NCBI GenBank assembly: GCA_016937945.1
Contig: JAFGVP010000013.1
Span: forward strand, 1-64,000
Length of the DNA stretch: 64,000 nucleotides
Reading direction: 5' to 3'
From: Pontiellaceae bacterium
GTDB lineage: Bacteria; Verrucomicrobiota; Kiritimatiellia; Kiritimatiellales; Pontiellaceae
Shown: piece by piece, positions 1-64,000 of the stretch
Layout of the letters: each line of letters begins with the position of its first letter
How positions within the stretch are numbered: position 1 is the first letter of the stretch
Made by a program: the position numbers and the translations under genes
The notes under the pieces: model-generated
Database searches by the model: none
Told to the model about the DNA's origin: nothing
What the model saw: only the letters and a program-made list of their open reading frames with translations

Positions 1-468
1 CACAAGATCCACGGCCAGCAGATCGAGATACAACCGGTCCGGCGGGTGGATCTGGCCGCAGGCACGGTGAAACGCAGGGTTGGCATAAATCAGTTCGGAG
101 GGAAGGATTGCTTCAGAAAGCAGCTGCTGGCTGCCATGCAGGTCGGCCAGCAATTCGTTCAGCAGACGGGCGCGCTGAATGAGTCCTTCTGAAATCAGAT
201 CCCACTCGTCCGGCGAAATAATCAGGGGCATCGGATCGAGTTCCCATGGCCGATTCTGGCTGCCGGGATCATCGAACGTATTGTAGGTCATTCCGTTCTG
301 GCGAATAATCCGCTGAGCCCGCTGCCATCGAAGATGAATGTTTTCCGATCCGTATGCGTCAAACCGCTCCAGCATGGTCATCCAATGGGGACGCACGGTG
401 CCGTCTGCTGTTTTCATTTCAGGATAGGCCCCGGCAGACGGGGCATACTGTTCGATCAATTGCTGCAT
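1..468 (-). CDS. Circularly permuted ATP-grasp protein, second copy (3' end outside window)
   Basis: Only the first 156 codons are visible; the gene runs off the left edge. It starts with MQQLIEQYAPSAGAYPEMK and reads on to a stretch ending AFHRACGQIHPPDRLYLDLLAVDLV. It resembles the N-terminal part of the first ATP-grasp gene of this cluster (4744-6207): both have an 'RxQRIIRxNGMTYNxFDD/GITFNVYGD' block, then 'PxIISPDEWDLISEGLIQRARLLNELLADLHG', matching 'PRIINGTEWNAVEAGLKQRI' followed by 'FIDDIYH'. These blocks are typical of the DUF404/DUF407 circularly permuted ATP-grasp families, predicted to form peptide-like bonds using ATP. The ATG lies 12 bases after the transglutaminase stop, with an AGGA-type ribosome site between them, so it is the fourth gene of the minus-strand operon. 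The catalytic half cannot be checked here. Confidence 0.85.
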   Translation of the reverse strand, partial: MQQLIEQYAPSAGAYPEMKTADGTVRPHWMTMLERFDAYGSENIHLRWQRAQRIIRQNGMTYNTFDDPGSQNRPWELDPMPLIISPDEWDLISEGLIQRARLLNELLADLHGSQQLLSEAILPSELIYANPAFHRACGQIHPPDRLYLDLLAVDLV

Positions 469-480
469 GTCGTCCTCTTT

Positions 481-3400
481 TTATGCCCGTCGGAGGTCCA
501 GAGTAACCATCGAATCGATGTCATGTTCCAGTCGGCGCGCCAGCATGGGGCCCGGCGTATGTCCGAACGGTTTAAATCGTTCAGCCCGCCTTGTTTCGGC
601 TTCAAGTGCATTAATCGGAAATACTTCATGGCTTCTTCCTCCTGGGTGGCTCACGAAATAGGTGCAGCCTCCGATGGCGTGTGCGTTGTAGATATCAAGA
701 AGGTCGAAAACAAGCGGGGCATGGGGCGGAATCGTCGGGTGCAGGCAGCTGGGAGGCTGCCACGCCCGGTAGCGGACGCCCGCCACAAATTCGCCGGTTT
801 TTCCTGTAGGAGTGAGAGGGATTTCTATCCCGTTGACAGCGATGCTCTGCCGCTTCGAATCCATTCCGGTGACATGGACCTGCAGTCGCTCAAGGGACGA
901 GTCTACATAACGGACGGTACCGCCGGCGCCGGCCTCTTCGCCAAGAACCAGCCATGGTTCGATGGCCCGCCGCAATTCGATCGTCACTTCGTCATACTGC
1001 ACGGTTCCGATAATGGGGAAACGAAACTCATAATGTGTTTCGAACCATTCCTGCCGGAAGGGGAAGCCTGCCTTGTTCAGATCGTTGATCACCGTGGAAA
1101 AGTCGTCCGATACAAAGTGCGGAAGCAGAAAGCGGTCGTGCAGTCCGGAACCCCAGCGGGTAAGCGGTTCACGATAGGGATTATTCCAGAAATGAGCAAT
1201 CAGGGCACGCAGCAGCAACTGCTGGGTAAGGCTCATGCGGGCATGCGGCGGCATTTCAAATCCGCGGAACTCAACGAGTCCGAGGCGCCCGGTCGTACTG
1301 TCCGGAGAATAAAGTTTATCAATGCAGAATTCGGCCCGGTGGGTATTTCCTGTCAGGTCGGTCAGCAGATGGCGGAATACGCGATCTACCAGCCACGGAG
1401 GTAATTCATTTCCGCCCGGATCCGGAATCTGCCGGAAGGCGATCTCCATTTCGTAGGCAGCTTCCGGGCGCCCTTCATCCATCCGTGGCGCCTGCGAGGT
1501 CGGTCCGATGAACAGTCCGCTGAACAGATAGCTGAGCGATGGATGGTTGTTCCAATATCCGATCAGGGATTTAAGGAGGTCCGGTCGGCGCAGGAACGGC
1601 GAGTCCGCCGGCGTCGCACCGCCCACGACCACATGGTTGCCTCCGCAGGTTCCCGTGTGGCGGCCGTCGAGCTGGAATTTATCGGTCCGAAGCAGCCACT
1701 GACGGGCTTCTTCGTAAAGCACGTGGGTGTTGTTCACCATCTCCCACCAGGAATGGGCCGGCTGGATGTTAACCTCAATGACGCCGGGGTCCGGCGTAAC
1801 CTTCATGTTTTCGATGCGCGGATCATGTGGAGGAGTGTAGCCTTCCAGCAACACGGGCATTCCGGTTGCCGCTGCGGCAGCTTCCACGGCACTGACCAGA
1901 TCCAGATAATCTTCGATCGTGGAGAGCGGCGGCATGAAGACATAAAGCCGGCCTCTCCGGGCTTCCACACAGAGCGCGGTCCGAACCACCCACTCGGCGG
2001 ATTCGTTGATTTTTGGCCATTGGTCTGCCTCTTTCGCTTTTCTTTCGGTCGGTGGCTTGTTCGCCTGCTGGCGTACGCGCGGTGCCGGTGGCGGAAGCGG
2101 GTTTCGGAAGGCCGAAGGATCATCCGGCATGAGTACCTGTCGGTCATCGGGGTGAACCCAGGGGAGCCGTTCCAGCGGCAGGCGGAGGCCCAGCGGCGAA
2201 TCACCGGGAATCACGAAAAGGTGCTTGCTGCGGAGCATCCAGAGTCCGCTGTGCCAGGTCGGGCCATCCTTGTCGTAGATACGGCGCTGAATGGGCAGTA
2301 CGTATCCGATCGGGTTTTCAAGTCCCTGCCGGAAGAGTCGCAGCAGCTTTTCCCGTTCGCGGGCATCGTCCAGCTTGCAGTCAAACGGATCAATATTCAG
2401 CGGTAGATCCTCTTCCCTCAGTGAAAACCGGATGGGGTCTTCAAATGCCGGGGCAATGTAGCGGTCCGGTACATTGAGCTGCCGCGTGATCTCTTCCGTA
2501 AGCAGCCTGGCCTGTTCATGCCCGTATCCGTAGTCCTTTTCCTCGCAGGCGATCAGCTCTTCGCTGTGCCAAATGGGATGGCCGTCCCTGCGCCAGTAGA
2601 GTCCGATGGCCCAGCGGGGGAGCGGTTCTCCCGGGTACCATTTGCCCTGTCCAAAATGGAGCAGTCCGCCGGGAGCGAAACGATCGCGAAGGCGCCGGAT
2701 CAGTTTTTCAGAAATTGTTTTTTTTGTTGGTCCCGTGGCGGCGCCGTTCCACTCTTCACCCTCCATGTCCGTTGCTGAGACGAAAGTGGGCTCGCCGCCC
2801 ATGCTGAGGCGGACATCGCCCTCCTGCAGCGCACGGTCAACCTGATCGCCGAGATTCAGGATCGCCTGCCATTGACCATCGCTGTAAGGCTTGGTTACCC
2901 GCGGATCTTCATGCATCCGGGTGACGTTCATCTCTACATCAAAATCAACCTTGCACGGCGACAGTGCACCTTCGATCGGTGCCGCTCCGAGTGCTTCGGA
3001 GGACGCTGTCAGCGGGATATGCCCTTCGCCGCAGAAAAGTCCGCTGGTGGCATCGAGTCCGACCCATCCGGCACCCGGAAGATACACTTCACACCAGGCA
3101 TGCAGATCGCAGACATCCTTGGAAACTCCGGCTGGCGCATCCGGATCGACCGGTTTTTCATCGGCAACGAGCTGGATGGAATAGCCTGAGACAAAACGGG
3201 CCGCGAGTCCTTTACTGCGAAACAGGTGTACCAGCAGCCACGCAAAGTCGCGGCAGCTGCCTTCGCCTCTGGAGAGTGTTTCTTCCGGCGAATAAACCCC
3301 CGGATCCATACGCAGGGTATAGTTCAGCCGTTTGTTGACCAGCTGGTTAACGTGGGACAGAAAGTCGATGATGCCGCGTTCCGATGCATCGATTTCATCC

Positions 3401-3792
3401 AGCAGTGCCGAAAAAAGCGGTTCCGTCGGAAGTGGTTCAAGGTAGTGGTCCAGCTCCCGGCGCAGAGACGGTGCATAGTCAAACGGATAGTTTTCCGCAT
3501 ATTTTTCGAGGAAAAAGTCAAACGGGTTGATCGGCTTCAGTTCTGCCACCAGATCGACTTGCACCACGAACTCTTCGGTGGTTTCCGGAAAGACAAGCCG
3601 GGCCTGATGGTTGTTTTGCGGATCCTGAACCCAGTTGATGAAGTGTTCTTTCGGTAGGATTTTCAGCGAATAACTGACAATCGGCGTCCGGCAGTGCGGA
3701 GTGGGGCGAAGACGGATGAGTTGCGCATCCAGCTGGACGGGCCGGTCGTAGTGATAGTGGGTCGTATGATGAAGCGCGACGCGAATAGCCAT
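481..3792 (-). CDS. Transglutaminase-like / DUF2126 protein
   Basis: A 1103-residue protein. Residues 1-90 match the bacterial transglutaminase N-terminal region. The core follows with a complete-looking triad: Cys180 in GEGSCRDFAWLLVHL, His231 in CDLHAWCEVY and Asp247 in GWVGLDATSG. The rest, from about residue 300, is the long DUF2126 region, which appears in this fusion in many bacteria. Family knowledge predicts a papain-fold peptidase or transglutaminase working with the neighbouring ATP-grasp and alpha-E proteins; the substrate is unknown. I start it at ATG 3792 (MAIRVALHHT): the 58-residue upstream extension lies wholly inside the previous gene and has no family character. The start is 4 bases after the alpha-E stop, so translation is probably coupled. 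Confidence 0.93.
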   Translation of the reverse strand: MAIRVALHHTTHYHYDRPVQLDAQLIRLRPTPHCRTPIVSYSLKILPKEHFINWVQDPQNNHQARLVFPETTEEFVVQVDLVAELKPINPFDFFLEKYAENYPFDYAPSLRRELDHYLEPLPTEPLFSALLDEIDASERGIIDFLSHVNQLVNKRLNYTLRMDPGVYSPEETLSRGEGSCRDFAWLLVHLFRSKGLAARFVSGYSIQLVADEKPVDPDAPAGVSKDVCDLHAWCEVYLPGAGWVGLDATSGLFCGEGHIPLTASSEALGAAPIEGALSPCKVDFDVEMNVTRMHEDPRVTKPYSDGQWQAILNLGDQVDRALQEGDVRLSMGGEPTFVSATDMEGEEWNGAATGPTKKTISEKLIRRLRDRFAPGGLLHFGQGKWYPGEPLPRWAIGLYWRRDGHPIWHSEELIACEEKDYGYGHEQARLLTEEITRQLNVPDRYIAPAFEDPIRFSLREEDLPLNIDPFDCKLDDAREREKLLRLFRQGLENPIGYVLPIQRRIYDKDGPTWHSGLWMLRSKHLFVIPGDSPLGLRLPLERLPWVHPDDRQVLMPDDPSAFRNPLPPPAPRVRQQANKPPTERKAKEADQWPKINESAEWVVRTALCVEARRGRLYVFMPPLSTIEDYLDLVSAVEAAAAATGMPVLLEGYTPPHDPRIENMKVTPDPGVIEVNIQPAHSWWEMVNNTHVLYEEARQWLLRTDKFQLDGRHTGTCGGNHVVVGGATPADSPFLRRPDLLKSLIGYWNNHPSLSYLFSGLFIGPTSQAPRMDEGRPEAAYEMEIAFRQIPDPGGNELPPWLVDRVFRHLLTDLTGNTHRAEFCIDKLYSPDSTTGRLGLVEFRGFEMPPHARMSLTQQLLLRALIAHFWNNPYREPLTRWGSGLHDRFLLPHFVSDDFSTVINDLNKAGFPFRQEWFETHYEFRFPIIGTVQYDEVTIELRRAIEPWLVLGEEAGAGGTVRYVDSSLERLQVHVTGMDSKRQSIAVNGIEIPLTPTGKTGEFVAGVRYRAWQPPSCLHPTIPPHAPLVFDLLDIYNAHAIGGCTYFVSHPGGRSHEVFPINALEAETRRAERFKPFGHTPGPMLARRLEHDIDSMVTLDLRRA

Positions 3793-3796
3793 GGGC

Positions 3797-4750
3797 TTAC
3801 TCTCCGTGCTGCAACTGCGGCTCGGGATTGAAGGTGCTGAATATGGAATTATTGATGCCGTTGAGCTTGATCTGAAGGTCATCAATGAATTCGTGCAACC
3901 CGAAATTAATGATGGATTCCGGTGACATTTCCTTAATGTGCATGAGCAGTTGCTGAAGGAGTTCATGCGGCGCTTGCGGGAGGTCGTCGGTAATTCGGTA
4001 CAGGCTGTTCAGGGCCTGCCGCAGGCAGAACAGGATAGAGCGGGGGAAGCCTCGGTCGAGTACAATGAGGCGGATAACCTGATGAGGGTCAATCAGTCCA
4101 TAGTTGCGGGAATAAATCTCCGTTGCATCCAGCGATTGCAGCATCGCCCCCCATTGTAGGTCGTCCAGCGTGGTTCCGACATCGCTGGACTGCGGAAGCA
4201 GATAGAAATATTTTACATTCAGCAGGCGGGACGTTTTATCTGCCCGTTCCAGATATTCGCCGGTGCGCCAGAAGTGGTAGCCCTGTCCGCGTTCCATCGT
4301 CTCAGACACAATGCCGGATATGTGCATGTCCGCATGCTTGATTTCGCGGCAAAGCTCAAATACGCGGGAGTGGAAATGCGCTTTTTCGCGGGTAGCTTCA
4401 GGAACCATTTTCCCCAGCGTATTAAGCTCTTCGAACAGATCCGGAGGCAGGATTTCGCGCAGTCCTCTTGCATTATCCCTTGCCGTGCTCAGGCAACGCG
4501 CGATGGAGTTCGGATATTCCGGATTAAACATCAGGAAATGCATGACATTTTCGCGGGAGGCTTCGCCATAGCGGGCCTTGAAGATCGGCATATCGCCAGT
4601 AATTTCGACCAGCGGCGACCACTGTTCCTCTCCGTTGCCGGTCAGGTCGAGGTTCATATAATAACTGGCCTCAAGAAACCGGGCGGTGTTCGATGCCCGT
4701 TCAACATATCGGGCGGTCCAATAGATGGTGTCAGCGACGCGACTTAACAT
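3797..4750 (-). CDS. Alpha-E domain protein (DUF403)
   Basis: A 317-residue, all-helical protein beginning MLSRVADTIYWTARYVERA, a signature of the alpha-E (DUF403) family. Further typical blocks are the repeated arginine-rich helices such as SIARCLSTARDNARGLRE and FPRSILFCLRQALNSLYRI. The family has no established catalytic activity; it co-occurs almost always with circularly permuted ATP-grasp proteins and transglutaminases and is presumed to act with them. Its ATG overlaps the end of the upstream ATP-grasp gene by 7 bases, and its stop is 4 bases before the DUF2126 gene, so the three are probably one translationally coupled unit. Confidence 0.93.
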   Translation of the reverse strand: MLSRVADTIYWTARYVERASNTARFLEASYYMNLDLTGNGEEQWSPLVEITGDMPIFKARYGEASRENVMHFLMFNPEYPNSIARCLSTARDNARGLREILPPDLFEELNTLGKMVPEATREKAHFHSRVFELCREIKHADMHISGIVSETMERGQGYHFWRTGEYLERADKTSRLLNVKYFYLLPQSSDVGTTLDDLQWGAMLQSLDATEIYSRNYGLIDPHQVIRLIVLDRGFPRSILFCLRQALNSLYRITDDLPQAPHELLQQLLMHIKEMSPESIINFGLHEFIDDLQIKLNGINNSIFSTFNPEPQLQHGE

Positions 4751-6207
4751 GATGCCGCCTCCATTCCGGTTTCAAGGTCAACGACCCAGGTGTCCTTGGT
4801 GCCGCCTCCCTGTGAGGAGTTTACAACCAGAGACCCTTTTTTCAATGCAACGCGGGTCAATCCGCCCGGCAATACATAGGAGTCGTCCCCGCGATGCAGG
4901 ATGAACGGGCGCAGGTCGACATGACGTCCTTCAAAATGATCATCCACCAGAACCGGAGCCCTTGACAGGGTGAGCGTCGGTTGCGAAATATAGTTTCTCG
5001 GGTTTTCGCGGAGTACCTTGACGAACGCATTACGCTCTTTTTCGGTGGAGCGGGGGCCGATCAGGATGCCGTAACCGCCGGATTCACTGGCGGGTTTAAC
5101 CACGAGTTCTTCCAGATTGTCGAGCGTGTATTCAAGGGCCTTTTCATCATAGCAAAGATGGGTCGGGACATTCGGCAGGAGCGGTTCTTCGCCCAGATAG
5201 TACCGGATCATGTCCGGCACGAAGGCGTAGACCACCTTATCGTCTGCAACACCGGTTCCCGGCGCATTGGCCAACGTGAGCCGGCCTTCACGATATGCCG
5301 TCATTAGGCCGCGACAGCCGAGTGCGGAATCGGGCCGAAATACCTCCGGGTCGATGAAGTCGTCATCAATACGCCGGTAAATGACATCGATGCGCTTAAG
5401 TCCATTCGTTGTTTTGGCGCAGACATATTTCCCGTCATAGACCAGATCGCGTCCCTCAACCAGCTGGGCTCCCATCTGACGGGCGAGGAAGGCATGTTCG
5501 AAGTAGGCCGAATTATACATTCCCGGCGTCAGCACGGCTACGGTCGGATTTTCCATGCCTTCAGGGGCGAGATAATGCAGCATTTTATTCAACTGATCCG
5601 GGTAGTCTACGACGCGTCGGACCTGACTGCGGTGAAATACCTCCGGAAAGTTCCGCTTCATCAGGACCCGGTTCAATAGGACGTAAGAGACCCCCGACGG
5701 GACGCGCAGGTTGTCTTCAAGTACGAAGAATGTGCCGTTTTCGTCCCGCACCAGATCGGTGCCCGTGATATGAGCCCAGACGCCTTTGGGCGGATTAAGA
5801 TCCTGACACTGGGGGAGGTAACCTTTGGACGACGTGAACAGCCACTCCGGAATCACGCCGTCGGCAATAATCTCTCGTCTGTGGTAAATGTCGTCGATAA
5901 ACCGGTTAACGGCCTGAATCCGCTGCTTCAATCCGGCTTCAACGGCATTCCATTCCGTGCCGTTTATGATTCGGGGCACAATATCGAACGGAATCGTTCG
6001 CTCTGTGCCGGCTTGATCCCCATACACATTAAACGTGATGCCCATGTTATGCATCGCCGTTTCACTGGCGTCCTGCCGCTTTCGCAGGTCTCCTTCCGGC
6101 AGTCTCTCGATGGCTTCAACAAGCAGACGTGCATCGTTACGTGCGGTCCCTTGATTATCAAACAGCTCATCGAAAAAATTGCCGCTGTCATATTCTTTAA
6201 AATCCAT
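4744..6207 (-). CDS. Circularly permuted ATP-grasp protein (DUF404/DUF407)
   Basis: A 487-residue protein, first gene of the cluster. The start is ATG 6207 (MDFKEYDSGNFFDELFD), preceded by AGGA at suitable spacing; an upstream ATG 24 codons earlier has no such site. Family blocks visible are GVWAHITGTDLVRDENGTFF and FVLEDNLRVPSG (ATP-grasp metal/nucleotide segment), YRRIDDDFIDPEVF, and the permuted Lys-containing strand VVKPASESGGYGILIGPRS. Members are predicted amidoligases forming a peptide-like bond, as proposed from comparative genomics of ATP-grasp amidoligases. The first and last genes of this operon appear to be paralogues, which is the usual arrangement. No regulator or substrate peptide is seen next to it. 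Confidence 0.92.
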   Translation of the reverse strand: MDFKEYDSGNFFDELFDNQGTARNDARLLVEAIERLPEGDLRKRQDASETAMHNMGITFNVYGDQAGTERTIPFDIVPRIINGTEWNAVEAGLKQRIQAVNRFIDDIYHRREIIADGVIPEWLFTSSKGYLPQCQDLNPPKGVWAHITGTDLVRDENGTFFVLEDNLRVPSGVSYVLLNRVLMKRNFPEVFHRSQVRRVVDYPDQLNKMLHYLAPEGMENPTVAVLTPGMYNSAYFEHAFLARQMGAQLVEGRDLVYDGKYVCAKTTNGLKRIDVIYRRIDDDFIDPEVFRPDSALGCRGLMTAYREGRLTLANAPGTGVADDKVVYAFVPDMIRYYLGEEPLLPNVPTHLCYDEKALEYTLDNLEELVVKPASESGGYGILIGPRSTEKERNAFVKVLRENPRNYISQPTLTLSRAPVLVDDHFEGRHVDLRPFILHRGDDSYVLPGGLTRVALKKGSLVVNSSQGGGTKDTWVVDLETGMEAASC

Positions 6208-7367
6208 GTTACATCCTGAGCATGGAATGTGCCATATCCTTTGGGCTCGTTGCGTATAATTTGGGCGTTCGAGACGCAACTGTTGCTATATGAATATTTA
6301 ATGCATGAAAATGTTATAAACCATGTGTCGGAGTTATTTGGTATTAGGATTCATAAATGTATGCTGAATGGTTTGTGTTTACAAATATGTCCATATTGTG
6401 GTGTTTTGTTCGCAGGTTTATGCCAATTCAATTATATGTCCGATGAAGCTTTTCGTTGTAGCTCTTTCCTGAAGTTGGCCGGAGAGGTTGCGGCGATTCG
6501 CTTGATCGGCGAATAGAAGGTCGGGCCGCTGCCGAGACCGCATGCGGTGATGAGGGATTCCATGGTTTTCTTTGGATTCAGTTTCATGATTTTCCGGGCC
6601 TGCAATGGCCGTGCATGGAAACCATCGCGATGACTGGTATTCGCTCACCGTTCGGTCCGGCCGGCTGCGTCTCTATCCGCAATGCTTCAGTGGTCCGCTT
6701 AACCCGTTCTCTGGCCTTCTCCTGCAGAAGTTTCCTGCCCGTTGTTTCAGGGTGACGACGGTCGTCGAGAGCTCGAAGGCGTTGAGTTTTGCGATGAAGC
6801 CGGCCGCCTGATCGTTGCCGGATAAACCTATGCGTTGCTGGGAATGAGATGGGGGGAGGCGGGGTATGAGCTGGTTTATTCCGACTGCAAAGGATTCGAT
6901 ATCGTTAGCGGTTGTCCCTCCGGTGCCATATGGTCATTTTAATTTCGACTCCTGTTCTTCTGGAACAGCCGGTAATGTCCGAGGTGGATATACGAAACGG
7001 GTTTTCCTGAATCAGAATAGAACGAGCTCCTTGATGTTCAGTTTGATTATTCACGGTGTTTTGTTGTGATTGCATGTCTTCTGCCAGGTATACATCCAGA
7101 AAAAAGAGAAGGGGATTATCCCTTTTCGAGGGAAGCCATTACGGATGAAAAAGCAAGTGAATCAATTAAACGATCGATACTCCCGGTTTCCAAAACTGCC
7201 GAAATTCCGGGAAAGGTGGTTCAGCAGATGAAAGTCAACCCCGAGTGGGTGACCGTTGGAAGGTCTGGTTTCCGGATTCTCGAAATGCTTAAACCGTGCG
7301 CGTATCGAGCCGGTACGATACATTCCGGAATCGAATGAGTGTACATAGGGATTAAAGGCGATTAGAT
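6208..7367. other. Gene-poor, decayed interval
   Basis: A 1.16 kb gap with no convincing intact gene. The first part (about 6280-6430) is clearly more AT-rich than its surroundings. On the minus strand, the segment 6432-6900 carries remnants resembling regulatory proteins (listed separately). Short open frames on the plus strand (for example 7066-7338) lack recognisable motifs. The right end should contain the promoter and leader of the GH28-GH105 gene. Confidence 0.6.
6432..6605 (-). pseudogene. AraC-type HTH remnant
   Basis: Reading the minus strand from about 6605 to the TAA at 6432-6434 gives LQARKIMKLNPKKTMESL, then ITACGLGSGPTFYSPIKR and TSPANFRKELQRK. This follows the second helix-turn-helix and C-terminal signature of AraC/XylS regulators (xACGFxSxxYFxRxFKRxxGxSPxxFRK). 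No start codon with an N-terminal half can be joined in frame; a stop lies about 20 codons upstream. Farther upstream, another frame (around 6600-6860) gives text such as LQEKARERVKRTTEALRI and GPNGERIPVIAM, which could be a broken receiver domain. I take it as a decayed regulator, perhaps of the adjacent pectinase-like gene. Confidence 0.5.
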
Positions 7368-9839
7368 ATGAAATACACGACATATAGAATGAGCTTACTA
7401 CGGGTGATACTGGCAGGAATGATCCTGCTCGGTTCCGGTATCTGCAGGGGAATGGCTGAAGCTGAAGGCTGGGCGCTGGCTGAAAAAATTGTGGCCGAAA
7501 TCCATCCGCCGGTTTTTCCGGATCGCGATTTTCCGATTACCGATTTCGGTGCGAAAGGAAATGGCGACAAGGACTGCACCAAAGCCTTTCATGATGCAAT
7601 TGATGCCTGTCACGCCGCCGGCGGTGGACGCGTGGTCGTGCCGCAGGGTACGTATCTGACCGGTGCCATTCATCTGAAGAGCAATGTGAATCTTTATCTC
7701 GAGCAAGGGGCATTGATCAGTTTCTTTACAAATACCGAGGATTATCTTCCGTTGGTCTATACCCGTTTCGAAGGAACCGAGTGCATGAATTTTTCTCCGC
7801 TGATTTATGCATTTGATCAGGAAAATATTGCGATTACGGGGCAGGGAACACTGGATGGCAACGGCGATAATACCAACTGGTGGCGTTGGAAATGGACGGC
7901 CCGGTCCGACATACAGGCGTTGGGGCAGATGGGGGATTCCGGCGTGCCCGTAAAGGATCGCCGATTCGGCCATGGATATAAACTGCGCCCGGTGATGATT
8001 CAGCCCTATCAGTGTAAAAATATTCTTATCGAAGGCGTTACCATCAAAAACAGTCCGATGTGGCATATTAATCCGGTGCTGAGCGAAAACATTACCGTGC
8101 GTGATGTCACGATTGTGGGGCACGGACCGAATAATGACGGCTGTAATCCGGAATGCTGCCGGAATGTGCTGATTGAGGGCTGTCACTTTGATACCGGCGA
8201 TGACTGCATCGCCATCAAGTCAGGGCGAAACGATGACGGACGTCGCGTCGGCGTGGCGTCGGAAAACATCATTATCCGAAACTGCATGATGAAAGACGGG
8301 CACGGAGGCGTCGTAATCGGCAGCGAGATTTCCGGCGGCGCCCGCAATATTTTTGCGGAAGACTGCATCATGGACAGCCCGAATCTGGAACGCGGCCTGC
8401 GCATTAAGACCAATTCGCGGCGCGGCGGCGTGGTGGAAAACATTTTCATGCGCAATGTGGTTATGCGCGAAGTCGGCGAGGCGGCGCTGCGGATAAATTA
8501 TCACTATGGAGAGGGCGATAACGGCACGTTTCCCCCGACGGTCCGGAATGTTTTCATGACCAATGTCCGGTGTTTTAAGAGCAAGTATCCATGGCTGATT
8601 CAGGGATACGAGCACAATAAAATCAGCCATGTTGTCCTCAAAGGATGTACGTTTGAAAACACGCAGAAAGAGGGCGTTACGGAAGGCATTGAGGATTTTC
8701 AGATGATTCCGGACGAGGCGGTTTCCATCCATGATCATTGGGCGGAAAAAATGGCCGAAACGGTGATGGCCCGGAATGCCGACCTGATGAGCATGGACTT
8801 TGCGTCACGTCTGAAATGGAGCTATACGTACGGACTGGTGATGAAGGCACTGTGGGAGGTTATGGAAAAGACGGAAGATCACAAAATCTTCGACTACATT
8901 AATAGCTACTATGACCGGATGATTAACGAAGACGGGACGATTCAGACCTACGACATGGAGACGTATAACATCGACATGATCAATCCGGGTAAAGTGCTGT
9001 TTCGTCTGTGCGATGAAACCGGGAATAAAAAGTACAAGACCGCCATCATGACCCTGCGGGAGCAGATGAAGAAGCATCCCCGCAGCAGTGAAGGCGGTTT
9101 CTGGCATAAGAAGCGATATGCGCACCAGATGTGGCTCGACGGTCTTTATATGGGCTCCCCGTTTCTCGCGCAGTATGCGAAACATTTCAATGAGCCGGAG
9201 CTGTTCGATGATGTCGCCAATCAGATTATCCTGATGGAAAAGTATACGCGGGATCCGGAAGCCGGCCTGCTATATCATGGTTGGGATGAAAGCCGTGAGC
9301 AGAAGTGGGCCGATCCGGAAACCGGATGTTCTCCGCATTTCTGGGGGCGTGCGATGGGCTGGTTTGCCATGGCGATTGTTGATGTACTGGATGAGTTTCC
9401 TGCAAACCACCCTAAACGCCCGGAACTGGAAGCCATTCTGGATCGACTGTTCACGGCTTTGGTCGGGGTTCAGGATCCGGATAGCGGACTTTGGTATCAG
9501 GTGCTGGACCAGAGCGATCGGGAGGGAAACTATCTCGAGGCATCAGCGTCCTGTATGTATGTTTATTCCATGGCTAAAGCGGTCCGGCTCGGTTATGCAG
9601 ATCGGAAATACATGGCCGCGGCGTGCAAGGGATGGGATGGAATCCTGACCCATCTGACCACCGTGGATGAAAACGGCTGGGTGGATATTCACCAATGCTG
9701 CGCCGTTGCCGGACTTGGGGGAAATCCGTATCGCGATGGCTCTTTTGAATATTATGTGGGCGAAGAGATACGGGATAACGATCCCAAGGCGGTCGGCCCT
9801 TTTATCCTCGCAGCGCTTGAGCTTGAAGAACGGAATTAA
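7368..9839 (+). CDS. Secreted GH28-GH105 fusion (polygalacturonase-like + unsaturated uronyl hydrolase)
   Basis: An 823-residue two-enzyme fusion with an N-terminal signal peptide (MSLLRVILAGMILLGSGI within the first 25 residues; a start at the second Met is also possible). Residues about 50-440 are a GH28 right-handed helix: the polygalacturonase catalytic motifs are present as NND (Asp257), GDD (Asp278/Asp279), GHG (His312) and RIK (Arg345, Lys347). Residues about 455-823 are GH105, with GGFWHK, MWLDGLYM (Asp591) and FWGRAMGW blocks, the family that removes unsaturated uronic acid from the non-reducing end of oligosaccharides left by lyases. Together these suggest processing of rhamnogalacturonan- or ulvan-like chains outside the cytoplasm. 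It is monocistronic, with 179 bases before the next gene. Confidence 0.93.
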   Translation: MKYTTYRMSLLRVILAGMILLGSGICRGMAEAEGWALAEKIVAEIHPPVFPDRDFPITDFGAKGNGDKDCTKAFHDAIDACHAAGGGRVVVPQGTYLTGAIHLKSNVNLYLEQGALISFFTNTEDYLPLVYTRFEGTECMNFSPLIYAFDQENIAITGQGTLDGNGDNTNWWRWKWTARSDIQALGQMGDSGVPVKDRRFGHGYKLRPVMIQPYQCKNILIEGVTIKNSPMWHINPVLSENITVRDVTIVGHGPNNDGCNPECCRNVLIEGCHFDTGDDCIAIKSGRNDDGRRVGVASENIIIRNCMMKDGHGGVVIGSEISGGARNIFAEDCIMDSPNLERGLRIKTNSRRGGVVENIFMRNVVMREVGEAALRINYHYGEGDNGTFPPTVRNVFMTNVRCFKSKYPWLIQGYEHNKISHVVLKGCTFENTQKEGVTEGIEDFQMIPDEAVSIHDHWAEKMAETVMARNADLMSMDFASRLKWSYTYGLVMKALWEVMEKTEDHKIFDYINSYYDRMINEDGTIQTYDMETYNIDMINPGKVLFRLCDETGNKKYKTAIMTLREQMKKHPRSSEGGFWHKKRYAHQMWLDGLYMGSPFLAQYAKHFNEPELFDDVANQIILMEKYTRDPEAGLLYHGWDESREQKWADPETGCSPHFWGRAMGWFAMAIVDVLDEFPANHPKRPELEAILDRLFTALVGVQDPDSGLWYQVLDQSDREGNYLEASASCMYVYSMAKAVRLGYADRKYMAAACKGWDGILTHLTTVDENGWVDIHQCCAVAGLGGNPYRDGSFEYYVGEEIRDNDPKAVGPFILAALELEERN

Positions 9840-10018
9840 TACAAAATACTTTGTCATAGGAACATTTTCTGATTGCGCCGGCCCGAACCATTGAAGCTCG
9901 GCGAAAGCATTACTATGCGGCATTGGAGCGAGCGAACCGGCGGTTGGAATCACCGAATGGCTGCACACAACATTTAATTGCCGGAGCAATAAGAAGTGTT
10001 ACTGAGTTTAATGACATC

Positions 10019-11323
10019 ATGAATACACCCCATATTTATCAGACCCGGAGACGATCATTTCACGTCATGGCCAAGCCCGTTGGGTCGACATGTAATCTCG
10101 CGTGTGAATACTGTTTCTATCTAGAGAAAGAACAGCTGTTTTCCACTGCGCAGGGAGAGGGGATGAGTGATTCCCTGTTGGAAAATTTTATCCGGGATTA
10201 TGTCGAAAGCCAGCCCACGGCGGATATCCATTTTACTTGGCAGGGAGGGGAGCCGACGCTGGCCGGACTCGATTTTTTCCGGAAGGCCGTGGACCTGCAG
10301 AAAAAACATGCCGGGGGACGTCCGGTGCACAATGCGATTCAGACGAACGGGACGCAACTTGATGATGAATGGTGCCGTTTTCTGGCGGATGAACATTTTC
10401 TGGTTGGCCTCAGTCTGGACGGGCCGAAGCATATTCACGACCGGTATCGGGTAACCCGCGGAGGGCAGGGCTCTTTTGATGCCGTCATGCGGGCTCTCGA
10501 ATTGCTCAAAAAACGGCGCGTGGAATTCAATACACTCACATGCGTAACCCGTGAAAGTACCGGCGAAGCACTGGAGATCTATCGTTTCCTGAAAAAGCAG
10601 GGAGTCCGTTTCATGCAGTTTATTCCCATTGTCGAACGTGATGGGGAACCAAGTGCATCGGATCCTGTGCATCGGGAGCATGAACGCATGATGCCGTGGG
10701 CGGTTGCATCTGACGGGCTCGGAATATTTCTTTCACGGATATTTGATGAGTGGATCAAGGCGGATGTCGGCCGTGTATTCGTTAACATGTTTGATGTGGT
10801 CCTGAGCGCCTGGTGCGGAATGGAGCCTGTGCTGTGTACCTTTTCCCGGCAGTGTGGAAACGCGGTTGCAATGGAGCACGACGGGAGCCTTTATTCCTGC
10901 GATCACTATGTCTATCCGTCTTATCATCTGGGAAACCTTTCCGAAAACCCGTTGGAGGCGATGGTTTTTTCCGATGAACAGCGCCGGTTCGGACGGGATA
11001 AGCAGGATGCGCTGCCGCAGTATTGCCGTCATTGCAGATATCTGTTTGCCTGCAATGGGGGCTGCCCGAAACACCGTTTTACACATGCACCGGATGGCGA
11101 GCCCGGACTGAACTATCTATGTGCGGGTTATCGGTTGTTCTTTGAGCATGTGGATCAGCGCATGCGCCGAATGGCGATGCTTGTGCGTTCCGGCCGTCCG
11201 GCGGCGGAGATCATGGCCGATAGTGCCGGCGTTGTCGGAAAAAACATGTCCCGCCGTATTGGACGGAACGATCTGTGTCCATGCGGAAGCGGGATTAAAT
11301 TTAAAAAGTGCTGCGGGGCGTAG
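10019..11323 (+). CDS. Anaerobic sulfatase-maturating enzyme (radical SAM/SPASM) with SEC-C tail
   Basis: A 434-residue radical SAM enzyme that converts the active-site Cys or Ser of sulfatases to formylglycine. The start is ATG 10019 (MNTPHIYQTRRR); the 32 codons upstream are not family-like. The CxxxCxxC cluster site is Cys25-Cys29-Cys32 (CNLACEYC), followed by WQGGEPTL and QTNGT. The C-terminal SPASM cysteines are visible in FSRQCGNAV, YSCDHYV, QYCRHCRYLFACNGGCPKHR. The last 25 residues (IGRNDLCPCGSGIKFKKCC) form a SEC-C zinc motif, an addition seen in some members. Its likely client in this window is the Cys-type sulfatase at 21065-22480. Confidence 0.93.
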   Translation: MNTPHIYQTRRRSFHVMAKPVGSTCNLACEYCFYLEKEQLFSTAQGEGMSDSLLENFIRDYVESQPTADIHFTWQGGEPTLAGLDFFRKAVDLQKKHAGGRPVHNAIQTNGTQLDDEWCRFLADEHFLVGLSLDGPKHIHDRYRVTRGGQGSFDAVMRALELLKKRRVEFNTLTCVTRESTGEALEIYRFLKKQGVRFMQFIPIVERDGEPSASDPVHREHERMMPWAVASDGLGIFLSRIFDEWIKADVGRVFVNMFDVVLSAWCGMEPVLCTFSRQCGNAVAMEHDGSLYSCDHYVYPSYHLGNLSENPLEAMVFSDEQRRFGRDKQDALPQYCRHCRYLFACNGGCPKHRFTHAPDGEPGLNYLCAGYRLFFEHVDQRMRRMAMLVRSGRPAAEIMADSAGVVGKNMSRRIGRNDLCPCGSGIKFKKCCGA

Positions 11324-11417
11324 TAGAGGCACTTTATTCTGATCTCGCCTGTTTTCTTTCCGGTTCGTGACTCCGCCTGTTTAGGGATATTTTGAGGCCG
11401 GATTTGCAGGGTATTCC

Positions 11418-11451
11418 GAAAACTGTATCTTTTCAGCCGTTTTGTCTATTC
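11418..11451 (+). promoter_or_regulatory. Operator motif copy A
   Basis: First of four 34-base sites that align without gaps; 22 of 34 positions are identical in all four copies, centred on AGCCGTTT and ending (G/A)TC(C/T)ATT. This copy reads GAAAACTGTATC, then TTTTCAGCCGTTTTGTCTATTC. It lies 110 bases upstream of the secreted protein gene at 11562 and points toward it; a TTGTCA box starts 5 bases after it. Two half-sites resembling TGTAT and TGTCTATT about 20 bases apart would suit a tandem-binding AraC protein. Confidence 0.65.
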
Positions 11452-11561
11452 ACGGGTTGTCAATGAATTGCGACAGTACAGTAGCTGCAACGGCTTGTTG
11501 CCGGGCGAGGCGTGAATAGGGTCTGTTCATTCGGAACAGCCGTTTTACTGGAGGAATAGAG

Positions 11562-13022
11562 ATGATGGGAAAAATAGGTGCAACATTGGTTGTCCTGCTG
11601 GGCTTTGTGAGCCTGGGACTGAGTGATACACGGTTGATTGATGATTTTGAAAGTTACAGTCAGGGAGAAGTATGGCTGGAAACAGAAGACTGGCTGGTCA
11701 CTGCGTCTCAGGAAATTCCGCTTATTGTATCCGACGGCGCAAATCAGTATCAGGAAACTTCCGGCAGTGTGATCAGTCTGGGTGATGCCCAGATGGATGC
11801 CGGAACAACGGGAGAGGTGTTCTTTCGGATCTCGGTCGAATCCGGCCGCACGCTGGACTGCTCCATTGGATTGGCGGATGTTGCTGCTGATCAGTGCACG
11901 GCAACATGGGTCGATTTCGAGGCGTATATCGCGGTTGTCGGCAGCGGTCCGACCTATAGTCTGCGGGCGCGCAGCGGCAACAGCAATGTCTCCCTCGCAA
12001 CGATTAACGCCGATACATGGTACAATATCTGGCTGGATGTGAATCTCGCAAGCTCGACCTATGCAGTCTACTACAGTACGGGATCCGCGAACATCGGTGC
12101 CAAGGGATCTGCGACGAAGCTGGCGGACAATCTTTCTTTCCGGAAAGGATCCGGCAATGCATTGCAGACGTTCAAGGTGCACGGATCGGAGGGGACGGAT
12201 CCAAAGCATGCTGTCTTTCTGGATGACATCTCCGTTGCGTTCAACGATATCATCCCCGCAATCACGGTTTCGCGCAGTCCGGAAACATCCGGCGTTGTTC
12301 CATCTCCGACCATCCAGGCCGTGTTTAAAAATGGGCAGCCCCAGCAGATTAATCCCAACGTGCTGAACATGACGCTGAACGGCGTGGCCCTGAATCCCTC
12401 CTTTACGACGGATGACAAAGGCCAGACTACCGTTAAGGCTTTGGCCGGAAGCTATCTGCCTTCCGGATCGTCCAACCTTGTGCAGCTGGTTGTCGGGACG
12501 GTAAATCCCAATGGATTGATTACAAACGAATGGTCGTTTGTGGTTCAGGATTATGAAACCCTTCCGGCCCGGTATGCGTATGATCTGGGGCTGACTAATC
12601 AGTCCGACCGGGGGTTCTGGTATCGGGATGTGGGGCATTCGACATTAGGAAACGTGCCGGGATCAATTTCTCGGGCCATTGCCCAGATGGCACTCAAGGC
12701 ACCCTATGATGTCGACGACACTTCCGGAGCGGAGCCCTCCGGCGGCTATTTCCTGCTGCCGGGTGACTCGTTAAATACGGATGTGATTAACTTTAATATT
12801 CTGACGACCGTATCCAACACGATGGGCCGGGGTAATTTCTACATTTCGACCAATCTGCCGACCGCCTATAACATCGTCGAAAGCTTGTATCCGGGAATTA
12901 CGAGCAGCGGCGGAATCAATGATTTTTCGTGTGAAACGCTCGGTTTCCTTGAGCTGTATCCCGGGGTCTACACCTTCGGCGTCCGGCACGATGATGGATT
13001 TGTTTTTTACATGGGCGACTAG
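11562..13022 (+). CDS. Secreted protein, N-terminal part, ended by an in-frame TAG
   Basis: Open for 486 codons from an ATG-ATG pair preceded by GAGGA. A signal peptide (IGATLVVLLGFVSLGLS) leads into a domain starting TRLIDDFESYSQGEVW, resembling the LamG/concanavalin-type fold common in such secreted proteins, followed by bacterial Ig-like segments. The frame stops at TAG 13020-13022, directly after HDDGFVFYMGD. The same frame stays open after it for 434 more codons with continuous family-like sequence, so I regard this as the front of one protein of about 921 residues (11562-14327). No catalytic motif is recognised; the position, behind operator A and beside the rhamnose-type genes, suggests a role in polysaccharide binding or breakdown. 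Confidence 0.75.
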   Translation: MMGKIGATLVVLLGFVSLGLSDTRLIDDFESYSQGEVWLETEDWLVTASQEIPLIVSDGANQYQETSGSVISLGDAQMDAGTTGEVFFRISVESGRTLDCSIGLADVAADQCTATWVDFEAYIAVVGSGPTYSLRARSGNSNVSLATINADTWYNIWLDVNLASSTYAVYYSTGSANIGAKGSATKLADNLSFRKGSGNALQTFKVHGSEGTDPKHAVFLDDISVAFNDIIPAITVSRSPETSGVVPSPTIQAVFKNGQPQQINPNVLNMTLNGVALNPSFTTDDKGQTTVKALAGSYLPSGSSNLVQLVVGTVNPNGLITNEWSFVVQDYETLPARYAYDLGLTNQSDRGFWYRDVGHSTLGNVPGSISRAIAQMALKAPYDVDDTSGAEPSGGYFLLPGDSLNTDVINFNILTTVSNTMGRGNFYISTNLPTAYNIVESLYPGITSSGGINDFSCETLGFLELYPGVYTFGVRHDDGFVFYMGD

Positions 13023-14327
13023 CCTAAGGAGTTGAATGCCCCGGAACTCAGCCGGAACAGTGCCTACTCTGCGACGGACACCACCTTCAGCATGGAAATC
13101 ACGGAAGCCGGCCTGTATCCGTTCCGTCTGCTGCAGTTTCAGGGATCCGGCGGAGCCAATCTGGAACTGTTTACGATTGAACCGGACGGCTCCAAGGTTC
13201 TGGTAAACGATTCGGTTCATGGCGGAGTTCGCTCCTGGCGGGCCGAAGCGGGGCTTCGTCCCTATGTGTCATGGATTGATCCCGTAGAGGATACTCTTCT
13301 GACCAATACAAACACCACCGTGACGATTGAACTTCATGATAGCACCCTGATCGTCGACACATCGGCCATCGTTATGAAGGTGAACGGCCAGACCGTTTCC
13401 CCGACGATCAATTATACGGCTCCGATCACGACGATCAGCTATGATTCTCTGGGTGGAGATGATAACGCCATTACCCTGATTTACAGTGCATTGGGAAATG
13501 GAGATCTTTACACCAACAAGTTCAATATCAGTGTGCTCACCCCTTCGATCACCTATGTGGATGCTGTTCCGGGGGCCAAAGGGAATACGACCGTCTGGGA
13601 TGCGGAATCGATGAGTTTCGTGAGCTATTTTCCGCCGGAAAATGTGTCAGGGCAGGGGGGCGATAACGAATGGGAATACGAAACCGACTATGCCAATACC
13701 GCCGATCAACCCGGCTGGCTCGAAGCGAACCGCGAGGGCGCTGAAGACTGTCCTCAGCTTCGCACCCGGGTGGAAGGTCTCGAAAACGGGGTGTACAATG
13801 CATATGTCTACTTCTGGGGGCCCGGCCCGCAAATCGTGAAGATCGGAGCCGCGTTGACGAACAATCCGAGCGGAAGCCTGCCGGTCTACACGCAGGAGCA
13901 CGCCGATGCTTCTGATGCGATGACCAATTCATTCAGCAATACGGTTATCGTGGAAGAGGCCGACCGCAATATGTATCAGGTGGATCTAGGGCTGGTAACC
14001 GTCACGGACGGAATTCTGGATGTCTATATCGACGACGAAGCCAATGGCGGGTTTGACTCCACGGTTTGGTATGACGGCATCGGCTATAAGTATGTTTCGG
14101 CCGGAGGTCCGGAGTATGCACCGGTCATTACATCTATTTCTGTTTCAGGAAGCACGGTCACGCTGTCATGGACGGCTGACGATGCCGGATCCTACACGAT
14201 CGAGCGCAAGAGCTCACTGACAGGAAAGTGGTCTCCCGTCGAAACCGGACTGCCGGCAGGCAATAGCATCCGGAGTGTACCGGCCGGCGGAGGCAGCACG
14301 GAATTCTATCGGATTACGGCTGAATAG
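13023..14327 (+). pseudogene. C-terminal part of the same secreted protein, after the in-frame TAG
   Basis: Continues in the same frame as 11562-13022. Immediately after the stop the text PKELNAPELSRNSAYSATD and FSMEITEAGLYPFRLL carries on the domain interrupted by the TAG. Downstream are Ig-like segments and a C-terminal module, YTIERKSSLTGKWSPVETGL ending TEFYRITAE, which matches the short module common at the ends of secreted proteins in Verrucomicrobia-like bacteria. A TTG at 13032 lies right behind AAGGAG and the next in-frame ATG is at 13092, but neither offers a natural protein start and there is no second signal peptide. Without readthrough or a corrected base, this part would not be exported. 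Confidence 0.7.
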
Positions 14328-14353
14328 TCCGGGCTCAGAAGATTCATCACCGC

Positions 14354-14394
14354 AATGCATCCGGGATCTCGATTTCCTCCCGGATGCATTTTTT
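14354..14394. terminator. Bidirectional terminator
   Basis: A perfect 13-base stem (AATGCATCCGGGA with TCCCGGATGCATT, 11-base loop) followed by a T run on the plus strand and preceded by an A-containing side on the other. It lies between the converging secreted-protein gene and the AraC gene and fits both. Confidence 0.85.
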
Positions 14395-14413
14395 GTATCG
14401 ATTCTATTGGAAC

Positions 14414-15145
14414 TCAGCGGCGGCGATATTCCGATGGGGATTTGCCGGTCACATTCTTGAACATGCGCGAAAAATAATACGGGTTGTCGAATCCGCACAT
14501 TTCAGCAACGCAGGCAACGGTCAGGTCCGGATTCGCCAACAGTTTCTGCGCATTTTCAATGCGCGTCTGGACAATGGTGCGCATGGGAGACTGGCCGGTG
14601 TAATGGACAAACAGGTGCCGCAGGTAATCCTTGCTCACGAAAAGCTGGCCGGCAATGTCCTCGATCGAAAGGTTGCCGGCTTTTTCGTCGATGATATGCA
14701 GTGCGCGCGCAACAATCGCCTGCTTTCTGTCCTGAGGTACGTTTTCCTTGATGGCTCGTTTGACGAGTCCGATAGCAGCCAACAGGTATCCATCGGCAAC
14801 AATCGAATAACCGATCTTCTGCGTGGCCAGCTCATCCATGAGATTCTGTAGGCAGGTTTTAATATCGCCGGTGGAGTCCACCCAGAGCCCCTGCGACGAT
14901 TCAAGTCCACTGCCCGAAATTCCCAGACAGATCGATGTAATCGTTGTCTCCGAAATCTGATTGTGAATCACGTTGGCGGGCATGACGCAGAAGCAGTTGT
15001 TCTGAACGGCATAGGTTTTTTTCTCAATGGTTGTTTCTCCGGATCCTTCTATAAAGTAAACCAGTTCAAGGACTTCGTGGGTGTGGTCTCGTGCCGCGTC
15101 ATTGTCTTTTTCGACACTTGCCTTGAATGCGAATTTCAGCTGCAT
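14414..15145 (-). CDS. AraC-family transcriptional regulator
   Basis: A 243-residue regulator. The N-terminal half looks like a cupin sensor (HTHEVLELVYFIEGSGETTI, then CFCVMPANVIHNQ). The C-terminal half has the two helix-turn-helix units of AraC/XylS: LSIEDIAGQLFVSKDYLRHL and VACVAEMCGFDNPYYFSRMF, ending FKNVTGKSPSEYRRR. It is divergent from the ribokinase operon, and the 261-base space between them contains operator copy B. The simplest reading is that it senses a sugar released by the nearby hydrolases and controls the four motif-bearing transcription units, including perhaps its own; binding is inferred only. Confidence 0.93.
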   Translation of the reverse strand: MQLKFAFKASVEKDNDAARDHTHEVLELVYFIEGSGETTIEKKTYAVQNNCFCVMPANVIHNQISETTITSICLGISGSGLESSQGLWVDSTGDIKTCLQNLMDELATQKIGYSIVADGYLLAAIGLVKRAIKENVPQDRKQAIVARALHIIDEKAGNLSIEDIAGQLFVSKDYLRHLFVHYTGQSPMRTIVQTRIENAQKLLANPDLTVACVAEMCGFDNPYYFSRMFKNVTGKSPSEYRRR

Positions 15146-15258
15146 GCTCTGCCTCTTTTCATCTTAAAGCCATTTCGGCCAGTAGAAATCAAGTAACGCA
15201 ATCGCGGGTGCAGGACAAGCTTTGGATGCAGGGAAATCCGAGCGAAACACCCCTTTCC

Positions 15259-15292
15259 GAAAAGTGTATTTAGTGAGCCGTTTCGTCTATTC
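15259..15292 (+). promoter_or_regulatory. Operator motif copy B
   Basis: Second copy of the 34-base motif (GAAAAGTGTATTTAGT, then GAGCCGTTTCGTCTATTC). It sits in the space between the divergent AraC gene (113 bases to its start) and the ribokinase-led operon (114 bases to its start), pointing toward the operon. Confidence 0.7.
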
Positions 15293-15406
15293 CGGTGCGC
15301 TGGGATAACAGGTAGTTTCTAATTCGAAAATACATTGACGTCCGTTTTTCACGAGCAGGTTCATGCGGACCGACAGGACGCGAAACAGAGATTTTTGGAG
15401 TAGAAA

Positions 15407-16330
15407 ATGAAGCCGATTATTGTCGTAGGAAGTTCAAACACGGATCTGGTGGCGCAGGTTGAACGCCTTCCGGGCGAGGGCGAGACCATCATGGCCCGCG
15501 GCTTTGAGCGTTTTGCCGGCGGTAAAGGAGCCAATCAGGGGGTCGCCGCCGCAAAGGCCGGCACGGCTGTTGCTTTTGCCGGCGCTGTCGGATCCGATGC
15601 GTTCGGACGTGATACGGAGGCGACGCTGGCTGCCTGCGGACTGGATCTGAAATATCTCGAACGCATGAACGGAGCGGCTTCGGGGACCGCCATGATTTCC
15701 GTGGATACGAACGGTCGCAATCAGATTGTGGTGGTTCCGGGCGCCAATGGATTAATCGGTCCGGCGCAAATTGACGCCATCGATTTCTCCTCCTTCTCCA
15801 TTGCTGTTTTTCAGTTGGAAATTCCGCACGAAACCGTCTGGTACGCATTGCATCGGGCTCGCGAAGCGGGGTGCACTACGATCCTGAATCCCGCGCCGGC
15901 CGCCGCTATTCCCGATGCTGTTTTCGGAAATATTGATTACCTGATACCGAATGAGCATGAGCTTGAAATTCTTGCCGGCTGTGCGGGGCCGCTTGAAGAG
16001 AACGCGGATGCTGTCCGAAAACGCGGCGTGGCCAATCTGATCGTAACGCTCGGGGCCGATGGGGCGGTCTGGCTTTCAGACGAACAGTGTGCTGCCGTGC
16101 CGGCGCCGGATGCTCCGGTGGTTGATACGGTGGGTGCCGGGGATTGTGTGGTGGGGGTGTTTGCTGCCTGTCTTGGAAAAGGGTGTTCGGTGGAGGACAG
16201 CCTTAAATATGCCATGGCCGCGGCCACGATTTCCGTGGGGCGGGTTGGTGCACAGGCATCGTATGCATCATGGGATGAAATCAAGGCGTTTGCCCAGGAG
16301 GTATTCGCGGGGGACGTTGCCGTACACTGA
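15407..16330 (+). CDS. rbsK: Ribokinase (PfkB family)
   Basis: A 307-residue cytoplasmic sugar kinase. It opens with the ribokinase signature VVGSSNTDLVAQVERLPGEG and FAGGKGANQGVAAAKAG, and carries the catalytic anion-hole motif DTVGAGDCVVG with Asp246 as the likely base. It phosphorylates ribose or a related pentose at O5; another furanose or deoxysugar substrate is possible. ATG 15407 follows GGAG at 6 bases. It heads a plus-strand operon with a nucleoside-hydrolase-like gene 32 bases downstream, so released ribose could be captured, although the rest of the operon is about rhamnose-type polysaccharide. Confidence 0.9.
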   Translation: MKPIIVVGSSNTDLVAQVERLPGEGETIMARGFERFAGGKGANQGVAAAKAGTAVAFAGAVGSDAFGRDTEATLAACGLDLKYLERMNGAASGTAMISVDTNGRNQIVVVPGANGLIGPAQIDAIDFSSFSIAVFQLEIPHETVWYALHRAREAGCTTILNPAPAAAIPDAVFGNIDYLIPNEHELEILAGCAGPLEENADAVRKRGVANLIVTLGADGAVWLSDEQCAAVPAPDAPVVDTVGAGDCVVGVFAACLGKGCSVEDSLKYAMAAATISVGRVGAQASYASWDEIKAFAQEVFAGDVAVH

Positions 16331-16362
16331 TGTGTGCGGGCTTTGAGTGAGAAGGACAAGTT

Positions 16363-17343
16363 GTGATTAAGCCAAATATTATATTCGATACAGACATGGG
16401 AAACGATGTGGATGATGCGCTCGCGCAGGTCCTTCTGCACGCATTCGGCCGGGATGGTTTTGCCGATTTTGCGGTGGCACTCGTGAATAAGGGAGCCCGG
16501 TTGGCGCCGGCATTTGTTGATCTGATCAACCGGGCCTATGGACGCGATGATATTGAGGTCGGCTGGTGTGCTGACAGTCCGACACCTTCCGAAGGCGTTT
16601 TTCTTCGCCCGGTATTGGAAGTCGGTGCTGAAGAGCTTCCCTATGATCCGGATCATAAAAACTGGCCGGATGCCGTCAGCCTGCTGCGTCGGCGCCTGAC
16701 GGAGATTCCGGATGGCAGCGGGGTCTATGTTTCAATCGGTTTCTGCACGATTCTTGCCCGTTTTCTGGAATCCGGTCCGGATGAAATTTCGCCGCTCGAC
16801 GGAGTGCAGCTGGCCCGGCGCAAGATCGGATTCGCTTCGCTGATGGCCGGAAATTTTGATCCGGAGGTTCTGGCCAATCCGACGCCCGAAAACGTGGAAC
16901 ATAACATTGTGAACGACATTCCTTCGGCAAAACGTGCATTGGAACTGTGTCCGGTGCCGATGGTCTTCAGCGGCTTTGAGGTCGGATCGGCGTGCTGCTA
17001 TCCGCACGAATCGGTCACCGGCGAAATGGATCATGGCGGGTTTAATCCGCTGCGCATGGCTTACGACCTCTATTGCGGTCTGGAACATGACCGCCCGCTA
17101 TGGGATCTGACGAGTCTGCTGTATGCCGTTTTTCCGGATGCCGACTGGTTTGATGTTTCGGAACCGGGTGTGGTGGGTGTTACTGCACGCGGTCATACCA
17201 CATTCCGGCCTCATCCGGCGGGTCGGCACCACTATCTGATCCTGAAAAAAGATCGGATGGATGAGATGATTTCGCTCTTCAGGGATGGGTGTTCCCGGCC
17301 CTGCAGTTTTCCGGCCCTGGCGGGACAGGAGACGAACAGTTGA
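16363..17343 (+). CDS. Nucleoside hydrolase-like protein
   Basis: A 326-residue protein started by GTG 16363 with AAGGA 7 bases upstream. It has the calcium-binding aspartate cluster of inosine-uridine-preferring nucleoside hydrolases in the variant form DTDMGNDVDDALA (Asp9, 11, 15, 17, 18) and, later, LVNKGARLAPAFVDLINRAY and the C-terminal DLTSLLYAVFPD block. The family hydrolyses N-ribosides to base plus ribose. No signal peptide is seen, so it acts in the cytoplasm. Pairing with a ribokinase fits ribose salvage. Its place in an operon of rhamnosidases and a sulfatase is odd and leaves open a role on another glycoside. Confidence 0.85.
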   Translation: MIKPNIIFDTDMGNDVDDALAQVLLHAFGRDGFADFAVALVNKGARLAPAFVDLINRAYGRDDIEVGWCADSPTPSEGVFLRPVLEVGAEELPYDPDHKNWPDAVSLLRRRLTEIPDGSGVYVSIGFCTILARFLESGPDEISPLDGVQLARRKIGFASLMAGNFDPEVLANPTPENVEHNIVNDIPSAKRALELCPVPMVFSGFEVGSACCYPHESVTGEMDHGGFNPLRMAYDLYCGLEHDRPLWDLTSLLYAVFPDADWFDVSEPGVVGVTARGHTTFRPHPAGRHHYLILKKDRMDEMISLFRDGCSRPCSFPALAGQETNS

Positions 17344-17378
17344 TTTTCAGTAAGAAAAACGGGTAATTTGGAGGCACC

Positions 17379-19550
17379 ATGCGGATCTGTACTACAGGAC
17401 TTTTTTTGTGCACCGGACTGTTGGCGACGGCTTGTACGGCCGGGACGCTCGAAAACGATTTCCGGAATCCGCCGGCGGAATATCGCCCGATGCCGGTCGA
17501 GCATTCCGTGCCGCTGCGCATGGAGCATCCGGTGAAGCGACTTGAAACGCTGCGGGCCGGCGGTTATGTGATGGATGCCGGCGGCGATAAAACCCCGTCC
17601 GGTTCCGACAAGGTTGGAGAGGAAACCTTCATCAATTATACCTACCTGCAGCTGCCTCAGAATTTCGAAAAGATGAAGGCGCTGATTCAGCGGTTCAAAG
17701 CCGAACGCCGTCCGGTCTGGATCTACGATGAATATGCCTACCCCAGCGGATCGGCCGGCGGCCTGACTTTTGCCGACGGGCACGATGACTGTGCGGCGCA
17801 AGTGGTCAGTTTTCGTCAGCTTTCGGCCGGTACGACCATAGAGCTGAAACCGGGGGCTGAAGTGCTGGCCTGCGTGGCACTGCCGATGAATGAAGGCGTG
17901 GCGGATCTGTCGAACGCCAAAGACCTGACGAAGCCTGTACGGACAGGTGCGCCGGTGCCTGAGCTGGATTCGGGCTGGGTGATCTGCCTGCTGGAGCGAT
18001 ATGCCGCAGACACATGGAAACATCACAACATGGGACGCCGCAACCTGAACGTGATGGATCGTGCGGCGGTACAACGCTTCATGGAGGTCACGCACTATGC
18101 CTATGCCAAACAGCTGGGACCGGTGCTGAATGATGTGGATGCTTTCTTTACCGACGAGCCGCAGTTCAGCAGCGCCGAATTCTGGGGCCGTTCAGGTCGC
18201 GCCGAGGCCGATCCCATGGTGCAGTGGACTGACGAACTGATTCCGGCGTTTAAGGAGAGCAAGGGCTATGATCTGGTCCCGATGATGCCGGCACTCTTTA
18301 TGGATGTCGGTCCTGAAACGGCGCGGTATCGCTATGATTTCTATGATGTACACAGCGATCTCATGGCGCAGAACTATTTCGGCCAGATCGGCGACTGGTG
18401 CCATTCGTATGGAATCCAGTCGACCGGCCACCTGCTGCTGGAGGAGTCGCTGCTGTTCCATGTCATGTTCAGTGGAAGCGCCTTCAAAAACTGGGCGTTG
18501 CAGGACCTGCCCGGCATGGACCTGCTCGGTGCGCGGGCGTATCGCAGCATGCCGTTTATCTGGGAACCGAAGACCATGCCGATCCGGGAGGACCTTTCCT
18601 GTAAAATGGTTTCGTCGGTGGCGCATGTGCAGGGGAAACCGGGCGTCTTTTCCGAGAGCTTTGCCACGGCAAACAAGGCCACGCTGCGCGACGTATTGGG
18701 TGCGGCGGGCTGGCAGTACAGCGAAGGGATCACGCATCTGGTGACCTATACCATTCAGGGCACGCTTCCCGCCGAGGAATATGCCCGGTTCTGCGACTAT
18801 TCGAGTCGTCTTGCTCTGTTTGCGCGGCGCGGAAAACCGGTTTCGCGCGTGGCGGTTCTGGTGCCTGAAAGCTCCGTCTGGTCGGTTTATAATCCCCCGG
18901 GCGGCGGAGGGTTCGATCGCTATTTCAGCGACAATCCGGAAGCGGTTTCCGTCGAGACCGGATTCCGGCGCACCTGCGAAACCCTGCTGTCGAACCAGAT
19001 TCAGTTTGAGTGCGTGAGCGAAGCCCTGCTGGCCGAAGCATCGGTGGAAAAGAATCAGCTGCACGTCGGCGTGATGAACTTTGATCTTCTGGTTGTGCCG
19101 GAGGCCCGTTTCATGCCGACTGCCGTGATGGCGAAGGTTCAAGACTTTATCGCTTCCGGAGGGCGCGTGAGTTTTGTGGGGGCGTTGCCGCAGCAGTCGG
19201 ATCGGTCCGGCGCCGTTGCCGATATCGTGAAGCTGCTGGTGAAGCAATCCTCGAAGGTGCGACATGATGACGAGCTACCGCTTGCCTGGATTGAAAAAAC
19301 TGTAAATGCTCCGACCCGCTGGGATGGCGATTCGGCGGTTCGCATGCAGATAAAGCAGGATGACGGGGAACAGGTTGTCATCCTGAGCAATCCTTCTGCC
19401 GAACCTGTCCGTGGACGATTGAAGGTGCGTTCAAGAGGAACCCTCACATTGTGGGATCCGGAAACGGGGGAACACCGAATACTGAAGGGGCGGGATTCGA
19501 TCATTGAACTGAATCCGCAGAGCGCATGCATTGTTACGTTGGCTGATTAG
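17379..19550 (+). CDS. Secreted GH106-like glycoside hydrolase (putative alpha-L-rhamnosidase)
   Basis: A 723-residue protein with a signal peptide (CTTGLFLCTGLLATACTAG); the cysteine makes a lipoprotein possible but the box is imperfect. Blocks such as RPVWIYDEYAYPSGSAGG, DAFFTDEPQFSSAEFWG, IQSTGHLLLEESLLFHV and KPGVFSESFATANKATLRDV resemble the GH106 alpha-L-rhamnosidase group and its relatives: a TIM-barrel with Glu/Asp-rich loops, then a Ig-like tail. It is shorter than classical GH106 enzymes of over 1000 residues, so it may lack accessory domains or belong to a sister family. It lies 35 bases after the nucleoside-hydrolase gene and before a sugar symporter, in the same operon. Confidence 0.65.
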   Translation: MRICTTGLFLCTGLLATACTAGTLENDFRNPPAEYRPMPVEHSVPLRMEHPVKRLETLRAGGYVMDAGGDKTPSGSDKVGEETFINYTYLQLPQNFEKMKALIQRFKAERRPVWIYDEYAYPSGSAGGLTFADGHDDCAAQVVSFRQLSAGTTIELKPGAEVLACVALPMNEGVADLSNAKDLTKPVRTGAPVPELDSGWVICLLERYAADTWKHHNMGRRNLNVMDRAAVQRFMEVTHYAYAKQLGPVLNDVDAFFTDEPQFSSAEFWGRSGRAEADPMVQWTDELIPAFKESKGYDLVPMMPALFMDVGPETARYRYDFYDVHSDLMAQNYFGQIGDWCHSYGIQSTGHLLLEESLLFHVMFSGSAFKNWALQDLPGMDLLGARAYRSMPFIWEPKTMPIREDLSCKMVSSVAHVQGKPGVFSESFATANKATLRDVLGAAGWQYSEGITHLVTYTIQGTLPAEEYARFCDYSSRLALFARRGKPVSRVAVLVPESSVWSVYNPPGGGGFDRYFSDNPEAVSVETGFRRTCETLLSNQIQFECVSEALLAEASVEKNQLHVGVMNFDLLVVPEARFMPTAVMAKVQDFIASGGRVSFVGALPQQSDRSGAVADIVKLLVKQSSKVRHDDELPLAWIEKTVNAPTRWDGDSAVRMQIKQDDGEQVVILSNPSAEPVRGRLKVRSRGTLTLWDPETGEHRILKGRDSIIELNPQSACIVTLAD

Positions 19551-19595
19551 CGGTTTGCATTTTCAGGGCGGCAGCCCGCGGGGGAAGGAAACAAA

Positions 19596-21041
19596 ATGAC
19601 AGGGAATAAAATTCGGCGGGTTTCGTTGGCACGCCTTTTTGGATATTCGTTCGGTGAAGGAGCGGTATCAATCACGATGAACGGGATCGCAAATTTTGCG
19701 ATGCTCTTCTATACGCAGATTCTGGGCATGGACGCGAAGATTGCGGGAATCGCTCTCTCCATTACGGTATTCTGGGATGCGATCACCGATCCGATGATGG
19801 GGTTGGTTACGGACCATACCCGCAGTCGTTATGGCCGCCGTCTGCCGTACGTTTTGCTTGGAGGGCTGGCGCTGGCGCTCTTCTTTTACCTGCTCTGGTT
19901 CCTGCCCGGGCGTTTTACGGACCCGACCGCCATTTTCTGGTGCGTGCTGCTGGTCAACCTGCTGGTGCGTACGGCACTGACGGTCTTCATGGTGCCCTAC
20001 ACGGCTCTGGGCTTTGAGATCTGTCCGGAATATGAGGACCGCTCGCGCCTTCAGGGTATCCGTTATTTTCTGAACATGCTGGTGAATATTGTTTTCGGCG
20101 GCTGTGCCTGGGCGCTGTTTTTCAAGGACTCCATCGGAGTCGACGGCGAGCGCATTGACGGCACCCGGATTGCCGGAAACTTTATGACGATGGGTTCGGT
20201 ACTGGCCGTGGCTGTGGGGGGTCTGATTCTGATCTGCGTATGGGTTACCCGTGTCTATGCCGTGGACAACAGGAACCAGTCGCGGGAGTATGGTAACAAG
20301 CTTGAGCCGCTCCTCGACCTGGTCCAGATTTTGACGGATAAGCTGGCCTGGTTTGTATTCGGATTCCTGAGCATCGCCATGCTGGCCATGCTGCTGACGG
20401 CACAGATGCAGATGTTTACCTTTGTGAACTACATGCAGTTTTCCGCGCTCGAAAAAACGTTTGTCCACAGCGGCGGCATGGTGGCCTTTGCGCTGGGCTC
20501 GCTGGGGCTCTCGCGGCTGGTCAATCGCTTTGACAAAAAGCCGGCGGCCTACATCGGCATCGGGTTGTGCGTGTTCGGCGGTCTGGGGCTCTTCGGCCTG
20601 TTCAGCAGCGGGCTGGTTGCGCCCAGGGCCATTCTGGGCGGCCTGCCGCTCGGGACGATCCTGTTCGGTCTGCTGCAGGCCTGCTGGTGGGGCGGTTGCG
20701 GGATCCTCGTACCGCTGGCGACCTCCATGATTGCGGATGTGTCGGAAGTCAACAAAGTGCGCACCGGTGCACTGAAGGATGGCAGCTACGCCGCCGTTTT
20801 CAGCTTTGTCATGAAGATGACGCAGTCCGTCGGCCTCTTTATCACCGGCTACCTGTTGGATTTTGCGGGGATTATTTCCGGAGCGGACGAACAGACCGTT
20901 GAGGCCGCGCAGAATATTTCGGTCATGACCTTTCTCAGCGGCCCGATTGTGATTGTCTTTGCGATCCTGGTCCTTCGGAAATATCCGGTCGACCGTGCGT
21001 TCATGGAATCGTTGCGGGAAGCACAGCCGGACGTTGACTGA
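19596..21041 (+). CDS. GPH-family sugar:cation symporter
   Basis: A 481-residue membrane protein of the major facilitator superfamily with about twelve hydrophobic segments. The glycoside-pentoside-hexuronide signature is seen in SITVFWDAITDPMMGLVTDH and TRSRYGRRLPYVLLGG near residues 55-90. Proteins of this kind import sugars or small oligosaccharides with Na+ or H+. Its position between two rhamnosidase-type genes and a sulfatase suggests it carries the released saccharide into the cytoplasm; substrate is inferred from neighbours only. Confidence 0.9.
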   Translation: MTGNKIRRVSLARLFGYSFGEGAVSITMNGIANFAMLFYTQILGMDAKIAGIALSITVFWDAITDPMMGLVTDHTRSRYGRRLPYVLLGGLALALFFYLLWFLPGRFTDPTAIFWCVLLVNLLVRTALTVFMVPYTALGFEICPEYEDRSRLQGIRYFLNMLVNIVFGGCAWALFFKDSIGVDGERIDGTRIAGNFMTMGSVLAVAVGGLILICVWVTRVYAVDNRNQSREYGNKLEPLLDLVQILTDKLAWFVFGFLSIAMLAMLLTAQMQMFTFVNYMQFSALEKTFVHSGGMVAFALGSLGLSRLVNRFDKKPAAYIGIGLCVFGGLGLFGLFSSGLVAPRAILGGLPLGTILFGLLQACWWGGCGILVPLATSMIADVSEVNKVRTGALKDGSYAAVFSFVMKMTQSVGLFITGYLLDFAGIISGADEQTVEAAQNISVMTFLSGPIVIVFAILVLRKYPVDRAFMESLREAQPDVD

Positions 21042-21064
21042 TCGAATCTATCTGAAAGAATGAA

Positions 21065-22480
21065 ATGAAGAAAAATGTCGTCTTTATGTTTGCGGACCAG
21101 CTGGCGTTTCATGCGCTGAAGCTCTATGGCGGAAACTGGATTGATACACCGAATATCGACCGTTTGGCGACACAGGGCACCACGCTCGATAACAGCATTT
21201 CCTCCTTCCCGGTCTGCGGGCCGTACCGCTCGATGCTCATGACCGGGCGCCATCCGCAGTCGACCGGCCACGTGATCAATCATGTCTGCACCCGCCACGA
21301 CGAAATCGGGGTGGCCGATGCATTTTCCCATGCCGGCTATAACACCGGCTATGTGGGCAAGTGGCATCTGCATCGCGGCTCATTTCCGGACAGCATGGCG
21401 TGCGACTGGGTGCCGGAAGGGCGCGCCCGGCTGGGCTGGCAATACTGGCGCGCCTATAACCAGCACATGATCTATTTTGACGGCCCGATCCATCAAGGCA
21501 ACTGGATCACCGATCAGGTCGAACCGCATGAACCCAACTGCCCGCATTGGGACGGCTATGAGACCGACGGACTGATGGACTATGTCCGCGAATTTATTTC
21601 GGACAACGTCGACAATCCGTTCATCCTGATGCTTTCGCCGCATCAGCCGCACATTACTCAGGGTAAATTTGCGCCGGACCAGTATTATCAGTATTTACCG
21701 GATCCCATTGAACTGCCGCCGGGCGTGGCGCCGGAGTTTGCGGAGGAAACGCAGACCATGCTGCGCGACTATCTGGCGATGGTGCTGGCGATCGACGAAA
21801 TGCTCGGCAACCTGCTCGATTTCCTGGATGCGAAGGGATTGACGGAAAACACCTATGTGGTCTTTACGACCGACCACGGCACCCAGCTGGGGCTGCACCA
21901 TCAACCGCCTTGGGAAAAGCAGTTTCCCTACGAAGAGTGCATCCGGACGCCGTTCATCATTCGCGGTCCCGGCATTTCCGCCGGCGCGCGCTCCGATGTA
22001 CTGCTTTCGCCGGTCGACATTATGCCGACGCTCTGTTCGCTTTGTTCGGTCTCCATCCCGAAGACGGTGGAGGGGATCGATCTGGCCGCCGCGTTGAAAG
22101 GCGAGCCGGATGCCCCGGTGCAGGAGGCCGTGCTGACGATGAACTATTCCAACGCTTACGGCTCCCTGAAAGAGGGCCGGCAGTGGCGGGGCATCCGTAC
22201 ACGGAAGCATTCCTACGTACGTCATCACGACGGCCGGCGCGAGCTGTATGATCTGGCGAAGGATCCGCAGCAGTTGAACAATCTGGTCGATGATCCGGCC
22301 GCCGCGGATGGTGTGGCGCAACACGAAAAAATGCTTCAGGAAAAACTGGCAGAACGGAACGATCCGTTCTGCGACTGCCTGGCGTTGCGCGATTGGTTTG
22401 ATTCCGAGCGACGCGTTGTGGCCAACGTCAACGGTCCGTTGCCTCATCCGGAAACCCAGCCCGACTGGTCGCTGTTATGA
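21065..22480 (+). CDS. Sulfatase, Cys type (formylglycine-dependent)
   Basis: A 471-residue type I sulfatase. The maturation motif C-x-P-x-R is Cys51-Gly-Pro-Tyr-Arg55, so the enzyme needs conversion of Cys51 to formylglycine; the maturase at 10019-11323 is a fitting partner. Metal-binding blocks are FMFADQL near the N-terminus and FTTDHGTQLGLHH in the middle, and YVGKWHLHRG carries conserved Lys/His. No signal peptide is obvious (it starts MKKNVVFMFADQLA), so it probably removes sulfate from imported oligosaccharides inside the cell. Its stop overlaps the start of the GH78 gene by 4 bases (ATGA), indicating coupled translation. Confidence 0.95.
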   Translation: MKKNVVFMFADQLAFHALKLYGGNWIDTPNIDRLATQGTTLDNSISSFPVCGPYRSMLMTGRHPQSTGHVINHVCTRHDEIGVADAFSHAGYNTGYVGKWHLHRGSFPDSMACDWVPEGRARLGWQYWRAYNQHMIYFDGPIHQGNWITDQVEPHEPNCPHWDGYETDGLMDYVREFISDNVDNPFILMLSPHQPHITQGKFAPDQYYQYLPDPIELPPGVAPEFAEETQTMLRDYLAMVLAIDEMLGNLLDFLDAKGLTENTYVVFTTDHGTQLGLHHQPPWEKQFPYEECIRTPFIIRGPGISAGARSDVLLSPVDIMPTLCSLCSVSIPKTVEGIDLAAALKGEPDAPVQEAVLTMNYSNAYGSLKEGRQWRGIRTRKHSYVRHHDGRRELYDLAKDPQQLNNLVDDPAAADGVAQHEKMLQEKLAERNDPFCDCLALRDWFDSERRVVANVNGPLPHPETQPDWSLL

Positions 22481-24744
22481 TGCGTTGTTCCGGCATCCGC
22501 GAAGCGCGTCCGGTCTGGCCGCAGGGACTTGAGTCCGAGAGGAATATTCATGTCGGATTCCGGGCTGTGTTTGATATCCGGGGTGATGCGCCGGTTTTGC
22601 TTCGGATGGCGGGTTCGACGATTTATCGGGTGTTTCTCAACGGAGCCATGATTCACCATGGTCCGGCCCGCGGGCCGCACGGGTTTTACCGGATGGATGC
22701 GCTGAATCTTTCGAGTGCTGTGAAACCCGGCGCCAACTTGTTGGCGATCGAGGTGGTTGGTTATAACTGCAACAGTTTTGCCTATCTCAACCAGACGTCG
22801 TTTCTTCAGGCTGAGCTGGAAGTTAACGAACAGGTTGTTGCGGCAACGGGCCGGGCCGGATTTTCCTCGCTGCTGCTGCCCGAACGAATTCAGCGGGTGG
22901 AACGCTACAGTTTCCAGCGCCCGTTCATGGAAGCCTATCGGCTGACTCCGGAATCAGATGTCTGGCGGTGGAGCATCAATGCATCGTATGATGCAACGGA
23001 ATGTTCGGAGCAGCCGGATAAGGTGCTGCTGCCGCGCGGCGTGGCGCTACCGGCGTTGGAGAAGAGAACTGCGAAAGCGACGCCCCGTTCCGGATTGGTT
23101 GAATTCAATCAGCCGGCGGCCGATGCCGCCGCCTATTGGTGGATGACGGAACAACGCCGCGAAGAACTGAAATCCTTCCGTCCGGAGGCGTTTGAACTCG
23201 ATGCGCTCCAGCTGAGCCGTGCCTGCCCGATGAAGCCGGAAGCGCCGGGCCGGATTCTGGATCTTGGCATCAACCTGACCGGTTTTATCCGGTTGCAGGT
23301 GTTCTGCGCCCGTCCGGTAAAATTGGTGGTATTTTTTGATGAAGTCTTGGTGGAGGACGATATCGATCCGGCACGTAATACGACGTTGAACCTGATCTAC
23401 TATGAGCTGCAACCCGGTACGTATGCGCTGGAGAGTATGGAACCTTACACCTTCCGTTATCTGAAGCCGGTTGTGCTGGAAGGCAATCCTGTTATTGCGC
23501 AGGCCGGAATCCGGGAGTATGCCCATGCCGGAACTGTTCAGGCTGAATTCAGCTGTGCAGATCCGGAGCTGATGAAACTGTTTGAGGCCGGGCGCCAGAC
23601 CTTCCGTCAGAATGCGCTGGATATCTATATGGATTGTCCGGGGCGCGAGCGCGCCGGCTGGCTGTGCGACAGCTTTTTCACGGGGCGCGTGGAGCCGCTG
23701 CTGTGCGGCGATTCGCGGATTGAACACAACTTTCTCGAAAACTATCTTCTGCCGGAACGGTTTGCCGGTATTCCGGAGGGCATGCTGCCGATGTGCTATC
23801 CGGCGGAGCATCCCGACGGCGTCTTTATTCCGCAGTGGGCGATGTGGTTTGTGCTGGAGCTGGAAGAGTATCTGAAGCGAACGGGTGACCGTAGCCTGCT
23901 GGATCGCGCCGGGAGAAAGCTGGTCCGACTGCACGATTATTTCGCGACGTTTGAAAACAACGATGGCCTTCTCGAAAATCTGCCGGGATGGAATTTTATT
24001 GAATGGTCGAAAGCCAACGAACTGACGGACGGGATCAGCTATCCGACCAATATGCTTTATGCCCGCATGCTGGAAGCCATGGGCCGTCTGCTGGATGACG
24101 ATACGTTGCTGAATAAAGCGCGGGGCATCCATGCTGTGGTGCGCCGTCAGGCGTTCGATGGAACCTTCTTTGCAGATCACGCCGTGTGCGATGATAATGG
24201 AATTCCGCAACGGACCGGCGAATCTACCGAGGTGTGTCAGTACTATGCGTTTTTCTGTGGGACGGCGACGCCGGAAACGTATCCGGACCTGTGGCAGACG
24301 CTGCTGACAGAGTTTGGGCCGGCGCGCAATCCGACGGCTGTGCACGAGCGGCTGCATCCGGCCAATGCCTTCATCGGCTATTTCCTGCGTATGGAACTGC
24401 TGTCCCGTCAGGGCGAAACCGCCCGGCTGATGCAGGAAATGAAAGACTATTTCCTCGGCATGGCCGAACGCACCGGAACGCTGTGGGAACATTGCGATGT
24501 GCGGGCCAGCTGTAATCATGGTTTTGCGTCGCATCTCTGTGTGCATCTGTTTCGCGATGTTCTCGGGGTGCATTGTATTGACCGAGCCAATAAAACGGTC
24601 GAGGTGTCGGTGCCGGCGCATGGGCCGGAGTCGTGCGGCGGAACGATTCCGTTGCCGGACGGATTGCTCCGCATCAGGTGGTCGCGGGGCGGCGCGCCGC
24701 AGATTTTCCTGCCGGACGGATGGCAGTTGAAACAAACGATTTAA
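22477..24744 (+). CDS. GH78 alpha-L-rhamnosidase
   Basis: A 755-residue enzyme that removes terminal alpha-L-rhamnose. It has an N-terminal beta-sandwich region (residues 1-300) and the (alpha/alpha)6 barrel from about residue 350, marked by DCPGRERAGWLCDSFFTGRV (the GH78 acidic motif) and GWNFIEWSKANEL (the likely base Glu). There is no signal peptide; together with the coupled sulfatase this suggests intracellular trimming after import. Its ATG overlaps the sulfatase stop. It is followed after 26 bases by the GH2 gene. Confidence 0.92.
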   Translation: MMRCSGIREARPVWPQGLESERNIHVGFRAVFDIRGDAPVLLRMAGSTIYRVFLNGAMIHHGPARGPHGFYRMDALNLSSAVKPGANLLAIEVVGYNCNSFAYLNQTSFLQAELEVNEQVVAATGRAGFSSLLLPERIQRVERYSFQRPFMEAYRLTPESDVWRWSINASYDATECSEQPDKVLLPRGVALPALEKRTAKATPRSGLVEFNQPAADAAAYWWMTEQRREELKSFRPEAFELDALQLSRACPMKPEAPGRILDLGINLTGFIRLQVFCARPVKLVVFFDEVLVEDDIDPARNTTLNLIYYELQPGTYALESMEPYTFRYLKPVVLEGNPVIAQAGIREYAHAGTVQAEFSCADPELMKLFEAGRQTFRQNALDIYMDCPGRERAGWLCDSFFTGRVEPLLCGDSRIEHNFLENYLLPERFAGIPEGMLPMCYPAEHPDGVFIPQWAMWFVLELEEYLKRTGDRSLLDRAGRKLVRLHDYFATFENNDGLLENLPGWNFIEWSKANELTDGISYPTNMLYARMLEAMGRLLDDDTLLNKARGIHAVVRRQAFDGTFFADHAVCDDNGIPQRTGESTEVCQYYAFFCGTATPETYPDLWQTLLTEFGPARNPTAVHERLHPANAFIGYFLRMELLSRQGETARLMQEMKDYFLGMAERTGTLWEHCDVRASCNHGFASHLCVHLFRDVLGVHCIDRANKTVEVSVPAHGPESCGGTIPLPDGLLRIRWSRGGAPQIFLPDGWQLKQTI

Positions 24745-24770
24745 TTGATTGAATACAGGATAGGGACAGG

Positions 24771-27428
24771 ATGAATAAACGACTGATGGGAATGGTGGTG
24801 TTGGGGGTTTCTTGGATCTGTTCCTTCGGTTTCGGCGCGAATGAGCGTCTCCGGATTACTGCGGAACAACCCGATTTCTCCGATGCAGTCGTGGAAGGAT
24901 CCAACCTGTCGATTTCGGAGGAATATCTACTGCAGCGTTCTGATGACCTGATGTCCGGCCATTGGCAGAATGTCTGGTCACCGGTTTCTTCAGTAACCAA
25001 TGCGCACTGGCGTGTGGCGCCGGATCGAGCCATGTCGTTCTATCGCCTCGTTCCGAATATGGTTCCGGCGAAGAACCATCCATGGAGTGCGGAGACGATC
25101 AATGATGACTGGTTTTACCTGGCCAGCGATACGGAAACGCTGCCGACGCTCGGCGATGCCGCCTATTCACCAATCACCCTTCCGCACACCTGGAATGCGA
25201 ACGATACGCTTGTGGTGGGGAACTATCGCCGCGCGTCATCGTGGTATCGCAAGAATCTTGAGGTCACGCCGGAGATGCTTGACCAGCGGGTCTATCTTCG
25301 TTTCGGGGCGGCGGGGCAGCGGGCAAAGGTGTTTGTCAATGGCTTGGGGCAGAGCGTTCTATATCATAACGGTGGATACAGTGCCTTTGTCTGCGAGCTG
25401 ACCGGCAGGCTCAGCGAGGGCAGCAACCGGATCGATGTCTGGGTCGATAACACCCGGGTGCCCGGAATTATTCCGCAATCGGGCGACTTTAATTTTTATG
25501 GAGGGCTGTATCGATCGGTGCAGCTGATCGTGGCGCCGGAGATCTCCATTTCGCGTAACTATCGCGGCGGTCCCGGCGTACGCGTCTGGAGCGAAGCGGT
25601 GAGCGAGGATTCGTCGGATCTGCAGGTCCGCGTCCGGCTCGATAACGGCAGCACGGTTTCGGCGGCGTTGACGGTTGCTGCACGTTTGCTTGATTCTGCC
25701 GGACGGGTGGTTTCGAGCGGAACGAATGCCGTCACAATCGCAGGAAATGCCGGACAATCGGTTGATGTGGACATGCCCGATGTGGAGCAACCGGGTCTCT
25801 GGAGCCCTGAGCATCCGGAGCTTTATACACTCGTTGTCACGTTGCTGCAGGATGGATTGATTCTGGATTCGTCTTCAGTCAAACATGGATTCCGCTGGTT
25901 TGAGTTTACGGCCCGGAAGGGATTCTTCCTAAACGGTCGATCGTATAAACTTCATGGTGCCAATCGACATCAGGATAAACGCGGCGTGGGGAATGCCCTG
26001 GATTTGCAACAGCATTATGAAGACCTGATGCACATGAAAGAGGCGGGCTGCAACTGGGTCCGGCTTGCGCACTATCAGCAGGACGACTATGTCCTGCAGC
26101 TCTGTGACGAGCTGGGCCTGTTGGTGTGGGAAGAAATTCCTTATGTGAATGAAGGCGATGTCGCGTCGATTCAGCCGGCCATGGAGTCGATGATGCGGGA
26201 GATGATCGAGCAGCATTTCAATCATCCTTCGGTTGTGGTGTGGGGCATCGGTAACGAAGTGATGAGCCTCCAGACGCCAACGGAAGACTATGATGCGATT
26301 ACCGGGCTGGTTTCAGACATGGACGCGTTGGTGCATGCCGAAGATCCAATTCGTAAATCGGCGTTTGTTTCCGGAGATCTGAATCTGTCATCCCGGCAGG
26401 GTATTGTTACTCTGGTCGATGTGTTTGGTTACAATCTGTACCGAGGCTGGTATGCCAATGAATATACTTCGCTGACCACGCGGCTGAACGAGTTGCATGC
26501 CATGAAACCTGATACGCCGCTGGTCCTGACCGAATTCGGTGCCGGATCGGATTTGACGATTCATTCGGACCTTCCGGTTATGCAGGACTTCAGCATTGAA
26601 TATCAGAACGACTTTCTTGAGTCGCACCTGCAGCAACTGAAGGCGCCGGCACTGAACTGGTTGTGCGGTTCCACCTGGTGGGCGTTCTATGATTTCGGAT
26701 CTTCCTATCGCGGCGACTCGATTCCACGAGTGAACCAGAAGGGTGTGATGACCTTTGATCGTCGCGAAACCAAGGATGCGTTTTACCTGATGAAATCCTA
26801 TTGGAGCGACGAGCCGGTCGTGCATATCGAGTCAGAAACCTGGTCGAATCGCGCCGGACTTGCCGAAAAAAGCGTTCGGATTTTCTCCAACATGGATATG
26901 GTGGAACTCTTCCTGAACGGCGTTTCGCAGGGAGTACAAAGCAGCGGGTTTATCTGGCCGGTTGAACTCGTTGCCGGGGACAACGCACTCGAAGCCATCG
27001 GTACAACGGGGCTGATCGAAAAACGCCATGCCGTCACCGTGGAATATACGCCGACGTATCTGGCCAGTGCCACAGCGGAAGAGAGCGGAAATTTGGCTGG
27101 TAATGCGGTGGACGGCGACCCCTCCACCCGCTGGGCCGCACAGGGCGATCAGAGCCTTACAATCGACCTGCTCGAAACCCGTTCCGTCAGCGGTCTGGAA
27201 ATCAGTTTCTACAACGGGTCCAGCCGCAACTATTATCTGGAAATCCTCGGGTCGTCGGACGGAAGCAACTGGACTTCGCTGTTTGACGGCGCCTCCTCAG
27301 GAGTGAATATCGAAACCTTCTCCTTCGGGGTTCCCCGGTCGCTTCGTTATATCCGCATCGATGGAGCGGGCAGCAGTGTCAGCGACTGGAACAGCTACTA
27401 TGAAACCACTCCCTTGCTCGCACCGTAA
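24771..27428 (+). CDS. Secreted GH2 glycoside hydrolase with F5/8 C-like C-terminal domain
   Basis: An 885-residue protein, last gene of the operon, with a signal peptide (MGMVVLGVSWICSFGFG). Residues 45-105 form a short module, QRSDDLMSGHWQNVWSP ending AMSFYRLVPN, normally found at C-termini of secreted proteins in this group. The GH2 sandwich, Ig-like and TIM-barrel domains follow; the acid/base is Glu496 (VWGIGNEVM) and the nucleophile Glu588 (LTEFGAGSD). Residues about 765-885 look like a discoidin/F5-8 type C (CBM32-like) carbohydrate-binding domain (AVDGDPSTRWAAQGDQSL). GH2 members include beta-galactosidases, glucuronidases and others, so the exact sugar is open. ATG 24771 follows AGGGACAGG. 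Confidence 0.9.
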   Translation: MNKRLMGMVVLGVSWICSFGFGANERLRITAEQPDFSDAVVEGSNLSISEEYLLQRSDDLMSGHWQNVWSPVSSVTNAHWRVAPDRAMSFYRLVPNMVPAKNHPWSAETINDDWFYLASDTETLPTLGDAAYSPITLPHTWNANDTLVVGNYRRASSWYRKNLEVTPEMLDQRVYLRFGAAGQRAKVFVNGLGQSVLYHNGGYSAFVCELTGRLSEGSNRIDVWVDNTRVPGIIPQSGDFNFYGGLYRSVQLIVAPEISISRNYRGGPGVRVWSEAVSEDSSDLQVRVRLDNGSTVSAALTVAARLLDSAGRVVSSGTNAVTIAGNAGQSVDVDMPDVEQPGLWSPEHPELYTLVVTLLQDGLILDSSSVKHGFRWFEFTARKGFFLNGRSYKLHGANRHQDKRGVGNALDLQQHYEDLMHMKEAGCNWVRLAHYQQDDYVLQLCDELGLLVWEEIPYVNEGDVASIQPAMESMMREMIEQHFNHPSVVVWGIGNEVMSLQTPTEDYDAITGLVSDMDALVHAEDPIRKSAFVSGDLNLSSRQGIVTLVDVFGYNLYRGWYANEYTSLTTRLNELHAMKPDTPLVLTEFGAGSDLTIHSDLPVMQDFSIEYQNDFLESHLQQLKAPALNWLCGSTWWAFYDFGSSYRGDSIPRVNQKGVMTFDRRETKDAFYLMKSYWSDEPVVHIESETWSNRAGLAEKSVRIFSNMDMVELFLNGVSQGVQSSGFIWPVELVAGDNALEAIGTTGLIEKRHAVTVEYTPTYLASATAEESGNLAGNAVDGDPSTRWAAQGDQSLTIDLLETRSVSGLEISFYNGSSRNYYLEILGSSDGSNWTSLFDGASSGVNIETFSFGVPRSLRYIRIDGAGSSVSDWNSYYETTPLLAP

Positions 27429-27592
27429 GTCAGCTGAAGAGGCATAAAAGCATCGAAAATTTTCGGGGATGTTGTGATTCATGACATTTTCTGTTCTGGT
27501 TTTGAAGCTACTGCCGGAATGCTGGAGTGTGCGGTCAACCCCTATGAAAGGATGGGTTCATGAATAGGATTATGCGGTCGAAGACAGAATAC

Positions 27593-27608
27593 CACGGGCA
27601 TGCCCGTG
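27593..27608. repeat. 16-base perfect palindrome
   Basis: CACGGGCATGCCCGTG reads the same on both strands. It lies upstream of the small membrane protein gene at 27691 and could be an operator or a transcript hairpin; nothing else supports either. Confidence 0.4.
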
Positions 27609-27690
27609 AATATCTATATCGAATCGTTCAGGGGGTCGGCTCTGGGAGAGAGAATCTGATCAACAGTGCGGATTGTAACTGGATGAGGAA

Positions 27691-27894
27691 ATGGAGCATT
27701 CACTCAAAGTCATCATCGCCGCGATTCTGCATTCCCTGTTTGGTCTCGTTCTGATCTGGCAGGGACTCTCCGGAAATGTAGTAAAACCCCCGGACGGACG
27801 GGCGGTTTTAGCGAGATGGGTGTATGTTGTGTTTGGCCTCGGGACCCTGATCCTGCCGTTGTCCTATGTGGCCGTTCTGCTGCAGATAAAATAG
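27691..27894 (+). CDS. Small two-helix membrane protein
   Basis: A 67-residue open frame beginning MEHSLKVIIAAILHSLFG with a good ribosome site (GATGAGGAA) just upstream. Two hydrophobic stretches (residues about 5-27 and 40-64, WVYVVFGLGTLILPLSYV) predict two membrane helices with a short charged loop KPPDGRAVLARW. No family is recognised. It stands alone, 262 bases after the GH2 gene and before a repeat pair, so its role is unknown. Confidence 0.6.
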   Translation: MEHSLKVIIAAILHSLFGLVLIWQGLSGNVVKPPDGRAVLARWVYVVFGLGTLILPLSYVAVLLQIK

Positions 27895-27910
27895 GCCGCT
27901 CTTGCGCGCT

Positions 27911-27961
27911 GCAGGCGGGACGCCTGCGATACGGGCGCTGTACCGCAGGCGTCCCGCCTGC
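27911..27961. repeat. REP-like inverted repeat
   Basis: Two 22-base arms, GCAGGCGGGACGCCTGCGATAC and the complement of GTACCGCAGGCGTCCCGCCTGC, facing each other with one mismatch; each arm is itself nearly palindromic. A single arm variant recurs at 43091-43112, so this is a dispersed element. Confidence 0.75.
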
Positions 27962-27985
27962 CTTGGTTTGCATGTAATACGCAAA

Positions 27986-28011
27986 AGGCGGTGTGAACAA
28001 ACACACCGCCT
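27986..28011 (-). terminator. Terminator of the PEP-CTERM gene
   Basis: A 9-base perfect stem (AGGCGGTGT / ACACCGCCT) with an 8-base loop, followed on the minus strand by TTTT. It lies 30 bases after the PEP-CTERM gene stop. Confidence 0.85.
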
Positions 28012-28040
28012 CAGGGTTATTCTGAATGTATGCGGAAGGA

Positions 28041-28892
28041 TTACATCCGGAAGCGCCGGATGAGCAACATGCTGACCGCGGTCATGCCGATCAGTCCGAG
28101 CGTCGCCGGTTCCGGAATAGACAGCGTTGTTCCGTCTCCGGAAACCGTGAAAGTCGAATCAAACAGAGCGCCGTCAATGGCTGCACCGTTGAGCGTCCAT
28201 CCGCCACCGGTCACTTCTGTTTTCCAATCTTCGCCGCTGAATGTTCCCACTTCCCAGGAGCCGCTCCATCCTGAGAGAATGTCAAGGCTTCCGGACATGT
28301 CCAGTGCCGTTGCCGAAGAGGCGCTCAAAAGCGTAGCACCTCCGCCGACGCTGCTGGTGGACCCAGACTGAAAACGGAAGGTTCCGGCAGTGATTTGTCC
28401 GCCGAGGATGTTGATTGAACCGGTCTGCGCTCCGACATTATTCCCGACGGCCGCGCCGGACGAATGTATGCCGCCGTTGATGGTGATGATACCTGTCGTT
28501 GCCTCGAAATCGTCATTGGCAGTCACGGCGCTTCCGTTGTTGAGGATGATTGTTCCGCCCGAAGCAAATACGTCGTCTCCAACGGTGAGTGTTGCGTTGT
28601 TTACAATCAATGTGCCCCCGCCGTTGACCGGAGTGTCTTCTCCGATCGCAACCGTGGCTCCGCCCTCGATGGTGACGGTGGCGCCGGCCATCCATGTATC
28701 GTTCTGGTTGATACTGCTCATGGCGGCATCGGTATTGACGAGGCCATTGTTTCCTGCGCCGGGAAGTCCGTTATTCCAACTGGCCGCATTGCGCATGTCA
28801 CCTCCCGCACCACCGGTATAGATTGTGTCCGCTCCGGCAACCGTGGCAAGGCACAACCCCGCAACGACGCATGTCCATCTACCTTTATTCAT
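28041..28892 (-). CDS. PEP-CTERM sorted surface protein
   Basis: A 283-residue exported protein. ATG 28892 (MNKGRWTCVVAGLCLATVAG) has a strong AAGGAG site; the 9 upstream codons in the open frame are ignored. After the signal peptide comes a stretch of short Gly/Asn/Thr-rich beta-repeats (such as GGTLIVNNATLTVGDDVFAS and GGTIILNNGSAVTANDDFEA), typical of beta-helical autotransporter-like passenger folds. The C-terminus, SIPEPATLGLIGMTAVSMLL then IRRFRM, is a classic PEP-CTERM sorting signal recognised by exosortase. No exosortase gene is in the window. Operator copy C lies 185 bases upstream, linking it to the polysaccharide regulon. Confidence 0.9.
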   Translation of the reverse strand: MNKGRWTCVVAGLCLATVAGADTIYTGGAGGDMRNAASWNNGLPGAGNNGLVNTDAAMSSINQNDTWMAGATVTIEGGATVAIGEDTPVNGGGTLIVNNATLTVGDDVFASGGTIILNNGSAVTANDDFEATTGIITINGGIHSSGAAVGNNVGAQTGSINILGGQITAGTFRFQSGSTSSVGGGATLLSASSATALDMSGSLDILSGWSGSWEVGTFSGEDWKTEVTGGGWTLNGAAIDGALFDSTFTVSGDGTTLSIPEPATLGLIGMTAVSMLLIRRFRM

Positions 28893-29077
28893 TACTCTTC
28901 TCCTTGTTTGTTGTTCCAATATCCGGTCCTCGTCTTACGGAGGCCGAAGAGCATAAAAACGATGTACCGTCGGTGCTTTGCATCGGAGCTGCAGATGTCG
29001 CGCCTGCAAACTCCAAACAGCATAAAACCAAGGCCCGTTTGTACTCTGATAATGTACTTGGAGGGGAACTTGGGAGA

Positions 29078-29111
29078 CAATGGACGAAACGGCTCACTAA
29101 ATGCACATTTC
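29078..29111 (-). promoter_or_regulatory. Operator motif copy C
   Basis: Third copy of the 34-base motif on the minus strand (GAAATGTGCATTTAGT, then GAGCCGTTTCGTCCATTG). It points toward the PEP-CTERM gene 185 bases downstream. A TTGTCT box overlaps its end and TACATT follows 18 bases later, a possible promoter. Confidence 0.65.
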
Positions 29112-29155
29112 AGAAGTTGCCGTGCAGAAGCGGGTTGCAGAACGCATGAACCTTC

Positions 29156-29187
29156 AAAAAAAAGCAGCAACCGCATGGGTTGCTGCT
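29156..29187 (-). terminator. Terminator of the GH2 gene
   Basis: A 10-base perfect stem (AGCAGCAACC / GGTTGCTGCT) with a 5-base loop, followed on the minus strand by eight T. It lies 29 bases after the stop of the GH2 gene at 29216. Confidence 0.9.
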
Positions 29188-29215
29188 CTCTATGATTCGG
29201 GTTTCCGGTCGCTCG

Positions 29216-31300
29216 TTAACGGTTCCAGACGATGCTGTCTGTATAGGTTGCCCCGTCCTTAACGGCAGTCGCTTTGACGGGGGTTCCGTCGGCAATATCC
29301 AGACCTTCCCATCGACAGATCATGATGTCGGAGGGGGTCTGTTTTCCGATGGATTTCCCATCGACCAGCAGCTCGACGGATTCGGCATTGGAGTACACCT
29401 TGACTTCAACGTTTTCGTTGGAACGGTTCATGGCGCGGCGGCTGGTGATGTGGACCACTGGTGTGTCGGTCCAGTTGGCCTTGTAGAAGAAGAAGGAATC
29501 CTTTTTGATTTTCCGGTCGTAGGTGACCATTCCCTTCAGGTTGATGCCGTGGCGCTCTCCGAATTCGCGATGGTCAGAGGCAAAGTCGAACATGTTCCAG
29601 ATCCAGGTGCCCCAGAGATAATCGCGGCTCTTGAAAGCGTTCCAGTAAACTTCATGGTAGAGGCAGTGATATTCCTCCGGCATGAACGGCTCGCCGCCGC
29701 CTTTGGGTTTCGGCGGGTTTTCCTGGTGATGGAACACATTGCCGCCGGCGCCGTATTCGCTGATTCCGACCATGTTGTCGGGATGATTTTTGTGCCACTG
29801 GTCGAGCCATTCTCCGATGTGCACCAGCTCGTGGGAATACCAGCCGTAGTATTTGTTAAAGGCCACCAGATCGGTGGCAAAGTTGAGCGGGCTGTCATCG
29901 CCGTGGCAGCTGCCATAGGTGGACGGGCGGGTGGTATCTTCCTCCTTGATGACTTCACTTATTTCAGTCAACAGTTCCAGCGGGTTGGGCTTCTTGATGT
30001 GCAGTTCGTTACCGGCACTCCAGGTGACGATGGAAGGATGGTTGTAGTTCTGTCGGATCAGTTCGCGCATCTGCTGCTTTGCGTTATCGTAGAAGTCGTC
30101 GCTGACAATCACCGTATCTACGAGGGGAATTTCCGCCCAGACAACCATGCCGTATTTGTCGCACAGGTCATACCAGTATTGATCCTGCTGGTAGTGGGCC
30201 ACACGAATCGTGTTGGCGCCCATTTCGCGGATCAGGGAAAAATCCTCTTCCATGTCTGCATCGCTGATGGCCCAACCCTTGTTTTCACGGTCCTGATGGC
30301 GGTTTACGCCGCGAAGTTTGTAAGGGCGCCCATTCAGTAAAAATCCTTTATCGGGATCCATTGAGAAAAACCGGAAGCCGACCGGCTGGCTGACCATATC
30401 CACGATTTTCTTGTCGGCAATCACCTGTACATAGGCGCGATAGAGATAGGGATCTGCGAGGCCGTTCCATAGGTGGGGCTTTTTCACCTTCATGGATTGA
30501 ACAAAGTCATATGATCCGCCGTTGGGGAATATCTGCATGGTCTTTGTGAGGACCTCGATAACCTTGTCGTCTGCATCGACGAGGATTGTCCGGCAGGTCA
30601 CATTATGCGCGGTGTCATAACGGTTGATCACCTTGCAGCGGATTTCCAGATCGGCGGAATCAGAGGAAACCCGGGTCTGCTTCAGATAGACGCCGGAGGA
30701 ACCATAGTCATCGGCATCGATGGCGAGCTTGTCGGTCACGAGCAGGTGGACATCGCGGTACACGCCTCCAAAAAAGGTGAAATCGGCGCTGATCGGGGCG
30801 TACGGCCCTTTGCTTCGTCCGAAGTTTTCGACCTTGATGGCAATTACGTTTTCCCGACCGACCTTGATCTGGTCGGTACAGTTAAAGCGGAATCCGGCAT
30901 AGCCGCCCTTGTGCGTGCCGAGGTGTTCGCCGTTCACATAGACATCGGTAATCAGGTTGGCACCGTCCAGCTGTACCCAGAACTCCCTGCCGGCATCGCT
31001 TCCGTCGACCATGATCGTCCTGCGGTACCAGCTCGGCCCGGTCCAGAAGTCGTTCTTTCCGTTCTGGCCGTCGAGTGCATTCCAGGTGTGCGGGATATCC
31101 ACTCTTTCCCAGTCCGCGTCGGAAAATGCAAACGCCTCCGCCCCGGCGACATCCCCTTTGTGGAACTGCCACCCCTCATTGATAGAGATCAGTTTCCGCG
31201 GGCTTTCAGGTTCCTTATTGAGCGATGCACAACCCTGGCATAGCGGTAGAAACAGCAGGATCGAGGCGAGGACATGTTTCATTCTTGTTTTCTTTTTCAT
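29216..31300 (-). CDS. Secreted GH2 beta-galactosidase-like enzyme
   Basis: A 694-residue GH2 enzyme, shorter than LacZ. The N-terminus MKKKTRMKHVLASILLFLPL then CQGCASLN is an export signal; the GC pair may be a lipidation site though the box is imperfect. The sandwich domain has RVDIPHTWNALDGQN and SWYRRTI; the barrel has RGVNRHQD, acid/base Glu432 (WSAGNELH) and nucleophile Glu515 (GISEYGAGG). It resembles the middle part of the GH2 protein at 24771 more than the LacZ-type enzyme at 35768. ATG 31300 follows GGAAG. Operator copy D is 139 bases upstream and a terminator follows, so it is a single-gene unit. Confidence 0.92.
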   Translation of the reverse strand: MKKKTRMKHVLASILLFLPLCQGCASLNKEPESPRKLISINEGWQFHKGDVAGAEAFAFSDADWERVDIPHTWNALDGQNGKNDFWTGPSWYRRTIMVDGSDAGREFWVQLDGANLITDVYVNGEHLGTHKGGYAGFRFNCTDQIKVGRENVIAIKVENFGRSKGPYAPISADFTFFGGVYRDVHLLVTDKLAIDADDYGSSGVYLKQTRVSSDSADLEIRCKVINRYDTAHNVTCRTILVDADDKVIEVLTKTMQIFPNGGSYDFVQSMKVKKPHLWNGLADPYLYRAYVQVIADKKIVDMVSQPVGFRFFSMDPDKGFLLNGRPYKLRGVNRHQDRENKGWAISDADMEEDFSLIREMGANTIRVAHYQQDQYWYDLCDKYGMVVWAEIPLVDTVIVSDDFYDNAKQQMRELIRQNYNHPSIVTWSAGNELHIKKPNPLELLTEISEVIKEEDTTRPSTYGSCHGDDSPLNFATDLVAFNKYYGWYSHELVHIGEWLDQWHKNHPDNMVGISEYGAGGNVFHHQENPPKPKGGGEPFMPEEYHCLYHEVYWNAFKSRDYLWGTWIWNMFDFASDHREFGERHGINLKGMVTYDRKIKKDSFFFYKANWTDTPVVHITSRRAMNRSNENVEVKVYSNAESVELLVDGKSIGKQTPSDIMICRWEGLDIADGTPVKATAVKDGATYTDSIVWNR

Positions 31301-31439
31301 TCATACACTTCCATGTTGCGGAGGTGCTTCTCTGGAAGCATCTCGTTTCTGTATTCAGCGGAACGTTTTTAATCGGGATATCTCACCGGACATTCTATAA
31401 AAACGATTATCCCAGTATGGCAATCGGAAGCGATTTGCT

Positions 31440-31473
31440 GAATGGATAAAACGGCTGAATGGATGCAGTTTTC
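31440..31473 (-). promoter_or_regulatory. Operator motif copy D
   Basis: Fourth copy of the 34-base motif on the minus strand (GAAAACTGCATCCATT, then CAGCCGTTTTATCCATTC), pointing toward the GH2 gene at 31300. A possible promoter follows: TTGCCA, 18 bases, TATAGA. Confidence 0.65.
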
Positions 31474-31499
31474 CGGGTACGAGGCGGGGCGTTTGCTGC

Positions 31500-31760
31500 A
31501 TGAAGAAAAAAACACGCGGGGCATTTGTGAGCAGACCGTATCCTATCCGGTCAGGTATTGTTTTTCGGAAGGAGAGTATTCCGGCCGGTATTGCCGAGAG
31601 GGCAAAGGTCAATAGTCCGGTCAGCATGATGGCTGCAGGGATTCCCTGATCAATGGGTTTTATGATCATCTGGTAACATGTCCAGAGGAAAAATATGTGA
31701 CACAAATATATGCCGCAACTCGCCGCTGTCCAATCGTTTGAAGTACAATACGATGTAGGG
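31500..31760 (-). pseudogene. Fragment of a membrane protein, possibly acyltransferase-3 type
   Basis: One minus-strand frame reads AASCGIYLCHIFFLWTCYQM, IIKPIDQGIPAAIMLTGLLT and FALSAIPAGILSFRKTIPDR. The SxGIYLxH motif followed by hydrophobic helices resembles the C-terminal helices of acyltransferase-3 membrane proteins. There is no N-terminal part: the coding sense stops near 31760, about 90 bases from the transposase remnant, so the gene was probably cut off there. Confidence 0.4.
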
Positions 31761-31850
31761 CATCTAAAATGAATATGTTGCAAATGGAATCGGCTCTTGC
31801 CGAGCTGATCCGGGTTTGGGGATATGATCATTCCCTTTCACAGGGGGTGA

Positions 31851-32460
31851 GTGATGTATTCCGGTGCAACGGTCTTTTCTCAGTTAATGCAACAACTTCC
31901 ATGGTGGCGATTCCTGGACCTGGATCGCCGTTACCAGAGCGATTACAAGGTCAAGACCTTCCGGTGCGCAGAACACTTCCGTGTGATGGCTTTTGCTCAA
32001 CTGACGTATCGTGAAAATCTGCGCGATATCGAAGCGTGTCTTTGTGCGATGGAACCGAAACTCTATCATATAGGGATTCGCGCACGGTCTCCCTGAACAA
32101 CCTGTCCAACGCGAACGAAAACCGCGACTGGCGCATTTATGCCGAGTTCGCACAGGTGCTCTCCAGCAGGTCAAAGCGCTTGGCATCAACGATTCGGCAT
32201 TCCCCGATTTGGAGGCAACGGTTTATGCGCTCGATTCGACCACGATCGATCTATGCATGACGCTGTTTCCGTGGGCGCATTTTCGCCGGGCGGGTGCTGG
32301 TGTTTCTTGCCAACGACTTTTCGTTGACGGCACTGATTGCCGATCTTTGCAAGGGGCGTTGGCAGATCGAACTGTTCTACAAGTGGGTCAAACAGCATCT
32401 ACGCATAAAGGCCTTCTTCGGAACCGGCGCGAACGAAGTCAAGACCCAGATATGGATTTA
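31851..32460 (+). pseudogene. IS4-family transposase remnant
   Basis: Plus-strand pieces in different frames match the IS4-type transposase with an N-terminal DUF4372 domain. The start reads MMYSGATVFSQLMQQLPWWR with FRVMAFAQLTYRENLRDIEA; then NENRDWRIYAEFAQVL; then TVYALDSTTIDLCMTLFPWA; and last LCKGRWQIELFYKWVKQHL (carrying the catalytic Glu) to TQIWI followed by TAG at 32458-32460. At least two frameshifts and an internal deletion remove most of the catalytic core, and the C-terminus is missing. No clear terminal inverted repeats were found. It cannot encode an active enzyme. Confidence 0.8.
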
Positions 32461-32542
32461 GGTAAATTGCAGTTTCCGGAAATGATCCCAATCGGCTCTT
32501 TTCAAGCGGATACGCTTCTAGTAGTTTGGTTTTCGAGGTTTT

Positions 32543-33514
32543 ATGCATTCCATTTCACGAAAGCTGTTTCTCTATCAGATCGTCCTGCTTGCAGGGTGCC
32601 ATTCCGCGACGCCGGCCATTGCGGCGTCCGGCAGCAGCACGGTGTCGCTGGCCTACATGGCGCGGCTCTACACCATGAAGACCTCCCGGTCGGGGACCAG
32701 AATCCGCATGGAGAACAAGTGGAACAGCCTGGAATTCGAAACCAACGGCCGCCGCGTCTGGATTAACGGCATCATGGTCTGGCTGCATCATCCCTGTCGC
32801 GGATCCGGCAACAACTGGTCTATTCGCGAAGAGGATTTTAAAAAAGGGGTGGATCCCATTCTTCGGGCCTACTCCTATGTGCCGAAAAAGACGCCGAAGG
32901 TGGTGGTTCTCGATCCCGGTCACGGCGGCAAGGATACGGGCGCCATCGGCCCGAACAAGGTGTACGAAAAGAATGTCGTGCTCGATATTGCGCATCGCGT
33001 TCGTAAACATCTGGAATCCCGGAAGATTACCGTCCGCATGACGCGCACCGGCGATACGTTTCCTTCGCTGCCGGATCGCTCCGACTATGCGACCAAAGTG
33101 TCGGCCGACCTGTTTATCAGTATTCATGCAGATGGCGCCGGCGATGCCAGCGCCTGCGGCGTGGAAACCTTTATCACGGCGGTGGCCGGCGGCGATTCAA
33201 GCAATCACTATGGAGAAGGTGCCGATACATTCCCCGTGCTGAATAACAAGTTTGACTCCGCCAATGCGGTGCTCGGTTTTTCCCTGCAGAGCAATCATGT
33301 GAAAGCCAGCGGACGGAGTGACCGCGGGCTGCGCCGCGCCCGTTTTTCCGTAATCAAGAATGCTCCCTGTCCGGCGGCGCTGGTTGAATGCGGGTTTCTG
33401 ACCAATCCTTCCGAAGAGTCGCTCCTCAACAGCGCCAGCTTCCGCGAAAAAGTGGCCGGAGGAATCACGAACGGCGTTCTCGGATACTTTACCCTGGTCC
33501 AGCGCGCACGCTGA
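32543..33514 (+). CDS. N-acetylmuramoyl-L-alanine amidase (Amidase_3), probable lipoprotein
   Basis: A 323-residue cell-wall amidase that cleaves the bond between muramic acid and the stem peptide. A signal with a good lipobox, LLAGC at about residues 15-19, suggests lipid anchoring. Residues 30-110 are an N-terminal region of unknown role; the zinc amidase domain runs from about 120: LDPGHGGKDTGA (His ligand), YEKNVVLDIA (Glu ligand), SIHADGAG (His ligand) and VECGFLTNPSEE (catalytic Glu). ATG 32543 has GAGG upstream. It stands alone between the transposase remnant and the thiC riboswitch. Confidence 0.93.
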   Translation: MHSISRKLFLYQIVLLAGCHSATPAIAASGSSTVSLAYMARLYTMKTSRSGTRIRMENKWNSLEFETNGRRVWINGIMVWLHHPCRGSGNNWSIREEDFKKGVDPILRAYSYVPKKTPKVVVLDPGHGGKDTGAIGPNKVYEKNVVLDIAHRVRKHLESRKITVRMTRTGDTFPSLPDRSDYATKVSADLFISIHADGAGDASACGVETFITAVAGGDSSNHYGEGADTFPVLNNKFDSANAVLGFSLQSNHVKASGRSDRGLRRARFSVIKNAPCPAALVECGFLTNPSEESLLNSASFREKVAGGITNGVLGYFTLVQRAR

Positions 33515-33576
33515 ATCCGCCAACGTCCCCTTTTTTAATTTGCATGCCTGCGGTTTTCCGGTAGCTTGCCTCCTCG

Positions 33577-33655
33577 TTCGCTAGGGGAGCCCATGGGATG
33601 GGCTGAGATGAAAACCCTTGGAACCTGTGCGGGTTATGCCGCGAAGGGAAGCGAT
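33577..33655 (+). ncRNA. TPP riboswitch (THI element)
   Basis: The conserved THI-box strings are all present in order: CTAGGGGAGCC, GGGCTGAGATGAAA, ACCCTTGGAACCTG, GGGTTATGCC and GCGAAGGGAAGC. TCGCT at 33578 pairs with AGCGA at 33650 to close the outer stem. It lies 109 bases before thiC and should lower thiC expression when thiamine pyrophosphate is plentiful. Confidence 0.95.
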
Positions 33656-33761
33656 AACTTCTTCCTTTCCGCCTTCCGCACTTGGTAATTCGCCATGGAA
33701 CAGTCCGGCGCTGTGTGCCGGTTTCCGGTTGACTGGTCCACGGCCTTAAAACAGGTGATAG

Positions 33762-35375
<1,614 letters not shown>

Positions 35376-35437
35376 TCGCGGTCGGCACGGCAGGACGACG
35401 TCCGCAGATTCATTGAGCGTCACCACGAAGACAGGAA

Positions 35438-35477
35438 GGGCACGAAGTATACGCGATATTCTTCGTGCTCTTTTTTT
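35438..35477 (+). terminator. Terminator after thiC
   Basis: A 10-base stem (GGGCACGAAG / CTTCGTGCTC, one G-T pair) with a 13-base loop, followed by seven T. Confidence 0.85.
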
Positions 35478-35767
35478 ATTCAAGGAACGTTTGACGCTTC
35501 GCTGCCTCGGCTTCGCGAGGCCTGTCACTTCGTGTTCCGCTCCTCGTTCGGGTAAACGTCGGTTACACAGGTGAAGTATTCCCTCTGAATGTATAGCTCC
35601 CGCTTACCCGCAGGGAAGCGGGTTTGGGCGATGAAGGCGTTGCGGTCCTCATATTCGTATGGGCTTTTGCCGCACTGGCGAAAAAAGTCGTACTTTCCTG
35701 AGCAATTCCGATGCGTGAATGACGCTTATTACAGGTAAAGCCCCCTAAGAAAGGAACAGGGAATGTT
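35478..35767. other. Intergenic region with an open minus-strand frame
   Basis: Between the thiC terminator and the LacZ-type gene. The minus strand is open from about 35722 to TGA 35525-35527, reading GKYDFFRQCGKSPYEYEDR, then NAFIAQTRFPAGKRELYIQR and EYFTCVTDVYPNEERNTK. The text looks protein-like but has no start codon or ribosome site, so it may be a fragment or a dispersed element. The promoter of the gene at 35768 should also lie here. Confidence 0.4.
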
Positions 35768-38700
35768 ATGTCGAACGTCCAATTTACAGCTGCGTGGAGC
35801 CTGCTAGCGATGGTTTCCGTTGGAATTGCCGGAAATCCCCGATGGGAGGATCAGTCGGTTTTTCGCGTAAACCGTGAAGAACCGCATGCCGTAAAAATGC
35901 CGTTTCCGACGGCGGAAGAGGCCATGAGCCTGACGCGCATGGAGAGTCCGTGGGCCATGCTGCTGAACGGGGCGTGGCGTTTTTACTGGGCGCCGACCTC
36001 CGACCAGTTTGATCGGGCGGTCCCCGGTTTTTCCGCAACGGATTTTGATGATACAGAATGGGATCTGCTAACGGTTCCTTCCAATGTCGAACTGCATGGA
36101 TACGGTACGCCGCTCTATGTCAGCGCCGGTTATGTGATCGCCAAAACGCCGCCGAAAGTGACGGAGGTGCCGTATGAAACCTGGAAGACCGTTGAGGAGC
36201 GGAATCCGACCATGGCCTATCGCCGCAGCTTTTCCCTGCCGGCGGACTGGGCCGGACGCGAAACCTTCATCACCTTTAATGGCGTGGAATCGGCCTTTGA
36301 GCTTTATGTGAACGGACAGGAGGTCGGTTATTCCCAGGGAAGCCGGACTCCGGCGGAATTCCGCATTACGCCGTATCTTAAACCGGGCGAAAACCGGTTG
36401 GCGGTGAAGGTGTATCGCTACAGCGACGGCACCTTCCTTGAAGATCAGGATTTCTGGCACCTCTCCGGTATATTCCGCGATGTCTATCTCTGGTCCGCTG
36501 CAACGCTGGACCTTTGCGATTTCGAAGTGCAGGCATCGCTGGATGATTCGTATGAGAAGGGCGTGTTTACGCTGAAGTGCGATATTCATAATTATGGTGA
36601 ACGCTCACAGAAATATACCCTTCAGGCGGCGCTGATGGATGACCGGCAGAAGGTGATTGCCCGGTTTTCGCAGCAGGGCGATGTGTTCGGCGGTAAGGCA
36701 CAGGAAAAGAGTTTCTCCGAAAAGAACCTGAAGATTCAGCCATGGTCAGCAGAAGCGCCGAATCTCTATACCCTGATGATCTGCCTGAAAGATGGCAAGG
36801 GGCGGGATCTTGCCTATTACAAACAGCAGGTCGGATTCAAACGGCAGGAAATCAAAAACGGCAATCTGTTGATCAACGGCCAGCCGATCCTGATCAAGGG
36901 CGTGAACCGGCATGATCATGACCACATCACCGGTCACTATGTGTCGGAAGAGACGCTGCGCTCCGAGCTGGATGCCATGAAGCGCCTGAATATCAATGCC
37001 ATTCGTACGTCACACTATCCGAATGATCCCCGATTCCTGGAACTGGTCAATGAATACGGCTTTTACGTCATTAACGAAGCCAACATTGAGACGCACGGTT
37101 TCGGAACGAATCCACAGAACCAGCTGGCCAACGACGAATCGTGGTATCCGGCCATGCTGGCGCGGGTGGAAGCTTCCGTGGAAACCTTCAAGAACCAGCC
37201 CTGCATCTTTGCGTGGTCGCTGGGTAATGAGTCCGGCACCGGACCTAATTTTGAAAAGCTGGCGGGATGGATTCATGAGCGGGAGCCTTCGCGTCCCGTG
37301 CATTACGAGGGTTCCTGGGGGGCGTCGCCGCCATACCATTATGTCGATTATGAGTCGCCGATGTATTATCCCATTTCCCGGTTGGAGCCGTGGTGCCGGA
37401 AAATGGAGGAGAAACCCGGGAATGAACAAAAGCCGTTGATTCAGTGCGAATACAGTCATGCCATGGGAAATTCCTGCGGCGGGCTGGATGAATACTGGGC
37501 TTTGATCCGGCGCGAGCCGCTGCTGCAGGGCGGATTTATCTGGGATTGGCGCGATCAGGGTATTCTTCGAACCAGTCCGGCGCCGGCCGGCCGGGTTGCG
37601 GCGGTCACCATGCTGGATCCCGAGCGGTTTGTATCCGAAGACGGTTCGCTGAACTATTTTGCCTATGGCGGGGATTACGGCGAAGAGCCGAACAGCGATA
37701 ATTTTTGCATGAACGGCGTGGTCGGTTCGGATCTACAGCCGAATCCGCATGCAGTGGAGGTGGCGTATCAGTATCGATCCATCCTGACGTCGGGCGTCGA
37801 TCTTAAGGCCCGCATGCCCGTCGTCCGTGTTTTCAATGAAAACTTTTTTGTTCCGTTGCGCAATCAGCCGGTTAAATGGACCGTGCTCGAAGACGGTTTG
37901 CCTGTCGCATCCGGAACGCTGACGATTGATAAACTGGCGCCTCAGTCGGAAACGCAATTAACGATTCCGGCGCCGTTGATTCCGATCGTGTCTGATCGGG
38001 AATATCACCTCAATCTGGAATATCTGCTGGGCACGGACCACCCGTGGGCGCCCGGTGATCACGTTGTTGCCCGCGATCAGCTGGTGTTGGGCTGGGGCGG
38101 CGCGAACCGTCGGCCATATGTTGCGCATTCCTCGTCGCCGACCACGATGAAAGCGGAAGACGATCGGGTGATTCTGCGGAACGGAAATGCACAGGTAACG
38201 ATCAATGAAAAAACGGCGCAGGTGGAATCCTATACGCTGGATGGACGCGAATATCTGGTGAAGCCGCTGACGCTCAACTTCTGGCGGCCGCCGAACGATA
38301 ATGACCGCGGTCTTTCCCGTGAGATACAGGACGCGTGGGCGCAGTGGAAAAATGCCGGCGACGGCGCCGTGGTCACCAATTCCACGGTCGTTCAGATCAA
38401 TGATCGCTATGAGTTGACGTATCAGCTCTCCGTGCCTGTGGGTGAGTCCGGCGCAACGATCAAATATGTTTTTCCCGGCGATGGGTCGCTGGGCGTATTT
38501 CTGAAAATGGAACCAAAAGGCGAAAAACTGCCGGTCATTCCCCGCATCGGGTTCCAATGTTCGATTGCGCCTGAATTCCGGGAGTGGAGCTGGTTCGGGC
38601 GCGGGCCGGAGGAAAACTACAGCGATCGGAATGAAGGCACATTCGTGGGCCGATGGAACGGTGATGTTCAGACGCTGTGGTGTGCCTATACCGAGCCGCA

Positions 38701-39004
38701 GGAAACCGCCAACCGGACCGATGTGCGGAATGCGGCCTTTCTGGATAAAGAGGCGCATGGGTTGGAGATTCTTGCCGGTAACGGCGCTCTTCTTGAAGTC
38801 GGGGCCTATCCGTTCCTTCAATCGGATCTCGAAGGCGTCCGGCATCCTCTCGATATTTCGTTGCGGGATTTGATCACGGTGCAGATTGCGCATCGCCAGA
38901 TGGGCGTGGGCGGAGAAAACAGCTGGGGCGCATGGCCGCGGCCGGATCATTTGATCCAGCCAGAAGGCGTTTATGAATACGGCTTCATTCTGAAGCTGCG
39001 ATAA
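35768..39004 (+). CDS. LacZ-type GH2 beta-galactosidase, secreted
   Basis: A 1078-residue enzyme with the full LacZ architecture: signal-like N-terminus (AAWSLLAMVSVGIAG), sugar-binding sandwich, Ig-like domain, TIM barrel, second Ig-like domain and the C-terminal Bgal_small_N domain (residues about 790-1075, with LNFWRPPNDNDRG and FGRGPEENYSDR). The acid/base is Glu488 (WSLGNESGTG) and the nucleophile Glu561 (IQCEYSHAMGNS). It removes terminal beta-galactose. Unlike the GH2 gene at 29216, no copy of the 34-base operator motif is clear upstream, so it may be controlled separately. It is monocistronic and faces the next gene. Confidence 0.95.
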   Translation: MSNVQFTAAWSLLAMVSVGIAGNPRWEDQSVFRVNREEPHAVKMPFPTAEEAMSLTRMESPWAMLLNGAWRFYWAPTSDQFDRAVPGFSATDFDDTEWDLLTVPSNVELHGYGTPLYVSAGYVIAKTPPKVTEVPYETWKTVEERNPTMAYRRSFSLPADWAGRETFITFNGVESAFELYVNGQEVGYSQGSRTPAEFRITPYLKPGENRLAVKVYRYSDGTFLEDQDFWHLSGIFRDVYLWSAATLDLCDFEVQASLDDSYEKGVFTLKCDIHNYGERSQKYTLQAALMDDRQKVIARFSQQGDVFGGKAQEKSFSEKNLKIQPWSAEAPNLYTLMICLKDGKGRDLAYYKQQVGFKRQEIKNGNLLINGQPILIKGVNRHDHDHITGHYVSEETLRSELDAMKRLNINAIRTSHYPNDPRFLELVNEYGFYVINEANIETHGFGTNPQNQLANDESWYPAMLARVEASVETFKNQPCIFAWSLGNESGTGPNFEKLAGWIHEREPSRPVHYEGSWGASPPYHYVDYESPMYYPISRLEPWCRKMEEKPGNEQKPLIQCEYSHAMGNSCGGLDEYWALIRREPLLQGGFIWDWRDQGILRTSPAPAGRVAAVTMLDPERFVSEDGSLNYFAYGGDYGEEPNSDNFCMNGVVGSDLQPNPHAVEVAYQYRSILTSGVDLKARMPVVRVFNENFFVPLRNQPVKWTVLEDGLPVASGTLTIDKLAPQSETQLTIPAPLIPIVSDREYHLNLEYLLGTDHPWAPGDHVVARDQLVLGWGGANRRPYVAHSSSPTTMKAEDDRVILRNGNAQVTINEKTAQVESYTLDGREYLVKPLTLNFWRPPNDNDRGLSREIQDAWAQWKNAGDGAVVTNSTVVQINDRYELTYQLSVPVGESGATIKYVFPGDGSLGVFLKMEPKGEKLPVIPRIGFQCSIAPEFREWSWFGRGPEENYSDRNEGTFVGRWNGDVQTLWCAYTEPQETANRTDVRNAAFLDKEAHGLEILAGNGALLEVGAYPFLQSDLEGVRHPLDISLRDLITVQIAHRQMGVGGENSWGAWPRPDHLIQPEGVYEYGFILKLR

Positions 39005-39023
39005 GCTGATTCCTTATTTCGGG

Positions 39024-39042
39024 GCCCGGTCACTGACCGGGC
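39024..39042. terminator. Hairpin between converging genes
   Basis: A 7-base perfect stem (GCCCGGT / ACCGGGC, loop CACTG) between the LacZ-type gene and the frameshifted membrane protein gene, overlapping the stop codon of the latter. It has no T run, so termination is only possible. Confidence 0.4.
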
Positions 39043-39819
39043 GCCTCATCCATTACAGGAATCGGCGGAACGTCGGGGGTTCTTCCGGCCTGCTGCTCCA
39101 GCCGGCGGGCCTGAATATTCCGGACGATAAACCAGATGCCGATTCCCCAGACGAATGCGTTGGCGAAGAAAACCAAATGGGCGGCTCTCCCTGATAAATA
39201 GGTCGCAACCAGTTCCTTGGTCAGCGGATTGTAGAACGGGAGCTGCAGGACGCGGTTAATGTAATACAGCATATGACCGATGATGATGTTCTTTCCCATC
39301 ACTAAAATCAGCGTCAGGCAAAAGGCGAGATACTGATAAAGGGCAAACAGAAGAATCCATGCAGGAGATCGATATAGGCGCCGGATTTTGCATTCCTTTT
39401 TTTTTTCCAAGGCGCGGGGCCAGAAAATGGATCAGGATAAAACCGATGAAGGCTGTAAATGTTGCGTCAAATACCAGTTTGCCCGCCGGACAGGCGTTTT
39501 GGTCGAGGGGGGCGCTGATCATCGCAAATATAGGGATGATGAGCCATGTCAGGAGAACCAGCAGCAACGTGGTCCACCAGCGCGGCCGCAGGAAACGCGA
39601 CCTGAGCAGGAAAAAGTAGATCAGCGTCGCGGTTACTCCAACCAGCATTCCATTGATATACGCCGGTTGATACAGCTTATAAAACGAGTATGAATCGTCG
39701 CTTTCCGTATTGGTCCTCCATACGAACAACATTCCAATAAACGAGAGAATGAACGGCGGGATGAACCCGTTCAGGATGGTAACGACATAGGTGAAAACGG
39801 GCTTCCGCTGTTTTATCAT
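39030..39819 (-). pseudogene. Multi-helix membrane protein, frameshifted at an A10 run
   Basis: Two overlapping minus-strand frames join into one protein of about 262 residues. The first (from ATG 39819, MIKQRKPVFTYVVTILNGFI) has four hydrophobic helices and runs to LAPRLGKKK; the second continues from there as ECKIRRLYRSPAWILLFALY through two or three more helices and a polar tail ending MDEAPGQ, with the stop at 39030. The junction is a run of ten A on the coding strand (39397-39406); nine A would restore one frame. The first frame otherwise continues in unlikely sequence. Family unknown. It could be a sequencing slip, a real mutation or a site of RNA polymerase slippage. Confidence 0.65.
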
Positions 39820-39859
39820 TTCTGCCTGGTCTTTCGGTTTTGGCGAATACGGCTTTGTT

Positions 39860-41068
39860 CTAGCGCATCCGATGGATCAGATAACTGCCGAGTGCGGCGA
39901 AGGCGATGACCGCCGTCCACGCGCCGGACCACGCCGCAATGTTGAATGAGCCGATCACCTGGGCGACGTCGCTCCATGGACCGACCCAGATGTAGGTTCC
40001 GATTTCAGCGGTATCGAATGTTCCAATGTCTGACCACGGCGCTGTCCAGAAACTGATAAACTGGCGTTTGGCCAGATATTCCATCAAAAACTGGAGGGTG
40101 TAGAATCCGAAAAACATACCGATCGCAAACATGATCCCGGCCAGCGCACCTTTCCGTCCGGTATGTGCCCCGACGGGAATGCCGATGATGGTGGCAATGA
40201 TGCAGACAAACGGCATCGTGAGCTTGTGATGAAAATTAACGCGGTATTTGGTGAGCGTCGTGGCGGACAGGAACTGCTTGAAATCCGCCATGTAACGATA
40301 GAGGTCGAGCGACGATTTGAAGTCCGGTGGAATGGCTTCACCCAGAAAGTCGAACGGTGTTTCTTTAAGGGCGTGCATTTCCTTGATCTCAAAGGGCTGT
40401 GCCATGCCTTTAATGTTGCTCTGTTCGTCGTAATACTGGATGGCGCCATCTTCGAACCACCACTGATGATCCAGCCACTGACCTTTGGCGGCCGTGATTT
40501 TCAATTCGTCCGATCCATCGGGCCGTTGCTGGCGAAGGGTGATGCCGTGCATCACATATTTCGGCGGTCGGGTATCGAAGCTTTCGATATACCAGCTGTG
40601 TCCCAGAAGCGGGTTTTCATATGGAATGTTTTCGAAGTAGACATCCTCCGACGCCTTTTCCTGCTGCTTGAGCAGCTGGTCGGCGCGATAGGCATATTTG
40701 GGACCGAAGTATTCGTTCACAACGGCGGTAAAGAGGAAGCAGATAAATCCCATCAGCATATAGGGCCGGACGATGCGGTAGATGCTGATGCCGCTGGCCC
40801 TCATGGCGACAATTTCGCTGTGCCGCGTGAGCATGGAAAGACTGTATAGTGTGGACAGCAGCAGGCAGATCGGAACAATGAAAATGACCATCGACGGCAG
40901 CTTGAGGCCATAGTACTGGAGCACGGTCAGAGCCGGAGTTCCGGCATCCAGAAACTTTTCGGCGTTATCCATCAGGTCGGCAATAACGAAAAGCATCGTG
41001 AACGCCAGCAGCAGGTAAAGCAGCGGCATCAGCAGGTTGATAAACAGGTATCGGACAAGAATCTTCAT
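39860..41068 (-). CDS. LptF/LptG-family permease (YjgP/YjgQ)
   Basis: A 402-residue inner-membrane protein. Start ATG 41068 (MKILVRYLFINLLMPLLYLL) is preferred to an upstream ATG because the extra 42 residues are not family-like and would run into the divergent zwf leader. There are three N-terminal helices, a periplasmic beta-rich middle (residues about 120-280) and three C-terminal helices. Family blocks include LPSMVIFIVPICLLLSTLYS, HSEIVAMRASGISIYRI and ATIIGIPVGAHTGRKGA. Such permeases work with LptB to pull lipopolysaccharide from the inner membrane, which would imply an outer membrane. Only one of the usual pair is seen here. Divergent from zwf, with 106 bases between. Confidence 0.9.
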   Translation of the reverse strand: MKILVRYLFINLLMPLLYLLLAFTMLFVIADLMDNAEKFLDAGTPALTVLQYYGLKLPSMVIFIVPICLLLSTLYSLSMLTRHSEIVAMRASGISIYRIVRPYMLMGFICFLFTAVVNEYFGPKYAYRADQLLKQQEKASEDVYFENIPYENPLLGHSWYIESFDTRPPKYVMHGITLRQQRPDGSDELKITAAKGQWLDHQWWFEDGAIQYYDEQSNIKGMAQPFEIKEMHALKETPFDFLGEAIPPDFKSSLDLYRYMADFKQFLSATTLTKYRVNFHHKLTMPFVCIIATIIGIPVGAHTGRKGALAGIMFAIGMFFGFYTLQFLMEYLAKRQFISFWTAPWSDIGTFDTAEIGTYIWVGPWSDVAQVIGSFNIAAWSGAWTAVIAFAALGSYLIHRMR

Positions 41069-41174
41069 AATATACAGGCTTCGTACGGTAGCGGGAAAAC
41101 GCAGGCACGGCAAGCGTTGAAAAGCCGGCGGGGCCTGTGTAGGATTTGCGTGATTCAACAAGGAGTATTTTATC

Positions 41175-42704
41175 ATGCCTGAGGGAGAAATCATTGGCGA
41201 AAGCCGCGTTCAGGATTCCGTAACGATTGTTATTTTCGGAGCGTCGGGCGATCTAACGCATCGTAAGCTGATTCCGGCGCTTTACATTGCCTATGCACAG
41301 GGCCTGCTGCCGGCGCGGTTTACCATTGTGGGCTTTGCGCGACGCGAGTATGACGATGCCGTTTTTCAGCAGATGTTGGCGAAATCGATCCAGCAGTTTT
41401 CCCGTCTGGAAACGGATCCGGAAACCGTGGCCCGGTTTGTCGAGCATGTCCGCTATCACAAGGGCGATATTTCCACGCCAGGGGCGTATGAATCGCTAAA
41501 GGCGCGTTTTTCCGATACAGAAACCTACCCTGAAAACCGGCTCTATTACCTCTCCATCATTCCGTCCCTGTTTGCTCCGGCGGTCAAGCTGCTGAAAGAG
41601 GCCGGGCTGGTGGCTAAACCCGGGGCGGAGCACTGGACGCGCGTGGTCATTGAAAAACCGTTTGGCAAGGACCTCAAGAGTGCCATGGCGCTGAATACCA
41701 AACTGCTGAAATACCTCAGCGAGTGCCAGATCTATCGCATCGACCACTATCTGGGGAAAGAAACGGTTCAGAACATTCTGTCGTTCCGTTTTGCCAATGC
41801 CATTTTTGAGCCGGTGTTTAATCGCAGCTATATCGACCACATCCAGATTACGGCGGCCGAAACCGTCGGCATGGAGATGGGGCGGGGCGGTTATTATGAT
41901 GAATACGGTGCCCTGCGCGACATGGTGACCAACCATCTGCTGCAGCTGCTCTGTCTGGTGACAATGGAGGCGCCCGGTGATCTTTCGGCGGAATCGATCC
42001 GGAATGAAAAGGTCAAGGTGCTCAATGCGATGCGTCTGGATATCCGGAAAAACATTTCGGATGCGGTGTGCCGCGGGCAATATGGCAAAGGTACAGACGC
42101 GGAAGGCAAGCCGATTACGGCGTATCTCGATGAGGATCGGATTGATCCGAAATCGACGACCGAGTCTTTCGCGGCGATGCGCCTTTCCATTAATAACTGG
42201 CGTTGGGCCGGTGTTCCGATCCTGTTGCGGACCGGCAAGCGTATGGCAAAGAAGACCACTGAAATCGTGGTGCAGTTCAAGGTGCCCCCGTTGCAGCTTT
42301 TTCAGCAGGTGGAATGCGATGACGATGTCTGCGACATCACCCGTATCAAGCCCAATACCCTGATTTTTCAGATTCAGCCGAATGAGGGCATTTTGTTGCA
42401 GGTCGGGACCAAGCGTCCGGGAATGCGTTTCGTGGTGGAAGATGTGAAGATGGATTTTTCCTATTCCGGAACGTGGAAAAAGTCTTTGCCTGAGGCGTAC
42501 GAGCGCCTGCTGCTTGACACTCTGCACGGCGATTCCACGCTCTTTACCCGTTCCGACGAGGTAGAGGCGGAGTGGCGCGTGGTTCAGCCGATTCTGGATA
42601 ATCTGGATCGACTGCAGCCCTACACCTATCCGCCCGGGGAATGGGGTATGCCGGAGGCCGACTGGCTGTTTCACGGCGTGGAAGGAAAGTGGCGGAATAA
42701 GTGA
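41175..42704 (+). CDS. zwf: Glucose-6-phosphate 1-dehydrogenase
   Basis: A 509-residue enzyme oxidising glucose-6-phosphate to 6-phosphogluconolactone with NADP+. The nucleotide-binding site is VIFGASGDLTHRKLIPAL near residues 18-36, and the active-site motif RIDHYLGKE has Asp190 and His191. Other conserved blocks are IEKPFGKDL and GVPILLRTGKRM. The length is normal. CAAGGAG lies 9 bases before ATG 41175. cutA follows after 18 bases and may be cotranscribed. Confidence 0.97.
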   Translation: MPEGEIIGESRVQDSVTIVIFGASGDLTHRKLIPALYIAYAQGLLPARFTIVGFARREYDDAVFQQMLAKSIQQFSRLETDPETVARFVEHVRYHKGDISTPGAYESLKARFSDTETYPENRLYYLSIIPSLFAPAVKLLKEAGLVAKPGAEHWTRVVIEKPFGKDLKSAMALNTKLLKYLSECQIYRIDHYLGKETVQNILSFRFANAIFEPVFNRSYIDHIQITAAETVGMEMGRGGYYDEYGALRDMVTNHLLQLLCLVTMEAPGDLSAESIRNEKVKVLNAMRLDIRKNISDAVCRGQYGKGTDAEGKPITAYLDEDRIDPKSTTESFAAMRLSINNWRWAGVPILLRTGKRMAKKTTEIVVQFKVPPLQLFQQVECDDDVCDITRIKPNTLIFQIQPNEGILLQVGTKRPGMRFVVEDVKMDFSYSGTWKKSLPEAYERLLLDTLHGDSTLFTRSDEVEAEWRVVQPILDNLDRLQPYTYPPGEWGMPEADWLFHGVEGKWRNK

Positions 42705-42722
42705 TATGGTAAAGGGTTCAGA

Positions 42723-43043
42723 ATGAATACCATGCTGGTATATGTGACCGTGAAGGATGCGGAGGAAGCCCGCCGGATTGCGAAAACGGTGGTCGATGAA
42801 CGCCTTGCGGCGTGCGCCAACCTGCTGGGCGGGGTGGAGTCCATCTATCGCTGGCAGGACAAAATCTGCGAGGATCGGGAAACGGCAATGATTCTGAAAA
42901 CAACCGCCGACCTTCAGGATGCGTTGAGCATGCGGATTCAGGAGCTTCATTCCTACGATTGCCCCTGCGTGGTCTGCCTTCCGATTAACGGCGGGAATCC
43001 TGACTTTCTGCAGTGGATCGAGGAAAATACCGGGATTGCATAA
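42723..43043 (+). CDS. cutA: CutA divalent-cation tolerance protein
   Basis: A 106-residue small trimeric-type protein. The typical text is present: MLVYVTVKDAEEARRIAK, VDERLAACANLLGGVESIYR, WQDKI and a C-terminal FLQWIEENTG helix. In Escherichia coli CutA is linked to copper tolerance; the biochemical role is unclear in most bacteria. It lies 18 bases after zwf with AAAGGG before ATG 42723 (a second ATG follows 3 codons in). Confidence 0.95.
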   Translation: MNTMLVYVTVKDAEEARRIAKTVVDERLAACANLLGGVESIYRWQDKICEDRETAMILKTTADLQDALSMRIQELHSYDCPCVVCLPINGGNPDFLQWIEENTGIA

Positions 43044-43090
43044 GTCTGTCGGCTATTGCGCTTTGGAAAAAGTGTAGCCGCATTCAAGTC

Positions 43091-43113
43091 GCAGGCGGGT
43101 CGCCTGCGGTACG
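43091..43113. repeat. REP-like single arm
   Basis: GCAGGCGGGTCGCCTGCGGT, followed by ACG: one base differs from the arms of the inverted repeat at 27911-27961. It lies between the converging cutA and the unknown secreted protein gene, the usual site of such elements. Confidence 0.65.
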
Positions 43114-43165
43114 TATCGCAGCGGTCCGGGCTGCTCAATGCGGCCACGGTTTTTCTTGTTTTGCT

Positions 43166-45148
43166 CTAGTCGTTATAGTTTTGCGCGGCCTGCACGATGA
43201 TGTCCGGCGGAACATATGTTTCATTGCGGTGGACGTAGGTCATCATGGGGGTGGGCTCCGGAAACCATCGCAGTTGGTCGGCCGCATTCGCGAGCGGCTG
43301 GTGATGCAGGCGGGCCAGCTTTTTGTAAAACACATCCGCCGCTTTGGGATGGCGGTTCTGTATCCACATGCCCGCGCTCCAGAGTATCATGGCTTTCTGA
43401 TGGCGGTTCCATGCCAGATCGGCGGCCTCTCCGGCCAGTTGCGCTGCCAAATGCCGGTAGTGAAAGCGGATGTTGGGAACCGGGGCGGTTTCGGCGTAGG
43501 CCGGCACGGTATCCGGCGGGAGCAGTTCGCTTTCCTTGCCCATACCGACATCGGGAAAGTATCCGTTGATAATGGTGTAGTCCGGGTAGAGCTCCGTGCC
43601 GCAAAGCTCCATGCCTTTCCACCGCATGATACGCGCCGCGTGATAAAGATGCGCTGCGCGGGTGTTGGGCGTGGACCAGAAATCGGACGCCTTTTTTCGG
43701 GCGTCAAGATAGGTCAGCAGCAGTTCGGCGAATTCCGGCGGATAATAGGGTAGCGCCTCTTCCGGTCGGCCTTCCCGCATGAGGCGGCGGGCCAGCAGGT
43801 AGGACAGCCGAAGCTCAATGGTTCCTGTGTAGGTTTCCGTCGTCAGTGGAGCATCAAAGTCCGGAAGCTGATGATAAGGCGCCCGCTGGTCGAATCCGTC
43901 GACATAGCGTTTCAGTTCATCGGTCGCCATGAAACGTTCCGCAATCAGCGCGGCATCCTGATAGGCCCCTGCACTGACAAAGCTGATCAGTGCGTCCATC
44001 ATCTGTCCCTTCGATGCGTAAAGGGTTCCCATGCTGCCGAACAGGGCGGAATCCGTCGAAACGTTTGCCCGGTATCCGAAATCAAAAACGATCCGGTCGC
44101 TTTGAGGCAGCTCGGCGATCCACTTCTTCAGAAAGGCAAGGGCCTGATCGGTGTCTCCGGCGCGCTGGGCGAGCCGGTAGCGCAGCCAGTTGGCCACGAT
44201 ATCCTCTTCCGGACAGAGATCCAGATAGGTCCGGCACATTTCAATTTCGCCGCTTTTGTACATGAACCACGCAAGCCGCGGCGTAATTTTCAGTTCAGGA
44301 AATTCGGCCATGGTTTCGATAAACTGCTTGTCGCCGGCATTAAACAGGGCCATTGCTTCGAGCACCGCCATGTTGGGCGGCGCAAGATTTTTATCCCGGG
44401 CCCTTCGCATATCGAGCTGCAGGTGCTCCATGCAGAAATCGGCAAGCTCTTTGTCTCGTGCCCAGCCTTGATGGTAATAACCGACGGCCGCAATCCCTCG
44501 TTCCAGCCGGGCGGCCAGATTGGTCTGGGCAAGGTATTCGCGCTTATACGACGCATGGGCCAGCCCCAGTTGGGAATCGTGTTTAAGCTTTTTCGCGGCG
44601 CTCCGGCAGTCGGCATAATGCAGCGAGGCTTCGTCGGGCAATCCGCGCGAGGAGGCCAGATTGCCGAGCATGTAATGGGTCCAGACCGTGCGGTAAGCCC
44701 GGTTGGTTTCGCTCAAGGCCAGCAGTTCCTTCCACGCCTTAGGGAATCGTACGGATTCGTCGGCCATGAATTCCCGGGTGCCATCCAGATAGAGTGTGAA
44801 TTCCTTGAGGTAATCCGGAAGTGCCGGTGCGACGGCATTGGTGTCTCCGGCGCGAACGGCTTTGGCGTAGGCGGCGTACAAATCCGCCCAACGTGCTTTA
44901 TCGCCGGCGTTGGCCTTTTCCTGAAAACTTTCGATATCCGCTTTCAATGATGATTTTTCCCATCCGTAAGGAAAATCAACGCCGTCAATCAGGTCATACT
45001 CCTGCGCGATCAGTTCCAGTTCTTCCGACAGATTGATGCGCTCGGAAAAGGAATGGTCATAGTCGCTCAGGTAGCTGGAAGGGAAATAGGGCCCGCAGGC
45101 GTGTGCCGCGGATATCAGGATGAGCGAGAGGCAGATCGTTTTTATCAT
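43166..45148 (-). CDS. Secreted helical-repeat protein of unknown function
   Basis: A 660-residue protein with a signal peptide (MIKTICLSLILISAAHA); the mature chain would start at CGPYFPSSYLSDYDHSF. Most of the rest is helical and repetitive in style (for example FNAGDKQFIETMAEFPEL and LRYRLAQRAGDTDQALAFLK), consistent with tetratricopeptide-like repeats, but no family is named with confidence. No catalytic motif is seen. Its ATG overlaps the stop of the upstream DUF3142-like gene by 4 bases, so the two are coupled and probably act together outside the cytoplasm. Confidence 0.85.
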   Translation of the reverse strand: MIKTICLSLILISAAHACGPYFPSSYLSDYDHSFSERINLSEELELIAQEYDLIDGVDFPYGWEKSSLKADIESFQEKANAGDKARWADLYAAYAKAVRAGDTNAVAPALPDYLKEFTLYLDGTREFMADESVRFPKAWKELLALSETNRAYRTVWTHYMLGNLASSRGLPDEASLHYADCRSAAKKLKHDSQLGLAHASYKREYLAQTNLAARLERGIAAVGYYHQGWARDKELADFCMEHLQLDMRRARDKNLAPPNMAVLEAMALFNAGDKQFIETMAEFPELKITPRLAWFMYKSGEIEMCRTYLDLCPEEDIVANWLRYRLAQRAGDTDQALAFLKKWIAELPQSDRIVFDFGYRANVSTDSALFGSMGTLYASKGQMMDALISFVSAGAYQDAALIAERFMATDELKRYVDGFDQRAPYHQLPDFDAPLTTETYTGTIELRLSYLLARRLMREGRPEEALPYYPPEFAELLLTYLDARKKASDFWSTPNTRAAHLYHAARIMRWKGMELCGTELYPDYTIINGYFPDVGMGKESELLPPDTVPAYAETAPVPNIRFHYRHLAAQLAGEAADLAWNRHQKAMILWSAGMWIQNRHPKAADVFYKKLARLHHQPLANAADQLRWFPEPTPMMTYVHRNETYVPPDIIVQAAQNYND

Positions 45149-46329
45149 GGGTATTCAATCGTGACGGTTGGTGGTTTAGCGGTCTGGAACCAGCCGATTC
45201 GCTGTGGCTGACCGGGTGAAGGAACGGAAAGTTGTATGCGGGGTGGAAGTCGGCCCGGCGACGGCGATGCGGCTTGAACAGAATGGTAAAGATCAAATGC
45301 GCCGGAGTCCTGCGGCCAGTCAATTTTGAGGATAAGTTCCGATTGGTCGATGATGCCGGTGTTGATGATTTCCAGCTCCATGGTGGTGGAGCTTACGGGG
45401 ACCGCACGGCATATGATCGTTCCGGTTGGTTGTTCGCCGCGCTGCAGCCTGGTCAGCTCCGGTCGCGGAAGGCAGAGCCGGTCGCCTTCGACCGGGAGCC
45501 TGAACCAGATGACGCCTTCGGAATGTTTCTGCAAGTGAATCATCTTCTGCAGATAAAGAAGATCAGCAGGGTCGGCCGCAATTCGCTTCCTGATCGTATT
45601 CTCGCGTCGGCCCGGTCCCTCTGCGGTCAGGAATAGAAAACGGCCGTTTTCAGTATCAAAATTAAGTTCGTACGCATAGCAGGGCAGTGCAACGCGGTAT
45701 GGTCGCTTCAGTGCTTCCGCCTTCCGGATGGCGCGCTCGGCAATCTTTCGATTGAGCAGTTCCGCCTTTTCGTCAAGTTGATCCGGCACATCGAGCCCAT
45801 GCACCTGCAGTACAAACGAATCGACGGCCTCCGCCAGCGGACGGAAGGTTCGGTTGTCCAGATGGCAGGGGAGTACCGTGATGGAGAGACGCAGGTTTGC
45901 CCATGTTTTGCGATAGTCCGATACCAGTTTCAGATAGTCCGGCAGCATCCGTTCCGGGCAGTCTAGATCGAACTGTATTTCAGAGATCCGGCACGGGTTG
46001 TCGTCTCGCATCAGTGACTGCGTTATCCGGTTCAGTTCCTTTTCAATGTCTTCGCGCCGGAAAGCCTTCAGAGGAATGCGAATGACCGGGATAATGCCGT
46101 GTCCGCTGTTCGCAAGTTTATTCCACGGAATGTCGACCATTCGGCTTTCACCTGTTGCCGGAATGACCGACGCAACGGGGTAGAGCGTGGTCGGCGCTTC
46201 GCCGTAAACCGCCTGCTGTACGTTGGTTGACCAGGCCTGCTGCCAGACATAATAGCGATCCATGTTCCGATCCGAAAACGACATCAGCGGAAGCAGTAAC
46301 AGGCAGAGAATGGCGGCGGAAAACTTCAT
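45145..46329 (-). CDS. DUF3142-like secreted protein
   Basis: A 394-residue protein. ATG 46329 (MKFSAAILCLLLLPLMSFS) gives a clean signal peptide; 12 upstream codons in the open frame are ignored. The block ISEIQFDLDCPERMLPDYLK, with LSITVLPCHL and later FVLQVHGLDVPD, follows the pattern of DUF3142 proteins, which look like TIM-barrel sugar-active enzymes but are uncharacterised. The last third is a predicted beta-rich domain. It is the first gene of a two-gene minus-strand unit with the helical-repeat protein. Confidence 0.75.
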   Translation of the reverse strand: MKFSAAILCLLLLPLMSFSDRNMDRYYVWQQAWSTNVQQAVYGEAPTTLYPVASVIPATGESRMVDIPWNKLANSGHGIIPVIRIPLKAFRREDIEKELNRITQSLMRDDNPCRISEIQFDLDCPERMLPDYLKLVSDYRKTWANLRLSITVLPCHLDNRTFRPLAEAVDSFVLQVHGLDVPDQLDEKAELLNRKIAERAIRKAEALKRPYRVALPCYAYELNFDTENGRFLFLTAEGPGRRENTIRKRIAADPADLLYLQKMIHLQKHSEGVIWFRLPVEGDRLCLPRPELTRLQRGEQPTGTIICRAVPVSSTTMELEIINTGIIDQSELILKIDWPQDSGAFDLYHSVQAASPSPGRLPPRIQLSVPSPGQPQRIGWFQTAKPPTVTIEYP

Positions 46330-46464
46330 TTGCTGCAGTGTAATTTGACGCGTGGAGACTGGCAAAACAAATGCCTTCGAGATCTGTCCAATTCAAAACA
46401 TCGATAAAAACTTGCGATTTTGATGTGTACGATGGAAGTTATCCGGATCAAACAGGGGGGAGTT

Positions 46465-46782
46465 ATGGAAATTCTTGCGACGTTCGCGATCCAGATACCG
46501 ATGTTTCTTGCCATATTGTTTTTGGTGGCTGCGGCCATTACCAAAGCAGGTAAGGAACGGGGGGCGGTTCTTGTTATCATGGGCGCGGTTGGACTGCTGC
46601 TGTTGGCGGTTATCAGTCCCGTAATCTACATGACGATCATTCCTAAACTGATTGAGAGCGGAAACGTCGAAAGTGTAAGAGCCGTTCATACCACGGTTTC
46701 CGTGGTCATTAATATCTTCTGGGCGATTGCTGTATCAATGATTGCGCTGGGTACGCTGATTCGTCCGACCGCAGGGAAATAG
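46465..46782 (+). CDS. Small three-helix membrane protein
   Basis: A 105-residue protein starting at ATG 46465 (MEILATFAIQIPMFLAILFL), where GGGGGGAG gives a better ribosome site than the ATG 15 codons upstream. Three hydrophobic stretches are seen, at about 4-26, 34-58 and 75-97. The loop KLIESGNVESVRAVHTTVS is the only soluble part. No family is recognised. It ends 8 bases before truA and is probably cotranscribed with it. Confidence 0.8.
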   Translation: MEILATFAIQIPMFLAILFLVAAAITKAGKERGAVLVIMGAVGLLLLAVISPVIYMTIIPKLIESGNVESVRAVHTTVSVVINIFWAIAVSMIALGTLIRPTAGK

Positions 46783-46790
46783 CCTGAACG

Positions 46791-47534
46791 ATGTCTACAC
46801 GTTACAAAATCAAGGTGGCCTATGACGGTACCAACTATTCCGGATGGCAGGTTCAGCCGCATCATCGCACGGTACAGGGGGAAATTGAACGACTGCTGGC
46901 CGAGATGACCTGTCAGAAGCATGTGCGCGTCGAGTCGTCGGGCCGGACCGATGCCGGAGTTCATGCGCGTGCGCAGGTTGCACATTTTGACCTTAAAAAG
47001 CCGGTGGACCCGAAATATTTCATGCGCGGGCTCAATGCCCAGCTGGACCGGGATATCCGCGTGATGAGTTTTGAACAGGTTTCTCCCGATTTTCATGCCC
47101 GGTTCAGTGCGGTCGGCAAGGAATACCGCTATTTTATCTACAATGGTCTGCTGGTGCCGCCGGAAAAGCGGTTGTATCGTTTGCAGGAAGGTCGCCGGCT
47201 TGATGTCGACCGTATGCGGCAGGCCGCCGCGCTGCTGACCGGAGAACATGATTTCGCGCCGTTTTCAGCTAATCCCAAGCGGGAACTGGACGGCACGGTA
47301 CGAACGATCCACTCCTTTAATATCCGCCGGCATGGCGCTGATATCACGTTGGAAGTCCAGGGCAACGGCTTTCTCTATAAGATGGTACGCAGTCTGGCCG
47401 GTTTCCTGATTGAGGTCGGGATGGGCCGCAGAGAGCCGGAATTTGTTCACGACATCTTTGCCCACGGAAAGCGTACCGCCGTCGTCCCCACCGCCCAGCC
47501 GCAGGGGCTCTTTCTTTGGAAGGTCTTTTATTAG
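46791..47534 (+). CDS. truA: tRNA pseudouridine synthase A
   Basis: A 247-residue enzyme that makes pseudouridine at positions 38-40 of the tRNA anticodon arm. The catalytic block is SSGRTDAGVHA with Asp54; other family text includes YDGTNYSGWQVQP, RGLNAQLD and FSAVGKEYRYFIYNG, and the C-terminal GNGFLYKMVRSLAGFLIEVG. The length is normal. It lies 8 bases after the small membrane protein gene. Confidence 0.97.
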   Translation: MSTRYKIKVAYDGTNYSGWQVQPHHRTVQGEIERLLAEMTCQKHVRVESSGRTDAGVHARAQVAHFDLKKPVDPKYFMRGLNAQLDRDIRVMSFEQVSPDFHARFSAVGKEYRYFIYNGLLVPPEKRLYRLQEGRRLDVDRMRQAAALLTGEHDFAPFSANPKRELDGTVRTIHSFNIRRHGADITLEVQGNGFLYKMVRSLAGFLIEVGMGRREPEFVHDIFAHGKRTAVVPTAQPQGLFLWKVFY

Positions 47535-47644
47535 CCTCTGCCGCAGTCCATTAGAATTCTGTTAAAGAGAGTTTGCGGCTTGTCGTGGCACATCCTGTGC
47601 ATTATCTCACCCTGAAACTTTCGAATAAATGGGGGTTCGATGGG

Positions 47645-49741
47645 ATGATGAATAACGGGGATGAAGGGGTGTCGGCAGGGCATGTGGATTATGACACATG
47701 TGATTTGTCAGGTTTTGTGTCTCACCGGAACTTTCTCGATGTAAAAACCACGGTAGGGGATGCCAGTGAGATTTTTCAGAGAGAAGAGTGCAATTATCTG
47801 GCGGTTGTGGATCAGGGCGCGGTCGTCGGAGTGTGTCCGCTTAATATTCTGAGCAGTCTGTGGGCGAATCGATTTGGACACGCTTTGTATGATCGCGACC
47901 CGATTGTCCGCCACATGGAGCATCGGGTGCAGATGTTGCATCAGGGGGTGCGCCTTCGCGATGCGCTTCAGACCTTTTTTTCTCAGCCGATTCATGACCT
48001 GAATCAGGATGCCATCCTGGTGGATGAAGAGGGGCACTACCTGGGCAATATTGAGGCCCGTCAGATTGTATCTCTCCAGCAGGGGCTGTTGGATATGCAG
48101 TTGCAGAAAACGCGGCAGATGGCGGAAAATATGGCGGATATGAACCGGCAACTCAAGCAGGCCAACCGCGCAGCGCTGAAAGCCAGCGAGGCGAAAAGCA
48201 GTTTTCTTGCAAATATGAGCCACGAAATCCGCACGCCCATGAACGGTATCATGGGCATGAGTCAACTGCTTCGATCGACCCAGCTTGATGCAACGCAGCA
48301 GGAGTATATCGATGACATCTGTGATTCATCCCAGGCGCTCCTGAGCATCATCAACGACATTCTTGATCTGTCCAAGGTGGAGTCTTCAAACTTCGAGTTG
48401 GAGGCCGTCACGATTGATCTGCGCGATCTGCTCCGATCACTTTGCCGTCTGTTTGCGGTCAATGCGTCTGAGCGAGGGTTGGAACTGGCCTGCATGATCG
48501 ATCCATCGCTTCCGGAGAGGATCATCGGCGATTCCACCCGAATCCGTCAGGTGCTGGTGAATCTGCTTTCGAATGCCATCAAGTTTACAACGCAGGGGCA
48601 CGTATTGTTGATGGTCGGTTATACACCGGGAAAATCCGGCGGCAAAAACGAGATATGCTTTCATGTGGAGGATACCGGAGTCGGCATGGAGGCCTCCTCC
48701 CTTGAACATATTTTCAATCCCTTTGTACAGGCGGATGTTTCCACCACGAGAAAGTTTGGAGGGACCGGTCTGGGCTTGACGATTTCCCGGAGACTGGCCC
48801 GGGCCATGGGCGGGGATCTTCGAGTGCAGAGTGAAAAGGGCGTTGGATCAACCTTTCTTTTTACGGCACAGGTTGCGGTTCCGAACGAAACGGTTCTGCC
48901 TGTGGTTCAGTTCCGTGGGCGGAAACGCATCCTTGTGGTATGCCCTTCAATGCTGACCGGCAGGACCATCCGACACCTGACGGATAGCCTCGGCATTGAG
49001 GCGGTTGTAACAAGGAGTCCTCGGGAAGCCATCAAACATTTGCAGGTAACAGAACCCTCTTTTGACGGAATCGTTATCGATTCACACATAAAAGAGTCGG
49101 ACTTCAGTCGTCTTAGCCGGATGGTCCGGATACACAGTCAGGCTGCTCCGATTCAGTTGATTACCTTGTGCGGTATGGGGCAGGAGGTGCCCGGTTTCAT
49201 TCTGAGCGGCGGTTTTACCGCTGTATTGAGAAAGCCGCTGTTTGTTCCGGATTTGGTAACCGCACTCTCTGAAGGCAGACTTCCGGATTATTCCTCGGTG
49301 CAGGCCGAATCCTCAGTCGGTCAGTGTGAGTCAAATCATATATTCGGGCGTCGGGCGCTTCTCGCCGAGGATAATATTGTCAATCAGCGGGTCATGATGC
49401 GAATGCTCGAAAAACTGGGGATGGAGGTCGTCGTTGTTCCCGATGGAAGTCAGGCGGTAAAGGCGTTTGAGACTTCGGCATTTGACGTGGTACTCATGGA
49501 TGCCCAAATGCCCGTAATGGACGGAATTGAGGCCGGAATGTCAATTCGCCGATTCCCCGGTGGAAACGAGACACCGATTGTTGTCGTTACTGCCAATGCT
49601 ATGAAAGGAGAGCGAGAACGGTTTCTTGCCCTCGGCTTTGATGACTATATTTCCAAGCCGGTCAATGCGGATGTGCTTAAGGATGTTTTGAACCGGCTGT
49701 TCTCGATCGATAGCTCATACCCTGCCCGTTTTGCTGTTTAG
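47645..49741 (+). CDS. Hybrid sensor histidine kinase with CBS-like input
   Basis: About 698 residues from ATG 47645; an upstream TTG in frame is less likely. Residues 10-150 resemble a pair of CBS domains (DASEIFQREECNYLAVVDQG, AILVDEEGHYLGNIEAR), suggesting a cytoplasmic nucleotide sensor, as there are no membrane helices. A coiled coil leads to the HisKA domain (SHEIRTPMNG, His193), then the HATPase domain (NAIKFTTQ, DTGVGM, FGGTGLGL). Two receiver-like domains follow: the first lacks the usual acidic pair (ILVVCPS) but keeps GIVIDSH; the second is complete (LLAEDN, LMDAQMPVMDG with Asp619, VTANA, KPVN). No partner regulator is adjacent. Confidence 0.9.
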   Translation: MMNNGDEGVSAGHVDYDTCDLSGFVSHRNFLDVKTTVGDASEIFQREECNYLAVVDQGAVVGVCPLNILSSLWANRFGHALYDRDPIVRHMEHRVQMLHQGVRLRDALQTFFSQPIHDLNQDAILVDEEGHYLGNIEARQIVSLQQGLLDMQLQKTRQMAENMADMNRQLKQANRAALKASEAKSSFLANMSHEIRTPMNGIMGMSQLLRSTQLDATQQEYIDDICDSSQALLSIINDILDLSKVESSNFELEAVTIDLRDLLRSLCRLFAVNASERGLELACMIDPSLPERIIGDSTRIRQVLVNLLSNAIKFTTQGHVLLMVGYTPGKSGGKNEICFHVEDTGVGMEASSLEHIFNPFVQADVSTTRKFGGTGLGLTISRRLARAMGGDLRVQSEKGVGSTFLFTAQVAVPNETVLPVVQFRGRKRILVVCPSMLTGRTIRHLTDSLGIEAVVTRSPREAIKHLQVTEPSFDGIVIDSHIKESDFSRLSRMVRIHSQAAPIQLITLCGMGQEVPGFILSGGFTAVLRKPLFVPDLVTALSEGRLPDYSSVQAESSVGQCESNHIFGRRALLAEDNIVNQRVMMRMLEKLGMEVVVVPDGSQAVKAFETSAFDVVLMDAQMPVMDGIEAGMSIRRFPGGNETPIVVVTANAMKGERERFLALGFDDYISKPVNADVLKDVLNRLFSIDSSYPARFAV

Positions 49742-49982
49742 CCGATAAAGGAGCCCGGTTTTTCTGTCTTCTGTCCGTTTGCTGATTCGGTCCGGTTGTC
49801 GTGTGCCGCCTCTTGAATCTTCTGCATTAACTGGTTGCATCTCTGAAACATCGGCGTATACATGCCCGTTCGTTTTGCGGAACCACGATTTTTGAGTTCC
49901 GTTCATTCGGGGTCGATTTCTTGCGATGGGCGCGGGGAGCATGGCTTCGATTAATTGCAGCCATGTGCTGAGCAAGGATATC
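49742..49982. other. Leader of the helicase gene
   Basis: Contains no convincing gene. A 41-codon minus-strand frame (49863-49740) lacks a ribosome site. Long leaders are common before DEAD-box helicase genes in other bacteria, but no clear structured element was recognised here. Confidence 0.3.
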
Positions 49983-51662
49983 ATGACATTCAATGATCTG
50001 GGGCTGAGCCCCGAAACACTTAAATCCATTCAATCCCTTGGATTCGAAACACCGACCCCGATTCAGGCGCAGGCGATTCCCGTACTGCTCACCGGCGAGC
50101 GGGATTTTGTCGGTCTGGCTTCGACGGGAACCGGTAAAACAGCCGCCTTCGGCCTGCCGCTGCTGGAACGGGTCGACCCGTCCATCGAAGCGCCGCAGGC
50201 GATTGTGCTCAGCCCGACCCGCGAACTGTGCCTTCAGATTGCCGACGACCTGCGCAAGTTTTCGCGTCATCGTTCCGGTCTACGGATTACCGCTGTTTAT
50301 GGAGGCTCCAACATTGTCACGCAGATCCGCGAACTGAAGCAGGGTGCGCAGGTGATTGTGGCTACACCCGGACGTCTTCTCGATCTGATCGAGCGCCGGG
50401 CCGCCCGGTTGGATCAGGTTTCGATGGTGGTGCTCGACGAAGCCGACGAAATGCTCAACATGGGCTTTAAGGATGAACTCGATGCCATTCTGGAAAAGGC
50501 TCCGGAGCAGCGCGTGACCTGGCTCTTTTCCGCCACCATGGCCAAGGGCGTGGCCCGCATTGCCCAGAACTATCAGCACGATCCCGTTGAAATCTCCGTG
50601 GGCGGACGCAACGAATCCGCCGCCAATATTGAGCACTACTGTTTCATGGTTCATGAAAAGGATCGTTATACCGCCCTGAAACGGATTCTGGACTACCTGC
50701 CGGAAATCTATGGCCTCGTATTCTGCCGGACCCGTGCCGAAACGCAGCAGGTGGCCGAAAAGCTGATGGCTGACGGCTATTCCGCCGATGCCCTCCACGG
50801 CGATCTGTCGCAGGCGCAGCGCGATTATGTCATGCGCAAGTTCCGTCAGCGGACCGTGCAGGTGCTGGTGGCGACCGATGTGGCGGCGCGCGGTATTGAC
50901 GTTGATGACATCACGCACGTAGTCCACTACAAGCTCTCCGACGAAGTGGCGGCTTACACGCACCGCTCCGGTCGTACGGCGCGCGCCGGTAAATCCGGCG
51001 TTTCAATTGCGCTGATCAATATGCATGAGCGCCGCCGCATTGCCGAGCTTGAGCGCCGGAACAATATTCAGATTAAGCTGGAAAAAGTGCCCGATGCCCG
51101 CGCCATCTGCGAAAACCAGCTGCTCGCACTGATTCATCGCGTGGTTGAGGTTGAGGTGAACGAAGAAGAGATTCGCGATTATCTGCCGCCGGCCTACGAA
51201 GCACTCTGCCATCTCGACAAGAAAGAGATCATCAAACGCTTTGTTGCCGTCGAGTTTAACCATTTCCTCGACTACTACCGCGACGCCGAAGACATCAACG
51301 CCAAGTCCAAGCCGCCGCGCCGCGAACACCAGCCCGGTCAGCAGCGTTCGGATAACGCCAAGCGCAACCGCCGGATGCAGGCGTACGACACCAAGCGTTT
51401 TTCCGTGAATGTCGGCCGTGTTCACAAAGTGAACGCCGGTGCAATCGTCCGGCTCGTCTGCGAAAACTGCAACCTGAAATCCAACCAGATCGGCGCCATC
51501 GATCTCGGTCGCGACACCTCGTTCTTTGAAGTCTCGAAAGAGGCCGCCGGCGCTATTCGTTCCGGCATGAACAACCTTACGCTGGACGGTCGCAAAGTGA
51601 GCATCCGTTCTGCTTCCGGCGAGGGCCGCAAGCCGCAGCCGCGCCGTCGCCCGCGGGATTAG
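49983..51662 (+). CDS. DEAD-box RNA helicase with DbpA-type RNA-binding domain
   Basis: A 559-residue ATP-dependent RNA helicase. The start is ATG 49983 (MTFNDLGLSPETLKSIQSLG) with AAGGA upstream. Motifs in order: Q motif FETPTPIQAQ, Walker A TGTGKT (residues 48-53), PTREL, DEAD (152-155), SAT, RGIDVDD and HRSGRTARAGKSG. After a basic linker (PPRREHQPGQQRSDNAKRNR), residues about 475-545 form a DbpA-type domain (FSVNVGRVHKVNAGAIVRLV), and a basic tail ends the protein. This places it in the DeaD/DbpA group, acting in ribosome assembly or cold adaptation; which of the two cannot be told. Confidence 0.95.
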   Translation: MTFNDLGLSPETLKSIQSLGFETPTPIQAQAIPVLLTGERDFVGLASTGTGKTAAFGLPLLERVDPSIEAPQAIVLSPTRELCLQIADDLRKFSRHRSGLRITAVYGGSNIVTQIRELKQGAQVIVATPGRLLDLIERRAARLDQVSMVVLDEADEMLNMGFKDELDAILEKAPEQRVTWLFSATMAKGVARIAQNYQHDPVEISVGGRNESAANIEHYCFMVHEKDRYTALKRILDYLPEIYGLVFCRTRAETQQVAEKLMADGYSADALHGDLSQAQRDYVMRKFRQRTVQVLVATDVAARGIDVDDITHVVHYKLSDEVAAYTHRSGRTARAGKSGVSIALINMHERRRIAELERRNNIQIKLEKVPDARAICENQLLALIHRVVEVEVNEEEIRDYLPPAYEALCHLDKKEIIKRFVAVEFNHFLDYYRDAEDINAKSKPPRREHQPGQQRSDNAKRNRRMQAYDTKRFSVNVGRVHKVNAGAIVRLVCENCNLKSNQIGAIDLGRDTSFFEVSKEAAGAIRSGMNNLTLDGRKVSIRSASGEGRKPQPRRRPRD

Positions 51663-51666
51663 GTTG

Positions 51667-51699
51667 AGGTAGGGACGGCTCGCTGAGCCGTCCGCACCT
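51667..51699. terminator. Hairpin between converging genes
   Basis: Stem GGACGGCT / AGCCGTCC (51673-51693, loop CGCTG), extended outward by AGGT / ACCT. It lies between the helicase gene and the minus-strand membrane gene. There is no T run, so it could be a two-way terminator or a REP-like element. Confidence 0.5.
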
Positions 51700-51728
51700 G
51701 TAAATGTAGTGCTTTCGGCGAATCAGCG

Positions 51729-52262
51729 CTACCGTTCGCTTTCTTTCGGGCGTTTTCGGGCCGGGTCGGCCAGCCGCATCGCCAGGAGCCAGAGCCCGAT
51801 AAACGGCAATGCGCCGACGGGGAATAGAATGAACGAGAGGCCCATCAATTCCCATGAAGGTTCAACGTCGAGCATGCGAAGCGGGCAGCTGAGCAGCCCC
51901 GCCAGCAGCATTTTCCAGATTCGGTTTTTCCATGTCGGAGCCAGATAGGCATAGGCGAATGCCGGGATGATAAGGATGGCATTCAGTAAAATGAATGGAT
52001 CGAAACGCAGTGCTGGAGCGTTGGTTCCTTCAATGAACGGTTTCAACGGCATAAGCTGAAGTGCGCCACCGAGAATAATTCCCGGAAGAAATGCCGGAAG
52101 ATTCCAGCCTTTTCGGCGGACGATGCAGACGGTTGCGGCGAGGCTCATCCCGAACGCGGCGCCGCGCAATCCCAAGTCGGACGGAGACATTACTCCGCTA
52201 CAGAATCCGGCCACGGCGCCGGATAAAAGCATGAGCATGAGGGTTTTCTGTTCCGGTTTCAT
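51729..52262 (-). CDS. Membrane protein, paralogue 2 of radical SAM unit
   Basis: A 177-residue protein with five or six hydrophobic stretches. It aligns by eye with the preceding gene product: AVAGFCSGV with TVAGYFSGS, LGLRGAAFGMSLAATV with FGVRGAVFGCMLTLTV, VRRKGWN with IRREGWS, IPAFAYAYLAP with IPAYAYAYGHS, and LWLLAMRLADP with LWLLAMGLTDP. So the two come from a tandem duplication. No known family is recognised. The ATG overlaps the previous stop by 4 bases; it is the last gene of a tightly packed five-gene unit. Confidence 0.85.
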   Translation of the reverse strand: MKPEQKTLMLMLLSGAVAGFCSGVMSPSDLGLRGAAFGMSLAATVCIVRRKGWNLPAFLPGIILGGALQLMPLKPFIEGTNAPALRFDPFILLNAILIIPAFAYAYLAPTWKNRIWKMLLAGLLSCPLRMLDVEPSWELMGLSFILFPVGALPFIGLWLLAMRLADPARKRPKESER

Positions 52263-52780
52263 ACGGCCACCTTTGTTTTTCTTTTGAATCGGGTCCAGTG
52301 GATAAATCGCGGATCAGTCAGCCCCATAGCCAGCAGCCACAGGATCAGAAAGATGACGGTCCCTCGTGCGTAATAATCGAGAAATATACCGCGGTTAATG
52401 CCGCCGATCCTTAGAGCAGTACTGACGACTCCGGCGGTCAGCAAAAGGGGGAGGCGTAAAGCGATATTGGAATGTCCGTATGCATAGGCATAGGCAGGAA
52501 TAGCAAAGATTGCGACCATCATGGTGTTAACAGCTGGAGCGGTCTCTTCGACGGGGGCAAATTGATCGTAGCTTAGAAGGAGCAGGCTGAGCGCCGGACC
52601 CATTAGAAACGCGTGCCATGACCATCCTTCGCGGCGGATCCATAGAACGGTAAGAGTCAGCATGCATCCGAACACCGCCCCGCGGACGCCGAAATATGCA
52701 GGCCAGTCCGAGCCGCTGAAATAGCCGGCAACGGTTCCTAGAGTGATCATGGTGTAGGCGTTGCGCAATATCCGGTTCAT
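52259..52780 (-). CDS. Membrane protein, paralogue 1 of radical SAM unit
   Basis: A 173-residue membrane protein with about six hydrophobic segments, a basic tail (WTRFKRKTKVAV) and no recognised family. It is the sister of the next gene (see that entry). The start MNRILRNAYTMITLGTVAGY overlaps the radical SAM stop by 4 bases. Two small paralogous membrane proteins could pair into one channel or exporter for a product of the upstream enzymes; this is inference from gene order only. Confidence 0.85.
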   Translation of the reverse strand: MNRILRNAYTMITLGTVAGYFSGSDWPAYFGVRGAVFGCMLTLTVLWIRREGWSWHAFLMGPALSLLLLSYDQFAPVEETAPAVNTMMVAIFAIPAYAYAYGHSNIALRLPLLLTAGVVSTALRIGGINRGIFLDYYARGTVIFLILWLLAMGLTDPRFIHWTRFKRKTKVAV

Positions 52781-54084
52781 ACTGGTTCCTTTTGCTCATT
52801 CTGCCCGCAGACCATGGCAAAGTAGCCGGGAAGGGGTTCTGATCCGGCGGTGCGGCAGATCTGCTCGCTGGTTTTCTCTGAAAGGGGAAAGCCTTCCGCG
52901 GCGTGCTCGTTGACGAGGGCGTGGTGTTTCTGGATAAAACAGTCGCAGCGCGGATTATCCCCCATGGCTAGATTCATTTTTTTCCAGATAGTTGCGAGCG
53001 GGGTGTTTTTTACGCTGCCGAATCCCAACGGCGTGAAGTCGCACGGGCAGACCGTTCCGTCTGGCTGGATGTACAAATGCTGGGTTCCGGCGCCGCATCC
53101 GAATATTTCAGGACTCTCAATCTGGTTGAAGGCACAGACCTTGGGCGGTTTTTGTCCGCGATTGGTCCGGATGTGAAAGTCGCGCAGCGTCCGGATTCGT
53201 TCGGGATTCAGCAGGGTGTTTTCATCGGCGCCGGCCAGTTCGCCGCAGGGCATCGGTTCCACGATCCGATATTCATGGATGCCGAGTTTACGGCCGAGCG
53301 CATATACGCGTTCATACATCTTCGAGTCGATAAAGCTTCGGGTGGCGACGCTGCTGATCAGGGTGTAAAATCCGGCATTTTTAGAATAGCGGACGGTTTC
53401 AAGTGCCTCGCCGAAGGTTCCTTTTCTGCCGCGCATCCGGTCGTGCTCTTCCGCGTTGTCAAAATCGAGACTGACACAGCATGCCCAGAGTCCTGCGGTA
53501 TTCAGGATGTTCATCTTTTCTTTGGTAAATCCGGCGCCGGACGTGAATAGAATCGTATTCATACCGAGCCGTTTTGCTTCGGATACCAGTTCCGGGAGAT
53601 CCGTGCGTTCAAGCGGTTCGCCTCCGGTAAATCCGACCAGACTGGTGCCGAGTTCCTGCAACTGACGCAGGGTGTCGAGCCATTGGCCGGTTGTCAGTTC
53701 ACTTTCAAGATTGCGCTGGGCGCTGCAGTGGCTGCAACGGCATGGACATTTTGAGGTGACGGCAATGAACGCGGAAACCGGGCTCAGGTGACGCCCTGAA
53801 AACAGGTTGTCAAACATCCGCTCATAGGCCGGGCCGGGAAAGGGCGGCATGAAGGAGTTGAGCACCCATTGCCCGTTGTGGCGGGTGAACATTTCGCCAT
53901 CGAGCCACCGGCGTACAAATTTCAGCGCGTGTCCGCGGCGGCCTCGTCCCTTTAGATCGTCGTACACCGGATCCGGGATGCGCCGGACGCCGTTGGCCCT
54001 GAGTCTGGCCAGCGAATGCAACGGCTTGGCCGTGATGCGCGGGTCGAGCATCATGCAGGCAATCTGGAAGGTCTGCTTATTCAT
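52777..54084 (-). CDS. Radical SAM/SPASM-type protein
   Basis: A 435-residue enzyme. The radical SAM cluster site is Cys113-PCR-Cys117-SH-Cys120 in SKCPCRCSHC, followed by GFTGGEPLER (about 151-160). The C-terminal part has the cysteine pattern of a SPASM domain: CAFNQIESPEIFGCGAG, VCPCDF and NPRCDCFIQKH. It has an unusual N-terminal extension of about 110 residues (FQIACMMLDPRITAKPL, ALKFVRRWLDGEMF) before the barrel. SPASM enzymes mainly modify peptides or proteins, including sulfatase and RiPP maturation. It overlaps both neighbours by 4 bases, so a function together with the methyltransferase and tiny peptide is likely. Confidence 0.9.
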   Translation of the reverse strand: MNKQTFQIACMMLDPRITAKPLHSLARLRANGVRRIPDPVYDDLKGRGRRGHALKFVRRWLDGEMFTRHNGQWVLNSFMPPFPGPAYERMFDNLFSGRHLSPVSAFIAVTSKCPCRCSHCSAQRNLESELTTGQWLDTLRQLQELGTSLVGFTGGEPLERTDLPELVSEAKRLGMNTILFTSGAGFTKEKMNILNTAGLWACCVSLDFDNAEEHDRMRGRKGTFGEALETVRYSKNAGFYTLISSVATRSFIDSKMYERVYALGRKLGIHEYRIVEPMPCGELAGADENTLLNPERIRTLRDFHIRTNRGQKPPKVCAFNQIESPEIFGCGAGTQHLYIQPDGTVCPCDFTPLGFGSVKNTPLATIWKKMNLAMGDNPRCDCFIQKHHALVNEHAAEGFPLSEKTSEQICRTAGSEPLPGYFAMVCGQNEQKEPV

Positions 54085-54938
54085 TTTTGCAGTACTGCCA
54101 TGATGTAGTGATGTTCCAGAGGCGCTGTTTGTTCGATAAGATAGCTTTCAAAACAGTCGGCGACTGCTGGATCATCCTGAAGGGGAAGCATGGCATCGAA
54201 GCCGGCGAGAATGCCGGTGGTCAGCAACCAGTCGAGCGAAGCATCCGATGCATCGCATATGGAAATCCGTCCTTCATGACTCCATTCAGTTGTCAGGCCG
54301 GCGGCTCGCGCCTGTTGTTCCAGCTGATTCCATGTGCGGGGGAAGCGCGGAAAACTGAGTGCGCAGAGTTTTCCGGGATGGTGCTGCATGGTTTTACGGA
54401 AGGCGATGTAGATCGGTCGCAGGGTATCCATCAGATTGACCACGAAAGCAAAACGACCTCCGGCCTGCAGCACTCGCGACGCCTCGCGAAGGATTTCTGC
54501 GGGTTTTGAATAGCCGATGGCCCACGCAGACACAATAAGCTCGGCCTGAGCGCCCGGCTGCTGCCTGAGAAAATCCAGCATGTCTCCCCGTACGAATACC
54601 ACGGAGCCGGATTTTACCGCATTCCGGGCCGCATCCAGCATGCCCTGCGAGATATCCTGCGCGGTAATGGATGTCTGCGGATATCGGGCGCACAGCCATC
54701 GCGTGGTTTCGCCGGTGCCGCATCCGAGATCGAAAACGGTTCCGGATACGGTGTCCGGCAGTCTCTCCATTAATCGATGCGTGATGGGGCGCAAATGCTC
54801 AAGCCAGGATTGCTCATAGTTGCCGGAAAGCCGGTCATAACTGCGCTCGACATCCCCGCCGTCAATCCACCGGTTGGTTAGAGCGAGCTTCGCAACCCGC
54901 AGGTTCAGCCGCAGGCAATCGCTGTATTTCCGGTGCAT
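54081..54938 (-). CDS. Class I SAM-dependent methyltransferase
   Basis: A 285-residue enzyme. I start it at ATG 54938 (MHRKYSDCLRLNLRVAKLAL), whose first base is also the first base of the TGA ending the tiny peptide gene (TGATG), a typical coupling signal; the longer frame to 55013 would merely overlap that peptide. Rossmann motifs are GTVFDLGCGTGETTRW (motif I), ITAQDISQGMLDAAR, VVFVRGDMLDFLRQQ and LIVSAWAIGY, then the RVLQAGGRFAFVV strand. It resembles the UbiE-like group of small-molecule methyltransferases. No membrane segment is seen. The stop overlaps the radical SAM start by 4 bases. Confidence 0.9.
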   Translation of the reverse strand: MHRKYSDCLRLNLRVAKLALTNRWIDGGDVERSYDRLSGNYEQSWLEHLRPITHRLMERLPDTVSGTVFDLGCGTGETTRWLCARYPQTSITAQDISQGMLDAARNAVKSGSVVFVRGDMLDFLRQQPGAQAELIVSAWAIGYSKPAEILREASRVLQAGGRFAFVVNLMDTLRPIYIAFRKTMQHHPGKLCALSFPRFPRTWNQLEQQARAAGLTTEWSHEGRISICDASDASLDWLLTTGILAGFDAMLPLQDDPAVADCFESYLIEQTAPLEHHYIMAVLQK

Positions 54939-55006
54939 CAGATCGGACCGCATCCGCTGAGCAATATAAGCATTAAAAGCATTGCAATGGCACAGAACTT
55001 CATCAT
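54938..55006 (-). CDS. 22-residue lipoprotein-like peptide, first gene of radical SAM unit
   Basis: A 22-codon frame from ATG 55006 (an ATG-ATG pair) with a near-perfect ribosome site GGGAGG six bases upstream, the best of the whole unit. The peptide reads MMKFCAIAM, then LLMLILLSGCGPI: a short start, a hydrophobic core and a lipobox LLSGC. If processed as a lipoprotein it would leave only a lipid-bearing Cys-Gly-Pro-Ile. It ends TGATG, sharing one base with the methyltransferase start. Possible roles are a lipopeptide substrate, a pheromone-like signal fragment or simply a leader peptide; the sequence does not decide. Confidence 0.65.
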   Translation of the reverse strand: MMKFCAIAMLLMLILLSGCGPI

Positions 55007-55028
55007 GACACACCTCCCGTTTAACTGT

Positions 55029-55047
55029 TCCCTATCACTGATAGTCT
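55029..55047 (-). promoter_or_regulatory. tetO-like operator
   Basis: TCCCTATCACTGATAGTCT matches 15 of 19 bases of the classical tet operator TCCCTATCAGTGATAGAGA. The core CTATCA-C-TGATAG (55032-55044) is an exact palindrome, and the right half overlaps a second one, GATAG-T-CTATC. It lies 11 bases upstream of the ribosome site of the radical SAM unit, where a bound TetR-family repressor would block transcription. No TetR gene is seen in the window. Confidence 0.55.
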
Positions 55048-55116
55048 ATCGCCTTGGCGAGGGAAGGAAAGTGTAAATCTTTGGGGCGTTTGTGGATGGA
55101 TGCTGTTGCGCGATGA

Positions 55117-55476
55117 TTATTCTCTGCTTCGACACCGCCGGATGGCTTTATCAAGTTCATGCTGGCAAGGTGCGTGGTCATGATCGCACTCGCCGCCGGT
55201 ATAATATGCTTCAAGAGTGGGGAGAGCACGTGAATCGCGCATTTGTCCGATGACCCATATGACATGGTTCCGATCTGTCTGGGAATGTGTATCGGAATCA
55301 AGGTAGGCCAGTAACGAATCCAGATCATTATCAGGGAAAGGGTGTGCGGTTTGGGCGGTGGCTATCCATTTTCTGCAGGAGACCTTGATTCTGAGCTTGA
55401 TCGCGCCAGCCGTGCAGGCCAGTCCGGCCACGAGTACAAGCATGGCGATCCCGAACACTCTGGATGCGGATTTCAT
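55117..55476 (-). CDS. Small exported or anchored protein of unknown function
   Basis: A 119-residue protein. MKSASRVFGIAMLVLVAGLA gives a signal peptide or single anchor. The rest (HPFPDNDLDSLLAYLDSD, NHVIWVIGQMRDSRALPTLE) looks like one or two HEAT-type helical repeats, the pattern in which a 'shared fate' of neighbouring residues RDSRALPTL is typical. It ends with four Cys/His residues, YTGGECDHDHAPCQHELDK, which might bind metal. It is 107 bases upstream of the radical SAM unit on the same strand, with the tetO-like site between, so it is probably separate. Confidence 0.7.
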   Translation of the reverse strand: MKSASRVFGIAMLVLVAGLACTAGAIKLRIKVSCRKWIATAQTAHPFPDNDLDSLLAYLDSDTHSQTDRNHVIWVIGQMRDSRALPTLEAYYTGGECDHDHAPCQHELDKAIRRCRSRE

Positions 55477-55575
55477 AGCGATAACGATTTGATGCTAAGC
55501 GCCGCGGGGAGGCAATGTTAAAATGGCTTTTCATTCAGGTGGCTGGGGATTAGCTTGTATCTTCTTGGAGGTTGA

Positions 55576-56259
55576 ATGAAAAAAACGGTTTTGGTTACAG
55601 GAGCGACGCGCGGTATCGGGCGGGAGCTGGTGCGGCAGTTGACGGAGCTGGGTTTTTCGGTATTTGCCACCGGCCGCGATGAAGCATTGCTGGAATCCTT
55701 GAGGACGGAGACCGGTTGTTCCGGTGCGATTGCCGATTTAAGCGATCCGGCGCAGGTGATTGAGGTTTATCGACAGGCGGCTTCGGCGCTGGGTCAGGTG
55801 GATATCCTGATCAACAATGCCGGGCTGAATAACCGGAAGGCGCCGGTTTCGGAGATTAACCTGGCCGACTGGGAGCTTCAGTATGCCGTAAACGTGCGGG
55901 CGCCGATGCTGCTCAGCCGTGAGGCCATGCGGGAAATGGGGCCGCGCCGACGCGGACACATCGTTAATGTCGTCAGTACGATCGCGAAGACCTCGCAGCC
56001 GAACTATTCCATTTACTCCACCATGAAATATGGCTTCATGGGATTCACGAAGTGTCTGATCAAGGAGGCGCGCGAGGTAAACGTCAAGGTGACGGCGGTT
56101 TATCCCGGCGGCGTGGACACCGATTTCCGTGCGGAAGAGCGACCGGAGTATTTATCCGTCGAATCAGCGGCGCGGATGATCGTCCATTGCATTACAGCGC
56201 CGGACGATGTGGTGGTTCATGACATCACCTATCGTCCGATGGTGGAAAGCAATTTTTAA
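55576..56259 (+). CDS. SDR-family oxidoreductase
   Basis: A 227-residue short-chain dehydrogenase. The cofactor motif is VTGATRGIGRE (residues 7-17), followed by ADLSDP, ILINNAGLNNR and the catalytic pair Tyr147-x3-Lys151 (YSIYSTMKYGFMGF) with a Ser in NVVSTIAK. PGGVDTDF is the usual loop after the active site. The substrate is not clear from sequence; 3-oxoacyl reductase-like or sugar dehydrogenase roles are possible. GGAGG lies just before ATG 55576. It converges with the HEAT-like gene. Confidence 0.93.
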   Translation: MKKTVLVTGATRGIGRELVRQLTELGFSVFATGRDEALLESLRTETGCSGAIADLSDPAQVIEVYRQAASALGQVDILINNAGLNNRKAPVSEINLADWELQYAVNVRAPMLLSREAMREMGPRRRGHIVNVVSTIAKTSQPNYSIYSTMKYGFMGFTKCLIKEAREVNVKVTAVYPGGVDTDFRAEERPEYLSVESAARMIVHCITAPDDVVVHDITYRPMVESNF

Positions 56260-56276
56260 CCGGTCCGGCGCTTCGA

Positions 56277-57203
56277 CTATTTATTCAGTTCCTGAATCTG
56301 GATTTCCATCTGGGGGGTCAGCCACATTTCCTGCGAGATCGGGAACCGCGGATGTTTGGAAAAGGCTTTTTCTACCGCGAGGTAATCCTTGGTGATGTAG
56401 GTCTTCAGAAGAAGGGCGCAGTGATCTCCCGTCCCGGACGCGGCCAGTTCCGGGCTTTCCAGTCCGGCGTTCTTTAACTCTTTTTCCAGTTCCGATTTGA
56501 GGGCCTCGGCATCGCTTCCTTGAGCCATGAAGACAAACAGCTTGGGACGGCTGGACGGCATGGATAGATATTTTTCAGCATTTTTAGGGGGGGCTCCGAC
56601 AAGGTCTTCATAGACTTCAAAAATCGAAATCGGAGCTTCCTTTTCGAGTTTTCTGTCAAGGATCTCTTTAATGGCCTCTTTATCACCCTTCAGCGAATCA
56701 ATCAAACGATCATACAGTCCGACTTCGCGGGTGGATGCCGCTGCATCGATCAGCATGTTGAGCACCTTCGGGGACTTATTCGCGACGTGGGCCAGTCCGT
56801 AGTAAACCGCGCTGTAGCGAACGTCTGTTTCGGGGTCACTGGCCAGCTTCATCAGCAGCTTGACGGCCTCCGGATTCGGCGTTTCAAGGTTCTGAATAAA
56901 GTGTTTTCCCAGCAGGCGGGCGGTCACACTCCGTACCGGCAGAGCAGGATCATTTGCGCAGACCGTCAGTCCCGGAATAAAGGATTCATCGATCTCTCCT
57001 TCATATTTCCCCTGAGTAATCATGGATAACGAAAATAGTTTTAGATCCGGCGGTCCGCTAACGAGCATTTCCTGAATAGAGATTACTTTCGGCGCATTTT
57101 CGGTGTCAGGTCCCGTTGGCGGAGTGTTGGGCGGTACCGGGGTTTCTGAGTACACTGCGGTCGTAAGCAAGAGTGATGCGGTTAAAATAATTAGTTTGTT
57201 CAT
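56277..57203 (-). CDS. Secreted HEAT-like protein of unknown function
   Basis: A 308-residue protein. ATG 57203 (MNKLIILTASLLLTTAVYS) has GGAG upstream and gives a clear signal peptide; 19 codons upstream in the open frame are not used. A proline-rich stretch (ETPVPPNTPPTGPD) follows. The rest contains HEAT-like repeats (LPVRSVTARLLGKHFIQNL, NPEAVKLLMKLASDPETDVR). No enzyme motif is seen; it may be a structural or interaction protein. It is divergent from the Met-rich protein gene at 57461. Confidence 0.8.
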   Translation of the reverse strand: MNKLIILTASLLLTTAVYSETPVPPNTPPTGPDTENAPKVISIQEMLVSGPPDLKLFSLSMITQGKYEGEIDESFIPGLTVCANDPALPVRSVTARLLGKHFIQNLETPNPEAVKLLMKLASDPETDVRYSAVYYGLAHVANKSPKVLNMLIDAAASTREVGLYDRLIDSLKGDKEAIKEILDRKLEKEAPISIFEVYEDLVGAPPKNAEKYLSMPSSRPKLFVFMAQGSDAEALKSELEKELKNAGLESPELAASGTGDHCALLLKTYITKDYLAVEKAFSKHPRFPISQEMWLTPQMEIQIQELNK

Positions 57204-57376
57204 ACAATGATCTCCATTTTCAAGATGGACAAACGTAGGAAACAATTCATTCAAAAACAAGTACGATGTGGTGTTGCCGATATTCGGGCTGAAAGGATTC
57301 AGAATCTTGGTTAATTATTTTGCAAGCCGGGCGTGCCGGTGGAATATTCGAGAGCCTTGAATGGAGAATGTGCAAC

Positions 57377-57405
57377 TTGTTACAAACGAAAAAAGCATTT
57401 GTAAT
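57377..57405 (+). promoter_or_regulatory. Promoter of the Met-rich protein gene
   Basis: TTGTTA and TGTAAT separated by 17 bases, a near-consensus housekeeping pair. The likely start of transcription is about 45 bases before ATG 57461. Confidence 0.6.
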
Positions 57406-57460
57406 AGAGGCGGAAGCGGTCAGCTGATAGTCATGTGTTCAACCCAAGGAGGACAACAGA

Positions 57461-59167
57461 ATGAAAAGGGGAATTTATAAACAGGTCGCCGTAATGGTGG
57501 TGGCCGTTGCCGGAGTGGCTCAGGCCGCAGTGATTGAAAAGCCCGTGGGCGTTCCCGGAACGATGGTTTCGGTGACGGCATCGGATCTGCATGGATTGAT
57601 TGACGGAGTCGGCGCTGTGGCGGCTTCAGTTTCTCCCATGGCTAACGGGATGATGCTGAAAAATCTACTGGGAGCTCAGTTTAATGATCCGGGTCTTATG
57701 GCGGTTCCGGCAGGTAAAGGCCTGGCGGTTGTCATTGTGGACCAGACCAATTTTTTCGGTTTCGTGGAGCTTACCGAATCGCATGCCGCCGGATACTCTT
57801 CGATGCTTGAACAGAACGGACTCAAGACAAAGTATGTCGATGGCGTAATGGTTGTGGGCAAGGATGCCTCGCAGTTGGAAAAGGGCGTCGGCATGATTTC
57901 TTCTGTCAAATCATCGGTGCTGGCAAAACGGAGCCCGACCCTGCGTCTTTGTGCCGAGCCGGCGTGGGCGTATGAACAGAATAAACAGCAGGTTGACAGC
58001 ATGCTGCAGATGATTCCTATGATGATGGGCATGAACCTCCAGCAGGCTCCCGGAATGGATCCGGCGGCCCTCCAGGGAACGATGCGGATATTGGAAGGAG
58101 AAATTCGCGCCCTCGTTTCCATTGCAAAGCAGTGTGAGAAGGTTGAGATCGTTCTTGATCCGAGCAATGGCGCTCTGCGTATCAGCGAAACCCTCCTTCC
58201 CAAAGAAGGCAGCCGTATGGCGGCCCTGCTGAATGCCCCTAAAATGATTGCACCGAATCCCCGGGTTCAGGCGCGAATGCTCGGCGATGCCGCCATCGCC
58301 CTTGACGGAACCCTTTCCAATCCCGAAGCACTGACGACCTTCTTCTTTGAAGAGATCAAGGTGATTCTTGCGGAGATGGGCCTCGCCGCCGACTCGATGG
58401 ATGAGATGAACGCTGAAATGAAGAAATGGATGGATCTGTATGGCGGCTCATTCTGCGAGTCCATTGATCTCGGCGGGGAAAATTTTGTTTCCGTCAACTA
58501 TGCGATTGAGCTGAAAGAGGGCGCAAACCCGTTGGCTGCCTTCAAGTCCATGAGTGACGACATGGCGCCGTTCCTCGAACTCTATGAAGGACTCGGCATG
58601 CCGATGAAGATGGAATTCGTTGAAAATGCCCGCGAATACAAAGGGGTGAAGGTTCATCAGTTCAAGGTCAACCTTGATATGCCGGGAGACCAGATGGAAG
58701 CGGCTGCCATGATGAATATGAACCTCAGCAACATGGTCTACGACGTCGCTGTATGTGATAACCTGATGCTCTATTCCATGGGCGGCTCCGGTCTTGATGC
58801 CATGGTCGACCGTGTGAAGGATGCAGAATATACGGTAACTCCTCTTAAGGCTCGGACGGTTTATCCGGCAAACGGATTTTATTATAGCGATATTGATATC
58901 GGTAAATATATGGCCGGTATTTCAAAGGTCATGCCGGCCGATGCCGGAAATCCGCTGCCGCAGATTGCAGGTATGCTTCAGGGGGCTGAGCCGATTACCT
59001 CGGCCGGATTTACTGAAGACGGAATGATGATGTGGAGTGTCAATGTTCCGGGATCGCTGCTTGGGCGGGTCGGTCAGGCGGTCATGATGATGCAGATGCA
59101 GCAGATGAGCCAGCCCATGCCCGGCGCCATGCCGATGGAGGTGCCGTCGGCACTGCCGATGCCCTGA
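57461..59167 (+). CDS. Secreted methionine-rich protein of unknown function
   Basis: A 568-residue protein with a signal peptide (QVAVMVVAVAGVAQA) and a strong ribosome site (GGAGGA). It is remarkably rich in Met, with clusters QMIPMMMGMNL, PGDQMEAAAMMNMN and the tail AVMMMQMQQMSQPMPGAMPM. The chain is otherwise a mix of beta and helical segments without any recognised family. Such Met clusters can bind copper or silver, or just reflect flexible helix faces; sequence alone does not decide. It stands alone between its own promoter and a strong terminator and so is probably well expressed. Confidence 0.85.
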   Translation: MKRGIYKQVAVMVVAVAGVAQAAVIEKPVGVPGTMVSVTASDLHGLIDGVGAVAASVSPMANGMMLKNLLGAQFNDPGLMAVPAGKGLAVVIVDQTNFFGFVELTESHAAGYSSMLEQNGLKTKYVDGVMVVGKDASQLEKGVGMISSVKSSVLAKRSPTLRLCAEPAWAYEQNKQQVDSMLQMIPMMMGMNLQQAPGMDPAALQGTMRILEGEIRALVSIAKQCEKVEIVLDPSNGALRISETLLPKEGSRMAALLNAPKMIAPNPRVQARMLGDAAIALDGTLSNPEALTTFFFEEIKVILAEMGLAADSMDEMNAEMKKWMDLYGGSFCESIDLGGENFVSVNYAIELKEGANPLAAFKSMSDDMAPFLELYEGLGMPMKMEFVENAREYKGVKVHQFKVNLDMPGDQMEAAAMMNMNLSNMVYDVAVCDNLMLYSMGGSGLDAMVDRVKDAEYTVTPLKARTVYPANGFYYSDIDIGKYMAGISKVMPADAGNPLPQIAGMLQGAEPITSAGFTEDGMMMWSVNVPGSLLGRVGQAVMMMQMQQMSQPMPGAMPMEVPSALPMP

Positions 59168-59187
59168 TGCTGTCCTGTTGATCAGCC

Positions 59188-59227
59188 AAGGCCGGCTTCG
59201 GGGTTCTGCTCCGTCCGGCCTTTTTTT
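59188..59227 (+). terminator. Terminator of the Met-rich protein gene
   Basis: Stem AAGGCCGG / CCGGCCTT around a 19-base loop, followed by a run of T (59221-59227). Confidence 0.85.
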
Positions 59228-59257
59228 GTGCCATTGGATTTAATAAAGGAGGATGCA

Positions 59258-60043
59258 ATGAAATGTCATGAAGTTGATTATTCGATTATCGGAAATGACC
59301 TGCAGGTGGTCGAAGTGGAACTGGATCCGCGCGAAACCGTGATTGCCGAGGCCGGCGCCATGAACTGGATGGATGATAAGATTTCGTTTGAAGCTAAGAT
59401 GGGTGATGGATCGAATCCCGGCGAAGGCATGTTCGGAAAGCTGCTGGGCGCCGGAAAAAGAGCGCTGACAGGGGAAAGCCTTTTTATGACACATTTTACC
59501 AATGTGGGTGACGGGAAACGCCGGGTAGCCTTCGGGGCGCCGTATCCCGGAAAGATTGTTCCGCTGGATATGGCCGCCTGCGGCGGCGAAATCCTCTGCC
59601 AGAAGGATGCATTTCTTTGTGCGGCCTATGGGACTTCTGTTGGAATTGCCTTCAATAAACGGCTGGGAGCCGGTTTTTTCGGAGGGGAAGGGTTTATTCT
59701 GGAGCGTCTGCGCGGCGATGGCATGGCTTTTCTGCATGCCGGAGGCACCGTGGTGAAAAAGGAGCTGAACAATGAACTCGTCAAGATTGATACCGGCTGC
59801 ATTGTGGCCTTTACGCCGGGGATCGAATACAGCATTGAGCGCGTCGGATTGAAATCCATGTTCTTCGGAGGGGAAGGGCTCTTTCTTGCCACGTTGCGCG
59901 GCACCGGAACCATCTATCTGCAAAGCCTGCCGTTTTCCCGTCTGGCCGACCGGATTATCCAGCATGCTCCGAGCGCCGGAGGTCAGCGCAAGGGGGAAGG
60001 ATCGGTTCTTGGTATTGTAGGAGACCTGCTCGGTGGCGATTAA
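59258..60043 (+). CDS. AIM24 / TIGR00266-family protein
   Basis: A 261-residue protein from ATG 59258 ([20 protein letters not shown]), with AAAGGAGG upstream; ten codons before it are ignored. It shows the Gly-rich beta-helical repeat of the family ([56 protein letters not shown]) and the conserved [10 protein letters not shown] near the end. The family is widespread; the yeast relative AIM24 is mitochondrial, but the bacterial role is unknown. It has no signal peptide. A terminator follows directly. Confidence 0.93.
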
Positions 60044-60065
60044 TCTTTCCGGCACCGGATGACCC

Positions 60066-60097
60066 AATCTCCGCTGTTTTCAGCGGGGATTTTTTTT
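60066..60097. terminator. Terminator between converging genes
   Basis: Stem AATCTCCGCTG / CAGCGGGGATT (one G-T pair) with a TTTT loop, followed by a T run on the plus strand. It ends the AIM24-type gene; the minus-strand gene stop at 60096 overlaps its T run. Confidence 0.85.
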
Positions 60098-60365
60098 ATT
60101 GGGAAAACGAGAAGAGCGCGAAGCAGGATCCGATCAGCAGCAAAGGCGAAATGAGCAGCATACTGAGGACGCCGGCGCCGATCATTGGCCGGTGGGTGAC
60201 AAATGAAACAATGGCGCTGGTCAGCAATACCGCACCGCCGATAACCAACGGAGCGGGTGAACTCGCGGAAAATGTAAGGAAGATGCATAGAATGGCAATG
60301 GCGAGAGAGCAAACGAAGCCTAAGAGAAAATCGAGGCCGCGTCTGTTTTTCATATCATCACTCAT
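60096..60365 (-). CDS. Small membrane protein, last gene of radical SAM lipid unit
   Basis: An 89-residue protein (MSDDMKNRRGLDFLLGFVCS) with about three hydrophobic helices (LLGFVCSLAIAILCIFLTF, LVIGGAVLLTSAIVSF, LSMLLISPLLLIGSCFALF). No family recognised. Its start overlaps the end of the Lgt-like gene by 8 bases, so it is probably translated with it. It may be an accessory to the membrane enzyme upstream. Confidence 0.75.
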   Translation of the reverse strand: MSDDMKNRRGLDFLLGFVCSLAIAILCIFLTFSASSPAPLVIGGAVLLTSAIVSFVTHRPMIGAGVLSMLLISPLLLIGSCFALFSFSQ

Positions 60366-61092
60366 CGGTTTTCTCCTTTGATTGCATGAGTTTATTCTTT
60401 GCCAACAGGGTAAGCATTCCCGCGATACATATCCATTGAAATGTCGTCAATCCTGCCTGAATCGGATGGGTCCGCAGGAATTCCTCCAGAAAACGGAAGA
60501 CAAAATAGGCCATGAAATAACCGGTAAGCAGGCTACCCGGTGCCGCCGTTTTCCGGCGCAGCAGAAGAATGGTCAAGGCGCCGAAGCAAAAAAGCATTTC
60601 ATAGAGCTGGGTTGGGTGGCGTGCGATGCCGTCGCCAAAATCAATGCCCCATGGCAGGTTGGTCGGTTTTCCGAAACAGCATCCGCTGAGAAGGCATCCG
60701 ATCCGACCGATCGCCATGCCCAGCGCAATGGGGGCTGCGAGCCGGTTTCCGTAACGACCCTGAATCCCCAGCCGTTTTTTGATAAACAGTACCGCCAGCG
60801 TGCCGCCGACCAATCCGCCCACAATGGTTCGTCCTGCCAGTAGAGTTTCCCAGCTCACGCCGTGCCGGAGATTCAGCAGCAGGATCGGCAGTTTCGCCCC
60901 GATTACGCCGCCGATCAGGGCAGCAAGGGCAATCGGAAACAGCGGCCCGGACGGCTGGTCCCGTTTTCGTATTTCAATCATAAAGAGTCCGGCGCCCGCG
61001 GCAATGGCCAGCAGCATGAAAAGTGGATAGGCGGGGAATCCATCCGGGCAGAATCCCCAGCCATCCGGCGCCTGATGTGTCAGCTCCATCAT
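60358..61092 (-). CDS. Lgt-like diacylglyceryl transferase family protein
   Basis: A 244-residue protein with about seven hydrophobic segments. The signature GRIGCLLSGCCFGKPTNLPW, followed by RHPTQLYEM, belongs to the prolipoprotein diacylglyceryl transferase superfamily in its Cys-rich variant (the classical lgt motif has GRxGNF). Standard Lgt moves diacylglycerol from phosphatidylglycerol to the lipobox cysteine. The variant motif and its place in an operon with a Tes-like radical SAM enzyme and an ICMT-like methyltransferase make a paralogue acting on another lipid possible. The ATG overlaps the previous stop by 4 bases. Confidence 0.85.
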   Translation of the reverse strand: MMELTHQAPDGWGFCPDGFPAYPLFMLLAIAAGAGLFMIEIRKRDQPSGPLFPIALAALIGGVIGAKLPILLLNLRHGVSWETLLAGRTIVGGLVGGTLAVLFIKKRLGIQGRYGNRLAAPIALGMAIGRIGCLLSGCCFGKPTNLPWGIDFGDGIARHPTQLYEMLFCFGALTILLLRRKTAAPGSLLTGYFMAYFVFRFLEEFLRTHPIQAGLTTFQWICIAGMLTLLAKNKLMQSKEKTDE

Positions 61093-61670
61093 TTGGGTCG
61101 AGCTCCGATCCGGGGAAAGAAGCGGCCGATTTTATTCCGATAATTCAGATAAGCATCGCCGAAGGTGCGCGCCAGTTCTTTCTCTTCCAGATTGGATCGA
61201 TAAACCATGGCCGGAATAAAGATCAGTGCATTTTCGACGGCGGCCAGCGGGTTCAGGTAGGCGAGGGCTGCCCCGAAAAACATCCAGATGATGGAGGCAT
61301 AAAGCGGGTGCCGGACGATGCGGTAGGGGCCGTCGGTGACGAGCTGCTGGTCGTCGTAGATTCGTACATGGTCGGCCCAGTTGGTTTTGAGAAAAATACG
61401 CCCCCATATATTAAAGGCCGCACCGAACAGCATGAGTCCGAGCCCGGCTGATCGTACAAAGATCCATTGATCTGTATTCATCGCGCTCCATCGAAACCGG
61501 ATGGTCAGGTAGAGCAGGAGAAAGAACGCTGTCATGCTGGCCGTTGCCACCGGGCTGCGCCGTTCCCTGAACGAGCGTGACTTCCCGGTATTCAGGAAAT
61601 TGAATGCGATGGCCGCCAGCATAGCCAGCACGCACAGGGATGTAACGGCGTCTGCAATCAGATTAAACAC
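61089..61670 (-). CDS. ICMT-like membrane methyltransferase
   Basis: A 193-residue membrane protein. I place its start at GTG 61670, where AGGGA lies seven bases upstream and the reading frame overlaps the end of the radical SAM gene by 8 bases; the frame continues upstream to 61745 but only across the neighbour. Five hydrophobic stretches precede the motif DGPYRIVRHPLYASI, the signature of the isoprenylcysteine carboxyl methyltransferase / phospholipid methyltransferase group, which uses S-adenosylmethionine. The C-terminal EEKELARTFGDAYLNYRNKI block is also typical. Bacterial members methylate lipids or unknown targets; the substrate is not known here. Confidence 0.85.
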   Translation of the reverse strand: MFNLIADAVTSLCVLAMLAAIAFNFLNTGKSRSFRERRSPVATASMTAFFLLLYLTIRFRWSAMNTDQWIFVRSAGLGLMLFGAAFNIWGRIFLKTNWADHVRIYDDQQLVTDGPYRIVRHPLYASIIWMFFGAALAYLNPLAAVENALIFIPAMVYRSNLEEKELARTFGDAYLNYRNKIGRFFPRIGARPK

Positions 61671-63030
61671 GGGGCATTTCCCTGTAGAGGGTGTTATATG
61701 CGGAAAACGGAATTTTGGTTCCGTCCGGTTGTAGAACATGGGCACATTCCCGGCAGGCGCGGTTCAGGTCAAAATTCCAGTCATCGAGAAAGCCGGAGAC
61801 CGTCAGGTGGAAAAACCGGTCATGCACGAGGCGGGAGCGCTCTTCGATTGATCGGCTCAGCAGGTCGGGCGGGAGCCGCTTGGTCAGCGCTTCCAGGATT
61901 GGTCCTCCCTTGCATAAGCAGGCGCCGGCGGCGGCTTCCATCAGATCCTCGACCGATGCGGTGAGCGGATTTCCTTTCCACGCGTCGGACAGCACTCTCG
62001 GAATCGGCTGCCATGTTTTATTGATCTTTTCGAGATAGACCATGCTTGCCAGCCCGCAGGAGAGCGGAATGAAATCCTCGGTCCCGACCAGGCTGCCTGC
62101 AGATTGACTGAGCACATTGACAATTTCAGTCTGAGTTACCCGCTCTTCCGGTATACCCTGCTCCGGGTTTCGTCCGAAATAGGCCTCGCACTGATAATTA
62201 ATGCCCCGCACCGCAGGATGTTCGATGGCAAATTGAAGGAGCTCTCCGACCGATTCCAGATTCAGGTTCCGGCGCACGGTAACCACCAGTGTTGCTGGAA
62301 TTCCATGCTCCGCCAGAAGGTTCAGCGCCCGCAGTTTTTCTTCCAGAAGCGCCTTGCCTCGAAGTGTTTCGTAAATCCGGTCGTTCAATCCATCAAACTG
62401 GAGATAAACCTCAAATCCGTTTCCCAGTCGGGCGAGCTCCGCGACATCAATACGGCCGTCCTGCAGCGCCAGCCCGTTGGTGTTGAGCATTACATATTTA
62501 AACGGCCGCTGCATGGCGGTGCGAAGAATAGGAAGAATTTGCGGGTGCGTGGTGGGTTCGCCGCCGCTGACCTGCAGGATTTCCGGCTTTCCGTTGGCGG
62601 ACTCCACGGCGGAATCGAGCATTCGTTCAATGGTTTTCAGTGGAAGGAAAGAGCCGCTTCCTGAGTCGGCATAGCAAACCGGACAGCCCAGATCGCAGGA
62701 ATCGGTGATTTCGATCAGCGCGATGCAGCTTTTCTGTCGATGCGCCGGGCACAGCCCGCAGTCAAACGGACAGCCGCGTTCTGCCGTTTTCTGGCTGTTT
62801 TCCGGTGCGGTATTCGGTCGCCGGCTCGATTCCCACCGCCGGTAAAGGGCGGCATCATGTTCGACGAGGGTATCTCTGGAGCCGCAGGCCGGGCAGTCGG
62901 AGTGAAGGTAGAGAGCTCCGTTGAGTTCGACGGTTTGCGCCGGAACCGCCGTTCTGCAGGCTGCACAATAAGACTGAGTATGAGTTAATAGTTCCATTTT
63001 GAGCCATTCTGTCATGGGCCATGACGCCAT
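61663..63030 (-). CDS. Tes/MJ0619-like radical SAM protein
   Basis: About 455 residues from ATG 63030; ATGs at 63015 and 62997 are alternatives and none has a strong ribosome site. An N-terminal zinc-ribbon-like part (Cys22/25 and Cys46/49) leads to CPFDCGLCPAHRQKSC (Cys87, 91, 94, 102) and the radical SAM site Cys112-x3-Cys116-x2-Cys119 in SCDLGCPVCYAD, then VSGGEPT. This order of CPxDCGLCPxH plus CDLxCPVCYA is characteristic of the MJ0619-like family, to which the archaeal tetraether synthase Tes belongs. C-terminal cysteines (GACLCKGG, CRECAH) complete the set. It leads an operon of membrane-lipid-type enzymes. Confidence 0.85.
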   Translation of the reverse strand: MASWPMTEWLKMELLTHTQSYCAACRTAVPAQTVELNGALYLHSDCPACGSRDTLVEHDAALYRRWESSRRPNTAPENSQKTAERGCPFDCGLCPAHRQKSCIALIEITDSCDLGCPVCYADSGSGSFLPLKTIERMLDSAVESANGKPEILQVSGGEPTTHPQILPILRTAMQRPFKYVMLNTNGLALQDGRIDVAELARLGNGFEVYLQFDGLNDRIYETLRGKALLEEKLRALNLLAEHGIPATLVVTVRRNLNLESVGELLQFAIEHPAVRGINYQCEAYFGRNPEQGIPEERVTQTEIVNVLSQSAGSLVGTEDFIPLSCGLASMVYLEKINKTWQPIPRVLSDAWKGNPLTASVEDLMEAAAGACLCKGGPILEALTKRLPPDLLSRSIEERSRLVHDRFFHLTVSGFLDDWNFDLNRACRECAHVLQPDGTKIPFSAYNTLYREMPRV

Positions 63031-63125
63031 CAAGGTATTTTCCCGTTTTTCTTTGTGCGTTTTGCCGGATGAACAGCTATCCTTCCCGCCATCTTTTTCA
63101 ACGCATTGGAACGAAGGAATACAGC

Positions 63126-64000
63126 ATGATTTACAGAATTGAGATCGGATTGAAAGACGGTGTGCCGGATGCACGCGGTCGTGGAGTGATTCATCGAGCT
63201 GCCGGCGCCCTGAAGATGGAGCTTACGGATTGCCGCACTCGCGACATCTATAAAGTGGTTGCAAATATTGATGATTCGCTGGCGGCCACGGTCCAGAAAA
63301 CCTTTGCTGATCCGGTGGTGGCCGAGTCCGCCATGGGGCGCCTTCCGGCGCCGGAATCCTTTGACTGGATGCTCGAAGTCGGATTCAAGCCGGGTGTGAC
63401 CGATAACGTTGGCCGTACGGCCCGCGGAGCTCTCAAGGATATCGTCGGTCGTGACCTCGATTGGGAAGAACAGGTTTATACCTGTATTCAGTATTTCCTT
63501 TCCGGCAGCCTCAGCCGTGAAGATGTTGAGCATCTGGGCAAAGACCTGCTGGCCAATACCCTGATCCAGACCATTTCCGTCTTCTCGAAGGAGGAATGGC
63601 TGGCGTCCGATCCGGATGTCAGTGCCCCGATTTTTGACGATCATCCCGAGATCAAGGTGAACACCATTGAGCTTCCCGATGATGATGCGGCGCTGATGAA
63701 GATTTCCAGTGACGGCATTCTGTCGCTCTCGCTCGACGAAATGCGGGCCATTCGTAACCACTACCTGCGCGACGACGTCAAGGCGCACCGCGCCGAGCTC
63801 GATCTGCCGGAATGGCCGACCGATATTGAGCTCGAATGTATCGCCCAGACCTGGTCCGAGCACTGCTCCCATAAGATTTTTGCCGGAACGGTTAACTACA
63901 GGGACGAAGAAACCGGCGAAGAAGAGACCATTCATTCGCTCTACAAAAGCTATGTTAAAGCCTCCACCAAAAAGGTCGAAGAGTCGATCGATTGGCTGGT
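63126..64000 (+). CDS. purL: Phosphoribosylformylglycinamidine synthase with PurS-like N-terminus (3' end outside window)
   Basis: The first 291 codons are visible. Two PurS-like blocks occur in tandem: YRIEIGLKDGVPDARGRG (residues 3-20) and LEVGFKPGVTDNVGRTARGA (about 84-103). The PurL catalytic region begins with IAQTWSEHCSHKIFAGTV, which carries the active-site His. This PurS-PurL fusion is an established arrangement in several phyla. The enzyme converts FGAR to FGAM using ATP and, with PurQ, glutamine. GAAGGAA precedes ATG 63126. It is divergent from the radical SAM gene, with under 100 bases between starts. Confidence 0.93.
   Translation, partial: MIYRIEIGLKDGVPDARGRGVIHRAAGALKMELTDCRTRDIYKVVANIDDSLAATVQKTFADPVVAESAMGRLPAPESFDWMLEVGFKPGVTDNVGRTARGALKDIVGRDLDWEEQVYTCIQYFLSGSLSREDVEHLGKDLLANTLIQTISVFSKEEWLASDPDVSAPIFDDHPEIKVNTIELPDDDAALMKISSDGILSLSLDEMRAIRNHYLRDDVKAHRAELDLPEWPTDIELECIAQTWSEHCSHKIFAGTVNYRDEETGEEETIHSLYKSYVKASTKKVEESIDWL

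Follow-up and report, generated by a model that had tools for sequence, protein, structure and literature searches.

Four copies of a 34-base element in the window (the whole stretch of 64,000 nucleotides that was analysed) are, with a probability of roughly 85%, operators for an activator of the AraC/XylS family, the product of the gene at positions 14414-15145 on the minus strand, and would define a regulon of polysaccharide genes. The predicted regulon also takes in genes unlinked to this locus. The system very probably represents an ordinary kind of bacterial gene switch, a reading that is well supported.

Four copies facing their genes

The first-pass annotation had placed the copies at 11418-11451 and 15259-15292 on the plus strand and at 29078-29111 and 31440-31473 on the minus strand, with 22 of 34 positions common to all four. 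Upon re-checking, the coordinates, the strands and the count of 22 invariant positions proved exact. The consensus, searched with up to three mismatches, matches only these four places in the 64,000-nt window, and 100 dinucleotide shuffles of the window contain no match at all. As this pattern was derived from the sites themselves, we also ran a pattern-free control. The three most alike pairs of 34-mers in the whole window, taken over both strands, agree at 30, 29 and 28 of 34 positions and are all pairs of sites, while the best pair in six Markov-shuffled windows never exceeds 27. All four copies are intergenic; the non-coding share of the window is about 13%.

The copies had further been described as facing genes at 110-185 bases from the start codon, in front of a secreted protein, a ribokinase/rhamnosidase operon, a PEP-CTERM protein and a GH2 enzyme. 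The measured distances of 110, 114, 185 and 139 bases agree with this description, and so does the annotation behind copies 1-4. Copy 1 lies 110 bases upstream of the ATG at 11562 of the secreted-protein gene (11562-14327, plus strand), which carries an in-frame TAG interruption at 13020-13022. Copy 2 is located, as had also been noted, in the space shared with the AraC gene, a divergent gap of 261 bases that it splits almost evenly, with 113 bases to the start of AraC and 114 to that of ribokinase. The plus-strand genes behind it run from ribokinase (15407-16330) through genes for a nucleoside-hydrolase-like protein (16363-17343), GH106 (17379-19550), an MFS_2/GPH transporter (19596-21041), a sulfatase (21065-22480) and a GH78-type protein (22477-24744) to GH2 (24771-27428). 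Short gaps and the common strand suggest co-transcription of the stretch 15407-27428 as one operon. Copy 3 lies 185 bases upstream of ATG 28892, the likely start of the PEP-CTERM protein gene (28041-28919, minus strand; tail PEPATLGLIGMTAVSMLLIRRFRM), and 158 bases from an upstream TTG. Copy 4 precedes the gene of a GH2 glycoside hydrolase (29216-31300, minus strand), 139 bases upstream of its ATG at 31300. The annotated targets include rhamnosidases and contain no rhamnose isomerase, kinase or aldolase.

Anatomy of the proposed operator

Compared with itself, the site shows its highest similarity, 0.45-0.48, at a shift of 21 bp. At this shift T7/T28, A10/A31 and T11/T32 agree, giving an invariant T, A and T in both halves, and over 20 sites C-1/C20 and G1/G22 agree as well. 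Since C-1 and G1 match C20 and G22, the footprint probably extends over about 37 bp rather than 34. The layout is that of two direct-repeat half-sites 21 bp apart, with a weaker upstream half, C-n-GAAAA-n-TGYAT, and a stronger downstream half, AGCCGTTTYRTCYAT, which reads AGC-N7-TCYAT. The downstream-type A-box (AGC) is badly preserved in the first half-site. The downstream reading matches the published half-site of E. coli AraC, TAGC-N7-TCCATA (PMC4514859), and direct repeats of 21-bp periodicity are known for AraC-family sugar regulators (PMC3870299). We also considered a palindromic (LacI-like) operator and rejected it, as the best palindrome score of 0.48 comes mainly from pairing of the AAAA and TTTT runs, whereas the direct repeat accounts for the invariant bases of both halves.

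The candidate regulator and its co-occurrence with the site

The proposed binding protein, 243 amino acids in length, combines a C-terminal double-HTH AraC domain (PF12833, HTH_18, 3.4e-22, residues 165-243; HTH_AraC also matched) with an N-terminal cupin-type ligand-binding domain (AraC_binding 3.4e-8, Cupin_2 7.1e-7). Its best NCBIfam match, the arabinose regulator AraC (PRK10572), reaches 71 bits and fails the cut-off of 208; the RhaS/RhaR families fail likewise, with 43-46 bits against cut-offs of 288-525. The DNA-binding domain aligns with that of E. coli AraC (2k9s) at an E-value of 1.1e-11. Judged by these profiles, the protein is a member of the AraC/XylS family, yet neither an arabinose-AraC nor a RhaS/RhaR equivalog. 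A profile search of the genome contigs with the AraC alignment added only the own record of genome G005 and proteins of Paenibacillus, Cohnella and Bacteroidales, whose likeness lies mainly in the DNA-binding domain.

Full-length orthologs are present in three of 43 genomes of the order, namely the source genome, G005 (68% identity) and G032 (three paralogs with 68, 58 and 54%). A sequence-only site model built from 15 sites and applied to the 43 genomes picks out, at E<1e-3, exactly these three. Among 388 genomes of the phylum, matches at E<=0.005 occur in the source genome and G032 only, which are the only genomes with close orthologs in that sample (G005 is not part of it). The co-occurrence is based on three genomes, one of them from another family. 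To avoid circularity, a second model was built from the four window sites alone. In the 3.88-Mb genome G032, its three top matches are at 2.44-2.49 Mb, within the AraC locus. G005 yields a single match to this model (E 0.24), at a distance of 1.7 kb from the AraC gene. Two matches come from genomes without an AraC ortholog, one in G028 (E 0.0018) and one in G024 (E 0.006, before a dehydrogenase-like gene); we take these for chance matches or for sites belonging to some other regulator. The G028 match was rejected as a true site and put down to chance, as it lies inside a coding region of a genome that has no ortholog. In the relatives, for which a scan had been proposed at the outset, the site is found together with the AraC ortholog, and its copies are grouped near the ortholog's gene.

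That the site tracks the ortholog, together with a direct-repeat layout and a half-site of the AraC type, favors the AraC gene that had been named as the natural candidate for the binding protein. The source genome encodes 12 AraC-family proteins, so the sites might be bound by another regulator, for instance by one of the remaining 11, with the neighboring AraC being a target or a bystander. Sites of different AraC paralogs can indeed resemble each other, and G032, with its three paralogs, harbors two site flavors (GAAA...ATTS and AAAAAGT...CATGG). However, the site follows this particular AraC subfamily over about 400 genomes and adjoins this AraC's gene in five species, including those at 37-41% identity, which makes another binding protein improbable.

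Extent of the predicted regulon

Scans of the genome relied on patterns and on sequence-only covariance models. Over the 4.28-Mb genome, a looser core pattern brought up one more strong copy, the fifth, on contig C144, and three weak matches; a reversed control pattern matched nowhere in the same 4.28 Mb. The fifth copy (5641-5674, minus strand) lies in a divergent gap together with a weaker partner on the opposite strand (5683-5716). One flank of this gap carries genes for a CBM6 protein and a complete alpha-L-rhamnosidase of family GH78, and the gene on the opposite flank encodes a protein without a Pfam match. A weaker site is located on contig C68, upstream of a CBM6/GH2 gene. One match on contig C53, at three mismatches, was discarded as noise because its matrix score falls below the threshold of 9. 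The first-pass annotation had expected a genome scan to find copies before carbohydrate genes, as is seen at the CBM6/GH78 and CBM6/GH2 loci; many matches at random positions, which would have spoken against a regulon, did not appear.

Genome G032 carries about 11 copies in all, ten of them within 31 kb, in the same orientation and facing genes. These genes encode a sulfatase, GH3, a nucleoside-hydrolase-like protein, GH106 and secreted repeat proteins. Two sites are located between an AraC paralog and the gene divergent from it, and the third paralog (2484884-2485606) has no adjoining site. A run of nucleoside-hydrolase-like, GH106-like and MFS_2-like transporter genes, the counterpart of window positions 16363-21041, is preceded by two sites. 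The G032 ribokinase gene, counterpart of 15407-16330, is found about 730 kb from AraC and still has a site. In G005, sites precede an operon encoding both a PEP-CTERM protein and the nucleoside-hydrolase-like protein, and also a second gene; the spacing is 22 bp in the variant site that adjoins AraC. The nucleoside-hydrolase-like protein likewise has close orthologs (64-71%) in G005 and G032 only. A recognizable copy also adjoins the genes of distant AraC relatives (37-41% identity) in G321, G266 and G275, facing a nucleoside-hydrolase family gene in the latter two; no copy was found adjoining the distant AraC relative in G366.

The most conserved targets are nucleoside-hydrolase-like proteins, ribokinase, the GPH-type transporter and rhamnosidases, which suggests that the inducing sugar derives from a rhamnose-containing, sulfated polysaccharide or from a furanoside. 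The inducer itself would be an oligo- or monosaccharide. A more speculative and rather doubtful extension is that the motif and this subfamily of AraC date far back in the phylum. Their conserved core would then be a nucleoside-hydrolase-fold enzyme and ribokinase, which would release a furanose and phosphorylate it. Individual species would have added sulfatases, rhamnosidases and PEP-CTERM surface proteins to this core, and the inducer would be a furanose, for example ribose or a sugar like it. In that case the operator would mark a polysaccharide-utilization regulon at unlinked loci that has so far gone unrecognized.

Promoter geometry and proposed mode of action

Downstream of the site, the main conserved feature is an A at +22 and a T at +26, corresponding to a TAnnnT hexamer from +21. 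The enrichment of -10-like hexamers at +21 is equalled by one of 2000 shuffles for seven sites of the source genome and by none of 2000 for 13 sites of other genomes, and the -10-like TAnnnT sits at a nearly fixed +21/22. Sites outside this statistic read TATCTT at +21 (G005, AraC-proximal), TATAGT at +22 (G321), TATCTT at +20 (G266) and TATAAT at +18 (G275). Counting a 17-bp spacer back from the fixed -10, the -35 box starts at site base 32, so that the terminal TTC/TTG supplies its first three bases; the end of the operator would thus overlap the start of the -35 box.

Promoters of the four window copies were called by position, in register with the other sites. For copy 1, the putative promoter spans 11449-11477 on the plus strand, with -35 TTCACG (11449-11454) and -10 GACAGT (11472-11477); an alternative -10, TACAGT, lies at 11477-11482 on the same strand. 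That of copy 2 would span 15290-15318 on the plus strand, with -35 TTCCGG (15290-15295) and -10 TAGTTT (15313-15318) separated by a 17-bp spacer. The -10 matches of these two copies are weak. On the minus strand, the candidate promoter of copy 3 covers 29051-29080 (-35 TTGTCT, 29080-29075; -10 TACATT, 29056-29051) and that of copy 4 covers 31414-31442 (-35 TTCAGC, 31442-31437; -10 CATACT, 31419-31414; 17-bp spacer).

Fixed orientation, a fixed distance to the -10, a weak -35 and a protein of the AraC type together point at activation by a promoter-contacting dimer. From this sequence geometry we infer activation rather than repression, through contact with RNA polymerase. In the proposed mechanism, AraC would sense a sugar released as the target polysaccharide is broken down, and its dimer would bind the two direct-repeat half-sites, whose separation of 21 bp, or two helical turns, places them on the same face of the DNA. 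Bound AraC would then recruit RNA polymerase to weak promoters with a weak -35, so that surface, hydrolase, transport and sugar-kinase genes at dispersed loci would be induced together.

The same AraC might instead be mainly a repressor, or might act both ways and form loops between sites as long as inducer is lacking, just as E. coli AraC represses by looping in the absence of arabinose (PMC4760080). From its place in the divergent gap, copy 2 could in addition keep araC expression down, and the C144 gap and one gap in G032 have sites on both strands. However, the operator abuts the core promoter rather than covering it, and a near-fixed distance and orientation next to a weak -35 is the usual geometry of an activator; we therefore consider a predominantly repressing role unlikely.

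Outside the 34 bases, conservation over 20 sites is about zero, with weak exceptions at -2/-1, at the base directly after the site and in the -10 region. Flanks that are random outside the site and the -10 indicate that the motif is not part of a larger dispersed repeat, a case that the earlier annotation had named as speaking against a regulon. Recurrence upstream of genes in a fixed orientation might also fit an alternative-sigma promoter, a leader RNA element or a dispersed repeat, but all of these are highly improbable: conservation is limited to the site and the -10, the 4.28-Mb genome has no more than five strong copies, conserved boxes 21 bp apart are unusual for a -35/-10 pair and are followed by an ordinary -10, and an Rfam scan found nothing at the sites, which lie upstream of the inferred transcription start and hence would not be in the RNA.

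Wider meaning and comparison with known systems

Our literature search, of incomplete coverage, found no operator motif for polysaccharide degradation in Kiritimatiellales, and its transcriptional control seems to be undescribed so far. Motif and regulator together predict which unlinked genes share a substrate. Through the motif, the sulfatase/rhamnosidase operon linked to AraC is connected with the GH78/CBM6 operon on C144, the GH2/CBM6 gene on C68 and the PEP-CTERM proteins. Site and spacing also offer a defined piece of DNA and a defined promoter arrangement for testing.

In E. coli, araI1 is the promoter-distal half-site and the stronger one. The present operator differs in having its stronger half promoter-proximal, and its targets are other than those of E. 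coli AraC. In common with araI1-araI2 are the AGC-N7-TCCAT half-site, the same internal spacing and the direct repeat (PMC4514859). As in the E. coli arabinose operon, the site adjoins the promoter, and the DNA-binding domains align; binding at araI2 there directly recruits RNA polymerase (PMC4760080).

RhaR of Bacteroides, Bacillales and Enterococcus and RhaS/RhaR of E. coli resemble the present system in having rhamnosidase genes in the regulon. In contrast, the motifs of AraC-family rhamnose regulators are reported to be unique to each group, and for E. coli RhaS/RhaR inverted repeats are reported, whereas the repeats are direct here. MtlR at PmtlE of Pseudomonas fluorescens is likewise an AraC/XylS activator with two similar 15-bp direct-repeat blocks, which span at least 37 bp upstream of the -35 (PMC4514859); it differs from the present system in sequence and targets, and in having mannitol as its inducer.

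Genes around the operators

The secreted-protein gene behind operator copy 1 (11562-14327, plus strand) contains a single in-frame TAG at 13020-13022, which splits what is otherwise one reading frame. The gene may have decayed or its stop codon may be read through, or else the TAG is an artefact of sequencing or assembly. The regulon adjoins a plus-strand gene (7368-9839) that carries no operator copy and encodes a single protein combining GH28 and GH88 domains, a fusion pointing to the breakdown of pectin or rhamnogalacturonan.

Operator copies are likewise absent from the minus-strand cluster at 481-6279, which comprises a DUF2126 amidoligase/transglutaminase fusion, an Alpha-E protein and a circularly permuted ATP-grasp protein. 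A TPP riboswitch (Rfam RF00059, 63.8 bits) is located at 33573-33666 on the plus strand, with thiC (33765-35375) immediately downstream.

Operators elsewhere

The fifth operator, found elsewhere in the same genome, is faced by two related proteins encoded in succession (locus L016, 2535-5573, minus strand). Both display an N-terminal membrane segment and a stretch rich in proline and lysine; the one checked against Pfam gave no match. In the related genome G032, the operators at loci L019 and L020 adopt two flavours, GAAA...ATTS versus AAAAAGT...CATGG. This genome also harbors three AraC paralogs, each of which may prefer one operator flavour.

Follow-up and report, generated by a model that had tools for sequence, protein, structure and literature searches.

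Radical SAM proteins of a distinct Tes/TrsS-superfamily clade are encoded together with a dedicated Lgt paralog and mostly also with a small membrane protein carrying an invariant cysteine

Introduction

The archaeal tetraether synthase Tes, a radical SAM (rSAM) enzyme, couples membrane lipid tails through C-C bonds. Its C-terminal cluster carries a C-S intermediate, formed when a cluster sulfide traps a lipid-tail radical. In the TrsS/TrsM system of the same superfamily, TrsS is an rSAM (seleno)protein and TrsM is a methyltransferase that we take to be the DVU_1556 family. Branched tetraethers (brGDGTs) serve as climate proxies. According to excerpts of two papers, hundreds of bacterial Tes homologs have been published as possible brGDGT makers, without functional proof (PMC8941075, PMC11868695), and the bacterial membrane-spanning lipid synthase Mss is said, in an excerpt of PMC13274423, to share the Tes architecture in predicted models. 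For Lgt, the prolipoprotein diacylglyceryl transferase, an excerpt of PMC4728403 gives R143, Y235 and R239 as donor/catalytic residues and describes H103, of the HGG motif, as essential in E. coli Lgt (EcLgt) and as a proposed part of the lipobox-peptide site.

We analysed a 64,000-nt stretch of DNA from a Pontiellaceae bacterium (the window), in which an earlier note had recognized a Tes-like rSAM gene followed, with overlaps, by three genes for membrane proteins. In many phyla, the genes of a distinct rSAM clade come with those of a dedicated Lgt paralog and, in most cases, of a small membrane protein (SMP) bearing an invariant Cys. The gene set is apparently undescribed so far; a literature search of open-access sources (no subscription journals) found no description of an rSAM/Lgt-like/SMP association.

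Results

All four genes were found where the earlier note had placed them, on the minus strand at 60096-63030. They encode the rSAM protein of the Tes/TrsS superfamily (61663..63030; 455 aa from ATG 63030), an ICMT/PEMT-like membrane methyltransferase (61089..61670; 193 aa from GTG 61670), an Lgt-like protein that is the genome's second Lgt (60358..61092; 244 aa) and the SMP (60096..60365; 89 aa), for which a hydrophobicity scan predicts three TM helices and whose homologs are collected in alignments A4 and A5. Along the sequence, neighbouring genes overlap by 8, 4 and 8 nt, which indicates a single translationally coupled operon. The methyltransferase reading frame is open from 61745, and its likely start, GTG 61670, matches that of the same-genus ortholog and overlaps the rSAM stop by 8 nt (GTGTTTAA). 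The rSAM gene might itself start further in, near codon 12.

The rSAM protein matches PF04055 (1.8e-20) and, at its N-terminus, the PF23545 zinc ribbon. It is related to Tes by sequence (7tol, 1.3e-56), and its model superimposes on 7tom with Z 48.5 and rmsd 3.2 over 435 aligned residues (27% identity in the structural alignment); among the fold matches listed, the next other enzyme after 7tom/7tol reaches Z 20.8. Membership of the Tes superfamily, which the earlier note had proposed from the motifs C87PFDC91GLC94PAH97 and C112DLGC116PVC119YA, both present, is thus well founded. Conservation was counted in an alignment of 94 rows. The radical SAM motif C112xxxC116xxC119 (62674..62697, minus strand; PF04055) has each Cys in 94/94, and the N-terminal auxiliary [4Fe-4S] site C87xxxC91xxC94..H97 (62740..62772, minus strand) has its Cys in 94/94, 92/94 and 94/94. 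At the rubredoxin-like metal site C22xxC25...C46xxC49 (62884..62967, minus strand) the first three Cys are kept in 94/94, and the fourth ligand, C49, is Cys where Tes has His, the reference ligands of Tes being CxxC...CxxH in an excerpt of PMC9433317.

The C-terminal region differs from that of Tes. Among the candidate C-terminal cysteines of MJ0619 (338, 438, 455, 456 and 470), only Cys456 has a Cys counterpart in the window rSAM, Cys429 (61744..61746, minus strand); the counterparts of Cys338, Cys438, Cys455 and Cys470 are other residues. The labile Met439 of Tes is, by eye, not conserved either, and the Tes variant M439A retains activity according to an excerpt of the published work. The C-terminal cluster may conceivably have been rebuilt from other cysteines in the window protein, where Cys325, the CxC at about 371-373 and Cys429 are candidate ligands. 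The curated cut-off of NF045702 (Tes/GDGT-MAS) was not reached (234 vs. 450 bits), which rejects identity with true Tes. A tree placed the protein in its own clade, outside the branch that holds MJ0619, whose branch is long and whose place is unsure. We know of no member of this clade with proven function. Tes-like chemistry is not supported, given the missed cut-offs for Tes and TrsS, the position outside the MJ0619 branch and the one kept cysteine in five.

Identity with true TrsS was rejected likewise, as the window rSAM scored 308 bits against the NF045646 cut-off of 490. This profile is nevertheless its top NCBIfam match, over the whole length, and so it is for four other members tested. 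In the Tes-type clade, moreover, the rSAM is paired with a DVU_1556-like methyltransferase (130 and 137 bits for the two examined; cut-off 155). The locus might therefore be an offshoot of the TrsS/TrsM system to which the Lgt-like and SMP genes were added later. We regard such an origin as quite unlikely, given that the cut-off was reached by none of the five tested members and in none of the 387 genomes of the phylum, that the window locus has no DVU_1556-like gene, and that two clades are linked to Lgt as a rule.

A genome of the same genus carries all four genes in the same order, with identities of 73% (rSAM), 76% (methyltransferase), 65% (Lgt-like) and 43% (SMP), and the rSAM-methyltransferase-Lgt set recurs in at least seven phyla, well beyond what chance would give. 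The window clade (SH-aLRT 95) comprises 11 rSAMs from at least seven phyla; Lgt-like and ICMT genes are both present in 10/11, often accompanied by DUF4395. The contig of the eleventh locus (L048) breaks off within its methyltransferase gene and reaches no Lgt gene; the LGT+ICMT tag of this locus in the tree was set by hand. An Lgt-like gene is also found with 39 of the 40 rSAMs of the sister clade. The earlier note had allowed that the genes might show no conserved association; the association is conserved, and the finding stands. The tree was built by a quick method with no bootstrap, leaves out L043 and L115, has L039-L041 absent from its alignment, and shows long branches for MJ0619, L031, L031b and L032. 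Distances among Lgt-like proteins follow those among rSAMs (r 0.84 for 60 loci and 0.71 for 46 dereplicated ones; 0/2000 permutations as high). The idea that Lgt linkage always goes with lost Tes C-terminal cysteines was rejected, as five Lgt-linked loci (L072, L084, L116, L053 and L085) have the Tes-type set. At L072 the ICMT-like gene lies on the opposite strand. Single-sequence scans of genome contigs and viral contigs found no relatives, and in all-against-all clustering of neighbour genes shadow reading frames swamped the output.

The SMP has no match in Pfam or NCBIfam. Nine divergent SMPs of the window clade share as invariant columns only Met1, G79 and C81, the latter two forming a lipobox-like GxC. 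In the window this Gly-x-Cys (G79-S80-C81; 60123..60131, minus strand) terminates the last TM helix and is a candidate lipid acceptor. The Cys is common to 13 sister-clade SMPs, and hhalign shows the SMPs of both clades to be homologous (89.5%, E 2e-6). The Cys lies 16-23 residues past the last K/R with a tail of 5-12 in 22/22 SMPs vs. 5/75 control ORFs, by ranges derived from the same 22 SMPs; the strict PROSITE lipobox pattern is fitted by only 9/22. From charge alone, the Cys is predicted to face the periplasm, like a lipobox Cys.

An SMP with this Cys is present in 40/58 Lgt+ loci vs. 1/31 Lgt- loci (Fisher p 4e-10, ignoring relatedness). The count covers 89 of 95 stretches in four groups; L031 (a two-rSAM cluster), L039/L040/L041 (weak distant matches) and L043/L115 (truncated rSAM) stand outside it. 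L030 and L042, whose SMPs the ORF filter had missed, were scored positive by eye, and a few among the 40 (L032, L073, L076, L085, L086 and L120) were counted by a loose motif. Independent cases of this association are L072 and L116, within the Tes-type clade, and the Verrucomicrobia-type loci L036/L037, which have neither an adjacent Lgt nor an SMP. In a subclade of 12, mostly alphaproteobacteria, with Lgt-linked rSAMs, the adjacent small proteins are mostly without a clear terminal Cys. No SMP-Cys was detected at the Lgt-like loci L045, L053, L079, L082, L084, L092, L096 and L098 or at the plasmid locus L155.

The SMP is small, evolves fast and has no invariant residues other than Met1 and GxC; it could itself be the peptide on which the rSAM acts as a maturase, for example by a crosslink, thioether or C-C, placed at the Cys or close to it, with the Lgt-like protein only anchoring or lipidating the product. 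The listed fold matches that follow 7tom/7tol, namely peptide-modifying enzymes and MoaA (SuiB, SkfB; Z about 20), are consistent with this. We think it unlikely: the Tes match is far stronger and spans the whole chain (Z 48.5 vs. 20.8), Pfam detects no SPASM or other peptide-recognition domain, and an outer-face Cys would be hard to reach for a cytoplasmic enzyme.

The Lgt-like protein matches PF01790 with 3.5e-33 (115 bits vs. a gathering score of 24.9), its model matches 5azb (E 2.2e-6), and it carries GRIGCLLSGCCFGK. The NCBIfam equivalog cut-offs for Lgt were not reached (NF000778, 97 vs. 334 bits; TIGR00544, 54 vs. 118.9 bits), and a canonical Lgt is encoded elsewhere in the same genome (G000:C140, 222 bits). 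The rSAM-linked Lgts, that of the window included, keep the equivalents of R143 (59/60; Arg130 in the window protein), Y235 (60/60) and R239 (60/60), and the G154 equivalent is also kept in the Lgt-like protein. The position of EcLgt H103 is Val in the window protein, and neither His nor Tyr occurs there in any of the 60 linked Lgts, whereas 22 of the 23 unlinked Lgts have an aromatic residue, Y or F; the latter Lgts were drawn from the 30 best matches to the alignment of linked Lgts, so that the sample leans toward the linked ones, and include L150, whose genome (G350) has its rSAM elsewhere. Loss of H103 could mean a non-Cys-peptide acceptor or an inactive Lgt-like protein. The GRxGC..GCC motif, with which the earlier note had described an Lgt variant, does not make this Lgt unusual, as 23/23 unlinked Lgts of the same phylum also have Cys there.

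The methyltransferase exceeds the gathering scores of PF04191 (3.7e-12) and PF04140 (9e-12) and matches 4a2n (1.6e-10); the cut-off of NF040696 (ICMT) was not reached (66 vs. 160 bits). With PF01790 for the Lgt-like protein, these matches agree with the earlier description of lipid-type partner enzymes.

Since the rSAM shows the complete Tes fold (Z 48.5 over 435 residues), a free lipid tail has more precedent than any other substrate. Along the lines of the earlier note, the rSAM could act on free membrane lipids, by tail-to-tail coupling or another chain-end change, with the Lgt-like and ICMT/PEMT-like enzymes building or altering the head-group side and the SMP as an accessory or lipid-presenting subunit. 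The phospholipid-binding residues retained in the Lgt-like protein, a PEMT-type methyltransferase in the operon, Tes-type loci with an Lgt-like gene (L072, L084, L116), a related rSAM pair in a FabA/ketosynthase/SDR cluster (L031) and the suspected part of bacterial Tes homologs in brGDGT synthesis (excerpts of PMC8941075, PMC11868695) would all suit such a role. It is possible, if somewhat doubtful, as the window clade has lost most cysteines of the C-terminal cluster, the one that in Tes carries the C-S intermediate, no lipid synthesis genes were seen travelling with the gene set, and the invariant SMP Cys is unexpected for a mere accessory protein.

That Cys, the best clue available, speaks for a protein acceptor no less than for a free membrane lipid. 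Our preferred reading, tentative and at something less than an even chance, is a conserved membrane-modification system that would yield a small inner-membrane lipoprotein with a radical modification rather than a free lipid. In this proposed chemistry, the Lgt-like protein would bind phosphatidylglycerol through its conserved Arg/Tyr/Arg site and transfer the diacylglyceryl group onto the SMP Cys. The cytoplasmic rSAM would abstract hydrogen from a hydrophobic substrate and alter either the lipid chain on the SMP or adjacent protein, and the methyltransferase would cap the product or head group. Very unlikely, though worth stating, is a route in which the SMP thiol, or its diacylglyceryl form, replaces the cluster sulfide of Tes, so that the tail end is joined either to the protein or to a lipid of the opposite leaflet; in this clade the cysteines of that cluster are largely gone and a partner with an invariant Cys has been gained. 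If true, transmembrane proteins would be lipidated by radical chemistry, and the result would be a membrane-spanning lipid-protein hybrid.

Discussion

A large portion of the superfamily is Lgt-linked, mostly has an altered C-terminal cluster region and is now set apart from the Tes-type part. Because the two are separable, a tes-like gene alone should not be taken to indicate membrane-spanning lipids. The lipoprotein reading also gives a testable hypothesis, that a dedicated Lgt paralog acts on a Cys in the last TM helix of its partner protein. We know of no example of such lipidation, and none was found in the open-access literature search.

Compared with Tes (MJ0619, 7TOL/7TOM), the window rSAM is alike in whole-chain fold, rubredoxin-like site, N-terminal cluster site and radical SAM motif, but unlike in its low identity (27%), its mostly lost C-terminal cluster cysteines and its separate clade. 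It also has Lgt-like and SMP partners, of which the available excerpts of the Tes papers make no mention. Also among the nearest known systems is Mss, a bacterial tail-coupling enzyme. TrsS (NF045646) is its best profile match over the entire length, yet the window locus has no DVU_1556-type methyltransferase gene; the neighbour is of ICMT/PEMT type, and Lgt-like and SMP partners are present. The methyltransferase exceeds both Pfam gathering scores of the ICMT/PEMT families, yet stays under the NF040696 cut-off. Finally, the Lgt-like protein resembles Lgt (5AZB; PF01790) in fold and in the equivalents of R143, Y235, R239 and G154, whereas the linked members differ from it in the loss of H103 and in the rSAM-adjacent position of their gene, and the genome keeps a separate canonical Lgt.

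Organization of the locus

Four genes on the reverse strand (60096-63030) overlap by 8, 4 and 8 nt and encode a 455-aa radical SAM protein of the Tes/TrsS superfamily (61663-63030), an ICMT/PEMT-like methyltransferase (61089-61670), a 244-aa Lgt-like protein (60358-61092) and an 89-aa small membrane protein, SMP (60096-60365). This overlapping set had been claimed in the earlier note and is seen here, with the first three assignments supported by Pfam and NCBIfam; SMP had no family match in either. The Lgt-like gene is the second Lgt copy of the genome, the canonical one (222 bits, with E. coli-type SHGG and NFINGELWG motifs) lying on a different contig.

The set is flanked by an AIM24 protein gene (59228-60043), and a 568-aa protein without family assignment is encoded at 57461-59167. 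Both neighbours (57461-60043) are kept in the same-genus genome G001, at 83% and 42% identity, respectively. In two different families the radical SAM gene has, as judged by eye, purine biosynthesis genes beside it: PurS/PurL-like in the window (63021-64000) and PurM-like in L030, a related locus (9740-10786). In G001 an ATPase-like gene intervenes between the radical SAM and purine genes.

Distribution, phylogeny and gene order

The radical SAM gene was found in 2 of 28 same-genus genomes including its own, the single true ortholog (73%) being that of G001. The locus is patchy within the genus, and it therefore probably moves horizontally. A scan with six aligned radical SAM sequences was used to retain the best 80 of 517 relatives, and an Lgt-like ORF (E < 1e-15, with profiles built from first finds) was present in 60 of 95 stretches. 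No account of this radical SAM-Lgt association was found in the literature searched.

The 92-row radical SAM tree places the window protein in an 11-member clade (SH-aLRT 95). Besides its own phylum, this clade draws on Hydrogenedentes, Bacillota, Actinomycetota, Acidobacteriota, Elusimicrobiota, Armatimonadota and one, possibly mis-binned, Woesearchaeota bin. The earlier note had proposed a conserved gene association as a check, and this was borne out: Lgt-like and ICMT genes are both present in ten of these loci, the contig of the eleventh (L048) ending inside the ICMT gene, and an Lgt-like gene occurs in 39 of 40 members of a second clade (support 100; Bacillota, Pseudomonadota, Cyanobacteriota, Bacteroidota, Planctomycetota and others). 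The usual order is radical SAM-ICMT-(DUF4395)-Lgt-SMP in the window clade and mostly Lgt-radical SAM-SMP in the clade of 40. DUF4395 was detected in L050 (3.7e-12, tested) and by eye in L044, L047 and L049; the subclade of four rows that includes the window has none between its ICMT and Lgt genes. MJ0619, the archaeal Tes, groups on a long branch with 31 other rows (support 88), 26 of them without Lgt. Equally few label changes on the tree were obtained in none of 500 shuffles.

Two archaeal bins, a Woesearchaeota MAG (L045, DUGD01000090.1) and a Thalassarchaeaceae MAG (L079), hold bacterial-type Lgt-linked radical SAM loci, by either transfer or mis-binning. In the Tes-type clade, which holds MJ0619, many radical SAM genes are followed by a methyltransferase gene, DVU_1556-like in both cases tested (NF045667, 130 and 137 bits; cut-off 155). 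Such pairs occur in Chloroflexota, Acidobacteriota and others; in L051, L058 and further loci of that clade the methyltransferase follows directly and has an N-terminal CCA motif. A cluster from the same class (G372, L031:344-7931) combines two Tes-superfamily radical SAM genes with two SDR reductases, a FabA-like dehydratase and two ketosynthases, possibly an unusual fatty-acid or ladderane-like pathway. On a Mycolicibacterium vanbaalenii plasmid (L154, NZ_CP126902.1) a Tes-superfamily radical SAM-methyltransferase pair adjoins a second radical SAM gene, near genes for a PhnD-like binding protein, an acyl-CoA dehydrogenase, a disulfide oxidoreductase and CcdA.

The Lgt-like protein

The predicted structure of the Lgt-like protein (pLDDT 88) had E. 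coli Lgt as its sole match (E 2.2e-6, TM 0.63). Lgt-like and radical SAM distances correlate across 60 loci (r 0.84), 46 dereplicated loci (0.71) and 10 window-clade loci (0.76), r being reached in 0 of 2000 permutations in each set, and the Lgt tree recovers the window clade (10 rows, 97/81).

Lgts encoded beside the radical SAM gene have equivalents of E. coli R143 (59/60), Y235 (60/60) and R239 (60/60). At the H103 position they carry V (39), L (7), I (4), M (3), E (3), T (2), W (1) or A (1), never His or Tyr; the 23 unlinked Lgts have Y (21), F (1) or M (1). In the available text on E. coli Lgt, no H103 mutant made complements, and the lipobox peptide is proposed to bind there (PMC4728403). 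Because H103 is lost and R143, Y235 and R239 are kept, the linked Lgts are, as judged from sequence, altered on the acceptor side and retained on the donor side.

Cys in place of N146 is uninformative as a special trait (linked 58/60, unlinked 23/23). Many genomes of the phylum have unlinked Lgts (L129-L153) in which FYGG replaces HGG and GRxGCFxNGCCYG replaces GRxGNFxNGExWG, apparently a variant form of the essential enzyme. In two genomes whose radical SAM loci (L037, L036) lack an Lgt neighbour, Lgt matches lie far from them, at L150 (G350) and G312:C1:62789-63418; the L150 protein clusters with linked Lgts, and its H103 position is occupied by Met.

The small membrane protein and possible products

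Across nine SMPs from the window clade, in which identity to the window sequence is 20-43%, only Met1, Gly79 and Cys81 are common to all, and 13 sister-clade SMPs share the cysteine, one Gly and the start Met. Profiles of the two groups match (89.5%, E 2e-6), and their cysteines fall in register. In all 22 the cysteine lies 16-23 residues past the last Lys/Arg and 5-12 from the end, ranges derived from these same proteins; of 75 other small ORFs with several TM helices in the same stretches, only 5 fit them. A strict lipobox pattern was seen in 9/22 SMPs vs. 3/75 controls. The topology predicted for the window SMP (positive-inside rule, by eye) is N-terminus in and C-terminus out, so Cys81 would lie near the outer face; the Lgt active site is also placed there (PMC4728403, available text).

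As almost only the terminal-helix cysteine is conserved, usually beside an Lgt paralog whose acceptor site is rebuilt and a radical SAM protein of tail-coupling fold, SMP is best, if tentatively, read as the acceptor. SMP-type cysteines occur at 40/58 loci with Lgt vs. 1/31 without, for a loose motif and related rows. Counting against the cysteine, a clear one is absent in most of a 12-row, mainly alphaproteobacterial subclade and at nine further Lgt-positive loci. The rival reading, in which the product is a free lipid of the membrane and SMP a helper, is somewhat less likely. Membrane-spanning lipids of Bacillota are attributed to Mss in the accessible part of one report (PMC13274423).

The radical SAM protein compared with Tes

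The top profiles of the window radical SAM protein were TrsS (308 bits, cut-off 490) and Tes (234 bits, cut-off 450), both under cut-off. That the system is a TrsS offshoot is improbable. TrsS itself appears in a selenoprotein table (PMC13188914, in part). Bacterial Tes homologs are known, without an assigned function in the text available (PMC8941075, PMC11868695).

GDGT-MAS is the only close solved relative. A model built from 25 aligned sequences (pLDDT 87, pTM 0.90) matched 7tom with Z 48.5 across 435 residues, the next other enzyme reaching 20.8. That the protein is a peptide maturase appears improbable. Membership of the Tes superfamily, as proposed in the earlier note, is supported by the whole-chain predicted fold; Tes-like chemistry is not supported, the window protein scoring under the Tes cut-off and falling in a clade apart from that of MJ0619.

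Of 94 aligned rows, 92-94 conserve each cysteine of the rubredoxin-type, N-terminal-cluster and radical SAM sites, and the C-terminal region divides the rows into three types. Tes-type rows retain PC..C, CC and FC; Paenibacillus-type rows have K-S-C and F-D/E plus two additional cysteines; window-type rows have R-E-C plus F-S, without the PxC cysteine. An extra CxC pair is present in the window, L028, L030 and L042 proteins. Of the MJ0619 candidate cluster cysteines (338, 438, 455, 456 and 470), one of five has a Cys counterpart in the window protein. Since the C-terminal site is lost or rebuilt, and coupling by Tes involves a bond between a cluster sulfur and the carbon of the substrate (PMC9433317, available text), the alignment argues for window-type chemistry different from that of Tes. 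Compared with Tes, the window protein would have the same fold and keeps the three other cysteine sites, whereas the C-terminal cysteines are mostly gone.
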